This document shows, piece by piece, positions 1 through 64,000 of a stretch of DNA of 64,000 nucleotides (the stretch's first letter is position 1; every line of letters begins with the position of its first letter). A model generated the notes under the pieces. That model was not told the origin of the DNA. It was given only the letters and a program-made list of their open reading frames with translations, and searched no databases. Where the stretch lies: the NCBI RefSeq assembly GCF_000003815.2, contig NC_049988.1, forward strand, positions 13,670,909-13,734,908, in the 5' to 3' direction. The position numbers and the translations under genes are program-made. Source of the stretch: Branchiostoma floridae. Taxonomy: Eukaryota > Chordata > Leptocardii > Amphioxiformes > Branchiostomatidae.

Positions 1-3000
1 CTTTTCCACAGAATAATGTTGGTCTATGAATTGTCAAACATTCTCAAAGTTGATGAGAAGTCTGTGATAGAAAACGTAGTTACTTTAACCTGCAAATTTC
101 TTTCATCCAGATTGACCTGCAAGAGCCGACCCACGTGACCGGCTTCATCACCCAGGGCAAGCCTGAGACCAATGAGTTTGTCACCACCTACACTGTCTAC
201 TACAGCAACGATGGTGTCAACTTCCTGCCATACACTGATGAGTTCAACAGGCCTGTGGTAAGTTGGTTGATATTATTCAATTGTGAAGCAGTCATATTTT
301 CAGTCATACATCATTGTACATTTTTATGTTTAAGGTGGATAGAAAATAAAATAATTCTATTCTAACTCTAAATCTCCTTTTCTGTACCAGACCTTCACTG
401 CCAACAGTGACAGCACCACCCCAGTCACCAACCTGCTGGATGTGAACCGACCAATCACAGCTCAGTACTTCCAGATCCACCCAACAACCTTCAATGAGGA
501 CATCGCCATGCAGGTTGAGATTCTTGGCTGCAAGGGTGAGTTACAGTCATGTCTAGTTGAAAAAGTGCTTATTTTGAATATATTCTCTCTTTGTGTATTT
601 GTATTCTAATAGAAGATTAATTCAAATGTTACCTTGTAAATGCTTAACTTTGAAAGTTTTGACCAAAATATTGTTTTGTTGTTAACTTTACAGAGACCAC
701 AACTACCATTGCAACCACGACTCTTGGTACCACAACTACCAAGCCAGCTCAGACTGAGACCACCGTTGTCACCGGTACAACCGCTACAACCACCATTGCC
801 ACTGTGCCAACTGGTCAGACAACCACCACTGGTGCTTTCACACAGACCCAGCCTATCACCACCACCCAGGCTGTGGTCACTGAGACCGAGCCTGTTGTGT
901 GCAATGACTGGACTCCGTGGGTGAACATGGATACCCCTGCTGATGGTGGAGACTATGAGACAGTTGCTCAGCTTGTCCAGCTCTTCCCATTCTGTCAGGT
1001 ATGAATATCTGAGTTTGTGTCATCCAATACTTTAAAGCATTTGTGGGTCAATAATGCAGAGTTGTCAACTTCATTAGCATTGGTGTGATGAGACAGAGAA
1101 TGTACAAAAATGTATATTGGCTCTTCTCTTGATTATTGCTAGACTTGACCGTTGAATTTCACATTCCATATAGAGTTTGTGTCATATAGAATCAAAATGT
1201 TATTTTGTAAAATCAAGAATATCAACTACATCATATTAATTGAACAGTGGTGTGATACCTAGATTATATAGAGATGTACATTGTTCTTTTGACATAATCA
1301 TTTCCAGAGCTAATCATTGAATCACATATTCCACCCCACAGGGCATGCTCAGGGACGTGGAGTGCCGCCTTGTCGGCACCCAGACACCGTGGTTCTCCTC
1401 TGGAGACATGGGCGTGCGTTGCGAGGCAGCGTCCGGCTTGATCTGCGACGACTCCAACAACTTCCCTGTCAGCTGCCAGGACTACGAGATCAGGGCTTTC
1501 TGCGTCTGTGGTACGTTGATGAGCTCAGTACATCTAACTGAAAAATAGATGCATCATTCGTAGCTTTGGGATAATAACAGATTAGAGACGGAAACTGAAC
1601 ATGGCAGCTCAGTACATCAAGTAATTTCAGAAGTATACTGATCTCAACTGAAAAATAGATGCATGTAGCATTAGGACAACAAGAGAAGTATGCACTTCAA
1701 TACTCAACTCCATCTTAATTTTGAATGCCATAAATTCCTTTATCGATTGCTTTTATATGTGTTTTTAACCAATTTTTAATGTGATGCATTGTTTGGAAGT
1801 TTTAGTAATCATTCTTCTTCTCACAGCTACTACAGCTGTGCCCACAGTGACAATCTCCCTGTCCACCACACCGACAACCAAGCCAACCACAACACAGGGT
1901 AATGTTGATGGTGAAACACCAACAACAAGTAAGCCTTTGAAAACTATACCCAGTAATATGATATATGCCAACCAAGAAAACTTTTAATACAGACTTACAT
2001 AGAATCTTGGAAAATAAAAAGAAGCCAGTTTTAAATTGATAGGATTCTGGAATTTCATCAGCATTCTTAATCAGTCACAATCTGGATCAGCCATCGTAAG
2101 GCATACATTGTTTATCAAAAGTAATTTAAGCACTTAGATCTAAAAAACTAAGTTGATAAAGTACCCTCTCTATACTACATGTATTATGGCAAAGACCTCA
2201 TGTAACTGTGTTTCTTTGTTTGATCCATTACAGCCCTGAAGCCAGAGCCAGTGTGCACTCCCGACATGCATGGCTGGACTGACTGGATGAACGTGCACTA
2301 CCCGACCCCTCTCACTGGTGGAGATTTCGAAACTTATGACAACCTCAGGGACAAGTACGTACTCAGCTTTGCATTACAGAGATTCAGTTACTAGTTAGTT
2401 AGTTAGATTGACTATTGTTCAGTAAACCTATTGATGGATTCACAATACAAAAGCGTCTCAAGCAGCAGTTACTGTTTAAATCTTGTAAAGGGTCAGACAT
2501 TTCAGATAGCATCCACTATCTTTTGTCAGCCACTTTTCTTTTTGTTATGGACAAGAACAAGAAGCCTTAATTGATGATGTTGAGTCCTTAGTCTTACTAT
2601 CACCTTTAAAACATCTGAAGAAAAAAGCATTTACAGTACTAGTGTGGGATTCTTACTTTTGTTCACTTGCATTGTACAGGTTTGACTTCTGTCCAGAGGA
2701 TACCATCACAGACATCGAGTGCCGCGTGACTGGTGCCAACTTGGACTACACCATGGCTGGACAGACAGTTACCTGTGACGCCGCTGTTGGTCTCATCTGC
2801 AACGACAATGACCAGATGGGTCCAATGCCTAACTGCTTCGATTACGAGATCAGGGTCTTCTGTAACTGTGCAGGTAGGTGATATATAACCCTTTACCTTT
2901 ATTCTTTATTCTAGATCCTTAGAATAATAATTAAGACTTATGACAGAAAAGGGTTTCAGAACTTTGGCTGTAAGCTGCTAGTAATAACTGAAATTACCTA

Positions 3001-6000
3001 CAATGTAGTAATATATTCCTTATTTCTATGTGTTTCGTGTTTTTCCTGGTCTTGTCTATACTCATGTTGTTGTGCCATTTTTACACTACAGAAACCACCA
3101 CAGCTCAGGTTACGACAACCGCACAGATGACCACAGGCACACTTGGTACGCTGACACCTCCAACTCAGAGCACCACCATGAAGCCTGTCACTACCACCAT
3201 CGGCGGAGTCAGCCCGGGCACAGACATCGTCACGTTCACTGCCTCCACCACGCAGCAGGCTACCACCACCCAGAGCACTGCCGGTACCACCACCAAGCCA
3301 CTCACCACCACCAAGCCGATTGGTACACTGACACCTACCATGGCTACCAGCACTCTGAAGCCCGTCACCACTACCATTGGCTCTGGTACTCCAGGTACTG
3401 ATGTTGTCACTGTCACTGAGGGTACTACTGCCACCCAGCAGTTCACCACCACCCAGAGTACCACAGGTACCACAACCAAGCCAACAACAGAGAGCACTAC
3501 TACCAAGCGTAAGTGCATCAATTATCAAGCAACATGAGTTTGAACAGCTTTTTTAGATAGCAACATGTACTCTACTAGTACTGCTCTACTTGATAAGTTA
3601 CTAGGTTGAAAATGATAGCATTTCATTTGTGGAATGGTAATTGATTGCATTTCTTGAAATCATCAGTCATGATGAAATGGAACAGTTTCCATTGACATAC
3701 ACTTTCTAAATGATCACGAATATCTTTCCTCTACAGCTCAATTCACATACGAGTTCTGTGTTGATGGATGGACACCATTCTACAACACCCACGAGCCAAA
3801 CCCACTCAACCCTCTGGATGGTGACTTTGAGCCTTTGGACCAGATTGTGACCACCTACAACCTCTGTGGTGGCAACCCTGACATGGTCGAGGCCATCAAC
3901 TGCCGCGAGGTACAGAGATCATTCCTAGCTTCCTCAGCTAAAATTCTATGTAGAACTCATGTACATCATTTTTGTGTACAGTATAAGGAAACTACCCATG
4001 ACATAAAGTACAATGTATGTTACATGTACAATGTATGTCCAAACAGTTTTTGTGAATCTTGCAAAACTGCACTTGTCTCTGCACCAACTGTCATTGTATA
4101 GGTTGAAGTATTTTGGACTCCACAGTTCCAGTCCAATCCAGATTGGTTAGATTTTAAGCATTGATTTTTATTTGTCCAGGTTGGCTCCATGGCTCCATGG
4201 GACAGCACTGGTGCAGCAGGCCTTGTGTGTGACACCACCAATGGCTTCTACTGTGCCAACAACCAAAACTACCCAGTTGGCTGTGATGACTACGAGATCA
4301 GCGTTCTGTGTAACTGTGGCGAGACCACCACTGAGGTAAGTTATACAATTACTATCGTTGAATATCCTTGCTCATTCAAAAAAAATTTAACTTTGGTAGT
4401 CTAAGATTTGTTTTGCAAAGCCAACTATACATTGTTTGTCACTTTACAATTCAGGCTCCTTTTTGCTTGTACATGTTTGCCCTTTATTTTCTCTGAAGGA
4501 GCCATATCAAATCAACCATTTCTTCCAAGTACAGAAAACATTTTTGTTAAGTTTCTAACATCTTCCCACAGGTGTTCACCACCAAGCCAACACAGACCCA
4601 GACCTCCATTGGCACTCTGCCTACTGGTACCACCACCACACTGGCCACTGCCTCCACCACCAAGCCAATCATTGTGACTGAGACTGTTGCCCAGACAACA
4701 ACCATCGGCCAGACCACCACCAAGCCGACACAGACCCAGACTCAGACCATTGGCACCCAGCCTACTGGTACCACCACCCTCGGCACTGTGACCTTCCCAA
4801 CCGACACCACCACACTGGCCACTGGTACTACCACCAAGCCAGTAATGGTGACCGAGACTGTTGCACAGACAACAACCACTGGTCAGACTCCAGGTACAAC
4901 ACAGCAGAGCACCACTGCCACCATCGGTACACTGACACCTACCATGGCTACCACCACCATGAAGCCTGTCACCACTACCATTGGCTCTGGTACTCCTGGT
5001 ACTGATGTTGTCACCGTCACCGAGGGTACTACTGCTACCCAGCAGTTCACCACCACCCAGAGTACCACAGCTACCACAACCACCAAGCCTGTGACTACCA
5101 CCAAGCGTAAGTTTCTCTTCTAATGTCTAGAACAACTGCTAAACAATCATTACACTTCCTTGCAGGTATGCCTTACAGCCTTAGCTGTGCATCCTGAACA
5201 GCCAAATCAAAATAGACAAAAAGATTTTCTAATAGTTATTATCAATCTGACCAAACTTTAGTCAGTACCTTGAAAATATGAAATTGACAGCATTTTGCAA
5301 TATGGATTATAATTGCCAGTTTTCATGACTTTTTAAGTCGACATTATTGTAGTTTTGTCTGCCTTACCTTTTCAAAAATCATTGTCTTCACTCTACAGCT
5401 CAATTCACATACGAGTTCTGTGTTGACGGATGGACGCCATTCTACAACATCCATGAGCCAAACCCACAGGACTTCCAGGATGGTGACTTTGAGCCACTGG
5501 ACCAGATTGTGACCACCTACAACCTCTGTGGTGGCAACCCTGACATGGTCGAGGCCATCAACTGCCGCGAGGTACCAAGATCAAGTCTTCTTTTATTAAA
5601 GTTTTTAAACCCACAAGAATTCTCAAGCTTGCTCGTCATATTTTCATATAAGAAAAATGACAACATAAGAAATTATGTCCATGGATACATTCTAACAAAA
5701 CCATTTCTCTCCATGTAGGTTGCCAGTCTTGCTCCATGGGACAGCACTGGTGCAGCAGGCCTTGTGTGTGACACCACCACCGGCTTCTACTGCTCCAACT
5801 CTCTCAACTACCCTGTCATGTGTGACGACTACGAGATCAGCGTTCTCTGTAACTGTGGCGAGACCACCACTGAGGTAAGTAGTGCTGTTACTATTGTTAA
5901 AGATCCTGCATGAAAAAAGTAATGTTAAAAATGTGGTTTCAGATACTTTGTCATGAGATTTATCAACTTGCCACCAACGAATTTGGGATTTTTCAATTAT

Positions 6001-9000
6001 TTTTTTCCCTGTGAAAACTCAGCCATATATTCCAGCAGACTTGAATTATACTTATTTCTATACATCTGCCAACACAGTTCCAGACCACTACCACCCAGGC
6101 CACCACCACCACCAAGCCACTGGTCACCGGTATCTTTGAGACCACTGGAACCACCACGAAGCCCATGGTTACCGGCACCATTGCCACCGTGACCACCCCT
6201 GGCCAGACCACAACTAGTCAGTTCACCACCATCCCGACACTCCCAGTGACTGGTCAGTTACCTATTAGTGACACCTACTACAATATACCTGTTGATGAAA
6301 ATAGAATCTTCTTTTGCTTCATCATGTTGTGCTGCTAAGGACATTGTACCTGTTGGAGATACCTGTTCTGATATAGTTGCTTCATTGTTTGGTCTGCTGA
6401 TGACCAGAATCTGCTTTAAATTTTCATCATCATGTTGAACTTCTTGCCAGGCCTAAGTCCACTCTGCTTCTGCATTTACAAGGAATGCTAAAAACAGTAC
6501 AAGTTTCCTCTTCTGTGTCACTCACCTCCTCTGTTTCCTCTGCATCAGCTTGCCCTGATGGTGCAGAGTACTGGACTCCATTCCTGAGCATCGACAAGCC
6601 TGATGCTGGTAGCGACAACGGAGACCACGAGCCCATGGACCAACTGCAGGCACTCTTCCACTTCTGTGACAAGGAGATGATCAACGACATCGTCTGCAAG
6701 GAGACTGTTACAGGTCAGTCATTCCACTGAAATCAAATGCTTTTCAGACATTTTTTATCGTAGATCTGCAGTAGTAGCATTTACTGGGATTTCTTTCCTT
6801 GGATTTTTCATTAGCCTTTTGCCTAAAATTTTACATAATACTTGCATTTGCATCTTGCACAGGTCTGCTGCACACTGATACCAACCAGGTGGTCACCTGC
6901 GACATTGTCAACGGCTTCCACTGTGACAATGCCATGCAGAAGCCTGGCGAGATCTGCCACGACTATTCCGTCTCTGTCCACTGTGACTGCCGCGAGCCCA
7001 CAACCACACAGCAGGTCACCACCACCACACAGAAGCCTACCACAGCAACAGCTACTGCCACTGTGCCAGGTAACCCAACCACCACCAAGCCCATCCAGAC
7101 AACTGGTGAGACAACCATTGTCACTGGTACAACAACCATCGCAGGTACCACTGGTACAACCACCCTGCCCATTGGAGAAGTGACCACCCCTGTCACTGGT
7201 ACAACAACCATCGCAGGTACCACTGGTACAACTACCCTGCCCATTGGAGAAGTGACCACTGGCAAGCCAACAACCACCCAGCAGCAGTCCACCACCCAGA
7301 CCCAGCTCTTCACTGATACCACTGTGCAAACTGGACCAACCACCACAGGCCAGGGCGAGACAACATCTGCCCAGTTCACTGTCACACAGACAACATCAGA
7401 GTCCACTACCCCCATCACAGTGGAAGGTTAGAGAGTCAGGCTATCATTGTTATCTAATAAATATGTCTTGTAACAGGAGATTGAGAGTTCAACCTCCTCT
7501 TGGCCAGGCCCTGTAGATTTGAAATGAATGCCAGTTTTGCAACGTTATTTGAATGGTAGCTGGTTTGTATTGTAAATGACTTTACGGTGAATTTTATATC
7601 ATCAGCCCCTACAACTATGTTGATTTCTATAATATGTATATCCAATGGCATTTGAGGAGAAACTAGTCACTGTAAATGTCTTTTTATCCCCTCTCAAAGG
7701 CGTCATGTCATGACACCAAGCACTGCTTGGCTGCCACTCTCAAAGATTTGTCATGAGATAAGCTAATTTTTTTGTTCTATTGATGACAGGATGCAAGCCT
7801 GGCCAGCAGTTCTACTGGACACCGTTCCTGAACGTGGACCGTCCCGACACTGGCGCAGACAACGGTGACCACGAGCCCATCGACCTGCTCCACACTCAGT
7901 ACCAGTTCTGTCGCAACGACATGATCACTGACATCATCTGCAGGGAGGCCGACACTGGTCTGTTGTGTTCACATATGGATTTAACGTACATTTAATGCAA
8001 ATAAATAAGAATGTGAAAATGCATTTGTTCATGTAATACACTGTAGTAAAATGCCAAGATCTATCATATACATGTACATTTTAGTATTAGAACCGTGTTT
8101 CTGTTGAAAGAAAGGAAATGCAATTCCCCAGTTGTCAGACCTGTAACAGCTTTGTTGCATTCTTTGATGTTTTTTCCATTATACAGTAACATTTTACCAT
8201 CTAAAAAAAGTGTTATACATTTGCACTATACAAGAGTAGCATGCTGTAATCTTTGCAATCCTGAGCTTTGATTGTTGGTGTTTTGGTTACTTTCCAGGTC
8301 TGATGCACCATGTGAACAGCCAGGTTGTCACCTGTGACATCATCAACGGCTTCAGCTGCGACAACGACATGCAGGCTCCTGGCGAATCTTGCTACGACTA
8401 CGAGGTGTCCATCAAGTGCAGCTGCATTGAGCCAAGTAAGTTTATCTTAAGAATAAACATATTTTACATGCAATTTCTTCTGAATCATGTCTTTTCCTAT
8501 AATCTTCAAGGCTGCACATTTGCCACTTTGTATTTCATCTCATTCCAATCCTTTTGGTACATTGAAAGAAAAATTGTCTCCACGGATTATGAGCTAATTG
8601 TTGTATTTCTATTTTCTTCAATCCAGCTACTCAGCAGATACTCACTACTACCATTGGCCAAGAAACCACCACCAAGCCAATGAGCACCCAGGAGATCACC
8701 ACCACCAAGCCAATCATGACAACTGGTGAGACAACAACTGCTGTCACTGGTACAACAACCATTGCAGGTGTCACTGAGACAACCACCCTGCCCGTTGGAG
8801 TGACTACTGGTACAACCACTACTCAGGGCATTGTCACTGAGACAACCACGTTGAAGCCTACCACAGCAACAGCCACTGCCACTGTGCCAGGCAACCCAAC
8901 CACCACCAAGCCCATGACAACTGGTGAGACAACAACTGCTGTCACTGGTACAACAACCATCGCAGGTACCACTGGTACAACCACCCTGCCCATTGGTACC

Positions 9001-12000
9001 CTGCCAACTGATACAACCACCCAGCAGCAGACAACTAAGCCAACCACCACCAAGCCGATCACCACAACTGCCGGAGAAACCACCACCCTGCAGACCCAGA
9101 CTCTGCCAACCCTGCCAACCCAGCCTACAGAGACCTCCACTCTGCCTGGTGTCACCACCACAGCTACCATCACTGATACTGGTGCCACCCAGACTGTGTC
9201 CATCACAACAACACCAGCAACAACCACTCAGGCCGTCACCCTGTCACCCATGTGTGTGGAGACTGGCTGGACTAGCTGGATGAACCTGGACAGGTAAATG
9301 CACAAGAAAATAGGAGATAGAAGGGAGGCTGTAAGAAGTTTAAAGACTTTAAAGGTGTAAAAAGAGGCATTGAGACTGTTTGCCCTTGAGTACTGATAGA
9401 GATGATGTCAAAGATTTGTTTTGGAAAGTCACCGTAAAGCTCATGTATCTTTTGTCCATCTGTTGGTGGTAACTCAATGTTTTTTATCGCAGGCCACTGC
9501 TCGGCAACAACAATGGCGATGTTGAGTCCTTCGACTCTCTGCGCCAGAAGTTCCAGTTCTGTGACAGGATGGACATGACCATGGTTCAGTGCCGCGAGGT
9601 AAGCTCCTTCCTTATCATGTCTCATAAAATTTTTGTCAAAAATTAAAGGAATGAAATGGTTCTCAAGTCAAGTCAACTCAAGTTAGGTCATTCTAAACAT
9701 AGTAAAGCAATATTCTCCACAACCACACTGTTTTCTTTTGATACAAGACTGAAGTGTAGATACAAGTCTTGGACATTTTTTTATCACAAAAGTGATTTTA
9801 ATCAGAAAAATGACATCTGTCTTGTCTTACAGGTCAGCACCCAGGTGGCATCTACCATGTCTGGCCAGAACGTGCGCTGCAGCTTGGACCACAACGGCTT
9901 CCAGTGCCTGAACGACAGGCAGCCTGACGGACAGCTCTGCAAGGACTACGAGATCCGCGTCTTCTGTAACTGCGGCGAGAGTAAGTAGATTAAATGGTTA
10001 TGATGAGCACTATACCTCCTTTCTGTTGGAAAGGTCTATCATGTACTCCTAAAATGTCCAAAACTACTGGCTTGACACTTATCTGGTACAAAACTTTGTG
10101 ATGTAATACTTTGGCACTCCAAAGTGATAACCTATTACTTAATACATCCTATCACAGAAAATAACAGCTGATATAAAAGCTGATATAAGCTATCTAGGTA
10201 TCTTTGAAGGATCTTGATGCTTCCTTTCTGGAAGAAAAGCGGTTATCTGCACTAGCCCCATGTTTTCATGCATTCAACATGTTGTTTTTTTTTTTTTACC
10301 TCAGCAACTGTTGCAACAACAACAACAGCTGCAACCACAACAACTGCTGCAACAACACTTGCTACACAGACACAGACTGTGCCAGTTGTGACCACCACAA
10401 CCAAGCCAATCACGTTCTCTACTACCACTGTCCCAGCCAACCCCACCACCACCCAGACCACCATCCAGACCACCACACCAGAGGTCTGTGTTGATGGCTG
10501 GACTCCATGGATCAGCTCTGACAACCCAGCCAACCCGACCCACCCCAACACCGGTGATGTCGAGACCATCGACAACCTGCGCGACCGCTACGCTTTCTGT
10601 CAGGACGACATGATTGTGGAGATCGAGTGCCGCACAGTCAACACCATGGTAAATAAACATAAATAAACATTTCTCAATGATGGTTGATTTGCCCTAAGTT
10701 TATTCTTTCAATTTATCCTGTGTGAGATTTTCTGTTAAAATGTGGAAGTTCAAGAGATTTAGTAACAGTTAACATTAAGTGGGTTGCAAATTTTTCCTAA
10801 ATTCTGGGCAGGTTATGTTCTTATTGGCCTGTCTATGTCTACAATATAAAAACAGTAGTTCATGATCCTACAGGTTTTCAGCATTAATTTCTATGCACAG
10901 CCTTTTGCTTAACATTTCTGTATCTCTTGTGTGCAGATTGACTCTGATGCTACCGGCCAGAACGTGATCTGTGACGTGAACCAGGGTCTCATCTGCGTGG
11001 ATGCCTTCCAGCCTGATGGCCGCAAGTGCGAGGACTACGAAGTCAGGATCAACTGCCAGTGCGGAAGTAAGTTTCCTTCTTTCCCTTCCTTTTTTAGAGA
11101 AGCTAGATTTCCACGTAACCAACTGGTATGCAATTCTGTGCAACAAATGAAGACTGCTAAAGACTAAGGTACCTACCTACCTACCTACCTAGTCCCTTGA
11201 CCTCCTGGTCGTTGGGGGTAGAAATTATCAAACATCTTACTTGAACATTTCCAATTAGGCATGTAATGTCTACATTTTATCAGATACAGCACAGCTCAGG
11301 TAATGCGATTAAAAATGGCATACATTTAAAATGGCATACATTTCCTTAAGCCTAATTCTACTTCAACATCTATCATGGTTAGTTGTTTCCTCCATGAAAA
11401 GTTATTGATATACCATGTGTACTTTCAACAACTACAGCAACTCCAGCACCTGAGACAACCACCACCCAGCAGACCACTACCACTGGCACCATGGGCACCC
11501 TGCCAACCCTGCCAACTGAGACCTCCACTCTGCCAGGTGTCACCACCACAGCTACTGTCATCGATACTGAAGCCACCCAGACTGTGTCCATCGGAACAAC
11601 TGGCAAGCCAACCACAACTCTCTCCACCACCAAGCCCACCAGCACCCAGGTCTTCACTGATACCACCACTACTCAGGAGACACAGACTACCACCAAGCCT
11701 GGTGTGATCACCACCACCCAGGCCACCCCTGGTACTCTGCCTACCACCACTGGTACCACCATTGGCTCTTTCACCACCACCCCTGGAGAGTTCACCACTC
11801 AGACTGAGGTTGTGACTTCTAAGCCCACAGATACCACCACCTCCCAGGTATGCTTCACAGAAAAAGTGGAAGCTTGAAACAAAAGAGCAAGAATCTAATG
11901 ATTGTGTGGTCTTGTTACTCTGTAATTGTTCCATACCAGAAGCAGTCTTCATGAGCTCATTTTAGCCTGTAACAATTTCTGAAGAAATTTTTCTTGTAGT

Positions 12001-15000
12001 TTTTATGTTCTGAAAATCATGTCATCTTTGACTTTCTTTCTGTAGTTCACCACGACAACAATGCCTACCAAGCCTGTCACTGAGGCCACCACCACCACTG
12101 GTGTGTCCGACCAGACCTTCCCGCCAATGTGCGTTGTCAATGGATGGTCTCCGTTCATGAACGTTGACTCTCCTCTCACCGCACCTGGCGACCTGGAGAC
12201 CATCGATGCCCTGAGGCAGAAGTACACCTTCTGTGCCTACCCAGCCATGATCGAGTGCCGTACCGTGGACACTCAGCAGACTCCTCAGGTACATGTCAGC
12301 AATGTGGAAGATTTCACATCTAAAAATAGGGTCTTTCCAACTTTTCACCATAACCTTTCAATAACTAGCGGTAATCAATATAAAGTCATTTTCTACCAAT
12401 ACCTGTTCTAGATGATATAGGTGTTGTTGAACGGATATTAAATAGTATCCAGCAAGCTTTTTGCAGGCTACAAACAAGAAAAAAAAAAGGAATGTTAAAT
12501 TGAAACTCATAAATGAGTCTCCAGACAGCTAGAAAATGATAGGTCCTGTATGATTTGTGCTTCTTCCCTGTACTGTCAAGTAGAGATGTGTTAGCATTAA
12601 CTGTACTTTAATTTGCATTTGTTAACAGGATGCCGGAGAGAAGGCCACATGTGACCTGGTCAACGGCCTGGTGTGTCTGAACGAGGACCAGAACCTTGGT
12701 CAGACTTGCTCCGACTATGAAGTCAGTGTCTACTGTATCTGTGGAAGTGAGTACTATATCTCTATGATTGTTCCCACAACTATTCCTTCACTTCAATTGT
12801 TTGTACATCTTGTTGTCATAGGTTAGATCCTATGTTTTACATGTTTTACTTACGACAACTTTTGTTTCTTTCCCTCTTCAGCAACTACCCCACAGACAAC
12901 AATCACACAGACAGTTGTTACCACAACTGCCCAGACACCTGGCACCGCCACACAGACCATTGGTGAGACAACCACCATTGTCACAGGCACCACAACCGCC
13001 CAGACACCAGGCACCGCCACACAGACTGTTGTTGGTGAGACCACCACCATCGCCACAGCACCCACACCAGGCACTACAACAACTGCCCAGACACCTGGCA
13101 CCGCCACACAGACTGTCATCAGTGAGACAACCACCCTTGTCACAGGCACTACAACCGCCCAGACACCAGGCACCGCCACACAGACTGTTGTTGGTGAGAC
13201 CACCACCATCGCCACAGCACCTACACCAGGCACTACAACCACTGCCCAGACACCTGGCACCGCCACACAGACCGTTATCAGTGAGACAACCACCCTGGCA
13301 ACAGGCACTACAACAGTCCAGACACCTGGCACTGCCACACAGACAGTTATCAGTGAGACAACCACCCAGGCAACTGCCACTACAACTGGCCAGACACCAG
13401 GCACCGTCACACAGACCACAACAACCAAGCCTCCAGTCATCATCACCGACATCTTCACCCAGCCTGCCACCACCACCGAGCGTCCTCAGCCACAGATCAT
13501 CTGTGTTGAGGATGGCTGGACACCATGGATGAACTCCGATACTCCATCCACTGGCCCCAACAATGGTGACTACGAGATCATCCCTGTGCTGAGGTAAGTT
13601 GCTACCCCTAAAACAGAAATCAGAATCTGTAGATAGTTTCAGCCGGCTGGTATTTCAATTCAGACTTTTATTTTCCAAGAACCTTGTTTGTATTTCTACC
13701 AACATTTTGACAGCCACTATGCTTCATCATCAGGGCAAAGTAAACTTTCTTCATCTTTAAGTTGTTGTATTATGACATAATTATTCATAACAAGGATACG
13801 TTCTCCAAATGAATACCTCTCCTTGCCACTTAATAACAAAGCAGCATGGATTGAGTCTCAGTGACATTTCTGACTGTATTCTTGCAACTTTGCCATTCAT
13901 CAAAGAAAACAAGTCTTTCCAAAAGGTAGACAAAAATTGCCATATCGTAAGTCATCTTGAAACATGTACATTCATTTTATGAGACTCTAAGGATCCTGAA
14001 AATTTAATCTCTGGTTTACAATAATTCTACAGGGATGAGTATGCCTTCTGTGCCAATGAGATGATCGTGAGTGTGGAATGCCGCATCACTGGAACTGCCC
14101 AGAACATCGCTAACGGTGAGAATGGCGTGACCTGCACTGTCGATGATGGTCTGCGCTGCGACAACAAGAACATGGCCATTGGAGAACAGTGTGATGACTA
14201 CGAGATCAGGTTCTACTGCGACTGTGCTGAGGGTAAGTCATCCGTTGATGATGAATTTTTTTTTCTTCAATTTAGTGTTTCAAACAATAGACTACATTAC
14301 CAAAGGTCTATAGATTAATGTCTGATAATGCTGCTATTCAGAATGTGGCTTCGTTTGAAATTATATCACATGTATTCTCTAGATCTTCAGCTTTGTAATA
14401 GGTCTATGTTTATGCATTGATGTCCAATTAAAATACATGTACCTTCAACGTTGTCACAGAAACCACTGTTGCTACCACAACTATCGCAACTGCAACCACC
14501 ACCACCAAGCCTGGTGAGACCACCACCCTCGCAACCGCTCCTACTGCGACCATGACCACCACCCAGAAGCCTGAGGAGACCACCACTCTGGCCACCACCA
14601 AGCCCGAGGAGACCACCACCACCGCACAGCAGCCCACCACAGAGACCGGCATCTTCACCACCATCATGACCTGGTTCACTTCCACCGGCTCCACCACCAC
14701 ACCCAAGCCGGTCTCCACCACCCAGCTGCTCACCACCAAGCCGACTGAGACTCAGACGGTTCCAGAGACCACCGCCACTCAGGCAACCACAACCACAGGC
14801 AAGCCAACCACAGCCTCCACTACTACTCTCCCAGCCAACCCCGTCACTGAGACTCAGACTCTGGGCACCCTGCCAACCCTGCCAACTGAGACCTCCACTC
14901 TGCCAGGTGTCACCACCACAGCTACTGTCATCGATACTGAAGCCACCCAGACTGTGTCCATCGGAACAACTGGCAAGCCAACCACAACTCTCTCCACCAC

Positions 15001-18000
15001 CAAGCCCACCAGCACCCAGGTCTTCACTGATCTGACCACCACCACCAACAGGACTCCGTTCCCAGCCATCTGTGTGGACGGATGGACTGACTGGATGAAT
15101 GCTGACAGCCCAACCAGTGATGACAACAACGGTATGTCCACACATCATTACTAAGGGCAGAGCAGAACTGCTTTGAAGCATAACTTTGCCATTCTATCTA
15201 TGAACAAAAAACAAACAGCATGATTGCCTCCTCTCTGCCTCTAATTGTAAATTTCTGAGAGCTTTTTATGTCACTCCAAAACAGTTTTCTGGAATAAGTT
15301 TTCTTATTCTACTTATCTTTTCCGTTAAATTTTTTCAACTAAGGCCCATCTTATGTTGATCTGTTTGTATAATATGACATAATTCTGGATTTCAGGTGAT
15401 GTCGAGACCTTCGACAGTCTGCGCGAGATGTACAGCTTCTGTGCTGAGAACATGATCATCGACGTCGAGTGCAGGACCGCCACCCTCGGTGCACCGTTCC
15501 AGATCTCTGGAGACGTCGGCGTGACTTGTGACGTCACCAACGGCCTGACCTGCAGCAACGACATGCAGGGCAACTCCCTGAACTGCCAGGATTACGAGAT
15601 CCGTGTCCTCTGCCAGTGCTGTAAGATACTTTTCTTATCTTACTTTGCATCCTTTAAGAAATAACCATTAGAAGTAAAACACTACCATGCAATAATAGCT
15701 TTAGGCCACCATGTTGGCTCTGGTCAGGAAAGACAGTATGACAATCTTTAACAGCTGGTGGCCATGTGTAATTCAGAACATGGCTGTGAAGTTTTAACAT
15801 ACATTTAGGTGTACTAGAACAGAAGTATTTCATGTACATGACATTGTACATTTTGTCCTTTTTACATCATCAAGTGACACAATTCTCTTTGGCTTTACAG
15901 CTGAGACTACAACAGCAACCACAACTCAGCAGACCACTACCCTGGCTACACAGACCACCACTGCTGCCACCACCGCCACTCAGCAGACCACAACTCTGGC
16001 AACCACAAAGCCAACTGAGATCCAGACTACCAGTGCAACTGAGAAGCCAACCACCACTACCGCTCAGACAACCCTGGGTACTCAGACCACCACAACTGGT
16101 CAGGAGACCACTACCTTGGCTACACAGACCACCACTGGTATTCAGGATACCACAACGCTGGCAACAACAAAGCCAACTGAGATCCAGACTACCAGTGCTA
16201 CTGAGAAGCCAACCACCACAACTGGTCAGGAGACCACTACCCTGGCTACACAGACCACCACTGCCTCTACCACTGGTACTCAGCAGACCACAACTCTGGC
16301 AACAACAAAGCCAACTACAGCTAGTACCACTGTGGAGACCAAGCCAACCACTCCTGCTACCACTACCGCTATCGCCAACCCGACTACACCACCCAAGGTA
16401 GGTCAACATTCATTGATTAGAATGAAATGTCAACATAACTACAATTGAATTTCATCAATATTTCCGTCACTGCACTCAGCCCTTGCATTCTAACAGTCAT
16501 CTGGTAATAGTAAACTGCATGTGTGGATGCTTAGCTTTTAAGACTTTTATTGGAGTATTATTAAGATAATTTTACATTTAAATCTGTCAGGCTTTTACTG
16601 TTTTACTGTTCTATAAATCATATTCTTTGTTTGATCTCAGGTTTGCGTAGATGGATGGACTCAGTGGATGAACGTTGACAAGCCGAACTCCAACACAGTT
16701 GGTGATGTTGAGACTATCACCAACCTGGAGCAGAAGTACAGCTTCTGTGAAGAGGTAAAATATGTTACCAGCACTTCTTTCTGTTTGGCCTTCTACTGGT
16801 AGCTTTGATTTTTTTACCAACAACTTGTAACAGGTTTCCCTAAATTTTCAAATATTTTGCTAGAAGAGAATGGTCGGGGAATTATATTCCTCAGTGTTTA
16901 CTAAGTAAATGTTAGTAATGTTTGCATGTGACCAAATACAAAATGTCCTTCCTTGAGAACAAAAATTTAAAATGTATTGTTACATGTTTGTTTCTTTCAA
17001 TACAGGAAATGATCACAGATGTCCAGTGTATGGATGTGATGTCTGGCTTTGTCTTCGACGACAACACTGCACCTCTGGGTGTGACCTGCCGCCCTGACGT
17101 TGGTCTGATCTGTGTGAGTGGACCAATGGATCCGACTGGACAGATCACCACCACCACAGAGTGCCAGGATTATGCTGTGCGTCTGGAGTGTACCTGCTCA
17201 AGTATGGGAGCATTTCTTTTCTCTTAGATATCATACACATTGTGGTGCACATGGCCATGAATTTTCAGGGCCATAAAATTTAATAGATCAATTCATATCT
17301 TTCAAACAGCTTTGGTTTGGGCTAACACTTCCATTATACCAATTATGATTAAGTACATGTATTCAATATATCACCCATTTACTATTTTGATATTCTATTC
17401 CATTTAGCTACCCAGCAGATCATGACTACCAAGCCGACAACCACCATTGGTGTAGTGACCACCACCAAGCCAATCAGCACCCAGGAGGTCTCCACCACCA
17501 AGCCTATCACAACGACTGGCACTGCAACAACAATCGTTGCAGGTCCCGGGTCTACAACCACCCTGCCCATTGGAACCGTGACCACTGGTACAACCACCCA
17601 ACAGGTTACAACCACCACCAAGCCCATCTCCACTGCTGAGACTACAACTGCTGTCACTGGTACAACAACCATCGCAGGTGGCACTCAAACCACTGGCCTG
17701 CCCACTGGAACCATGACCACTGGTACAACCACTGCTGTCACTGGTACAACCACCCAGCAGTTTACCACCACCACCAAGCCCATCTCCACTGGTGAGACAA
17801 CCATTGTCACGCAGAAGCCTACCACAGCAACAGCTACTGCCACTGTGCCAGCCAACCCGACCACCACCAAGCCCATCCAGACAACTGTTGGTACAACCAC
17901 CACTGTGCAGACCCAGACTCTGCCAACCCTGCCAACCCTGCCTACTGGGACCACCACTCTGAACCCATTCACCACCACAGGTGTTGTTATTGACACTGGC

Positions 18001-21000
18001 GCCACCCAGACCGTCTCCATCCCGACCGGCACAACAACTCTGCTCACACCAATCAGCACTGTGGTTGTAACTGGTACACAGAAGCCTACCACCACTGGAT
18101 CCGTGACTGTCACTGGCGTGTTCACAGAGACGACCACCAAGCCAGCAACTGGTACAGCCACCTCCATTGCAACTGGTACCACCACCACCATTGGAACTGC
18201 CACTCAGACTGAGCAGTTCACCACTGGTGCCACCACGGTTACGACTCCACAGACCACCACTGGTGTCACTGTCGAAGTCTGCCAGGTAAACACTTTCATC
18301 AATGAGATAGTTTTCTACTATTTTCTTCACCTTTCAAAATACCCAGTTTACTGTCGGTGTTAAAGATGAGTTTACCGTTTGAGATACATGTATCCTGTTG
18401 TTTGATCAGTCTTAACATTAACTTGTTTGTCAGGAGCCTCTTGGCATGGAGGGCGGCCAGATCAGGCCTGACCAGATCACCAGCTCCACTCAGCTGGATG
18501 ACCAGCACAGTCCTGACCAGGGTACCCTGAACAACAAGCCTTCCGTTGATGGCAGCGGAGTCTGGAGCCCAGCTGTTGATGACAAGAACCCCTACCTCCA
18601 GGTGGACCTCGGCACACCGACCCACGTGACTGGCTTCATCACCCAGGGCCACCCCACTCAGCCTGAATGGGTCACCACCTACTACATCACCTACAGCAAC
18701 GATGGTGTCAACTTTGTGCCATACACTGATGAGTTCGGCAACCCTGTGGTAAGGGTTACTCATTATTTACAATTATCATTATCACTGATAGCATGAAAGT
18801 TCACCTGTGTTCATCTGGCAGAGTTAGCCAAAAATTTGGGTCCCAACTTTCCTGAGTGTTGGTCAGATAAAGTTTAGTTTGTCATAATGTATAATTTGCT
18901 GCATTGAAATGACATGGTGATGGTTCTACCCCTTTGTAAGCAAGAGTTTCTTCCTTTCAGCTCTTCACCGCCAACACAGACAACACCACCCCAGTCACCA
19001 ACCTGCTGGATGCCAACCGACCAATTGCAGCTCAGTACATCCAGATCCACCCACAGGACTTCAACAACCAGATCAGTCTGCAGTTCGAGCCTCTGGGATG
19101 CACAGGTGAGAGACACTCTTTTTGCAAAATACAGTAAAACCATCAGTTGAGTTATCATCCTTCTGTAGCTATGCAAGTCCTCATACTTGCTGTGGAAGCA
19201 TTTGCAGATGAGCAAAATCTGGTTAATGTTACAGTTTTTTCTGTACCAATGTTCCTGACTGTGCTTCAAATATAGTGGGAAGGTAGGTTTTGTTTAGAGG
19301 TTGACATATCTATCATGTTTTGTGCTTGCAGAGACCACCACTACCATCCAGACCTTCACCACAACCACCAAGCCTGGGCAGACCACCACTGGTGTCACTG
19401 TCGATGTTTGCCAGGTACTGGAATTAAGCTTCTTAAGCAATGGATGATTAAAGATGACCTTCATTGTCTTTTGGTTGGAAAATGTCATTGTCATTTCATC
19501 ATCCTTTGTTTGAAAGGCAGTCTTAACAACGAGTTTGCATTTCAGGAGCCTCTTGGCATGGAGGGCGGCCAGATCAGGCCTGACCAGATCACAAGCTCCT
19601 CTCAGTTGGATGACCAGCACCGCCCACAGGAAGGCACCCTCAACAACAGGCCTTCTGTTGATGGCAGCGGAGTCTGGAGCCCAGCCGTCGATGACACAAC
19701 ACCATTCCTCCAGGTGGATCTTGGCGAGCCAACCCATGTGACTGGCTTCATCACCCAGGGCCACCCCACTCAGCCTGAATGGGTCACCACCTACTACATC
19801 ACCTACAGCAACGATGGTGTCAACTTTGTGCCATACACTGATGAGTTCGGCAACCCTGTGGTAAGAGATATTGTTTATAGCTTACAAGCACAATTCAGGA
19901 TAGGCGCAATGCTTTGAATCGGTTTTTGAAACTTAAACAATGAATAAAAGTTAGATAGCTACTGCTTTCAAGGAAAAGATTTTCCTCCTTTGTAAGAAAG
20001 AGTTTTTCCTTGGTTTCAGATCTTCAACGGCAACACTGACAACACCACCCCAGTCACCAACCTGCTGGATGCTGACAGGCCAATCACAGCTCAGTTCTTC
20101 CAGATCCACCCACAGGATTCAACAACCAGATCAGTCTGCAGTTTGAGCCTCTGGGATGCAAGGGTGGGTAATATTCTTTCTTTTGTTGCTGTCATCTTCT
20201 AAGATAATGTTCCTCGGCAGTTAAAATATCTTTATATTGTAGCTATGCAAGTTCTGATACTTGCCAGGGAGGCATCTGTTGATGACCGGAATCTGGTCAA
20301 TGTAATAGTTGTTCTGTACTAATTTTCCTGACTATGCTTCAAATAGAGTGCCAATGTCAAGGCTTTTAGAGGTTGACATAGTTTGTCATATTTTGTGACT
20401 GCAGAGACCACCACTACCATCCAGACCTTCACCACAACCACACCACTTGGGCAGACCACCACTGGTGTCACCATCGATGTTTGCCAGGTACTTACTGTCC
20501 AATCAGCTTCAACAGTTGATAACTTAAGATTCATTGATTTGCTTTTCAAGGTATTCCGTTTGAGGAACAATCTTAACATAACGTTTGTGTTCCAGGAGCC
20601 TCTTGGCATGGAGGGCGGCCAGATCAGGCCTGACCAGATCACAAGCTCCTCTCAGTTGGATGACCAGCACCGCCCACAGGAAGGCACCCTCAACAACAGG
20701 CCTTCTGTTGATGGCAGCGGAGTCTGGAGCCCAGCCGTCGATGACACAACACCATTCCTCGAGGTGGATCTTGGCGAGCCAACCCATGTGACTGGCTTCA
20801 TCACCCAGGGCCACCCCACTCAGCCTGAATGGGTCACCACCTACTACATCACCTACAGCAACGATGGTGTCAACTTTGTGCCATACACTGATGAGTTCGG
20901 CAACCCTGTGGTAAGTGATGGCGCTATTGCCTTCTGGTTTGAGGTACTCACATTTCAACTAGTTATTTTATGACTTTACAGAATGTTTTTATGTTTCAGA

Positions 21001-24000
21001 GTCAGACAGAATGATTTCTTAGTTAGACGTTGTCATGATGTAGAATAACATTTGGAACTTACTCCTTGGTGCATTAAATGACACTTTCTTCATTTGTGCA
21101 GATCTTCAACGGCAACACTGACAACACCACTCCAGTCACCAACCTGCTGGATGCCAACAGGCCAATCACAGCTCAGTACTTCCAGATCCACCCACAGGAC
21201 TTCAACAACCAGATCAGTCTGCAGTTCGAGCCTCTGGGATGCAAGGGTGGGTAACAATTGACACCAACAACCAAAATCTCTAGCCATCTGAATTCTAATT
21301 TTCATTTATTGTAGAGATGTATATGGACAAACAGAATGCTCTAGCTTTATTGTACTTATTGTCAGTACTGTAAGTATGTGTATGTTGAGTTTCATGATGT
21401 GTAGAAGTTTATGATAACACCTTTGTCATTTTTGTGGTTGCAGAGACCACCACCACTATTCAGACTCTGACAACAACCATCCAGACTGGCCAGACCACCA
21501 CTGGGCAGACCACCACTGGGGCCACCACAGCTACTACTCCACAGACCACCACTGGTGTCACTGTTGATGTTTGCCAGGTAACATCACTAACTAGCTCCAT
21601 CAGTCAATACACTGTAGCTGTTGATTCTTGTCTTAACCATTCTAGATACCCTGATGGGTGATCAGTTTTAACATTACATTTGTGTTCTAGGAGCCTCTTG
21701 GCATGGAGGGTGGCCAGATCAGGCCTGACCAGATCACCAGCTCCTCTCAGTTGGATGACCAGCACCGCCCACAGGAAGGCACCCTGAACACAAGCCTTCT
21801 GTTGATGGCAGTGGAGTCTGGAGCCCAGCTGTTGATGACAAGAACCCCTACCTCCAGGTGGACCTCGGCACACCAACCCACGTGACTGGCTTCATCACCC
21901 AGGGCCACCCCACTCAGCCTGAATGGGTCACCACCTACTACATCACCTACAGCAACGATGGTGTCAACTTTGTGCCATACACTGATGAGTTCGGCAACCC
22001 TGTGGTAAGTGTAATGTTATTGCCTTCCAGACTAACATGAATACAGTTCAGCCAGTCAAGTTATTACTTTGATAAGATAACAACACTCTACAGCATTCTG
22101 ATGATGTACATGTAGAATAACAAGTGATGCCTACTCTTCTGTATACAAAAATCCTTTCTTCATTTTACAGATCTTCAATGGCAACACTGACAACACCACC
22201 CCAGTCACCAACCTGCTGGATGCCAACAGGCCAATCACAGCTCAGTACTTCCAGATCCACCCACAGGACTTCAACAACCAGATCAGTCTGCAGTTCGAGC
22301 CTCTGGGATGCAAGGGTGGGTAACACTAACACTAACTTGTAAAATGCTTCTGTACCAGTTTTACAGTAATGCCATGAGCTACTCTGGAGTAAACATATTT
22401 TGATATGTATCTTCAATGCCTGAAAGAAATCTGGAATGTAGAAAGCGGTCCCTCTGCATTGAATCCACCATGATTAATTAACGTCATTTCCTAATATCAT
22501 GCTGATTTTATAAAGTCTTAGATATTTAGGAGTTTGATTTATTTGTAATATTTGTGCTTGCAGAGACCACCACTACTGTCCAGACCTTCACCACAACCAC
22601 CAGGCCTGAGCAGACCACCACCGGTGTGACCACTGCCTCCACCACCACCCTTGCCACCAAGCCTACCACTCTTCAGACTCTTCAGACCACCACAGCTGCC
22701 ACAGCCACCACGGCTGGCACAACCACCATTGCCACCAAGCCTCAGACTGTGCAGACAACCACTGTCCCTGAGACTACCGTGTGCCAGGTACCATTGCCTC
22801 ACTATGCACTCCTGTTCCTTCAGATACAAGAATATCCATGTCCTGTGTACAATTGTAATGATGTCCATGATAATGTTTTTATGCAACTATACTTTGGAAA
22901 TTGTAAACATTTTTTGCAATGTATTGATTATTACATTATTGATTTTTTAATCATTGCAGGAGCCTCTTGGCATGGAGGGCGGCCAGATCAGGCCTGACCA
23001 GATCACCAGCTCCTCTCAGCTGGATGACCAGCACAGTCCTGACCAGGGTACCCTGAACAACAAGCCTTCTGTTGATGGCAGCGGAGTCTGGAGCCCAGCT
23101 GTTGATGACAAGAACCCCTACCTCCAGGTGGACCTCGGCACACCAACCCACGTGACTGGCTTCATCACCCAGGGCCACCCCACTCAGCCTGAATGGGTCA
23201 CCACCTACTACATCACCTACAGCAACGATGGTGTCAACTTTGTGCCATACACTGATGAGTTCGGCAACACTGTGGTAAGCCTTACAGTGTTTCCTCACCA
23301 TGTTTTTTTTGCTCTTCCTAGCTGTATGCAGATTATATGCCCACAATAGATACAGTAATAAAATGGGCCTTTTTCACAACTTTTCCAGCTCTTCACAGCC
23401 AACACTGATGGCACCACCCCAGTCACCAACCTGCTGGATGCCAACAGGCCAATCACAGCTCAGTACATCCAGATCCACCCACAGGACTTCAACAACCAGA
23501 TCAGTCTGCAGTTCGAGCCTCTGGGATGCAACGGTAAGAATTCTCATGTCACCCTGAATCTTTGCAACTAGCATGACTAAAATAGTTTGTGGTGATGTCT
23601 ATGAATCTTGTGGTTTTCAAATTTTTCTGTCAGTTAGGAACTCATCATTGACTTTTGCGTTATTTCAGTGATCACCACCACTACTGGCAAGCCAACCACC
23701 ACCCAGGCTGTGACTTCCCCAACCACCACCCTGTCCACTGCCTTCACCACTACTGGACCTTGCCAGGATCCAATGGGTCTTGAGAACGGTGGGTGTCATA
23801 TTCATCTTTATTGTGTATCATAGAAAATCACCTGATACATTTAATTTCTATTTATTCATTTGCATCAGGCCAGTGGCCCATATAAACAAACACAGCACGA
23901 TAAAAGTTTAAAAACTACCTAGAGAAAATGAGATCTACATGGTAAAAAATTACTGTGGTGGAAACCTTCAGAGCGCACAAGAAGGCGAATAAGTTCATCA

Positions 24001-27000
24001 TGTTTCATTTACGTTTGTGGCTTCCATGATATGACAACTACTACATATGTTAGGTTTACAATGTTTGAGGGTCACTAGATATTCAACAGGTAACATGTAG
24101 TAGTGCAAAGGTTGATAACCCAAAGGTTTCTTTCATGACAGTTTTCAGTATGAATATCCTATCCTACCAATGGGTTTTCAGTATGAATATCCTGACAATG
24201 GGTTTCGTTGTTGCGTATTTCCACAGGCCTGATCTCTTCCAACATGATCAGCGTATCCAGCCAGCTTCTGCCAACATCTGGTGCCGACAGCGGCCGTCTC
24301 AACACACCTGAGTCCCCGACTAGCGCCGGCGGCTGGGTGCCTGCTGTCAACGACCAGAGCCAGTGGATTGAGATCAACCTGGGCCAGGTCAGTACATGTC
24401 TGACAAAGTCTGGTGAAAAGATACATGACAGCCATAAGCTGTATTGTGTACTGACATCAAGAAAAAGCAGACATTAGTGACTTATTGTTTGAAAACCCAA
24501 AAGAGTAGCCATTTCAACAATTATGAATATCTACAAGTCTCAACAGTGACTCTCTTTTAGATGCTTAGTGTTGAAGAAATCTCCTAATATATGATAATAT
24601 TTCAGGGAGATCTATAAAAAAGAACAAATGTCTGTGATTGTTAGCTGTACCCTAGGGTGTCAGACTTCACAGACTCATTCTCCCCACGTTGTCACTCTTT
24701 GAATTATTCTGACGATGTAGTAGCGCCATTTGCATGTACGGATATGCACTAAGCAATTAAAAATCATATTTGTCTATTTTCCCCACAGCCTACCCAGATC
24801 ACAGGCTTGATCACCCAGGGTAGGGACAGTGTGACTGCTGACCAGTGGGTCACCTCCTACAAGATCATGTACAGCGTCAACGGACAGACCTGGCAGTACT
24901 ACAACAGCCCTGCTGGAACTCCACAGGTGAGAGAACTGTCATTGCATCTTCTGAAAACTTATTGCACTCTTTGCATAAATGTGTAAAGTTAAGACAATTG
25001 CCTTCCATGTTTACCTGGGGTAATGGATCAGTCAGAATTTTTCTTTCATTAGTGAAAGTGTGATTAATGGTAGTGAATGCCAACAATTAGGACAAGGGTA
25101 AGGTTTTTTCTATAACTCTGTGAAAAAAGTGGTAGTGTTTTAGATTGTCTTTATTATGCACTGACTCTTTTGGACCCATAAACAATTTGTTTCTTTGGCA
25201 TTGTGTATCCAAATTATTCTTTTAAAGTCAGAAATGGATTTGATGTGGCCATCAGAAATCTAAGTTGATAGGTCCCAACATCTTCATGTGTTGAAGTCAC
25301 AGTAGTGCATGTAGATGACATTAAACTTCCGTGTCCTTTCCAGATCTTCCCGGCCAACTCTGATGAGAACACACCCAACCGTCAGCTGTTTGACCTGAAC
25401 AACCCGATCTACGCCGAGTACATCCGTATCCAGCCTGTCACCTGGCACGAGTGGCCATCCATGAGGGTGGAGATTCTGGGCTGTGCTGGTACGTTCACGG
25501 TTTCAAATCTTGGCTTGATGAAATCTTGTGTTCGTAGAAAAATGATGTGATCAGAAACATTACATTTGTTTAGCATAAAAGCTGATTTGCATGGCTTGGA
25601 ACTTCATTAGTAAAGGAAATATGAAGGAAATCCAACTATGCGGTTGTAAAATTCTTATGAGTCAAAGACCTTTTAAACTTTGAGTATATGTTATTGGTAT
25701 ACATAGAAGACAAATGTACCTTGCACTTTCTTTGCCATATTGTTCTTAGACCTTTTGCACCAAATGATAACAAAAATCTATACATTCTTCATGCCTGCTT
25801 TTAGGATTATGGAATGTCAAAGTATCTGTTTCCTAAAAATGTGTCTTCTTTTTCAGAAGCAACAACCACCACCATTGCCACAGCTACCACACCAGGCACT
25901 ACCCAGACTTCCATCGTCACTGGCACTGTTGGCACCACACAGACCTCCATTGTGACCGATACCACCACTCTGGCCACTGCCACAACTCCAGGCACTACCC
26001 AGACCTCCATCGTCACTGGCACTGTTGGCACCACACAGACCTCCATTGTGACTGACACCACCACTCTGGCCACAGCTACCACCCCAGGCACTACCCAGAC
26101 CTCTATCCTCACCGACAAGCCTGTGACCACCACCATTGCCACTGCCACAACACCAGGTACTACCCAGACCTCCATCGTCACTGGCACAACTGGTACGACC
26201 CAGACAGCTATCGTGACTGAGAAGCCTGTGACCACCACTCTGGCCACTGCCACCACACCGGGCACTACCCAGACCTCCATCGTCACTGGCACTGTTGGCA
26301 CCACACAGACCTCCATTGTGACTGACACCACCACCCTTGCCACCAAGCCTGAGACTGTGCAGACCACCACTGTCCCTGAGACTACCGTCTGCCAGGTACC
26401 ATCTCTTAATGCCTTTGCAGAACATTGATATGCACTCCTGTTCCTGTTATGTAGATGCTAGTATCTCAGTGTCCTGTGTACAGATTGAAATGATGCTTTT
26501 ACATTACCTGTACTTTTTAAACTGTAAACTTTTTTGTAACAAACTGATTATTGAATGTTACTGATTTCCGTATCATTGCAGGAGCCTCTTGGCATGGAGG
26601 GCGGCCAGATCAGGCCTGACCAGATCACCAGCTCCACTCAGCTGGATGACCAGCACAGTCCTGACCAGGGCACCCTGAACAACAAGCCTTCTGTTGATGG
26701 CAGCGGAGTCTGGAGCCCAGCTGTTGATGACAAGAACCCCTACCTCCAGGTGGACCTTGGCACACCGACCCACGTGACTGGCTTCATCACCCAGGGCCAC
26801 CCCACTCAGCCTGAATGGGTCACCACCTACTACATCACCTACAGCAACGATGGTGTCAACTTTGTGACATACACTGATGAGCTTGGTAACCCTGTGGTAA
26901 GCTTTACAATGTTTGCTCATCATGCTCATTGGACTCTTGCTAGTTATAGGCAGATTATATGCCCACAATAGATATAGTACTAAAATGGGTCTTTTCCACA

Positions 27001-30000
27001 ACTTTTCCAGCTCTTCACAGCCAACACAGACAGCACCACCCCAGTTACCAACCTGCTGGATGCCAACAGGCCAATCACAGCTCAGTACATCCAGATCCAC
27101 CCACAGGACTTCAACAACCAGATCAGTCTGCAGTTCGAGCCTCTGGGATGCAACGGTAAGAATTCTCGTGTCACACTGAACCTTTGCAACCAGCATGACT
27201 GAAATAGTTTGTAGTAAGATCTATCATTCTGTGGTTTCTGAATTATTCTGTTGGTTGAGAACTCATTATTGACTTTTGCGTTATTTCAGTGATCACCACC
27301 ACTGTTGCCACCACTACTGGCAAGCCAACCACCACACTGGCCACTGCCACAACACCTGGCACCACTCAGACCTCTATCCTGACTGACAAGCCTGACACCA
27401 CCACCATTGCCACTGCCACAACACCAGGCACTACCCAGACCTCCATCGTCACTGGCACTGTTGGCACCACACAGACCTCCATTGTGACCGACACCACCAC
27501 TCTGGCCACTGCTACCACACCAGGCACTACCCAGACCTCCATCGTGACTGGCACAACTGGTACTGCTGGCACCACGCAGACAGCTATTGTCACTGACAAG
27601 CCTGTGACCACTACCATTGGCACTGCCACTGCCACCAACCCACAGTCTACTGCTACCCTGATCAGCACTCTGCCATATGAGGGTATGTACTCATTGATAA
27701 ATATATGTTTTCATTGATAGATATTTGTTTTAATTTGCAAAAGTTATGATACTAGTATTCTTAAGATATCCTGTGCAGTTGATGCTTATGAGTTGATTAA
27801 AACAAAATGAAACACAAATTGTTGAGGCCACACATTTAACACAGGATCTAGGTGCTTTCATTAAATGCTTTTCTTTAACTTTCAGACTGTATCATTTGGG
27901 CTCCATATGTCAACACCAACTACCCAACTCCTGTGGAGGGTGGAGACTTTGAGACCATCGCCAACGTGATTGCTGCATCTACCTGCAAGAACCCTGTGGA
28001 CATCAAGTGAGTAAACTATCCTGTCATCTCCATTTCTCAACATCAGGAGGGTTCATTGTACATCTGATATCATGACAAAAAGTATCACAGTAATACTTGG
28101 AAACTGAAGCTTTTTTACAACGGTTCTTTAAGCCGAATAACATGAATTTCATAAAGTACATTTTGTTCAAAACTCAACACTTGATGAAGTAGTCTTATAA
28201 AAAAAGCTCCACCCCCAAGGTACAGGTATTGTGAAAAACGCACAGCATAACTATAGTATGGATTTAACGGTGTGTTTACATCTCCTGTCTCCTCTAGGTG
28301 CCAGGTTGCTGGATTCGCCATGCCATACCAGGATGTTGTGAACATGGGCATGCAGAACAACATCAACTGTAACCTGTGGACTGGTCTGACCTGTAGCGAC
28401 AACGAGCAGCCTAGCGGCTCCTGCTACGACTACGAGGTTGCTCTGGGTTGCTGGGACATGACGGAGCCACTCTGTGGTAGGTATACTGATGGTGCTGGTG
28501 GGATAGAAAATGCAGTAACATTTTAGTCTTTTTCACATGTAGCATTTTAATGTATCTGTCCTTGGTGCTGAAAATGAAGTAGGTATTGGACTCGGATGAA
28601 AATTAAACTTTCTGGACCATATGAGTTCTATAGTTGAAGAGGCTGACTCCTAAAGGCCATTAGAACATGCTTTAGCAGCCATAGAAAGATTCTTTTGTAG
28701 TTTATTTGTGTATCTTCAGGATATGATACAACTGTCAGTGAAGGTAAACCCAGAGGATTAGAGGAAATTGCAAACATTTAGTAATGCATTAAGTAGTGTT
28801 GTCCATTTACATGGTATTACAAAGAATGACTGCATCAAGAAATGAGCTGCACATCAAAGATATACAGTTGATGCTTCCTTTATAAAACATGCTGGTAAAC
28901 CCTTTCTGCAGTGCCACCAACCACCGCCAGCACCACCCAGATGACCACCCTTGCCCAGACCACCACCACCACCGCAGCGGTCACCACCACCGCCGCCACT
29001 GTGGAGCCATGCCCAGACATGCCACTGTCCACCGCCTGGGGCTGTGGCGACGCTGGCTGCGAGCAGGGCTACTACTGCTACGAGGGTAACTGTGTCAAGG
29101 CTCTGGACTGCCCATGTGTGCTGCCTGACGGCTCTATCCATAGGGTAATTTCAGAATGTTTCCATTCTATGTTCACCAATGTAGATATAGAAAGTATGCC
29201 ACACGACACAAATTTACTTTTCTATTAAGGTTCTCCAATATTTAGTGAGTGATAGTGAGTGAGTGAGTGAATACAGTGGAAGGTATGGCAGAACAGGTGT
29301 TTCTTGTTAGAAGACACCTTCAAGGCTGCCATACCAAACATGAATATGTTGATGAAGGTTAGACATTCAAACAATATTTAAAGACAATTCAAGAATAAGT
29401 CAGGAGTAGAACATAGATATATCTAGAAATGTGAATGTTTTCATCAAATAAATGTTTTATTCCCACGGTGGTTTTAATGGTTCTAGAAGTGCTATCATAG
29501 CAAAGTTTGACCATATCATTCATGTATGGGTCAGAAATATAATATGAGATGTAACTAGAAATGTGGATGTTTTGGCAAAGAAAATTCTTGATTATCCCTT
29601 TTTGGATTCAACTGTTTTGGAACATATTAACATCACAGCATATCTTGATTGTATCTTGCCTTATTTTTGTTAACAGCCCATGCAGTTCTGGAACGACGAT
29701 GCTACCTGCCAGACCTGCACATGCCTGGGTGGAGGTGCCTCCGGTGTCACCTGCATGACCCAGACCTGCCCCATCCTGTCTTCTGCTGACTGCCCACAGG
29801 TAGAACTGGACAGTACTTAGACTTAGACGTAGCTCTCCCATCTTCTAACGGAACATTGCACACCTGAAATGGACCTTCAAATGTCAATAATACAGAATTC
29901 ATCATATTTGACATAAATGATATACCCAACCACTTCCGATTTTGTGACTTTCAATATATTTTTTTTACACTCAATTTTACTATCCAAGCATGCATATCAT

Positions 30001-33000
30001 AATTTTGTAGATATTGTATGAGAGAAAGCCACTATAAGAAGGCATTTTGCCAGCTATTCTCCCAGAGTTCTTGCATACAACTTATACATATATACAGTAG
30101 AAGTCTTGGGGAAGGAAGAGAAGTCTTCCTTCTTAAAAATACTGTTTTGAGAACTGAAGAAAAGAGAAAAGGAATATGATGATATTTCCCTTCATTAAGA
30201 CACACAGTGTGTGACCATGAATGTCGGATCATCTCCATGTACAGGGTATGTACTACCAGAAGCCTGATGGCCAGTGCTGCGGCGAGTGTGTCAACGACAT
30301 CTGCCACGAGGACGAGTTCCACTGCTACCTCGGCTCCGCCGGAGAGTGCATCCCGCTCATCTGGATGTGCGATGGCGTGCCTCACTGTACCAATGGAGAG
30401 GATGAGGACAAGTGCGAGACCACTCCACGTAAGTTTGCTTTTGCTGATGCTTTAATGCTTTGATAATGGGGGAAAGAATTTTAAAAACAAACCATATTAG
30501 AGCAAATCATAGTTAGAAACTTTATAATATATCAAACCTATGATTTAAATATTCAAATGTGGGTCACCAAAAAGGAAATGATTTTCATTTCACGTAACTT
30601 TGACTTGATGGAAGGGAAACACTTTGCAAAACCATCCGTTTGAAAGAGAAGCTTAGTTACATGAGACATTCATGTTTTCTCTTTCATGTTTTTACAATCT
30701 TCACATATCCAAAACAGTTATACCAGCAGTTTTGCCAGGGCCAAGTTGTATATAAACATCTGAAATACATGTATCTTCTTGTCTTTACTATAGTGCCCAC
30801 AACTACTCTGGCAACTTTCCCAACTGCAACAGCCACCAGCACCATCATCGGCACCCTGCCCACTGTCACTGCACCAACGACCGGCGTTGTCACCCAGACT
30901 GGCGTCGTCACAACAAAGCCTACCTCCTTCACCACGCTCATCGCTGGTGAGACTAGCACTGCCACAGTACCAATTGGCACAGCAACTGCGACTGTCACTC
31001 AGTCCACTCTGCCTACCGTCGTGATGACCACTGGCAAGGTAAGATACTAAGAATTAAAGTCATATCAAAAAGAAATTTTGTAAAGCTAGCTTTGATGAAG
31101 CTAACTTTTAGCTTTTATGAAACTTTTAGCTTCATCATATAGACAAGACTAGTATTAGATTCTGAATAAAGAGACTTTTTTTACACAACCATTGCTTCTA
31201 TTCTCACCAATGTTTTGGTGACCGTCTGTCACCTTCTTTAGGTAACCGAAACGTTGATGAGAATAAAAGCAATGGTTGTTCAAAAAAAGAGTCTCTTTAT
31301 TCAGTGACTTACCAACCTGTTGAAACTATTCACGGAAGTATTAGATTCTGTTTGTGTTTAGTTACTCCACCAACTTCAATATACCAATAAAACTAATTGT
31401 ACATGTTTTCCAATAGCCAATAACTACAACAATGGCCACCAAGCCAACCACCGTGTCCACGACCACCAAGCCAGCCGATGTGGGTCTCACCACCGCGGGC
31501 ACTCCCGTCCAGAGCGACCAGTGCGTGATGTACGAGGACACGACCTTCCAGACCTTCGACAACACCCTGTACGAGTACCCGATCTGCAGCCACGTGCTGG
31601 CCAAGGACTGTACTGGTGGACTCTTCCAGGTCATGGGTAAGTTCTACTTTCATGTCTTTTTGGATGGCATTATGCAATCGTACATGCCTTTTGTATAGTT
31701 GGCTTTACTTTTAACAGCAATATTTAAGTTTAACTCAAAGTACACATAGACTCACTTCTGAAGTGAAAGTTGTTTCCAATTTTTGTTGTGTCTTAGAATT
31801 GGTGTTAATATTGCCATATGAGTTTGTCATACATTTCTCACTGCTAAAAAATTCTGTATTTTTCTTTCCGTGTTTTATGAACTTTGAACATGTGATTCAC
31901 TCTTCATCATCTCGACAGCTGTCCTGGACTGCACCGGTGTTGACAACCGCCTGCTGTGCCGCCGCGGTATCGAAGTGGAGATCGGTGCTCACACCTTCTT
32001 CTTCGAGCGCATGAACTACTTCAAGTACAACGACAGGTATGTCATAGCACACAGTGTGCATTCTCAGATATTTCTTAACTCTAATTACTCTGCCAGTACA
32101 AAGCTAAGTCTACTTCTGCTAATCCTTACCTATGTGTCTGATTCCATTGAATTTGTAAATGTAACTAACAGTTTGTTTGTTTCTTTTTTGATAGGTTCGT
32201 GAGCTGGACCAACATCGATGCCTTCAACCAGGCTCTTTCTGCTGATGGTATCCACATCCAGAAGTACGGTGGAGAGATCATCGTCACCACAGACATCGGA
32301 GTCACCATCAGGTGGACCGAGCGCTACGAGGCCAAGGTATGTAAACAGCCTTGAGGTTACTAAAACCTGCATATGTTGCTGAAATCTCAAATTCTATTAC
32401 ATAATATACATAATTATATTATGGCCTACTTTGGTAGATATTGACCATAGTAAAATCCTAATTGGTATCAGCCCTACAGCCCTATTAGCCTCTGCGACAT
32501 AGGGCACATAGCTTTTCAGAATAATGATGCATTTAACAGTCAGAAGTTATATTATGTACTTTTAGGTACTTTATCACCACATGAATTAATAAAGTTCCTG
32601 CAATTGCAGCCAATTTTTATTCAAAATGTTGTTACACGAGTCTGAAGACCTTGTTGCATGACTGTTGTTTCATCTCCCGCCTCTTCTTTTCCTCCCTCCA
32701 GATTGAGGTGACCCCAGCCCTGCACAACCAGCTGTGCGGTCTGTGCGGACCCAACAACTACGACCCCACCGACGACTTCATGATGCAGTCCGGCGTCCTG
32801 ACCTCTGACGTGACCGCCTTCGGAGACAGCTGGTCCACCGGAGACAACACCTGCCCCGAGGCTGTGGCTCTGCAGAGCTGCCCCATCGAGATGATGGTGG
32901 AGGCCCAGGCCAAGTGTGACATCCTCAGGTCAGTCACCCCACCACCTGTCAATCAACCGCACAACCTGTAACCCAATACTCATGGGTTACACCCAGGGGT

Positions 33001-36000
33001 GTCTTCAAAACTCGTCTTTTGATCCCGGGATGGATGTTTGCTTGTTGGGATGGGAAAAAAATTGTATCCCGTCCATCTGAAAAAGCTTAACTTAATGACA
33101 TGAAACTGTTGAAAATGCAAACAACGAGTGTGTGAGAAAATAAATTTAGGCTGGATACAGCCCAGGTTACACTCCTGTGTTCCGACACTCCTAACAAAGA
33201 GATGTCGGAACATAGGGACATCACTACATTGTACATTGGGGCATCAGAACATAGGGCCATTTGTCTCACAACCTACATTTTTGTATCAGCTATTGCTAGA
33301 CCTAAAATGCCCGGATATTATCATTACTGACTAGATGCGTATTGCTTCATCTTCATCTATCATATAAGCTCTTACTTTTATGTTTTCTTAATGGTTTTTG
33401 TAACTATTTCCCTTCAGGAGTGATATCTTCTCTGCCTGCCACCCATACATCGATGTGGAGATCTTCCACAGGCTGTGTATGTCTGACGTGTGCCAGTGTC
33501 TGCAGTCCGACCTTGCTGCCCAGGTATAAATATGTCATAATATGTCTTTTACTACTTTCACAGAATCTAAGGCAATGCTAGGACTAGTCATATAAGATTT
33601 TAGATGTGTGATCTGTGTTTAAAACTTGTAAACCTGTAACCCTTTGCTTCTATTCACTTATAACTGTGAACTTTTCAGTAACTAAGTCATTATATAAGCT
33701 TAAATTTTTGTACACATATTATCAAGCATACTAATTTAGCAATTGCATAGTTCCACATGGTAGCATCCCTGAAATTGTAAGTACATGTAGCTAAGCAACA
33801 CAAAGGCAGAGAGTGGATTTGATGATACCATGATTTACTCACCAGGCTGCCGGTGTGGCTGACTGTGAGTGCGACGCCCTGTCCGCCTACAGCCGTGCCT
33901 GCGCCCAGCATGACATGAACGTGGTTCTGGACTGGAGGAATCCTCTGCGCTGTCGTAAGTACTCCAGACTGTGTTACTACAGATATCAATGTCTCTAACA
34001 AAGCCATTAGAAAACAAAGTAGTACATTAACTATAGTTTAAACTAAAGCTTGAATGACAAAACTATATTGTGGTTAAGTCATTGTTTGGATTACAATTTG
34101 AATATGGCATTGTTGCACAGATTGTTTCTGTAGATTTATTGTCAGGAAAATGTATCTGATTTTAAAAAGAAAAGGCTCTGTGTTAACGCAACAAGAGAAC
34201 ATTGTAGTAGAATTATTGTGAAGAATTATCTATGGCATTGCAAATTATAGCATGCCTGTATCTGTCAATTTATTGTCTTTAAGATATATATCAATTTAAA
34301 AAGAAGAGTTTCTCTGTTAACATGACAAGACTATATTGTAGTAAAGAATCTGTAGTAAAGTACTACTAAAAAATTAAAAAAATTACTGTAAAGAATCACT
34401 GATTGTGTGTGACGTTAAGGATTGTGGCATACCTGTTTCTTTCAATTGTTATGAGGAAAAGATATTGATATATAGATTTTAAAAGGTTGTGTGATACTAA
34501 CTATTTCATACTGCCACAGCTGCCGAGTGCCCACCGGGTATGGTTTACCAGGAGTGTGGCTCTGCCTGCCCGTACACCTGCGCCAACATGCACGACCCCA
34601 CCCACACCTGCGACCAGCCGTGCGTCCAGGGCTGTGTCTGCCCCGACAACATGGTGCTGATGGGAGACGAGTGTGTCAAGCCTGACATGTGCACAGACTG
34701 TAAGTTCTTACGCAATCCTTACAACTTTCAAACATTGCATATAGATAACTACATATACTTAGGTTCAACAAGGACATATAGTTCTTACAAAATACTTCTT
34801 ACCCTCAAAAACATTACCTTATGATAACTACATTTTATTTACTTAACCATAGTTAGTTTAGGAATGACTTATAAAAAGAGCAAAGCTGACATGCGCTCAG
34901 ACTGTAAGTTCTCACACAATCTTTCCAACTCTCAAACTTTACTGATAGTAACTGTATAAGCTTGATTAATTTTGTCAAGGATGAATAAAAAGTAAACCTG
35001 TCATATGCACAGACTGTACATCCTTACACAATCCTTCCTACTCTCAAACATACCCTATAATAGTTTCATTATCTCCAGGGTAATTTTTCTCGACATCATC
35101 AAGATACATTTTAGCTTAGCAATTATATATAGATACAGAAGATACATGTATGTCATTCATATACTAGCATATGAAGTCTGTGTCATAAGTTAATTCTGAC
35201 TTAAACTTTCATCTCCCAGGCTTCTGCTATGGCTATGGTGATCCTCACTACGTGAGCTTCGACGGCACCTACTTCCCCTTCCAGGGTAACTGCACATACG
35301 TGCTGTCCAGGGACATGACCACAAGAGCACATGACTACGAGGTATGCTTAATATGCTCTTCTTTTTCTAGTTGTATTAATAAAGATCTCCCTTTCAACAC
35401 TGTGTTTAATGTTTTGCTAACCATTGAAAGTACAGCTTACTAAGAGTAATACCAAGGCTACTCAGATGTCATTACAGCCATTTTCATGTGAACCTCGCCT
35501 CACCTTACCTGAACCACCACTTGAGTATCAGTAACAAACCTGTGCCCCCCTCCCCTCTCCAGGTTCTGGTCCACAATGTTGAGTGCCACTACCAGCAGCG
35601 TGGAACCTGCACCAAGGCTGTGACTGTCCGCCATGCTGGCCACGAGGTCACCCTGATGAACGGCCGTGTGGTAAGTTTGACATTCCCTTGAAAAAAAGGT
35701 TTATTCACTTTTAGAACCAGATTAAACTGCCCATGGTTATAACCTACCACTTGCGTACATTTAGTACAAGGCGTGTAAGACCATGTTTATCTGAATTGGA
35801 AGCGTTTGTGTCATGCAACATCTCTCCTCTGCTTAACCATCTGTCATTAAAAACATTTTTGTCATTAAAAACATTTTTAATGTTTTGTTACTCAAGTCGT
35901 TCATCTACTGTTTTACATGGTTCTAAGTTTAAATCTATTGCAAGACCATTCCCAAAGCCTAATTGCAAACAAAGTAAAACAGTAGAATACAGAATTGTTA

Positions 36001-39000
36001 TAAGCTCACATCCACTAATTCCAAACCTGTTAAGGCTAACTGTTACACATATAACTTGTTTCCTGATGCTTATGTTGACTCAAACCCTGACAGGGAACAA
36101 TAGTAAGTCTAAAACTTGTCCTGTGTCCTGTTGTGCAGGTTAAGGTTGACGGTGCCTACTCCCATGTGAACTACAACGCACCAGTGACCACCCAGGGCAT
36201 GGAGGTGCGTCTGGCCGGTCTGCAGCTTGAGCTGAAGATCCCCACCCTCAACATCATCGTCACCTTCAACGAGATCAACCATGGTTTCAGCGTCCAGGTG
36301 CCAGTGTCCCGCTACTACGGCCGTACCGAGGGTCTCTGTGGTACGTACATGTGCCTGAAGTGTGTTGTTGATAATGATATGTCAAACACTGTGAATAATG
36401 TGGGAGAATATTTCTCTAATGGTAATGAAGATTGATCTCAACCCATTCTTTTCTTGATGCTTCTGGCCATACAAGATGTAAATGCCAAAGCATGTAGTTG
36501 ATTGCTGAACACAATGTTACTGACCTATTCAGTAGTACCAAAATCCAACTAAGACAAAGTAGACTTGATGGTGGAAAAGATTTTCTACAAAAGTTTAAAA
36601 TCTCCACTTCTTTTTAACTTTCAGGTCCATGCGACTACAACCAGAACAACGACTTGACCATGCCTGACGGAGCCATCTCCAGCATCCCTGATGAGTTTGG
36701 CTTCAGCTGGCTCACAGGATTCCCAGGTACGAAACCACTTCTGCAATCAGTACTGTTTACATGTGGAACTTGCCTACAGGTTTTACACTGGTTTGATGAT
36801 CAAAAGATGACCCTAATTTGTATTTGGTTTGGCTTACATGTGTAGAAGTCTTCCTAAAGGGTTTTTTCCTGGTTTTGGAGTTTGATAGCTTTATAGCTTT
36901 TCCATTGGATGTCAAATGCTCAGTGAAGGAAATTTGACTTTCTTTAACTTTGACCTTATTCAAGTTGCAACAAGAACAATACACTAGGCAGCAGGCTAGA
37001 AGGGAGAAGTTAATCATTAAGTAGACCTTTAAAGTATTCATCACAAATGGGAGTAAGAAACAAGGTAAAACGTCTACAATGTCTAGTAGTGACAAATATT
37101 GATATGTCCATGTTGGTACTACAGGTGGTATCCCAGAAGAACCAGGCACCCTGCCATACGAGCCATTCCAGGGACCAGACGAGCCCGTCACCGGTACCCC
37201 CGAGGAGTTCTGTCAGATCCTGCCCGCCACCTTCCCGCCAAACGGTGTCTGCGATGTGCCAACCGACCGCTGCGAGGTACGCTCGTGTGCTATCTATGGG
37301 GAAGCAGTGTATCTCAGACTATGAATAAAACTTTTTTGTGATAATACATTCATACATGTATGTAACGGCCAGGCTTTTGACATTTAAAGACATCACTGGA
37401 AGTAAAAAACCTGCAGGATCTTTAACATTACAATTTCAGAAATATCATGTGACAAAATTTTAAGCAAACGTACAGTCATACAACTGCAGTTTGTAGCTTG
37501 GGAAGCTTTGAAGACCCACTTGGTCTCTTTTATCAACCCATTAGATTTTAGAGTTTCCTTGTCATGTGACAAAATATCTTTCATAGTAATAAATTGCAAA
37601 TAGAAATCAACCAAATTTTGATGCCATGTCAGCTGTCCATTTCATGTACTTCATTGGCTTGTGGACATAGATTATAACTGACCATAAAATGCTTTTTTCC
37701 ATGGTTCAGGTGATCCGTGGTCCACTGTTCGAGGACTGCAACCTGCTGATCAACCCCGACACCTTCGTGGAGGCCTGCATCTTCGACGTCTGCAACTCTG
37801 ACCTGGACACACCCGAGGACCAGGCCTGTGATGCCATCGCTGCCTACGCCCAGATGTGCCTGATGCAGGGCATCTGTGTCGACTGGAGGGACGACAGTCT
37901 CTGCCGTAAGTTACCAGATCAATGGGGTCGATTTGTGATTACTTCTACTGGCAGCATTTCTTTTCCAAAGTTCGTAAGCCTAAGTTGTCCTGTTCCAGTA
38001 AGTTATAGCTAACACCCTTTTGCAGAAGTCACCAGGCAATGGTCTATTTATCTCATTATTGTCATTTTGAACCAATTGTGCACTCAAAAATTCTTGATGT
38101 TGTCATGTCTGACACTGATAATCGAGACAAACAGGATTTTGATAAAGCAGTAAAGCTAATGTGACATAATTGGACCAGTAGAGATATTCTTCCTTATTGA
38201 TTAAGTACATCTGTACAATGCAATATGCATAGCCAATGATAATCAAAATTCTATTCTCTCCCTCAGCGATCCACTGCCCGGCACCAATGGAGTTCACCGA
38301 GTGCGGCACCGGCTGCCCTGCCACCTGCGACGACCCCACCGCCCAGAACTGCGACACCACCCTGCCTGGCTGCTACTGTCCTGATGGCATGGTCCTGCAT
38401 GAGAACCAGTGTATGGCTCCAGAGGAGTGCCGTAAGTAGCCCATATCTTACACTGTACAGCTACAATACAATCTGGATGGTAGAGTTTTATTTTACACAA
38501 CCAGTTGATATTACCTGGTGACATTTTGATGCCTATCAGACATCTTTCTCATAGCTTCTAACTGGAATTCTGCATTTCTGCAATTCTGATATTTGAAAGT
38601 GAAATTCAGCTGATATGAACTATAATTTCTCTCTCCTCACAGCTGTGTGCTTCGAGAAGGACGGCACTGGATACATGGTAAGAGACTCTTGAATGTGTTA
38701 TTTTCTCTTATTATCTTCAAACAATGCACCCCTAAATTGTTCAGAGTAGATATTTGTGAACCTTGAAGATACATGTACAAGATATCAGTGTACCAAGCAT
38801 AGATATGGAATTGTTTTCTAAGGAATGTCCTGTCTTGTCCCCCAGCTTGGTGAGACCTGGAACCCAGCTGGTGACGTCTGCACCGTCTGCACCTGCGCGG
38901 CTGCCGGCACCATCACCTGCTCTCCCAAGTCCTGCCCGACCTCCACCACACCTGTCTGCGGAGATGGCATGAAGGTCGACACTCTCCTGACTGACGACAA

Positions 39001-42000
39001 CTGCTGTAGCATCGAGATCTGCACATGTAAGTGTCAATCAAAACTCTACAATCAGAACAGCTGAAGGATCACAAGCTCATCTTCGTAATGGCTTTGGTTT
39101 GGAACAACAAAGAAATTTAATAAACTGTTACATGTAGTCTTTGCTCTATATTTACTGTAGATATTCCCATCATGACATTTTGCTCCATAGTGGAAATTCT
39201 ACAGAAGACTGCTTCATTATTGTGCATATCTCTTTTAGATTACTCACAATGGTGACCTTAACAGTAAGGTAGTGGGTTTCTGATTTATAATTATTGTTCA
39301 AGGTATATGCTATAGTATATGACATTGATACATACATAAATTTCTGTCATAGTTTGATGTCCATCCAGAAAACCAAGATTCAGACCCAAGAATGTAAACT
39401 AATGGGTTATCCTTTCTGTTCTCAGTGTGTCTGGACTCTGACTGTCCGTTCCAGCCTACTGCACCTACCTGTGCTCTGGGCGAGACACTCATGGAGCTGT
39501 ACTCTAGCGACTGCTGCAAGAACTACACTTGTGGTGAGTGGACAAGGCATAATACTTTCCAACTTGGTGTAACGACCACTTGCACAAGACGACCATCGCC
39601 TCAAGACAACCTCTTTTTGATGGTCCAGAAATTTTCCCCCTGTACACACAAGCATTAAGCAATATGCTGAGGGCAAACACCTATTTGGGGCTGCAAGTGT
39701 ATATTGCAGAAGATGACTGCACCATTTTCAAGGTTGTAGCGCCATTGATATTGAATAACTTGTAGAAGATAAAATTGTACCTCCAAGAATATATCCTTGA
39801 TACAGTCAACACTATTGTCTGAAAAAACACTTCATGCAGAGGAAATATGGTCTGCAAGTCTTACACATCTTAACATCTGATGAATATGACATTGTGATAA
39901 CTGCTTCCATCACTTTTCAATTATCATCCAAGAAAAGAGAAATCTTATTAACAAGTTCACGTAGTAAGTGTTTATTCCTTTGTTTTCCCAACGTAGTCTG
40001 TGACGCATCCAAGTGTCCTCCTGCTGACATCCCCAGCTGCGACGCCACTCAGGGCCTGACTCTGTCCGTGGACAACACCCAGTGCTGCGCTCAGTACTCA
40101 TGCGGTATGTACCATTCCTGCTTCTGTCTGAAAATGTTCCCTTGAGGAATTTGTCATTTTTCTCATAGGCCCAAAAAAATTGGATGCAGATTTTTTAATG
40201 ATTGGGTAAAGATTTTCCTTGCATTGATGAAATTTATTCCAATCTTCCCACAGAGTGTACCACACCGCCTGCTGTACCGACCTGCCAGCCGGTAAGAACA
40301 TCATCCATCTTTTGTTCCTCATAGCACATGTAGATAATGAATATGCACATTTATACCTTATATCATCATCTAACTATGATATACTGGAAAAACTCTGTAA
40401 TGTTAACTGTAGTATATGTATAGCTTTCCGTTTACTCCCTTTGTTCCACACTGACTACATTTAGCCCCAATGGGGCATGAATATGCAATAAACTTCATTG
40501 TCATTAAAGTAAAAATCTGATACAAATTGCATCAGAAACAGTATAATATGTACAGTATATTGCAATAGGTGAGAAGAATTTTAGTTACAATTTTGCCTTA
40601 TTACATAATGGCCTAGTGTTTCTGTGTACTTAACTGTTTTCTCCAACCCTCCAGTTCTTTGAGGTCCAGGCTACAGGCGTCACATCCTGCGGATTCTCTA
40701 CCTATGACTGTAGTAAGTTTTTTTGGATGATAACAGTCTTTTTGCTCACATGTGGTTTCATACATTTGGGCATTATTTAGTTATCCATTTGGTGCCATCA
40801 TAAACCAAAGTTTCAAAATGTTTACTTATAAAATTCCAGGTATAGCATTTTCATATTTCTCTAACTTGAAGTTGCAATTACCATTTCTCCAGGACCACCA
40901 CTGTTTTTCATGCATGGTTTCGTACATTTGGGCATTTCCTTACAGTTGTCCATTTGGTGCCATCATAATCCATTGCCCTTAGAAATAAAGCTCTGTTTGA
41001 AATGTTAATATGCCATAATTTCCATGATAATAAAATTCCAGGCATAGAATTTTTATATTGATAATTTCTCTAACTGAAAGTTGCAATTACCATTTCTCCA
41101 GGACCACCAAGTGAGGGCTGTGTGCATGACAACCAGCTGTACACTGTAAGCAGACTTCTTTCTTTACTTTATCTTGTGGTAAAAGAAAAAAGTACTTCAC
41201 CATGATAAGCATTGTTATGTATCTGCAATTAACTCAGAAGCTCTATTGGTGCTACATGTACCTACATGTACCTATCCTGACAGCATGTAACGCTTGTTCA
41301 CCTTTATCCGTAGGGTAACCTTTATCCGTTCCTTTTTAAGAACAATGTATTTAGGGATATCAAGTTGACAGAAGGTGGTTTCAAACTGCAATATTTTGAA
41401 AATAGTACAATTTGAAACTGCTGTACCATCCATCGACTTGATACCCTTTCGGAATGCCCTATTTAGCGATACAATGGATATAGGTTACCCCGCGGATAAA
41501 GGTGAACTAACGTTATGCAAAGAAATCAACATTTTTGTATATTTTACATATTGGCCTACTTATTGTAATAAAAAAAGACAAAGAATAATCTCATGAGTGT
41601 TCATGGGTGCTGGTTTCTCTAATGTTCCTTTTGGACTAAATTTTGCTCTTTGTGCACAGCTTGGTGAGATGTGGGCTCCAGACGTCTGCACGGTGTGCCG
41701 CTGCAGCGAGCAGGCCAGCGCTAACGGAGAACACGAGGTCTTCTGCGAGACTCAGAGATGCCCAACTGCCGCCGACTGTCCTGCAGTAAGTATCTCTGAA
41801 ATCAAAACAGATCCTGTGTCTGTTCTCTCTCTGTAGATGTCCCTGATTTGTATTGCTTAAACTAGTTAAAGTATTCAACAGAAAAAAGTAAATCTGATGG
41901 TTACACCTTTGATGTTTTGCCACTATATCTAAATTAGACAAATTTGCCTGAGATGGCTGGGTCAAGGACTTTAAGAAAATTTTGAAAAATTATGACATTT

Positions 42001-44160
42001 GACAAGCTAATTGGACCTTACAACTCATGTCTGTTTGGTGTTTCAGGGCTATGAGCTGGTGATGATTGGTGGCGAGTGCTGCGGTGAGTGCAGACAGACC
42101 CACTGCTCTGTCCAGATGGACGGACAGGATCAGCCTCAGCTCTACGCTGTAAGTACATCATCAACATGCTCTGATACAAACCATTGTCAAACTACAGCTC
42201 TCACAAGTTAACGTTCTGAAGTGATTGGTCATCAGTATTGATCCTGAAGAAGGCAACAGTGGTCATTGAAAATTTGGTCTTAGTTTAGCATTGTACTATA
42301 ATGATTACTACCAACACAGATGAGCTTCAATGATAAACTACAGCTAGTATACAGTCCAACCTGTCTATAGTGACAGCTCAACTGGCAGCAGTATACAGTT
42401 GGCAACTGTAGGCAGGATGCTTAATAAGTCAATGTGAAAATTTATCCTTTTGCAGAAGCAAAAGCTTGTACAGGTTTGACTATTAATAGTATGTTTCTAT
42501 ATGAACCATGAATAAAGAAAAGTGAATGAATGTCTATAATGAAGCTCTGCCTGCCTGCTGGTACTTAGGCCAGGGACTGGCCCCTTGCTCCTCTCCATCA
42601 GGAAAGGTATTAAAAATATTAAATTTTAGGACACATTTCACTGTACAAAAAATAATCCATGCATGTGTTTTCCCCAGGTTGGAGAGACCTGGACTGTGGA
42701 AGGCTCCTGCCCGCAGGAGGAGTGTGTGTGCATGGAGCAGTACGGCCGCCCGTACACAACATGCAGCACCACAACATGCCCAGACATCACAGGCTGCCCA
42801 CAGGTCAGTCACCACAACATTCTCACTTTCACAAGACATAGATGAATATTGTGTTTAGGAGGCACCTTAAAGATTGGTACTCCCTCAATAGTATAGTAAG
42901 TGGTAATTGTGTATTGAGAAATTTGTATCCCTACAGTAACTGTTGCAGCTCAAAGTCTGAATATTACTGCATATATATAAATTTAAAACAGGCAAATCAT
43001 AAAAATAGAAATACTTATAAAAGTAGTACAAATAGCACAAAAAGGTACAAATATATATACATAAATATTGACCATCAAGTTCTTAAGATGGAGAACATCT
43101 TGTAACTTTTGACTAAATCCCATTAGAAACTTTGTGTTCTGTACTGATGTGTTTTTGTTGCTCTGTTCTTACAGGAGTTCATCGCTATGGATGAGAATGG
43201 ATGCTGCCAGATCTGCCAGGGTACGTTTCCAAAATTCCATTTTCTATGTTCCTCACTTGTCATTTTCAATGTCTTAGAGTTAGACCACACAAATTTGTTA
43301 TTCAAACATCTAAGGGAAAAGACTCAGCTGACTAAGTTCATTCCCTGAAACTGTGCATACCAATTTGAAAGTACATGTCCTTCTCCTCATGTTCTTTTTA
43401 TCGAAGAAAGGACAAGAGAAATTTGTCTTGCCTCAGCTATATAGCACTGAAATAACTCAAAAGTGAAATGAACAGAATATTCATAAGATTATCTTTATTG
43501 TGTTTATAACAGAGACCAGCCACGGCTGCAGTGCTGTCCTGAAGGAAGGTCATCCACAGAAACTCAAGGTCGGCATCTGTGAATCCATCGTGGAGGTCAA
43601 CGTCACCGAGTGTGAAGGTCGCTGCGGCTCCTCTACATCTGTGCTGTTCCCAGACGACTACTCACAGGTAACCTCAACACTCCGGATAGGATTCTAAAGA
43701 CTTGTCAGAGTCAATACGAATTATCTCCTGAATTTGTCTGGACTGATTGCTGTAAGGATTTCTGAATTATACTGAAGGGGCACTTTCTATGATAAGCCAT
43801 GCAAGGATCCAGTTGTCTGGATTTTTACTGAGATCTTTTGCAAAACTTTTAAATGTGTCAACAATAGCTTTTCTTTAGTAATAGTAGCATTTCTTTTATG
43901 AGAAAATTGGACTGAAAAATGGCCAGCACAATGTCGAACGAGTCATTTGGGTTTTCACAAGCGTTAATCGACTGCTTGTTTTTCTCTTCCCGCAGCCTCA
44001 TACATACCAGGAGAACTGCAACTGCTGCAAGCCGACCAAGACCGAGCGCCGCCAGGTGGACATGGTTTGCGAGGACTTCACTCAGGTCGTACACGAGTAC
44101 GACGTGATCATGGAGTGTTCGTGCGAGGCCTCACAGTGCGTCCAGTGGTCTCAGCCGTAG
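1..44160 (+). CDS. Giant gel-forming mucin-like protein (CysD / F5/8C / vWD-C8-TIL / VWC / CTCK), 5' incomplete
   Basis: Predicted secreted, Thr-rich mucin that polymerises through cysteine-rich ends. I placed 89 GT-AG exons from 111 to the stop at 44158-44160; the start codon and signal peptide lie upstream. Exon phases agree throughout except at 20020-20163 and 21691-22004, each one base short. Visible coding length is about 18.97 kb. Domain order: F5/8C; twelve CysD with Thr-rich spacers; seven F5/8C; CysD; TIL/VWC/LDLa block; vWD-C8-TIL; vWD(GDPH)-C8-TIL; VWC-like series; CTCK. The C-terminal half follows the MUC2/MUC5/VWF plan, and CysD modules are known from MUC2, MUC5AC and MUC5B. F5/8C tandem units inside a CysD mucin are unusual. 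Introns (roughly 100-700 bp) are AT-rich and hold no other gene that I see. Exon lists are given in the module entries. The orthologue name is uncertain, so no symbol is given. Confidence 0.9.
111..535 (+). other. Mucin exons: F5/8C (discoidin) domain 1, C-terminal part
   Basis: Exons 111-257 and 391-535. The protein reads [16 protein letters not shown], then [15 protein letters not shown], then [16 protein letters not shown], ending VEILGCK, which is the second half of a discoidin fold. The N-terminal half must lie upstream of the window. Unlike units 2-6 and 8, an intron splits this domain just before IDLQEP, as in divergent unit 7 at a slightly different codon. Confidence 0.85.
694..1510 (+). 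other. Mucin exons: Thr-rich segment and CysD domain 1
   Basis: Exons 694-998 and 1342-1510. About 65 residues of Thr-rich sequence lead into a CysD (Mucin2_WxxW family) module with WTPW, GDYETV, FC and the closing [12 protein letters not shown]. In this and most later CysD modules one intron falls after the FC(Q/E) segment, dividing the domain in two. Confidence 0.85.
1827..2873 (+). other. Mucin exons: short Thr-rich linker and CysD domain 2
   Basis: Exons 1827-1928, 2234-2354 and 2680-2873. The first exon may instead end at 1898; both donors keep the phase, but gtaagc at 1929 looks stronger. CysD 2 has [23 protein letters not shown] and [11 protein letters not shown]. Confidence 0.82.
3092..4335 (+). 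other. Mucin exons: Thr-rich segment and CysD domain 3
   Basis: Exons 3092-3508, 3737-3909 and 4180-4335. The first exon codes about 139 residues dominated by TTT, TKP and TQ words. CysD 3 carries WTPF in place of WxxW and closes with [12 protein letters not shown]. It is a close duplicate of CysD 4 at 5399-5874. Confidence 0.85.
4572..5874 (+). other. Mucin exons: Thr-rich segment and CysD domain 4
   Basis: Exons 4572-5106 (about 178 residues of Thr-rich repeats), 5399-5571 and 5719-5874. The CysD has [15 protein letters not shown] and [12 protein letters not shown]. The exon pair copies the preceding CysD 3 almost word for word, so this is a tandem duplication. Confidence 0.85.
6078..7426 (+). 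other. Mucin exons: Thr-rich segment, CysD domain 5, second Thr-rich segment
   Basis: Exons 6078-6252, 6549-6713 and 6863-7426. CysD 5 opens [11 protein letters not shown], with phenylalanine at the second Trp position, and closes [11 protein letters not shown]. The last exon runs straight into about 140 Thr-rich residues with a repeated [20 protein letters not shown] block. Confidence 0.84.
7790..8435 (+). other. Mucin exons: CysD domain 6
   Basis: Exons 7790-7957 and 8298-8435. The module reads [30 protein letters not shown] and [11 protein letters not shown]. It is most similar to CysD 5, which has the same YWTPF and DNGDHEP words. The donor gtctgt at 7958 is weak but keeps phase. Confidence 0.82.
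8627..9980 (+). other. Mucin exons: Thr-rich segment and CysD domain 7
   Basis: Exons 8627-9293, 9493-9598 and 9833-9980. The first holds about 205 Thr-rich residues and ends in the CysD start with WTSWMNLDR. The rest reads [19 protein letters not shown] and [12 protein letters not shown]. This domain is split by two introns, one more than the typical CysD here. Confidence 0.85.
10305..11066 (+). other. Mucin exons: Thr-rich segment and CysD domain 8
   Basis: Exons 10305-10648 and 10937-11066. A Thr/Ala-rich stretch leads to [24 protein letters not shown], and then [13 protein letters not shown] (CTAC)n run lies in the following intron at about 11170-11190. Confidence 0.85.
11438..12746 (+). 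other. Mucin exons: Thr-rich segment and CysD domain 9
   Basis: Exons 11438-11847, 12046-12288 and 12629-12746. The first exon contains a 170-base block (11492-11661) identical to 14862-15031. CysD 9 has [20 protein letters not shown] and [12 protein letters not shown]. Confidence 0.85.
12882..14232 (+). other. Mucin exons: [11 protein letters not shown] repeat segment and CysD domain 10
   Basis: Exons 12882-13593 and 14033-14232. The Thr-rich part is an array of an approximately [11 protein letters not shown]-type motif alternating with (V)xxETTT words, repeated about seven times. CysD 10 has [24 protein letters not shown] and [11 protein letters not shown]. Confidence 0.85.
14460..15620 (+). 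other. Mucin exons: Thr-rich segment and CysD domain 11
   Basis: Exons 14460-15131 and 15396-15620. The Thr-rich exon carries the second copy of the 170-base identical block (14862-15031). CysD 11 has [26 protein letters not shown] and [11 protein letters not shown]. Confidence 0.85.
15901..17201 (+). other. Mucin exons: Thr-rich segment and CysD domain 12
   Basis: Exons 15901-16397, 16641-16754 and 17006-17201. About 165 Thr-rich residues contain a repeated [20 protein letters not shown] block. CysD 12 has [26 protein letters not shown] and [12 protein letters not shown], with a longer loop than its sisters. Confidence 0.84.
17408..18285 (+). other. Mucin exon: long Thr-rich (PTS) segment
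   Basis: This single 878-base exon codes about 292 Thr-rich residues. It is the largest PTS exon in the window and joins the CysD region to the discoidin region. Words such as [16 protein letters not shown] and [14 protein letters not shown] recur from earlier PTS exons. It ends with VEVCQ, the lead-in used before each F5/8C unit. Confidence 0.85.
18434..19414 (+). other. Mucin exons: F5/8C domain 2 and Thr-rich linker
   Basis: Exons 18434-18748 (315 bases), 18961-19105 (145) and linker 19332-19414. The domain opens [18 protein letters not shown], continues [17 protein letters not shown] and [10 protein letters not shown], and closes LQFEPLGC. It is predicted to be an extracellular discoidin fold binding glycan or lipid; the ligand is unknown. 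The linker reads [17 protein letters not shown] and ends DVCQ. Confidence 0.88.
19546..20487 (+). other. Mucin exons: F5/8C domain 3 (one-base deletion) and linker
   Basis: Exons 19546-19860, 20020-20163 and 20405-20487. The second exon is 144 bases where all sister exons are 145. One base is missing at about 20117 (cacaggattc against cacaggacttc). The shift would bring a stop in the next unit near 20790. It may be an assembly error, a null allele or an exon that is skipped. Confidence 0.8.
20596..21577 (+). other. Mucin exons: F5/8C domain 4 and linker
   Basis: Exons 20596-20910, 21102-21246 and linker 21444-21577. The first exon differs from that of domain 3 by a single base (PFLE against PFLQ), while the introns are dissimilar. 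Lengths and phases are normal. Confidence 0.87.
21691..22787 (+). other. Mucin exons: F5/8C domain 5 (one-base deletion) and linker
   Basis: Exons 21691-22004, 22171-22315 and linker 22564-22787. The first exon is 314 bases instead of 315. One a is missing at about 21790 (ctgaacacaagcc against ctgaacaacaagcc). The linker is Thr-rich and ends PETTVCQ, the same ending as the linker before domain 8. Confidence 0.8.
22960..23788 (+). other. Mucin exons: F5/8C domain 6 and linker
   Basis: Exons 22960-23274, 23389-23533 and linker 23669-23788. Both of its introns closely match those of domain 8 (26897-27010 and 27156-27289), so these two units are a recent duplication that includes introns. Confidence 0.87.
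24227..25488 (+). other. Mucin exons: F5/8C domain 7 (divergent)
   Basis: Exons 24227-24387, 24789-24926 and 25344-25488. It is recognisable from [64 protein letters not shown] and MRVEILGC. The sequence differs clearly from the homogeneous sister units and keeps an extra intron, so it is probably the older form. Confidence 0.85.
25857..26395 (+). other. Mucin exon: [14 protein letters not shown] repeat segment
   Basis: One 539-base exon of tandem Thr-rich repeats. The core words [25 protein letters not shown] and TTTLATA recur many times with few differences. A matching array lies at 27290-27682. It ends VPETTVCQ before F5/8C domain 8. Confidence 0.86.
26582..27682 (+). other. Mucin exons: F5/8C domain 8 and Thr-rich segment
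   Basis: Exons 26582-26896, 27011-27155 and 27290-27682. This is the last discoidin unit and near-identical to domain 6. The Thr-rich exon that follows repeats [10 protein letters not shown] and [10 protein letters not shown] words and ends LISTLPYE. Confidence 0.87.
27886..28476 (+). other. Mucin exons: CysD domain 13
   Basis: Exons 27886-28006 and 28298-28476. The motif is degenerate (IIWAPYVN), but [22 protein letters not shown] and [11 protein letters not shown] place it in the CysD family. It is isolated from the other twelve, sitting between the F5/8C array and the D-assembly. Confidence 0.75.
28912..30428 (+). other. Mucin exons: Thr linker, TIL/VWC-like cysteines and LDLa domain
   Basis: Exons 28912-29144, 29677-29799 and 30245-30428. 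A short Thr/Ala linker precedes a TIL-like segment ([24 protein letters not shown]). A VWC-like part follows ([10 protein letters not shown], then GQCCGEC). The block ends in an LDL-receptor class A module ([23 protein letters not shown]). Its acidic calcium-binding pattern is only partly canonical. Confidence 0.78.
30794..34699 (+). other. Mucin exons: Thr linker and first vWD-C8-TIL assembly
   Basis: Exons 30794-31038 (Thr linker), 31417-31636, 31919-32036, 32195-32336, 32702-32928, 33418-33523, 33846-33954 and 34520-34699. The vWD starts [20 protein letters not shown] and ends [16 protein letters not shown], with the CGLC motif known from multimerising D domains. C8 runs from CPIEMM to NPLRC. 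TIL has [18 protein letters not shown]. There is no GDPH in this vWD. Confidence 0.85.
31162..31304. repeat. Palindromic MITE in a mucin intron
   Basis: The left arm ctgaataaagagactttttt continues with acacaaccattgctt. The right arm is its near-perfect complement, ending agtctctttattcag. The core holds accaatgttttggt and aaccgaaacgttgatgagaa words. There is no open frame. Confidence 0.72.
35220..38431 (+). other. Mucin exons: second vWD (GDPH)-C8-TIL assembly
   Basis: Exons 35220-35341, 35563-35670, 36139-36340, 36625-36726, 37125-37276, 37710-37905 and 38267-38431. The vWD opens [20 protein letters not shown], very like the MUC2/MUC5AC D4 start. GDPH is the site of autocatalytic Asp-Pro cleavage in those mucins. 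The domain ends [15 protein letters not shown]8 has [10 protein letters not shown] and TIL has [18 protein letters not shown]. Confidence 0.87.
40751..41111 (+). repeat. Tandem duplication in a mucin intron including the splice acceptor
   Basis: Two successive copies of a segment: tacatttgggcatt, ccatttggtgccatcataa, aaattccagg(t/c)atag, and ttgcaattaccatttctcca followed by ggaccacca. The second copy ends in the real acceptor of exon 41102-41145. The first copy at about 40893 is a decoy acceptor with the same exon start. Confidence 0.75.
41297..41512. repeat. Palindromic MITE in a mucin intron
   Basis: Left end gttcacctttatccgtaggg and right end ccccgcggataaaggtgaac are inverted copies. The interior has ttcaaactgcaatattttga against atagtacaatttgaaactgc. 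It lies in the intron before exon 41660-41785. Same family as the two CBR intron copies. Confidence 0.7.
43513..44160 (+). other. Mucin exons: C-terminal cystine knot (CTCK) and stop
   Basis: Exons 43513-43667 and 43996-44160. The pattern [20 protein letters not shown], then [19 protein letters not shown] and [10 protein letters not shown], is a CTCK. In VWF and mucins this domain makes the first C-terminal disulfide dimer. The protein ends VQWSQP and a tag stop at 44158-44160. Confidence 0.9.
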
Positions 44161-44859
44161 TCTCCACATGGCAATCCTACAAGGCAGCACCACGATCGTT
44201 AATATAGTTAATATTAGTAATTCCTCACCGTAGTTTTCCCTTCATTGTCATTTTCAAGTATTCCCTATATTTGCATTTTAAAGCTTCCTCCATCGTGTTT
44301 TAAGCCCTACAAATGTTCATCACAACGACCTGCCTTTTGAGGGGCAGAAAAAAAATATAAGTTTTTTGTTGTAGATATTCAAGAAACACCGGTAGATTTT
44401 ATGTTGAACTATTTTGTGTTGGAAGTTGGCAAAAACTGTAATGTAGCGCATAAGAACAAACCGTGTTCCCAAAAAAAGAATTGGTGAGGAAATAGAATGA
44501 ATATGAATTTATGCAAACCAGTGTCTGTCATTTCTGCGTTGTCGAATTCAGTGTTGTGAAAATGGATGGATGGATGGATGGATGGATGCTTGGATGGATG
44601 GATGGATGCTTGGATGGATGGATGGATGGATGGGTGGGTGGATTGATGGAAGGGTGGATGGATGGATAAATGGGTGGGTGGGTGGTTGTATGGATGGATG
44701 GATGAATAGAGGAGGGAGGGATGGATGTAGGGAGGGAGAAAGGGATGGGTGGACAGATGGGTGGATGGACGGACGGACGGAGGGAGGGAGGGATGGATGG
44801 TGGGAGGGTGTGTGGTTTGGATGGATGGGCAGGTGGACGGACGGACTCCCTTAATGTCA

Positions 44860-44895
<36 letters not shown>

Positions 44896-44930
44896 AAAAA
44901 AATAAAATGATGCTTAATAATGTGTACATT
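44161..44930 (+). repeat. Mucin 3' UTR with GGAT minisatellite and GA run
   Basis: Non-coding after the mucin stop. From about 44560 to 44860 there is an imperfect (GGAT)n tract with interruptions, then (GA)n at about 44871-44894. A possible aataaa poly(A) signal sits at 44901-44906. An open frame on the other strand here is only the repeat read as PSIHPSIHP. Confidence 0.7.
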
Positions 44931-45461
44931 GATTTATTCTCTGTACCCATATATCTATTTGATGAACGGAACTAGCTGAGAATCAGCCCCACAGAAGAAA
45001 AGTTTTCTAGTTCCCCTTTGAGACACTACTGGTAACTTGCCTCTTTCCTTTATTGTTTGAAAATTCTAGATGAAAGCAAACACAGACAAGGTTTAAGTAG
45101 TGATTGTTTATTTCGTTTCATACCATTGAAGCTTACCCACATGTACAGTTGTAAAAAATCCAAACTTCTTGTGTTAAGATTATTTACTACAAAAATAAGT
45201 CACTTCAAGCAATAGAAAGATGTCATAATATACCTTCATCACGCAAGAATATTGAAAGAATGAATGAATGAACACCTTTATTGTGCATTTTTGCCCAACT
45301 GAGCTAACTACAGGTCACAACAGAGACAAGATATACATAATAGTATCATAGACCTAGTCTAACATAGAATATTGTCATCTACATCTACGTGAAACCAAAA
45401 CATAGTGACTAGTCCTCTCTAGTGTTCACCATGATACACAATCTTCTGGACGCCCATTGCT
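44931..45461. other. Intergenic: reverse-oriented retroposon-like tail and CBR 3' flank
   Basis: No gene is seen. At 45255-45300 the complement reads as a gggcaaaaatgcacaataaa-type tail ending in an ATTC repeat, like the 3' end of a retroposon in minus orientation. It could also supply a poly(A) signal for the upstream-lying minus-strand carbonyl reductase gene. Confidence 0.4.
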
Positions 45462-48400
45462 TTAGAACGCGATAGGTTTGCGGTTGTAGAAAAACTGTCC
45501 CTGAGACTCCTTGGGCTTGATGAGAGACAGGAAAATTGCCGTATCTGCACCTGGGGAGAAATACAAAGATACGGAGTGAAATGGCTATAATTTCAACTTT
45601 ATATACGCCACTATGATGATCAAGATTACCACTTGAGCGTTTGGCAATGCAGATCTCAGATTTATTTACATTACGAGAAGTAGAAAGTATCAAAGATTGT
45701 ACAATCTGACAGTCTGTTAATACTAGAACCATCCATACCTTCAGCGGCAGTCCTTGGCGCTTTGGCACCTGCCATGTCTGTCTTGCACCAACCAGGACAG
45801 AGCTGAAACAACAAATTCCGAAAAGTGATAAGCGTCACATAGAAATTGCAACAAGGTGCAAAAACCCACCTAACCAATCCAAACCTGTACTTAAACGTGC
45901 TGTCAATAGCATACCCAATAATACATAGACACGAGGAAACGTATGAAAGGAAAATATTTCCGTGAATAGTTTTACTAGGTAGTAAGTCATAGAATTTGGG
46001 CAAAAAAAAATCGGGAAATTGGCCAGGAGAGTCAGTCCACGCTAAGGTAAATGTTTCCCCTCCGGCTGGCCAACTCGTCTGGAAGCAAAACTCCCTTGGC
46101 AAATTATTTCATATAACGGCCAGCGTAGTCAGTCTGGTAGAGACTAACGGAAAAGGGGTTGACGACATAACACGTCTCTTTGCACCAGTTCAATAGTGGC
46201 ATAATGTTGTCCTTACACAGTTGACCAGGATGTCCTCTCTGGAGTCCTTCCCCATCTCCCGAGCCTGGATAAACGTCAGGACTGTCACGCCGATCTTAGA
46301 CATGCCGTACGCAGAGTCAGCGAAGCCATTCTCCTCATGCTTCCCTGCCTTCGCGGTCCTGTAAAGTGGAACGATATACAAAATATGATATTGTTCTCAT
46401 TTTTGTCACCAAATGTCGATAATACAGACAGAAGAGTTCACAATCAGGCTCTGACAACTAATTCAGTGTCCTGTCGGAAGGGTGGCCTGTGAATATATTC
46501 AACTTTCCACTGAACATGTATGTACAGTAGAAGCCGCTTAATTGCACACCCCATTTGCCAGCGTGTTTCGTGCAATTATCCAGGTGGTGCAATAATGCGA
46601 AGTTATCTTGCTGGACCGCACTGGTTTGGAATTTTGGGGTTCCCTGCAATTAACAGAAGTGTGTGGTAATCAGTTGTGCAATTAACTGGCGTCTACTGTA
46701 TTGCTTACGTCCAGTCTCCTACGTTCAGCCATTCAAATATTTCACATACTCACTCAATGAACTTATTCAACAACTTCACAAGTTCTTCCTCCTTAATGCT
46801 CCTGTCCCTGAAGCGGGCCTGATGTTCGGCACTGCACTTCTTTATAGCCATCTGACTGACTTGGCTGGATACGTTCACTACCCTGGGAATAGGATTCAAG
46901 GTAATCTTCCTTAATATATCGTGACAGGTAGTGATATGAACGGACAATGCATGACTAGTATAACACCCCCAGTTACATGTTGTTTCCATGGAAGTATCCT
47001 GTTTTACGCATTACTCTCTCAAATCTTTTCCCCCGTCTAATCCCATAACCCATTCAAACTTGGTGGCAAGCTGCGACCTTAAAGGATAGGGCTGAAGGAT
47101 AATGTTGATTTTATATATTCGTCATCTGCGTCTTTATTATATATCAGTTTACATGAAATATGATAGCTCCACCCACCTTCCATGGGGCCTGATGATTGGC
47201 AGCAGAGCTTTGCTGACAGCCATGGTTCCGAGGAAGTTGATGCCCACTGAGTCCTCGGCTTGGGTCCCAAATGGGGTCGTGGATGCAGCCTTGGAATAAA
47301 AAATGATTCAAAAAATGGAAGGTCACATACCAGGGGGCCCAAAATCGACCTTGCCCTTCGTCTTCCCACCCTCTACCAACATACCAAATATTATCGTAAT
47401 ACATCCAGATTTTCTAGAGTCATGCTGGCAAAACACAAACAGGGCAGACACACACACACACACACACAAGGACGCACCAAAACCTATACCTCCATTTTTC
47501 ATGGAGGTAACAAAACGACATAATCAGTTCGGGGTATACGCCTTCATCCGAAATCTACTGGGACTGCAACAGTATGCCTACTTTCAGCTCACCAAGTCTA
47601 TTAAAGAGGGGGATTTTAAATCTCAAAACTAGGAATACGAAACGAACCTTGTAAGCAAATCCTGCATTGTTGACCAGCACGTCCAGGCCCCCGTGCTTGT
47701 CCTGCAGATGCTGCTTCAGTGCCTGAATACTCTGCTCATTTGTGATGTCCAGCTGGTGGAAGCTGGGGTTCAGGCCTTCAGACTTCAGCTTTTGGACAGC
47801 CTCCTGTCCGAGTTTCTCATTTCGAGCTATGTTGGAAACATTAACGATAAGACATCAAGACCATGGCACGTCCAGGTCAAAAGATATAAAAAACAGAAGT
47901 TCTGCTTCAGTACCAAGGTCAGATACCTGGAGCTCAAAATCGACTCTGACCTTTGTCTTTCCAACACCTACCTACGTAACCAAATATCATCATAATCCAT
48001 CCAGAGGTTCTTGAGTTATGCTGACTACAAAAATCACACACACACACAGACACACCCAAAACTATATCTATTTTCCTGGAGATAATTAACCAACGAACAA
48101 GGTAGTAAAGACTTTTCCTGATGTTAAATTCCACTTTGCATTGGCTGATTCAAATGATAAAGAACACCAGCGAGATATTACTCAAAGAACTACATTTTCT
48201 TTGAGTTTGTTCGACGATGCAACCAAGGTGATGCTTTAAGTTAACTAGAAGTTCACCATTTTCCCGTGGCAACCTATATCCGTTTTTACTGAACAGGGTA
48301 TTCATGGATATTAACGTTAAATCGACGGACGATAGTTTCAAATTGAAATGTTTTCAAAATATTACAGTTTAAACCCACCGCCCGTCTACCTCGTATCCCT

Positions 48401-50070
48401 TAAAACCCTATTTTAAAAACAACGGATTAAGGTTACCCCAACGGATAAAGGTGATGCTTACCTGTTAGGTAGACGATCCCATCGAATTGTTTGCACAGTC
48501 CCCGCACTATCTCCAGCCCAATGCCTTTGTTGGACCCGGTCACCTGGTGATGGGGAGGTGATAATCACTGCATTAATCAATTAGTGCTGATTTCTCAATA
48601 TCTCACAATCAACGTCCTGCGCGTCCTAGAGCGTCCTGCACTAGGGAGGCAACCAAAGGGGTATAAAAGTAGGAATGGTCAGATTTGCATGCTTGAGAAA
48701 GACGACTTAAGTCGAAACCGGTCGAATACCGTTTCTGGGCTGTCATTTTCCAAAAGCTACGAATGACACTGCGTTTAGTGCCTGGTAACCTTTTAGAGTC
48801 GTGCAGAGAATAGCTCTGACTTCAAACAAAACCTCAAGCAAAAATCTGCAGTAAAGGAGAAAGTTTTAAGTAAAGCTTGATTCCCAATGCGAAATCATGT
48901 CTTTAGTTATTGAACTTACTTTTTGTGCATTTTGTTATCTTCTAACTCATACCTTTACGTATTACGCAATATCCGAATTATAAAAAAAAATCGGCGAAAA
49001 TAATACAAAAGTGTCGCAGTGAACGAACCCCGCAATGCCGCACCGATACCTGAAGTGCAGTGAGATACCACCTTAAACGTTACCCAGGGGACGTTTGCGC
49101 AATGGCCGACGGGAGTTCATAAGTCGTGTACTGGACCAGAATGCGGAAGTAAAGTTAGTAACTGTGTAACCGTGACTCAGCACCTTGCCTCACTTGTGTA
49201 TTAAACTAGAACTAGTCACGATTGGGGACGTGTTTTAAACAACAAACAATATGACCTACTTTTCAGCGTTCTTGCCATAACACACAGAATTAAGTTTGTC
49301 GTTACACTAAAGAAGTTACCAGCTACATGTAATTACGCCAATAATACAGGTGCATCCTCAGTGGTAAACCAATGACGTTATATATAACGTTAAAGTCCTT
49401 GGGTAAAACACAGCCCCACATGTACAGATTTGTTAAAAAAAACGAAATGTTAATGATCAGATTCAACTGGCTTTTGATGTATGTTAAGAAAACCATGTGC
49501 ACAGAAAAGTACCAATGCTGCACATATAGATTTGTCCTACTGACCTCTCGGTGACCTTAGTTCTACATTCCGAGGTAGAAACACTTAACGTTACGTCACT
49601 TGTACCCCTGGCGTGTATGCCGGACTGGTTATAACTTAGGCAGTAATCACAGCGTACCATTAGCAATAACATTAAAAGACGTTACATGTATCACATCAGG
49701 ACTTTTATCTTCTCATAGACAGCATTGTAATATTAAGGCAAAGTACATTAACGTTGTCATATCGCTAATTTGATTAGTCTCTATTGCAGGCCTTGCCGGA
49801 AGCTATATTTGTTGTTGTTGAAGCATTGTTTCTCGTTGCCGGGTTTTGAATGCTTGTCTAGGTCTGATATCTGTCCACTGCACACGTACACTCGCAGGTG
49901 GTTTCATATCTCGGTCAACTCTGAGAGCCCGGAAAACTACACGTAACTGTTGCCTGAATATGAGAAAGTGGACCGATAGGGTCTGCATGCAACGTTTATA
50001 ATGTATTTTGGTATCTGCTACGAGGTGAAAGAGAAAAATACATGCTACTCACCACGGCTACACGACTCAT
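45462..50070 (-). CDS. Carbonyl reductase [NADPH] 1-like (SDR family), active-type copy A
   Basis: Predicted cytosolic NADPH-dependent short-chain dehydrogenase/reductase of the CBR1/CBR3 type, reducing quinones, aldehydes and ketones. Eight exons on the minus strand: 50053-50070, 48462-48543, 47648-47826, 47177-47289, 46754-46882, 46217-46358, 45739-45802 and 45462-45550, giving 271 residues (human CBR1 has 277). All phases fit. Seen: cofactor loop TGSNKGIG at residues 8-15, NNAG at 86-89, catalytic Asn111 (GINFLGT), Ser137 (VVNVSS), Tyr191 and Lys195 (SAYGMSK), and PGWCKTDMAG. The first coding exon is only six codons (MSRVAV). The intron after exon 2 starts a few bases from a palindromic MITE. 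Tandem with copy B about 1.1 kb upstream. CBR1 and CBR3 cannot be told apart here. Confidence 0.92.
46523..46700. repeat. MITE with terminal inverted repeats, in CBR copy A intron 5
   Basis: The left end tacagtagaagccgcttaat continues to tgcac. It is mirrored at the right end by gtgcaattaactggcgtcta followed by ctgta, a 25-base imperfect terminal inverted repeat around about 130 bases with no coding content. The ends begin and finish with TA, as expected of a TA-targeting Tc1/mariner-type element. Confidence 0.7.
47325..48085. repeat. Two direct copies of a dispersed repeat in CBR copy A introns
   Basis: About 47325-47512 (intron 3) and 47918-48085 (intron 2) share the order: ggtca(c/g)atacc, aaaatcgac, ccaaatat(t/c)atc, atccag, a CA-dinucleotide run, acac(c)caaaac(c)tat and a short hairpin-like cctcca...tggagg end (clear in the first copy). 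Same orientation; likely a retroposon family. The class is not identified. Confidence 0.55.
48249..48457. repeat. Palindromic MITE (ttcacc...ggataaaggtga family), copy in CBR A intron 2
   Basis: Ends resemble ttcacctttatccgnrgggt and its complement. The interior is also a loose palindrome (ttcaaattgaaatgttttca, aaatattacagttt). The same family occurs at about 41297-41512 and 54174-54386. The right end is only about 4 bases from the 5' splice site of CBR exon 2. Confidence 0.65.
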
Positions 50071-51195
50071 TTTGGTTCACAAGGAATTGACGGAGGTGCT
50101 TTGGTATCAGGTAGGTTCGACTGGGCTTGCTACTTAGGCGCAGTGTAAACACCTCATCGTGATGCCCTGTGTCCGGTACAGGTGCGCATGACAACAGCAC
50201 ACATGTTGGTGCATGGCGGTTTTTGCAAGTCATGGAGGTGTTGTCGGCTTTTGTTTGACGGGGCCACAAATATCAAGTTTCTTTCTCCTCGATTCCTTTG
50301 TCTCATATCTACTACCTCTGTCAATAGTAATGCCAAAAGTACATATTTATTTTCCACATGTATTTTCTCTTGGGGTATTCATGACAATAAGGTCCTCATT
50401 TGCATGGGTTACCTATCATCTTCTCCACTTGCATAACACATTTAAAAGTGGGGTTAAAGTGCCACCAACTGATCAACGGGCCAGGACCTTTTAGCCTAGC
50501 GGTTTAATAGTGCGTTGCGTTCGTGAGCTGGCGGGTTCGAATCCCAGGAGCCAGGAGACTGTACTACTCGCCTCTTGTGCTTCAAGGGTTCACAAGTTAT
50601 TCCACGTTTGCAAAAATTTATCATCTAAGAAAATAAGCCTATCATCGCATTTTCCCTCTCTTTATTTATTTATTCCATTTCTGTATTCTTTTACCAGGGT
50701 AAGCTCCCGTTACCCATCAGAGACTAGCGCTGCTTTTCAGGGAGGCCCTAGGTACAAATACAAATAATACCTACATACAATACAATATTTAAAGAGCACA
50801 ACATATCGTCAAGTACAAAAAAATGTACTACGTAAATGAAGCCCTGATTGGCATAACCCCATTTGCCATTTACACTTCTTTATTTGCCATGCATTAGGGC
50901 TGCGTGTGAGAGCTAATCCTAAGAAAACAGTGCTGAAATGTCCCACGACGAAGAAGATTAATCTACGGTACCGTAAGATAGTATCAAAAGCTGGCAGAGA
51001 ATCAAGCAGGACTATGACTCTGTATTCTATCGGTGGAGTAGTTTTCCTGTTATCATATCACTGACGAAAACTGTTGGATTCCAGTTGAAACTGTGACCGT
51101 TTCCAAAACCACTGTATCCAGTTTAGTGTATAGGCTCTATCAGTCTATAAAGTTCAGCTACATGTGCAATGTGATGCAAAGGTATTTCCTTTTCC
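50071..51195. repeat. Intergenic between CBR copies: tRNA-like SINE and duplicated flank
   Basis: No gene is seen. This flank resembles 56056-57240 upstream of copy B, so it was part of the duplicated block. A tRNA-like sequence has an A-box-like tagcctagcgg at 50492-50502 and a B-box-like ggttcgaatcc at 50534-50544, followed by a retroposon-like tail to about 50770. No full cloverleaf is evident. Confidence 0.55.
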
Positions 51196-53572
51196 TTAGA
51201 ATGGTATAGATTTGCGGTCATGGAACATCCGTCCCTGTGAGTCCTTAGTGTTGGGTGGGAGGAGGGCCAGGAACACAGCGGTGTCTGCACCTGCGGAGGG
51301 GGAGGAGTAGTTACATAGAGACAGTTAGACAATAAAATCTTCAGTTTTACAATGTAAGTTCAAAGCTACAAATTGTCATATCTAACAATGTGTGCTAGGA
51401 GCAGCATTTTTTAGCCAGGTGAATACAACCTAGGTCTAAATTGTGACACATATACATAAACAGCTTTAATACTCTAAGATGATGTCTATGTAGAAATAGT
51501 CCTACCATCAGCAGCACTCCTGGGGGGTCTCTCCCACCCTGTCGTGTCACTCTTGCACCAACCTGGACACATCTACAGACAGAAAGACCAACTTGAACTT
51601 TAACGAAACCAGGTACAAAGTAAGTCTTAGCAAAATGGGAAGAACAGAGCTTCCGTCAAAACTGGAGCCTTTCATAATCTGCATTGTATTGTCTATTACT
51701 TGATCCTTTTTCTTTTGTCATCCTCAATGATGATTTAGCATGGTACTTATTCGTGTAGCTATTTAAGTACGATACAGATTACTTTTGTTATTGTCATTGT
51801 TATTGGGTTACTCTCTCATCCCAGACAGGGGCTAAATTGCGAGGAGCCAACAATAAGCGGAACTGAGTCGCAAGGGTCTGGAGCAAACTGCCATTCTGCG
51901 CCACTCGGGTGATCTCAAAACGACAGTATCCTTACACAGTTGACCAGGATGTCCTCTCTGGAGTCCTTCTCCATCGCCCGAGCCTGGATAAACGTCAGGA
52001 CTGTCACTCCGATCTTAGACATGCCGAGCGCAGAGTCTGAGAAACCATTCTCTGCGTGCTTCCCTGACTTAGCCGTCCTATGGAGACAAATTGAAGAAGG
52101 ATAAATAGAAATAGCCAATACAGTTACTATGAAACGCAAGAAGCAGGTAGTACAGTCTTTTGACTTCCGAGAAGTTCCAACCAACGACGAAGTCCCGCGC
52201 CGGCATCTCATAAACTCAACGCACTATCCACTCAGGACTAAAAGGTCCGGACCCGTCAGTCTGTTCAGTTGGTGCTGGTTGAACCCCACTGTTTTTTTAG
52301 ATTTTCATATTTGCCCTTGAATCTCCAAGTTCAATATCCCTGTATGGCACATTTTGCCATTACTTACAGGGCCAGCATGGGGACCACTGAAAAATCGAGT
52401 AGTATGCATATGGTCTTCTGGCTCTCGGGATTTGAACCCGCGCAAAACCCGAGCCACCAGCTCACAGGCCCGCTGCACTAATCAGTGGGCTGAAAGGTCC
52501 GGACCAGTGGCGCTTAAACCCCACTTCTACTACAAGTCTGTAGCTTGCTACAACCTTAGCGCATAGCTTAGCAAAGGTAAATTTTCCCCTACATGTACTC
52601 ACTCGATGAACTTGTTCAATGACATCACCAGTTCTTCCTCCTGGATGTTCCTGTCCCTGAAGCGGGCCTGCAGTTCGGCACTGCATTTCTTCAGAGACAT
52701 CTGACTGATTTGGCCGGACACATTCACTACCCTGGGGAATAGGAATAAAAGTCAAGGGTACACTGTACTACAGGGCAGCACAGTTTTGGATGTTTCTCAT
52801 GTTCTGGACAGGAAAAGTAGAAGTACAGGCTATGTTATTCTCAGCGGTCTTGTAACTTGCAGCTGGCGATTCACAACATTCTAAGAGACAATGCCAGTAA
52901 GAAACACTAGCAGTTTTACAAATTTAAGCAAAGGCACTGTATAACTGATATTAAAATAGCAAAATTACCCAGGGAAAAGAGAAGAACACATCATAAATTT
53001 GATGTTATCCAGTAGTTCAACACGTGTTCAGGATTGGGTGAGAAGCTCGAGGGTATTACTTTTAGTCCCACAGATTTTAGACTAAGTGCATATTCTAAAG
53101 AAGAAAATATGGTGAATCCAATTTGCATTCTTGTCTTTAATGTCTGCAGCTCATCTTCCAGGTAACTGCATGACTGTTGATAGCTCCGCCCACCTTCCAT
53201 GGGGCCTGATGATTGGCAGCAGAGCTTTGCTGACAGCCAGGGTTCCGAAGAAGTTGACGCCCACAGTTTGCTCCACCTGGGTTCCAAACGGGACAGTAGA
53301 GGTCGCCTGTGAAAGGAAAGATACCAGGCATCAGAAACACAGAAATGGAAAAAATGTAAAATACATTGGACTCATTCCTCAACCTACTGACATGTACGCA
53401 ACGAAACCTGGTCTGGCTCCAGATCTCGTAATGAGGGACTTCTGCGGTGCGAAAGGTGTCGGCAGCTTAAGGAATGTCTCAAATCTACTTGACAGAAATG
53501 ATAAAAATAATTTGATAGGTTGCTTTTTCACCAATCATCATCATCCGGGCGTGCTGGTTGCACGGATGGCCA

Positions 53573-53670
<98 letters not shown>

Positions 53671-56055
53671 CACCAATACATTACAGCAAACGATTTCAAT
53701 GAGGGCTTTTTTAAAAGTAATGAAAAAAATAACCGGTTTTAAAAAAGCCTTTCATAGACAAAGCAGTTACTTCTTTAACCTCATTGATTGGGCAAAGGAC
53801 ATACATGTACATTGATTTTTATCATCATCATTATTTTCTTAAAGTGACATACAAAATTGAAAAGAAAAATAGATTACCATGTAAGCAAACCCTGCATTGT
53901 TCACCAGCACGTCCAGGCCCCCGTGCTTGTCCTGCAGATGCTGCTTCAGTGCCTGAATACTCTGCTCATTTGTGATGTCCAGCTGGTGGAAGCTGGGGTT
54001 CAGGCCCTCAGACCTCAGTTTTTGGACAGCCTCCTGTCCGAGTTTCTCATTTCGACCTATGTTGGAAACATATAAGAAATCAAAACCATGGCACATCAGT
54101 GTGATACTACTTAAAGAACTACTTTTTTCTTTGAGTTGATTCGATGATGCAACCAAGGTGAAGCTTTAACTCCAGTTCACCCTTATCCTAGGTTACCTTA
54201 TAGGGTAACCTATATCCATTGTTTTTACTGAACATGGTATTCATTGATATCAATCGACGGACGGTGGTTTGAAATTGAAACGTTTTCAAAATATTACAGT
54301 TTGAAACCATCGACCTGATATCCCTTAATACTCTGTTTTTAAAGACAACGGATAAAGGTCACCCCACGGATAAAGGTGAATTTTACCTGTTAGGTAGACG
54401 ATTCCATCAAATTGTTTGCACAGTCCCCGCACTATCTCCAGCCCGATGCCCTTGTTTGACCCGGTCACCTGGTGATGGGGAGGTAATGATCACTGCATTA
54501 ATTAATTGGTGCTGATTGCTCAACATCTTACACTCAACTTAGAGCGTCCTGCACTAGGGAGGCACAGAAAGGGTATAAAAGGAGGAGTGGTCGAATATCT
54601 GTCATTCTTGGGAAAGACGAATAACGTCGAAACCGGTCGAATGCCGTCTCTGGGCTAGCTGTCATTTTCCAAAAGCTACGAATGACACTGCATTTAATGC
54701 TTGGTAACCTTTTAGAGCCGTGCAAAGAAGAGCACTGACTTCAAACAAAACCTAAAGCAAAAACATTGGTGTTAAGCAGAAAATTTCAAATTCCCAATGC
54801 GAAGTCATGGCTTTAGTAATTGACCTTTAATTAATGAATGAATGTAATGTAATGAAGTGTACCCTAGTCGATCACTTATTGGTATAACATTGCCATAATG
54901 TGATACCATTCTGTCATTGTGTAAGATTCATCGTCAAACTTTTACGTATTACGCAATATCTAAATTATTTTAAAAAATCGGCGAAAATAACACAACAGTG
55001 CCACAGTGAACGAACCCCGCAGTGCCGCACCGATGCCACAAGCGCAGTGAGATACCACCTTAAACGTTCCCCAAGGGACGTTTGCGCAATTGGTGACGGG
55101 AGTTCATAAGTCGTAAACTGGACTAGAGTGTGGAAATTAAGATAGTGACTCAGCGTCTTGCCTCACTTGTGTAACTAGTCACGACTGGGGGCGTCTTTTG
55201 TCTCCTTTTTAAACAACAAAGAATAGTGTTTACTCTTTAGCGTTCTCTAACACACAGAATTTCAAAAGCTTGTCGTTACGCTGGAGACGTTCCCAACTAA
55301 TGACGCCTAAAATACAGGTGTGTCCTCAGTAGTAGACACAGATACAGATTTGTTGAAAAACTCGGAACGAAATGTTAATGATCAGATCCAACTGGGTTTG
55401 ATGCATGTCAAAGAAAACTACAGAAAGATGCCAATACTGATACTGAGTCAGAGTATATCAGTGAAAGGCGAACCTGAGCACCTATAGATTTGTTCTACTG
55501 ACATCTTGGTGACCTTCCAACATTCAATCCAATTCATACTTTCCAAGGTAGAAACACGTAACGTTACGTCACTAGTACCCCTGGCGTGTATGCCGGACTG
55601 GTTATAACTTAAGCACGGTAGTCACAGCGTACCATTAGCAATTATATGTTGTACATGTACATGTAACGATACATGTATCACACCAGGATTTTTTATCTTC
55701 TCATAGACAGCATCGTAATATTAAGGCAAAGTACATTAACATTGTCATACCGCTAATTTGATTAGTCTCTATTGCAAGCCTTGTCGGAAACTATATTTGT
55801 TGTTGCTGAAGCATTGTTTCTCGGTCGTTGCCCGGTTTTGAATGCTAGGTTTAATGACTGTCCAGTGCACTCGCAGGTGGTTTCATACCTCGGTTAACAT
55901 TGAGAGGCCGGAAAACTACACGTATCTGTTACCTGAATATAAGAAGGTGGCCCGATGTAGTTTGCATGCAACATCTATATGTGCACTGTATTTTGGTATT
56001 TCCTACGAGGAGAAAGAGAAAAATGAACGCTACTCACCACGGCTACACGACTCAT
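51196..56055 (-). CDS. Carbonyl reductase-like protein, copy B, catalytic Ser and Tyr lost (probable pseudoenzyme)
   Basis: Tandem paralogue of copy A with the same eight-exon structure on the minus strand: 56038-56055, 54387-54468, 53878-54056, 53194-53306, 52603-52731, 51936-52077, 51506-51572 and 51196-51290, giving 274 residues. The frame is fully open and all splice sites are canonical. The cofactor loop TGSNKGIG (8-15), NNAG (86-89) and Asn111 (GVNFFGT) are kept. Two tetrad residues are changed: Ser137 is Gly (VVNVSG) and Tyr191 is Leu (SALGMSK); Lys195 remains. KTDMAG has become KSDTTG. NADPH binding may persist, but SDR-type catalysis is not expected (inference). It might act as a binding or regulatory protein, or be decaying without stops. 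Exons 1-3 are almost identical to copy A, while exons 5-8 differ much more. Confidence 0.9.
52421..52500 (-). repeat. tRNA-like SINE fragment
   Basis: On the minus strand ggttcaaatcc (complement of 52428-52438) is a good B box, preceded by ctggtggctcgggttttgcg. It sits in intron 5 of CBR copy B. No matching acceptor stem is visible, so it is a retroposon fragment and not a tRNA gene. Confidence 0.45.
53575..53667. repeat. (TC)n microsatellite, about 46 units
   Basis: An uninterrupted CT dinucleotide run in intron 3 of CBR copy B, absent from the matching intron of copy A. It creates false open frames of Ser-Leu or Arg-Glu on the two strands. Confidence 0.95.
54174..54386. repeat. Palindromic MITE, orthologous copy in CBR B intron 2
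   Basis: Same family and same position relative to exon 2 as the copy at 48249-48457, so it was inserted before the CBR duplication. The end ggataaaggtgaa is followed directly by ttttac, the splice donor of exon 2 on the minus strand. Confidence 0.65.
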
Positions 56056-57363
56056 TTTGGTTCACAGGGAATTGACGGAGATGCTATGGTAAGCCTCAGG
56101 TAGGGCCGACTGGGCTCGCTACTCAGACGTAATTCAAATGCGTAAATAGTAATGTCCTGTGTCCAGTACAGGTGCCCATGACAACAGCACACGAAACGTT
56201 TGTGCATGACGGGTTTTGCCGGTCATGGAGGCGTTGTCGGCTTTTGTTTCGGGGCCACAGATATCAAGTTACGTTTCTTTCTCCTCGATTCTTTTGTCCA
56301 TATCACGGTTACTGCCACAAGTACATATTTAAATTCCACATGCCTCGTGTTTTCTCTTGGCGTATTCATGACAATAAGGTCCTCATTTGCATGGGTTACC
56401 TAGCATATACTGTAAATGCAGAAATGTTCGCGGTAGATTAATGTTCGCGGTTTTTGCGCTGACCACTTTACCGTGAACTTAAAACCACCGCGAACATTTT
56501 TCTATTATCATGGTATTAGACTGCAGTCTATGGTGTTACCGCGAACTTAAATCCACCGCGAAAAGTCCCTTTTCCCGCTACCGCGAAATTAAATCCCCGC
56601 GAACTTAAATACATTTACAGTAAGTTGATCATCTTCTCCACTTGCATAACACACGTAACAGTCAGTGGGTTAAAGTGCCACCAACTGACCAACGGGTCCG
56701 TACCTTTTAGCCTAGCGGTTAGCTAGTGCGTTGCGTTGCGTTCGTGAGCCGGCGGGTTCCAATCCCAGGAGCCAGGAGACTGTACTACTCGCCTCTTGTG
56801 CTTCAGTGGTACACAGGTTATTCCACGTTTACAATGTTTTATATAATAAAATAATCCTATTACCGCATTTTCCCTCTATCTACTTATTTATTTCATTTCT
56901 GTATTCTTTTACCAGGGTACGCTCCCATCAGTGACTAGCACTGCTTGTCAGGAAGGCACAGGTACACATACGAATAACACATACATACAACACAATACAA
57001 TATTTACAGAGTACAACATATCGTCAAGCACAAAAATGTACTACGTAAATGAAGCCCTGCTTCGCATTACCCCATTTGCCGTGTACACCTCCTCATGTGC
57101 GGTGCATTAGGATTGCGTATGTGATCTAATCCTGAGAAAATAGTGCTGAAATGTCCCACGGTGAAGTAGATTAATCTCCAAGCAGATTCTATGGTAGCCT
57201 AAGATAGTACATGTATCAAAAGCTGGCAGAGGAGTGAAGCCGACTTAGTAGTGTGTATGTAGCTTTCCTGTTTTACGTTATATTTTTGTATGGTGGGACG
57301 TGTGTTTCGCATCACGTGATTGGCAGTGTGTTCCTTAACGTGTACTACACACAACTGCGCACC
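56056..57363. other. Head-to-head intergenic region between CBR copy B and the FAAH-like gene
   Basis: 1.3 kb separates two divergently transcribed genes. It holds the MITE at 56408-56622, a second copy of the tRNA-like SINE (A-box-like at 56708-56718, B-box-like ggttccaatcc at 56755-56765) and flank duplicated from upstream of copy A up to about 57240. No convincing TATA box is seen on either side, and any shared promoter would be an inference. Confidence 0.5.
56408..56622. repeat. MITE with tactgtaaat ends upstream of CBR copy B, empty site in copy A
   Basis: Ends tactgtaaatgcagaaatgt and aacttaaatacatttacagt are inverted copies. The inside is full of ttcgcggt and accgcgaac words. The matching flank of copy A near 50410 (ggttacctatcatcttctcc) has no insert, while copy B has it between ggttacctagca and gatcatcttctcc. 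The insertion is therefore younger than the duplication. Confidence 0.75.
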
Positions 57364-60300
57364 ATGGACAGGGTCTACAACATTATAATGGACAGGATGA
57401 ATGGTTCGGAATCTATAGTCGCCTACACCGCCGTGTCAGCCGGCGTCCTGAGCTGTTATGTCGGTCTCAAAGTCTACCGCAGACAACAGGTAAAGAAGAA
57501 AGCCTTAAAGAAGAGAGAAGAAAGCCGGAAAGCCATGCAAGACCTTCAGAGATCTGTACTGGCGGTTGACAATGGGGTGAGGTCGCACTCTGTGCTTCAT
57601 AATACGTAATGTTTAGTTAATCATTTACCACCGAGGATCGGTCTGCTTGAATCGTCCTCATGTATAGTTGCAACGGGATGTCCCTGTAGCACAATTGGTA
57701 GCAGCATCTTAGTTGAACTCCAGGTTCTAGTTACTTGGTACCTGGCAGGTCACGGCTCAATCCTAGGAAGGGCATCATGGCCGAAGTTGCACTCGTTGTT
57801 TGGGAGAACCATAGAATGAGAGTCCCGTAAAATGTGGGCCCCGCGGTTCAAACATGTACAGGTGCCTCAAGCACGTAAAGGTGGGGTCACACCTGCGTAT
57901 GAGGCGCGCATGGGGCGCACATGGGAGTATTTGTCTCCACCAGGCTCCACAGGTCGTTGTAAAAATAATAGAAATTGGACAAACGTAAACAGGTAACATG
58001 TCGGACGAGTTAGCTGGGTCGCTAACCATACTTCTCGGTCAGCTAACTCATCTGGCATGTTATGTATCTATATTTGTCCAATTTGTAATATTTTTCCCGC
58101 GACCTGTGGAGCCTAGTAGAGACTAAGAGCTTCATGCGCACCTCAAACGGACTTGAATATATACGCATGTGTGACCCCACCTTAAAGGGGAAGGGCTAAC
58201 AACCCCTCCTTGTAATAATATAACGTTAGTGCTCTATATGCCACTAGGCACGACAAGTGTCTGAACGAACGTACGAACATGCACCATGCACCACTGATGT
58301 TTATACTGCACTGATTTGAACTGATTAGAAACGTGGGTTTATCGTCAACACTGTTAATGAATGAAGGCAAACATACAACAGCAAAATCAGACTACACGTA
58401 CATACTGTGGGTGGAACGTACGCAACCGGTACAAGATGAATTACACATTTAAAAATAAAAACACAAACTTGTTTTCAAAGTTACCGAACTTGATTCAGTC
58501 AACCATACAAATGTCTCCGTTGTTACCTGACTATATATCATATATATTGTCCTACAAAATATAGCACCACATTTGCTGCATATTTATTCTGGTCGCCTAT
58601 TCGCCCGGATGTTAGACACGTGATCCATCCATTGTATAAATATGCAGATTAGGGGCATCTCGTCACTCGTTAGGCCGCCTCCAACAACGGCTGGAGCTGA
58701 AGCGACGGCTCCTCCGCAAGCAGACAAAACTTCCCGCGGCGGCAAGAGTACGTCTGGACGCCGCAGGGTGACACGAGGCAATCCGAGGACTCATGCGGCC
58801 ACGGCGTGGTTACCATCAGGTCGACGTTTGTTTTTTCCACGGAAGGTTTGGTGTCGGTTTCCAGTGGTCGGTCGGTACATTTTCTGCGCTTCTCCCGTAT
58901 TTTAAAATCTTCTTTTTCGTGTAATGATGCGTCTTGATATTTCTTTCGCCGGTCGTGATTTTCTTCTAGCACGCTTGGAATTCTGAGCCGGCTGTATCGT
59001 TCTAATCTGCATTCCTGTCGCTTATTCGTATGTATGAGCTTCAGAGCGGCGGGGGAGGAAAGACCCTAGTGCAGAGGATGGCTGCCTTACACTTTTTGCT
59101 CGTTTTACAGTTTCTTCCCTTTTATCCTAGGCCGGGTCGAGTTTAGGACGTTTTTTAGTTCACGTTGGCGTTTTGCTCCGCTTGGAGCTGAGTGATTTTT
59201 GTGCGATTTCCTGATTTTGTGTACGTTTTTTAGCAGGATCCGACAGCTACTCCAAGCAGATAGTTGGTGCCCACATGGCAGATGGTGGTTCTCCGGAATT
59301 CCTTTGTCTTCGCCATGTTCTTGTATCCTTTCTATCCTCTGCGAAGGAAAGCTGTGGGTGTTGGCTTTCATTGCTAAGGCGTGGAGCAGAACGAGAGTTT
59401 CCAGATTTTTATGTCATTCTTTGATTTTCGTGAATATTTCAGGCAGGGACAGAGGACGACGATGGCATGATCCATGAGGCAAGATGGCGACCCCCCTTGG
59501 TTTCTTTGTTTTCAGGATTACGGGTCATCCCTCTGGGAGAGCCTGGCGTAGCGTTCAGCCAACCCACCTGAGCTTGGAAGGCTGCAGCTGGTTCGATTTG
59601 GGAGTCTTTTTTCCGTTTTTTCGGCCAGGTAGAATTTTTCTTTTGCTTCCTAGATTGAACGTCGAGGCTGTGTATGGGGTTTTCTGCTACCATTTGTTTT
59701 AGTTTACTTGTGTATGAGTTCGTACCTGTAAGGCGCATGGATGTGTGAATGCGCGTGGCCCAGCCTTACGCCACGTAACGCGGCTCGCTCGCATGTGGGG
59801 GGGCTGGGCGGTGTGGAAGATGCGTATGTTTTAGACTTGTCTGTCTGGGACCGGACCTGTTGCCGGGCGCCCGTCCCTTCCCACTGTCTCATGTTTCACA
59901 TTTTGTTTATACAGGTCCGACGCTCTCCCCCTCCAACAACAGGGATGCGCGGGACACACCACCACCCAGAGCCGGCATAAGCCACCCTCAACCTCGCCAG
60001 ATGTGCGGCCTGATAGGACCCGTTGGCGGCCTGCACAAGCCTTAGCAGCAGAGAGGGCTCAAGACGCGCCGGGAACCTGTTAGCCGAGCAGTTAGGCTGT
60101 GATGTTTTATGTGGTGAACCATGTTCTTTGTGCCGAACTTAGTGCTACAAGGGACAGCGGTCAGAGGATCAGGGTCGACTGGCGCTCCAGTCCCCGACAC
60201 CGCCCAGCCCCTGCCGGTCAGTTCAGCTAACCCCGCCGACAACTCAAGGAACTGTAAGTCATTTTCCCCCTATTTTTCGTGAATAGATTTTAACATGTCG

Positions 60301-63300
60301 TTCTCCAGTGCGATGGGGTGCCGCGGGATGCTGGAGGGTTAGGAACTAATCGAGCAACCCTGTTTTGAGATTGGTCTGACCAAGAACGTCTTTGGTCTGA
60401 CGCCTTTTTTAGCACGGCAAGATATCATTCAGTGCGATGGGGTTCCGCGGTAAGCTGAATGACCCAAAAAGTGTGCAGTCTTTCTTCAGCTTGGTGTGAC
60501 GTTATCCAGTGCGAAGGGTTTCCGCGGAAGGCTGGACGATCCGAGAAATTGTGTTCTTTTAATCCTTTTTCGTGATTTGTTGTGATATCATCCAGTGCGA
60601 AGGGGTTCCGCGGAAAGCTGGATTTTTGGAAAACCCTAAAGTTGTGTACGCTCTTATTTGACATTTGGCGATTTTATCCAGCGCAACGGGGTTCCGCGGA
60701 AGGCTGGATAACATGCTATGCGGGAGTGTGTAAGGATTTGGTCCGGACTGAGGCTCGGTTATAGTGTATGTGGGACACGGGCATAAGGAATGGAGTGAGC
60801 AATATGTTTTGGCGTTTTTGAAATCGTGCGCATAGGATTTTGTTGTCTCTCGGAACATTGCGGATTTTGCCAGATGCACTAGAGAGCTCCCTTTATGGGA
60901 CATCAGAAGGGCGTGGTTCCCAAAGTCGCCGAGAAGATAGGATAGCATTCGAAGAATTTTCTTTCCTTCCTGTTTTCGCTCAACTTATGTACGTGGAGAA
61001 ATTTAGATCGGTATTCTCGGCGTTGATTTTCTCTCAGTTTTCGAAGCGCGCGCTGCGGTCGATTAGAGTGGGTAAACGTTGTTTTGACGAAGTTCAGAGA
61101 AGAATATGATGAAGTGTGGGGGACAAGTCGAGAGAAATAAGAAAGGGATTAGATGGGTAAGGGGAGAAGAAAGGTGAAAGAGCGAAGATAAGGATGGGAA
61201 GTAGAGAGAGGGACAAGATGATTTGAAAGAGTGAACAGGAAAAGGAGTGAGAAGATATCTTAGGAGAGTGTCTTCGAAGGAGGATATTAGGTGACAGGAA
61301 GGGAAAGGCTCTGAAGCCAGAGAGGGCAAAGGCGGAAGACGACGATTCCCCATCACTTTATAACGGAGGGCGGATAGATGGCCAGGACAAATAGGATACT
61401 ATTTATTCTGGTCGCCTATTCGCCCGGATGTTAGACACGTGATCCATCCATTGTATAAATATGCAGATTAGGGGCATCTCGTCACTCGTTAGGCCGCCCT
61501 CCGACCACGTCTGGAGCCTGAAGCGACCCACCCGCCCAGCCCTCGGAAGTTTTTCTGCTTTGCGCGGAATTAGACGCCCGCTTGTAGGCGGTCGTCTCAG
61601 GATTCTCTCAGCGCATAGGTGACTTTAGGCTCCAGACGACGATTCCCCATCACTTTATAACGGAGGGCGGATAGATGGCCAGGACAAATAGGATACTATA
61701 GTGATCGTAACGGGAGGTGCCCCAACACGGTACGCTTTTTCTTGCGCTCAAGCTCATGGCGCTCCATCGCTAGTTGCCTGAGAGTGGTCAAATTTTGATG
61801 ACTGAATTTTTTACACATAGATTTGAACAACATACTTGAATAAGAAATGCATTCATGTGGTTCATGAACCTTTCGCGCTGCGTGTTACAAGCGGCAAACA
61901 CTGTGAGACAATTTCGTGTATGTAACCTTCCAATTTTGTGCTACGCTGGACAGTGTGCCTAACTCGGTACGCTTTTTTACATTTTGCTCTCTTCATAAGT
62001 AAGTGGTAAATTTACGTACACAGAAAAAAGATTGATAGTATGATATTTTAGCTTTCTTTTGACAGTAAAATCGTGACTGTATGTACTTCTTGTCTCACAT
62101 GAGGAAGACTGTACCTAGAACAATCCAGCTGATGTTTTTACGGGCAATGGGCTAAATGCACTGATTGTGAATGCCCGACTAAAAAAACCATTACGAAAAA
62201 ACCACACCGTCAACATCAACAAAACTCTGTCTGATTATATGAAAATATCATCTACATCTCTCTATCAAGTCTTATTTTCATAGACAGCACGAATCATTTG
62301 TTACAGTCAAATAAATCTTTGGAGCGTTCTCTAGTCTGCCACCTTCACGGCCACACTCCCTTGGGAGTACAATGGTGGCAATGTTTATGTCGCTTCCTTT
62401 TGGTTGCTTTTCTACTCAACAAACATTTGAAGACCCATGTTCATAGTGTTTTATGGAGCTTTATTTATGTGTATCATGGCAGTTGTGTGACTGCTTGGAA
62501 GAGTTCGTATAGTTAGCGACACGAGCCGCCAATACGCAGAGGCCGGTGACCGCAGTGATTCAGCACTGTCAACATTACTGTTAGAATTCTGTTTTTTTTT
62601 AAACATGAAGTAAATATGTTAAAGTATACTTGGAATGCAAATTAAAGCTGTGTGCATGGACTTGGTTTATTTACCTTTGTAATCAGCATAGTCAGTGGCA
62701 ACAAACACGGTGTACTTATGGATCATAAGATCAGCAAAAAATCCGTACCGTCTTAGGACGGGAACCGTCTTAGGGCGGCCCCCGTTACATTCATGAATCG
62801 TTCAACATAACAGTGCTGCAATGTGAGCTAGTCATGAGAAAGGAGTGCCGAAATTTCCCACCATCATATGTCATCGGTATCTTTACGTGCGTTGTTTTTG
62901 TTTCATATCATTTTGTTTCGTATCATTTTGTTTCACGTCGTTTTGTTTCATATCGTTGGAAAACTGGTTGATTGTCATTTGAAATGATACTACATTTGTA
63001 AGGATTAGGCGTTTGCTTATACTATACTTTTCGTTCCCACATACTGCCCGGCTGGGCCCCGGTTTGAAAATATGACCTAAGAATAAACTTGGATGTGCCC
63101 CCCTGAGATATGGATCTTACATCACTACGTGTCTTGAGACGTTCTATTACATCAACCATTCTCCTTTTAACGTCGCAAAACCCACACATTACAGAAAAAG
63201 AAGTCAATCGCAATAAGTTGCATCTTTAAGTTAGACTAGAGTAGTTGCTTATTATACTGTTTACCATTATTTGTCTGTCATCTTTAGTCACTTAGCCCTC

Positions 63301-63753
63301 GGGCAAGAATTTGCAATAAACCTATTATTATTATAATTATATCAACACAGCCAACAGCAGCCAGAAGGAAAGAGATCCTGTCCCTGACCTTGACCCAGCT
63401 GACCCAGCAGCTGAGAGACGGACAGCTGTCAGCTGTACAGGTGCTGCAGGCGTTTCAGGAGAAGGTGAGTAAAAGATTATGAAATTCAGAAAACTCATCA
63501 GAAAGATGTAGTGTTGTGTGTGGAAATGAATCTCCAACTGCGTTACAGGGGGTCTCAAACCATTGGCAACACTGGATGTTTGTAAAAAAATCTTTAGGAC
63601 TTTGAGTCTCGAATTCTTTTTCTCCGGAGCTTAAGTTAAAGACTAATTAGAATACACATGTTGTTCTAAACAAAATTTTGTTGTTTCCCACCTCAGGCGA
63701 CTGCAGTGAATGAAGAGCTGAACTGTCTGACAGAGCCCATTCCAGATGCTTTG
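57364..63753 (+). CDS. Fatty-acid amide hydrolase-like (FAAH family), N-terminal part, 3' incomplete
   Basis: Predicted membrane-anchored amidase-signature serine hydrolase that degrades fatty-acid amides such as anandamide; only the N-terminus is in the window. Exons 57364-57576, 63351-63464 and 63697 to about 63753 join in phase. Residues 18-38 (IVAYTAVSAGVLSCYVGLKVY) form one membrane segment, followed by a basic, helical stretch (RRQQVKKKALKKREESRK). Exon 2 reads RRKEILSLTLTQLTQQLRDG and exon 3 has VNEELNCLTEPIPDAL. Both match the region just after the FAAH membrane helix (VNxxxNCxT). The catalytic Lys-Ser-Ser region lies to the right. I chose the ATG at 57364; an in-frame upstream ATG at 57253 is possible. 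The third donor, gtttga, is weak. FAAH1 and FAAH2 are not separated here. Confidence 0.75.
57680..57770 (+). repeat. tRNA-like SINE fragment in FAAH intron 1
   Basis: ctgtagcacaattggtagca looks like a tRNA A-box region, and ggtcacggctcaatccta about 70 bases later looks like a degenerate B box. It shows no complete tRNA fold. Confidence 0.4.
58581..61402 (+). mobile_element. Unclassified 2.8-kb element in FAAH intron 1, with TATA-bearing 5' end
   Basis: The 5' end (tatttattctggtcgcctat onward, about 125 bases, TATA box tataaa at 58635-58640) recurs at 61400-61527. The 3' end (gacgacgattccccatcact to ggatactat) recurs at about 61635-61699. The copies are head to tail: one long, one deleted. 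No reverse transcriptase, transposase, integrase or gag is recognisable in the interior, so the class is unknown. It is more GC-rich than the surrounding intron. A YY1-like caagatggcgac word is at about 59480. Confidence 0.5.
60303..60711 (+). repeat. Array of five spaced palindromes (tccagtgcgaxggggttccgcggaaxgctgga)
   Basis: Copies at 60303-60336, 60425-60462, 60504-60540, 60589-60623 and 60674-60711. Start-to-start spacing is about 124, 78, 85 and 86 bases. Each has outer arms tccag and ctgga; most have an inner ttccgcgg core, and the last three end in -ccgcggaa. Arm changes are paired in copy 2 (attcag with ctgaat) and copy 1 (ctccag with ctggag), which suggests selection for a stem. Confidence 0.7.
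61400..61699 (+). mobile_element. Deleted 0.3-kb head-to-tail copy of the preceding element
   Basis: It has the same 5' end with a TATA box (tataaa at 61454-61459) and the same 3' end ggatactat as the 2.8-kb copy. The two are joined by about 110 bases not clearly found in the long copy. The junction at 61400-61402 is direct, with no spacer. Confidence 0.5.
61700..63350. other. Remaining FAAH intron 1 sequence
   Basis: No gene is recognised. It contains two copies of a cggtacgcttttt word (about 61728 and 61966), a tandem run of four ttttgtttcatatcat-like units at about 62895-62958, and, just before the acceptor, a retroposon-like tail (tagccctcgggcaagaattt, then gcaataaa and an ATT run) at about 63293-63335. 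Confidence 0.45.
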
Positions 63754-64000
63754 GTTTGAGAATATAATTATTTTGTAACCATGGTTACAATTAGGTTGCA
63801 TGTGTGAATTGTTTGATTCATAGCCCTGCTTCTTTCTTCTATTTAAGCTGAACTAAAATGATATTTTATAAGGGGTGATGCCAAAAGATTTTCTTAGTAT
63901 CCAATTAATAAAGAGAATATAGGTGCAACATGCACAAAGTTAAGCAGGTTCATTATGATTTGTATTCACTAGGTGAGAGCTTTGGATATACACCGCCCCG

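Follow-up and report, generated by a model that had tools for sequence, protein, structure and literature searches.

Gel-forming mucins of the MUC2, MUC5AC and MUC5B type carry CysD modules among Thr-rich spacers and end in a D4-type VWD-C8-TIL assembly with a GDPH motif, followed by VWC repeats and a CTCK domain. The vertebrate CysD has ten cysteines. To our knowledge, an array of F5/8C (discoidin) domains and an LDLRA module are both absent from the vertebrate gel-forming mucins. CysD arrays and long Thr-rich spacers are likewise not known from hemocytin and hemolectin. The number of CysDs in human MUC2, MUC5AC and MUC5B is given as 2, 9 and 7, respectively (PMC11912381), and the combination of CysD with PTS regions has been described as a deuterostome one (PMC9169620). 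In the tunicate Ciona, the gel-forming mucin Ci-GFM1 shows that an invertebrate chordate can insert extra binding modules in a VWF/MUC2 frame, in this case chitin-binding and fibronectin type II modules (PMC6109156).

Discoidin domains are found in a different set of proteins. Hemocytin and hemolectin of insects are described as VWF-like chains with one or more discoidin domains homologous to factor VIII, and loss of the hemolectin discoidin is reported, with reference to another paper, to abolish bacterial aggregation (PMC4015701). The sea star protein Sfp1 is a chain of 3853 residues that combines four discoidin domains with VWD and C8 (PMC7037938, PMC9382459, PMC10057474); it has additional EGF and lectin domains, and the passages that deal with Sfp1 report no CysD. 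Sea urchin nectin is built of six consecutive discoidin domains and nothing else (PMC7037938, PMC9382459, PMC10057474); galactose and GlcNAc are their reported ligands (PMC7037938). Lastly, SCO-spondin is a giant chain with VWD-C8-TIL, LDLRA and CTCK, in which LDLRA lies beside VWD-C8-TIL, as it also does in the limpet protein P-vulgata_3 (PMC7333891). Discoidin together with VWD-C8 is thus already known from hemocytin and Sfp1, and CysD and Thr-rich regions together with D4-VWC-CTCK from MUC2 and MUC5. Among the matches listed in a literature search of open-licence papers, none described a chain with both CysD and F5/8C.

A predicted 89-exon gene and its controls

The locus described here lies in a 64,000-nucleotide stretch of DNA from Branchiostoma floridae (the window). 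In our gene model, 89 predicted exons on the plus strand at 111–44160, the same number as in an earlier note on this DNA, form one chain encoding one modular protein, with 88 introns and 6,323 letters including the stop (about 6,320 residues). The chain is truncated at its 5′ end by the window edge. The gene is seen from F5/8C unit 1 on; the exon or exons for the start of this unit and everything upstream, with any N-terminal signal peptide and D1-D2-D′D3 region, lie outside the window. Gaps between exons have a median of 275 bases and a maximum of 565 over the whole predicted gene.

The model was built with a dynamic programme combining splice-site weights and codon log-odds, which was run on the plus strand of 1–44400. 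A first pass gave 85 exons and, after retraining of the splice weights, 88 exons were obtained over 111–44135 with a score of 4381. By hand, the terminal exon was extended to the stop at 44158–44160, one VWC exon was restored and one acceptor was moved; two frame-broken exons were translated with X at the break. Against the score of 4381, the reverse complement reached 85 (37 exons), the downstream region 44400–64000 reached -10 on the plus and -5 on the minus strand, and ten dinucleotide shuffles ranged from -10 to 3. With a second codon model, trained on the low-Thr exons of the gene model, the real strand scored 3541 and the reverse complement 247 (45 exons), with -6 and -2 for 44400–64000 and -9 to -2 for the shuffles. 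Since the window itself served as training data for the codon and splice weights, the real strand is favoured and the contrast with the controls inflated; despite training and testing on one sequence, the size of this contrast is not in doubt. Reverse-strand genes under the array were considered as well, and the weak chains found there with the two codon models were taken as an echo of the plus strand.

All 88 introns have GT-AG ends, which is not independent evidence, since the programme demands AG acceptors and GT donors (GC being allowed at a penalty). The introns are in phase 0 in 41 cases, in phase 1 in 41 and in phase 2 in six, and phase agreement is weak support for one chain. The statement in the earlier note that all exons link in phase does not strictly hold, as exons 20020–20163 and 21691–22004 are each one base short compared to their sister copies. 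An Rfam scan gave no matches and an ARAGORN scan no genes.

The stop codon is followed, after about 400 bases, by some 60 ATGG-like units with higher-order periods of 20 and 72 bases (44562–44846), and by an AATAAA at 44901–44906 on the plus strand, a possible poly(A) signal that is one of 26 AATAAA in 1–45500. Further downstream, nine direct-repeat pairs at 46210–57177, 82–96% identical and 5.7–6.2 kb apart, reveal a tandem duplication of about 6 kb. A minus-strand exon for a short-chain dehydrogenase (PF00106) is present in both copies, at 47555–47854 and 53839–54165 (two of the eight scanned ORFs matched). A perfect run of 46 CT dinucleotides occupies 53576–53667.

Module composition compared with known chains

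A Pfam search of the spliced protein, the check proposed in the earlier note, was run at E 0.01 on ten segments that together span the regions other than Thr-rich spacers, and matched CysD, F5/8C, VWD, C8, TIL and VWC. From 5′ to 3′, the chain consists of the cut F5/8C unit 1, CysD1 to CysD12 alternating with Thr-rich spacers, F5/8C units 2 to 8 with Thr-rich spacers, CysD13, a Cys-rich stretch, LDLRA, a Thr-rich spacer, two VWD-C8-TIL assemblies in succession, VWC repeats and CTCK, with the stop ending at 44160.

All thirteen CysD domains that had been claimed are matched by PF13330 (Mucin2_WxxW; seven of seven and six of six), which gives CysDs among PTS regions as in MUC2 and MUC5, in a number above the 2, 9 and 7 of the human proteins. 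CysD1 to CysD12, together with their spacers, are encoded at 694–17201, and CysD13, the most divergent one, in which the motif reads WAPY, at 27886–28476. Within the limits set for the count, each of the thirteen has eight cysteines, compared to ten in vertebrates. WxxW is kept in seven CysDs and replaced by WxxF or WxxY in the other six, a loss that counts against a mucin reading. The closest pairs are CysD3 and CysD4 (88% identical) and CysD5 and CysD6 (60%). For CysD11, the closest solved relative is MUC5B (8oer, E 1.9e-14), and all seven PDB chains listed are MUC5B, MUC5AC or MUC2.

The PTS regions typical of a gel-forming mucin amount, by our own criterion, to 2,629 residues in 21 runs. 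Their presence had been correctly noted, their extent underestimated at 1500–2000 residues. Most runs contain about 45% Thr and only about 3% Ser and 7% Pro, and one run of 39 residues within the sum is Ser-rich rather than Thr-rich. A long exon at 17408–18285, between CysD12 and F5/8C unit 2, is Thr-rich by composition. Tandem repeats occur in the Thr-rich exons at 12919–13366 (159-base units) and 25865–26327 (96- to 165-base units), and are likely sites of length variation between individuals.

The eight F5/8C domains that had been proposed, a run of seven between CysD12 and CysD13 and one at the window start, are all matched by PF00754. Unit 1 (111–535) is cut by the window at its 5′ part and covers profile positions 39–126 only (E 1.3e-17). 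Units 2 to 8 and their Thr-rich spacer exons are encoded at 18434–27155, with unit 2 at 18434–19105, unit 3 at 19546–20163, unit 4 at 20596–21246, unit 5 at 21691–22315, unit 6 at 22960–23533, unit 7 at 23669–25488 and unit 8 at 26582–27155. The related model PF22633 gave matches as well, and a few models were matched below their cut-offs. Units 3 and 5 were scanned with X at the break, as alignment and straight translation show that a single base is missing from the second exon of unit 3 (20020–20163), breaking the frame, and from the first exon of unit 5 (21691–22004), where the straight frame then hits a stop. The programme bypassed these breaks by means of two acceptors, one shifted (20425) and one internal (21858), a choice that would give unit 3 an altered tail and leave unit 5 without its first third. 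As this part of the array is near-identical, the breaks are likely sequencing or assembly errors, with real decay as a possibility. The other six units show no break, for unit 1 in its visible part.

The first exons of units 2, 3, 4, 6 and 8 differ pairwise at 1–12 of 105 residues and at 0–10 of 47–52 fourfold sites; between units 3 and 4, one residue differs and the fourfold sites are identical (52 of 52). In units 2, 3, 4, 5, 6 and 8, the introns that separate the paired exons are 49–65% identical in 14 of 15 pairs, the one outlier being units 6 and 8 with 84%. For comparison, 25 unrelated intron pairs show 47–60%, and five of the 14 F5/8C pairs are slightly higher than this. Because the exons are nearly identical while the introns are close to the level of unrelated ones, the pattern suggests that exon-limited gene conversion has kept the exons alike while the introns drifted. 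Units 1 and 7 diverge more than the others.

In the PDB, unit 6 finds its best relatives in pseutarin C, which is a factor V-like chain from venom, in factor VIII and in the neuropilins. When unit 6, the one unit of the eight that was aligned in this way, is compared to factor VIII C2, the two loops to which the membrane spikes are assigned are shorter in unit 6. This would speak against phosphatidylserine binding by this unit. It had been proposed that the array supplies multivalent glycan- or lipid-binding sites; for the one unit aligned, the lipid part is not favoured.

Following CysD13, the exons at 28912–30428 have a Thr-rich start, continue in a Cys-rich stretch and end in an LDLRA module (exon 30245–30428; PF00057, E 1.9e-08), matched once and absent from the earlier note. 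The Cys-rich stretch looks TIL- or VWC-like to the eye; Pfam (at 0.01) and PDB (at E 1) searches gave no match for it. A further Thr-rich spacer lies in 30794–31636, in the last exon of which (31417–31636) the first VWD starts. LDLRA and the VWD assemblies recall SCO-spondin; membership in that family was rejected, since TSP1, of which SCO-spondin has many repeats, had no match in the ten segments scanned from the window.

The two VWD-C8-TIL assemblies and the VWC repeats claimed for the C-terminus were recovered by Pfam (VWD, C8 and TIL twice each). In single-stretch scores, assembly 1 (31417–34699) is closest to MUC5AC 8r1z (89 bits), which we take to be a VWD3 assembly, followed by VWF D2 (77 bits), D1 (70) and D3 (48); the best FCGBP assembly reaches 59 bits and the MUC2 chain 7qcn 33.5. 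Judging from these scores, assembly 1 resembles D1–D3 of VWF and the mucins more than their D4. Assembly 2 (35220–38431) contains GDPH and is D4-like: together with VWC, its best single match is MUC2 7qcl (query 1–457, 179.4 bits), compared to about 114 bits for the best single FCGBP assembly and 93 for VWF D3, both over shorter stretches. This agrees with the MUC2/VWF-like C-terminus that had been described. The total score of FCGBP is the highest in both searches, because FCGBP has many assemblies. The D1–D3-like assembly lies directly 5′ of the D4-like one, an adjacency in which the chain differs from the vertebrate gel-forming mucins. The GDPH of MUC2 VWD4 has been reported to be self-cleavable at acid pH (PMC10082768).

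VWC repeats follow at 38643–43220 (PF00093, three stretches), and the CTCK domain with the stop codon is at 43513–44160. Pfam reported no cystine-knot model at E 0.01 for this region; in the PDB search, the chain end matched the VWF CTCK 4nt5 (E 3.8e-12), with ten of ten cysteines coinciding within the aligned stretch, which bears out the claimed CTCK. The chain thus ends in VWD-C8-TIL, VWC and CTCK, like the gel-forming mucins. VWD assemblies and discoidins occur in one chain, like in hemocytin and hemolectin, provided that there is one transcript.

One transcript or several

Banyai and colleagues report that unusual domain architectures in lancelets have often turned out to be errors of gene prediction (PMC6071037), a caution that applies to this locus. 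Two or more adjacent genes could have been read as one, such as a mucin with CysD and F5/8C followed by a VWF- or hemocytin-like gene, or a gene starting at 1784, which would split off F5/8C unit 1 and CysD1. As the module ends are mostly in phase 1, a chance join between neighbouring genes would often preserve the phase. From the last F5/8C exon (27155) to the first VWD exon (31417), the gaps contain four AATAAA and four ATTAAA, roughly double the mean density, although such hexamers occur all along the gene (26 AATAAA and 21 ATTAAA, 47 in total, in 1–45500). Internal starts were sought by scanning the plus strand of 1–44400 for an ATG with a hydrophobic stretch and a donor, which gave three hits, at 1784, 23300 and 26922; the same scan gave one hit on the plus strand of 44400–64000 and 27 on the minus strand of 1–44400. 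The minus strand was dropped as a control and replaced by a count of ATGs per exon, since the minus strand of Thr-rich DNA is GT-rich and codes for Val. The hits at 23300 and 26922 were rejected, as both fall in equivalent introns, those of units 6 and 8, and enter the following exon in a frame other than that of the protein. The ATG at 1784 (score 3.54) is in frame with the Thr-rich exon 1827–1928 and opens a strongly hydrophobic stretch, so that 1784–1928 is possibly an alternative first exon with a signal peptide, or else a chance reading of a pyrimidine tract. An in-frame ATG 8–40 codons 5′ of the acceptor precedes 14 of the 88 internal exons, and the hydrophobicity cut of 2.3 is passed by three of these 14 (exons 1827, 3092 and 17006). 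Exon 30794, between the F5/8C and VWD regions, has an in-frame hydrophobic start at 2.26, just under the cut. Hydrophobic starts in three of 88 internal exons are to be expected from pyrimidine tracts, and exon gaps that never exceed 565 bases leave little room for a gene end and a promoter. Taken together, the several-gene explanation, in either form, is considered unlikely, and a single transcript for the whole chain quite probable.

A putative mucin with a discoidin array

The explanation we favour, and hold to be somewhat more than an even chance, is that one giant gene, of which the window contains the 3′ part, encodes a secreted relative of the gel-forming mucins, with multivalent glycan-type F5/8C sites and chains paired by CTCK. 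It is supported by a coding chain far above the controls with thirteen of thirteen CysDs and eight of eight F5/8C units, by the agreement of all ten CTCK cysteines with VWF and a MUC2-like D4-VWC end with GDPH, and by the MUC5B, MUC5AC and MUC2 chains that make up the listed relatives of CysD11. The mucin-type architecture that had been proposed, with CysD, Thr-rich spacers and a D4-VWC-CTCK end, is supported by the Pfam and PDB searches. A gene that is real and carries a partly decayed F5/8C array, with units 3 and 5 as skipped or truncated pseudo-units and a unit number that varies between individuals, is improbable in our judgement: both single-base deletions lie in the near-identical part of the array, and the unconstrained programme kept the frame through the acceptors at 20425 and 21858, but six of eight units show no break and an error of sequencing or assembly in such an array would yield single-base deletions too.

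The chain might instead be a hemocytin-like clotting or adhesive protein, or a relative of Sfp1, in which discoidins bind cells or bacteria in clots or glue. Hemocytin and Sfp1 do combine VWD with discoidin, four of them in Sfp1 (PMC4015701, PMC7037938, PMC9382459), and LDLRA adjoins VWD-C8-TIL in SCO-spondin and P-vulgata_3 (PMC7333891). Thirteen CysDs and some 2,600 residues of Thr-rich sequence are features of mucins, however, and of the solved chains MUC2 comes closest to the D4-VWC end. We regard this possibility as unlikely.

If the gel-forming-mucin reading is right, disulfides of the CTCK would link the chains in pairs, as they do in VWF and MUC2, while the Thr-rich spacers would bear dense O-glycans and swell, and the CysDs may form weak contacts within and between chains. 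The rows of F5/8C units, doubled by CTCK pairing, would then provide the gel with multivalent sites for a ligand. Phosphatidylserine membranes would be less probable ligands than glycans, whether these sit on microbes, on food particles or on other components of the mucus. Binding of glycans or microbes is preferred because binding of galactose and GlcNAc has been reported for the discoidins of nectin (PMC7037938), and a stop of bacterial aggregation for hemolectin that has lost its discoidin (PMC4015701). Lancelets are described as filter feeders using nets of mucus that come from the endostyle (PMC6109156), and a polymer of this kind would be well placed there. More tentatively, the chain may represent a separate class of deuterostome mucins, in which a row of discoidins, kept alike exon by exon, is built in a CysD/Thr-rich gel polymer that captures microbes or food.

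The near-identical F5/8C exons with their diverged introns provide a test case for exon-limited homogenisation. If the whole chain is one transcript, a mucin polymer frame has taken in an entire array of recognition modules, comparable to the VWA domains of VWF and the chitin-binding domains of Ci-GFM1, and a link of clotting or adhesive proteins to mucus mucins in early deuterostomes becomes open to testing. If it does represent a separate mucin class, the chain would connect two lines of the VWD superfamily, hemocytin/Sfp1 and MUC2/MUC5.
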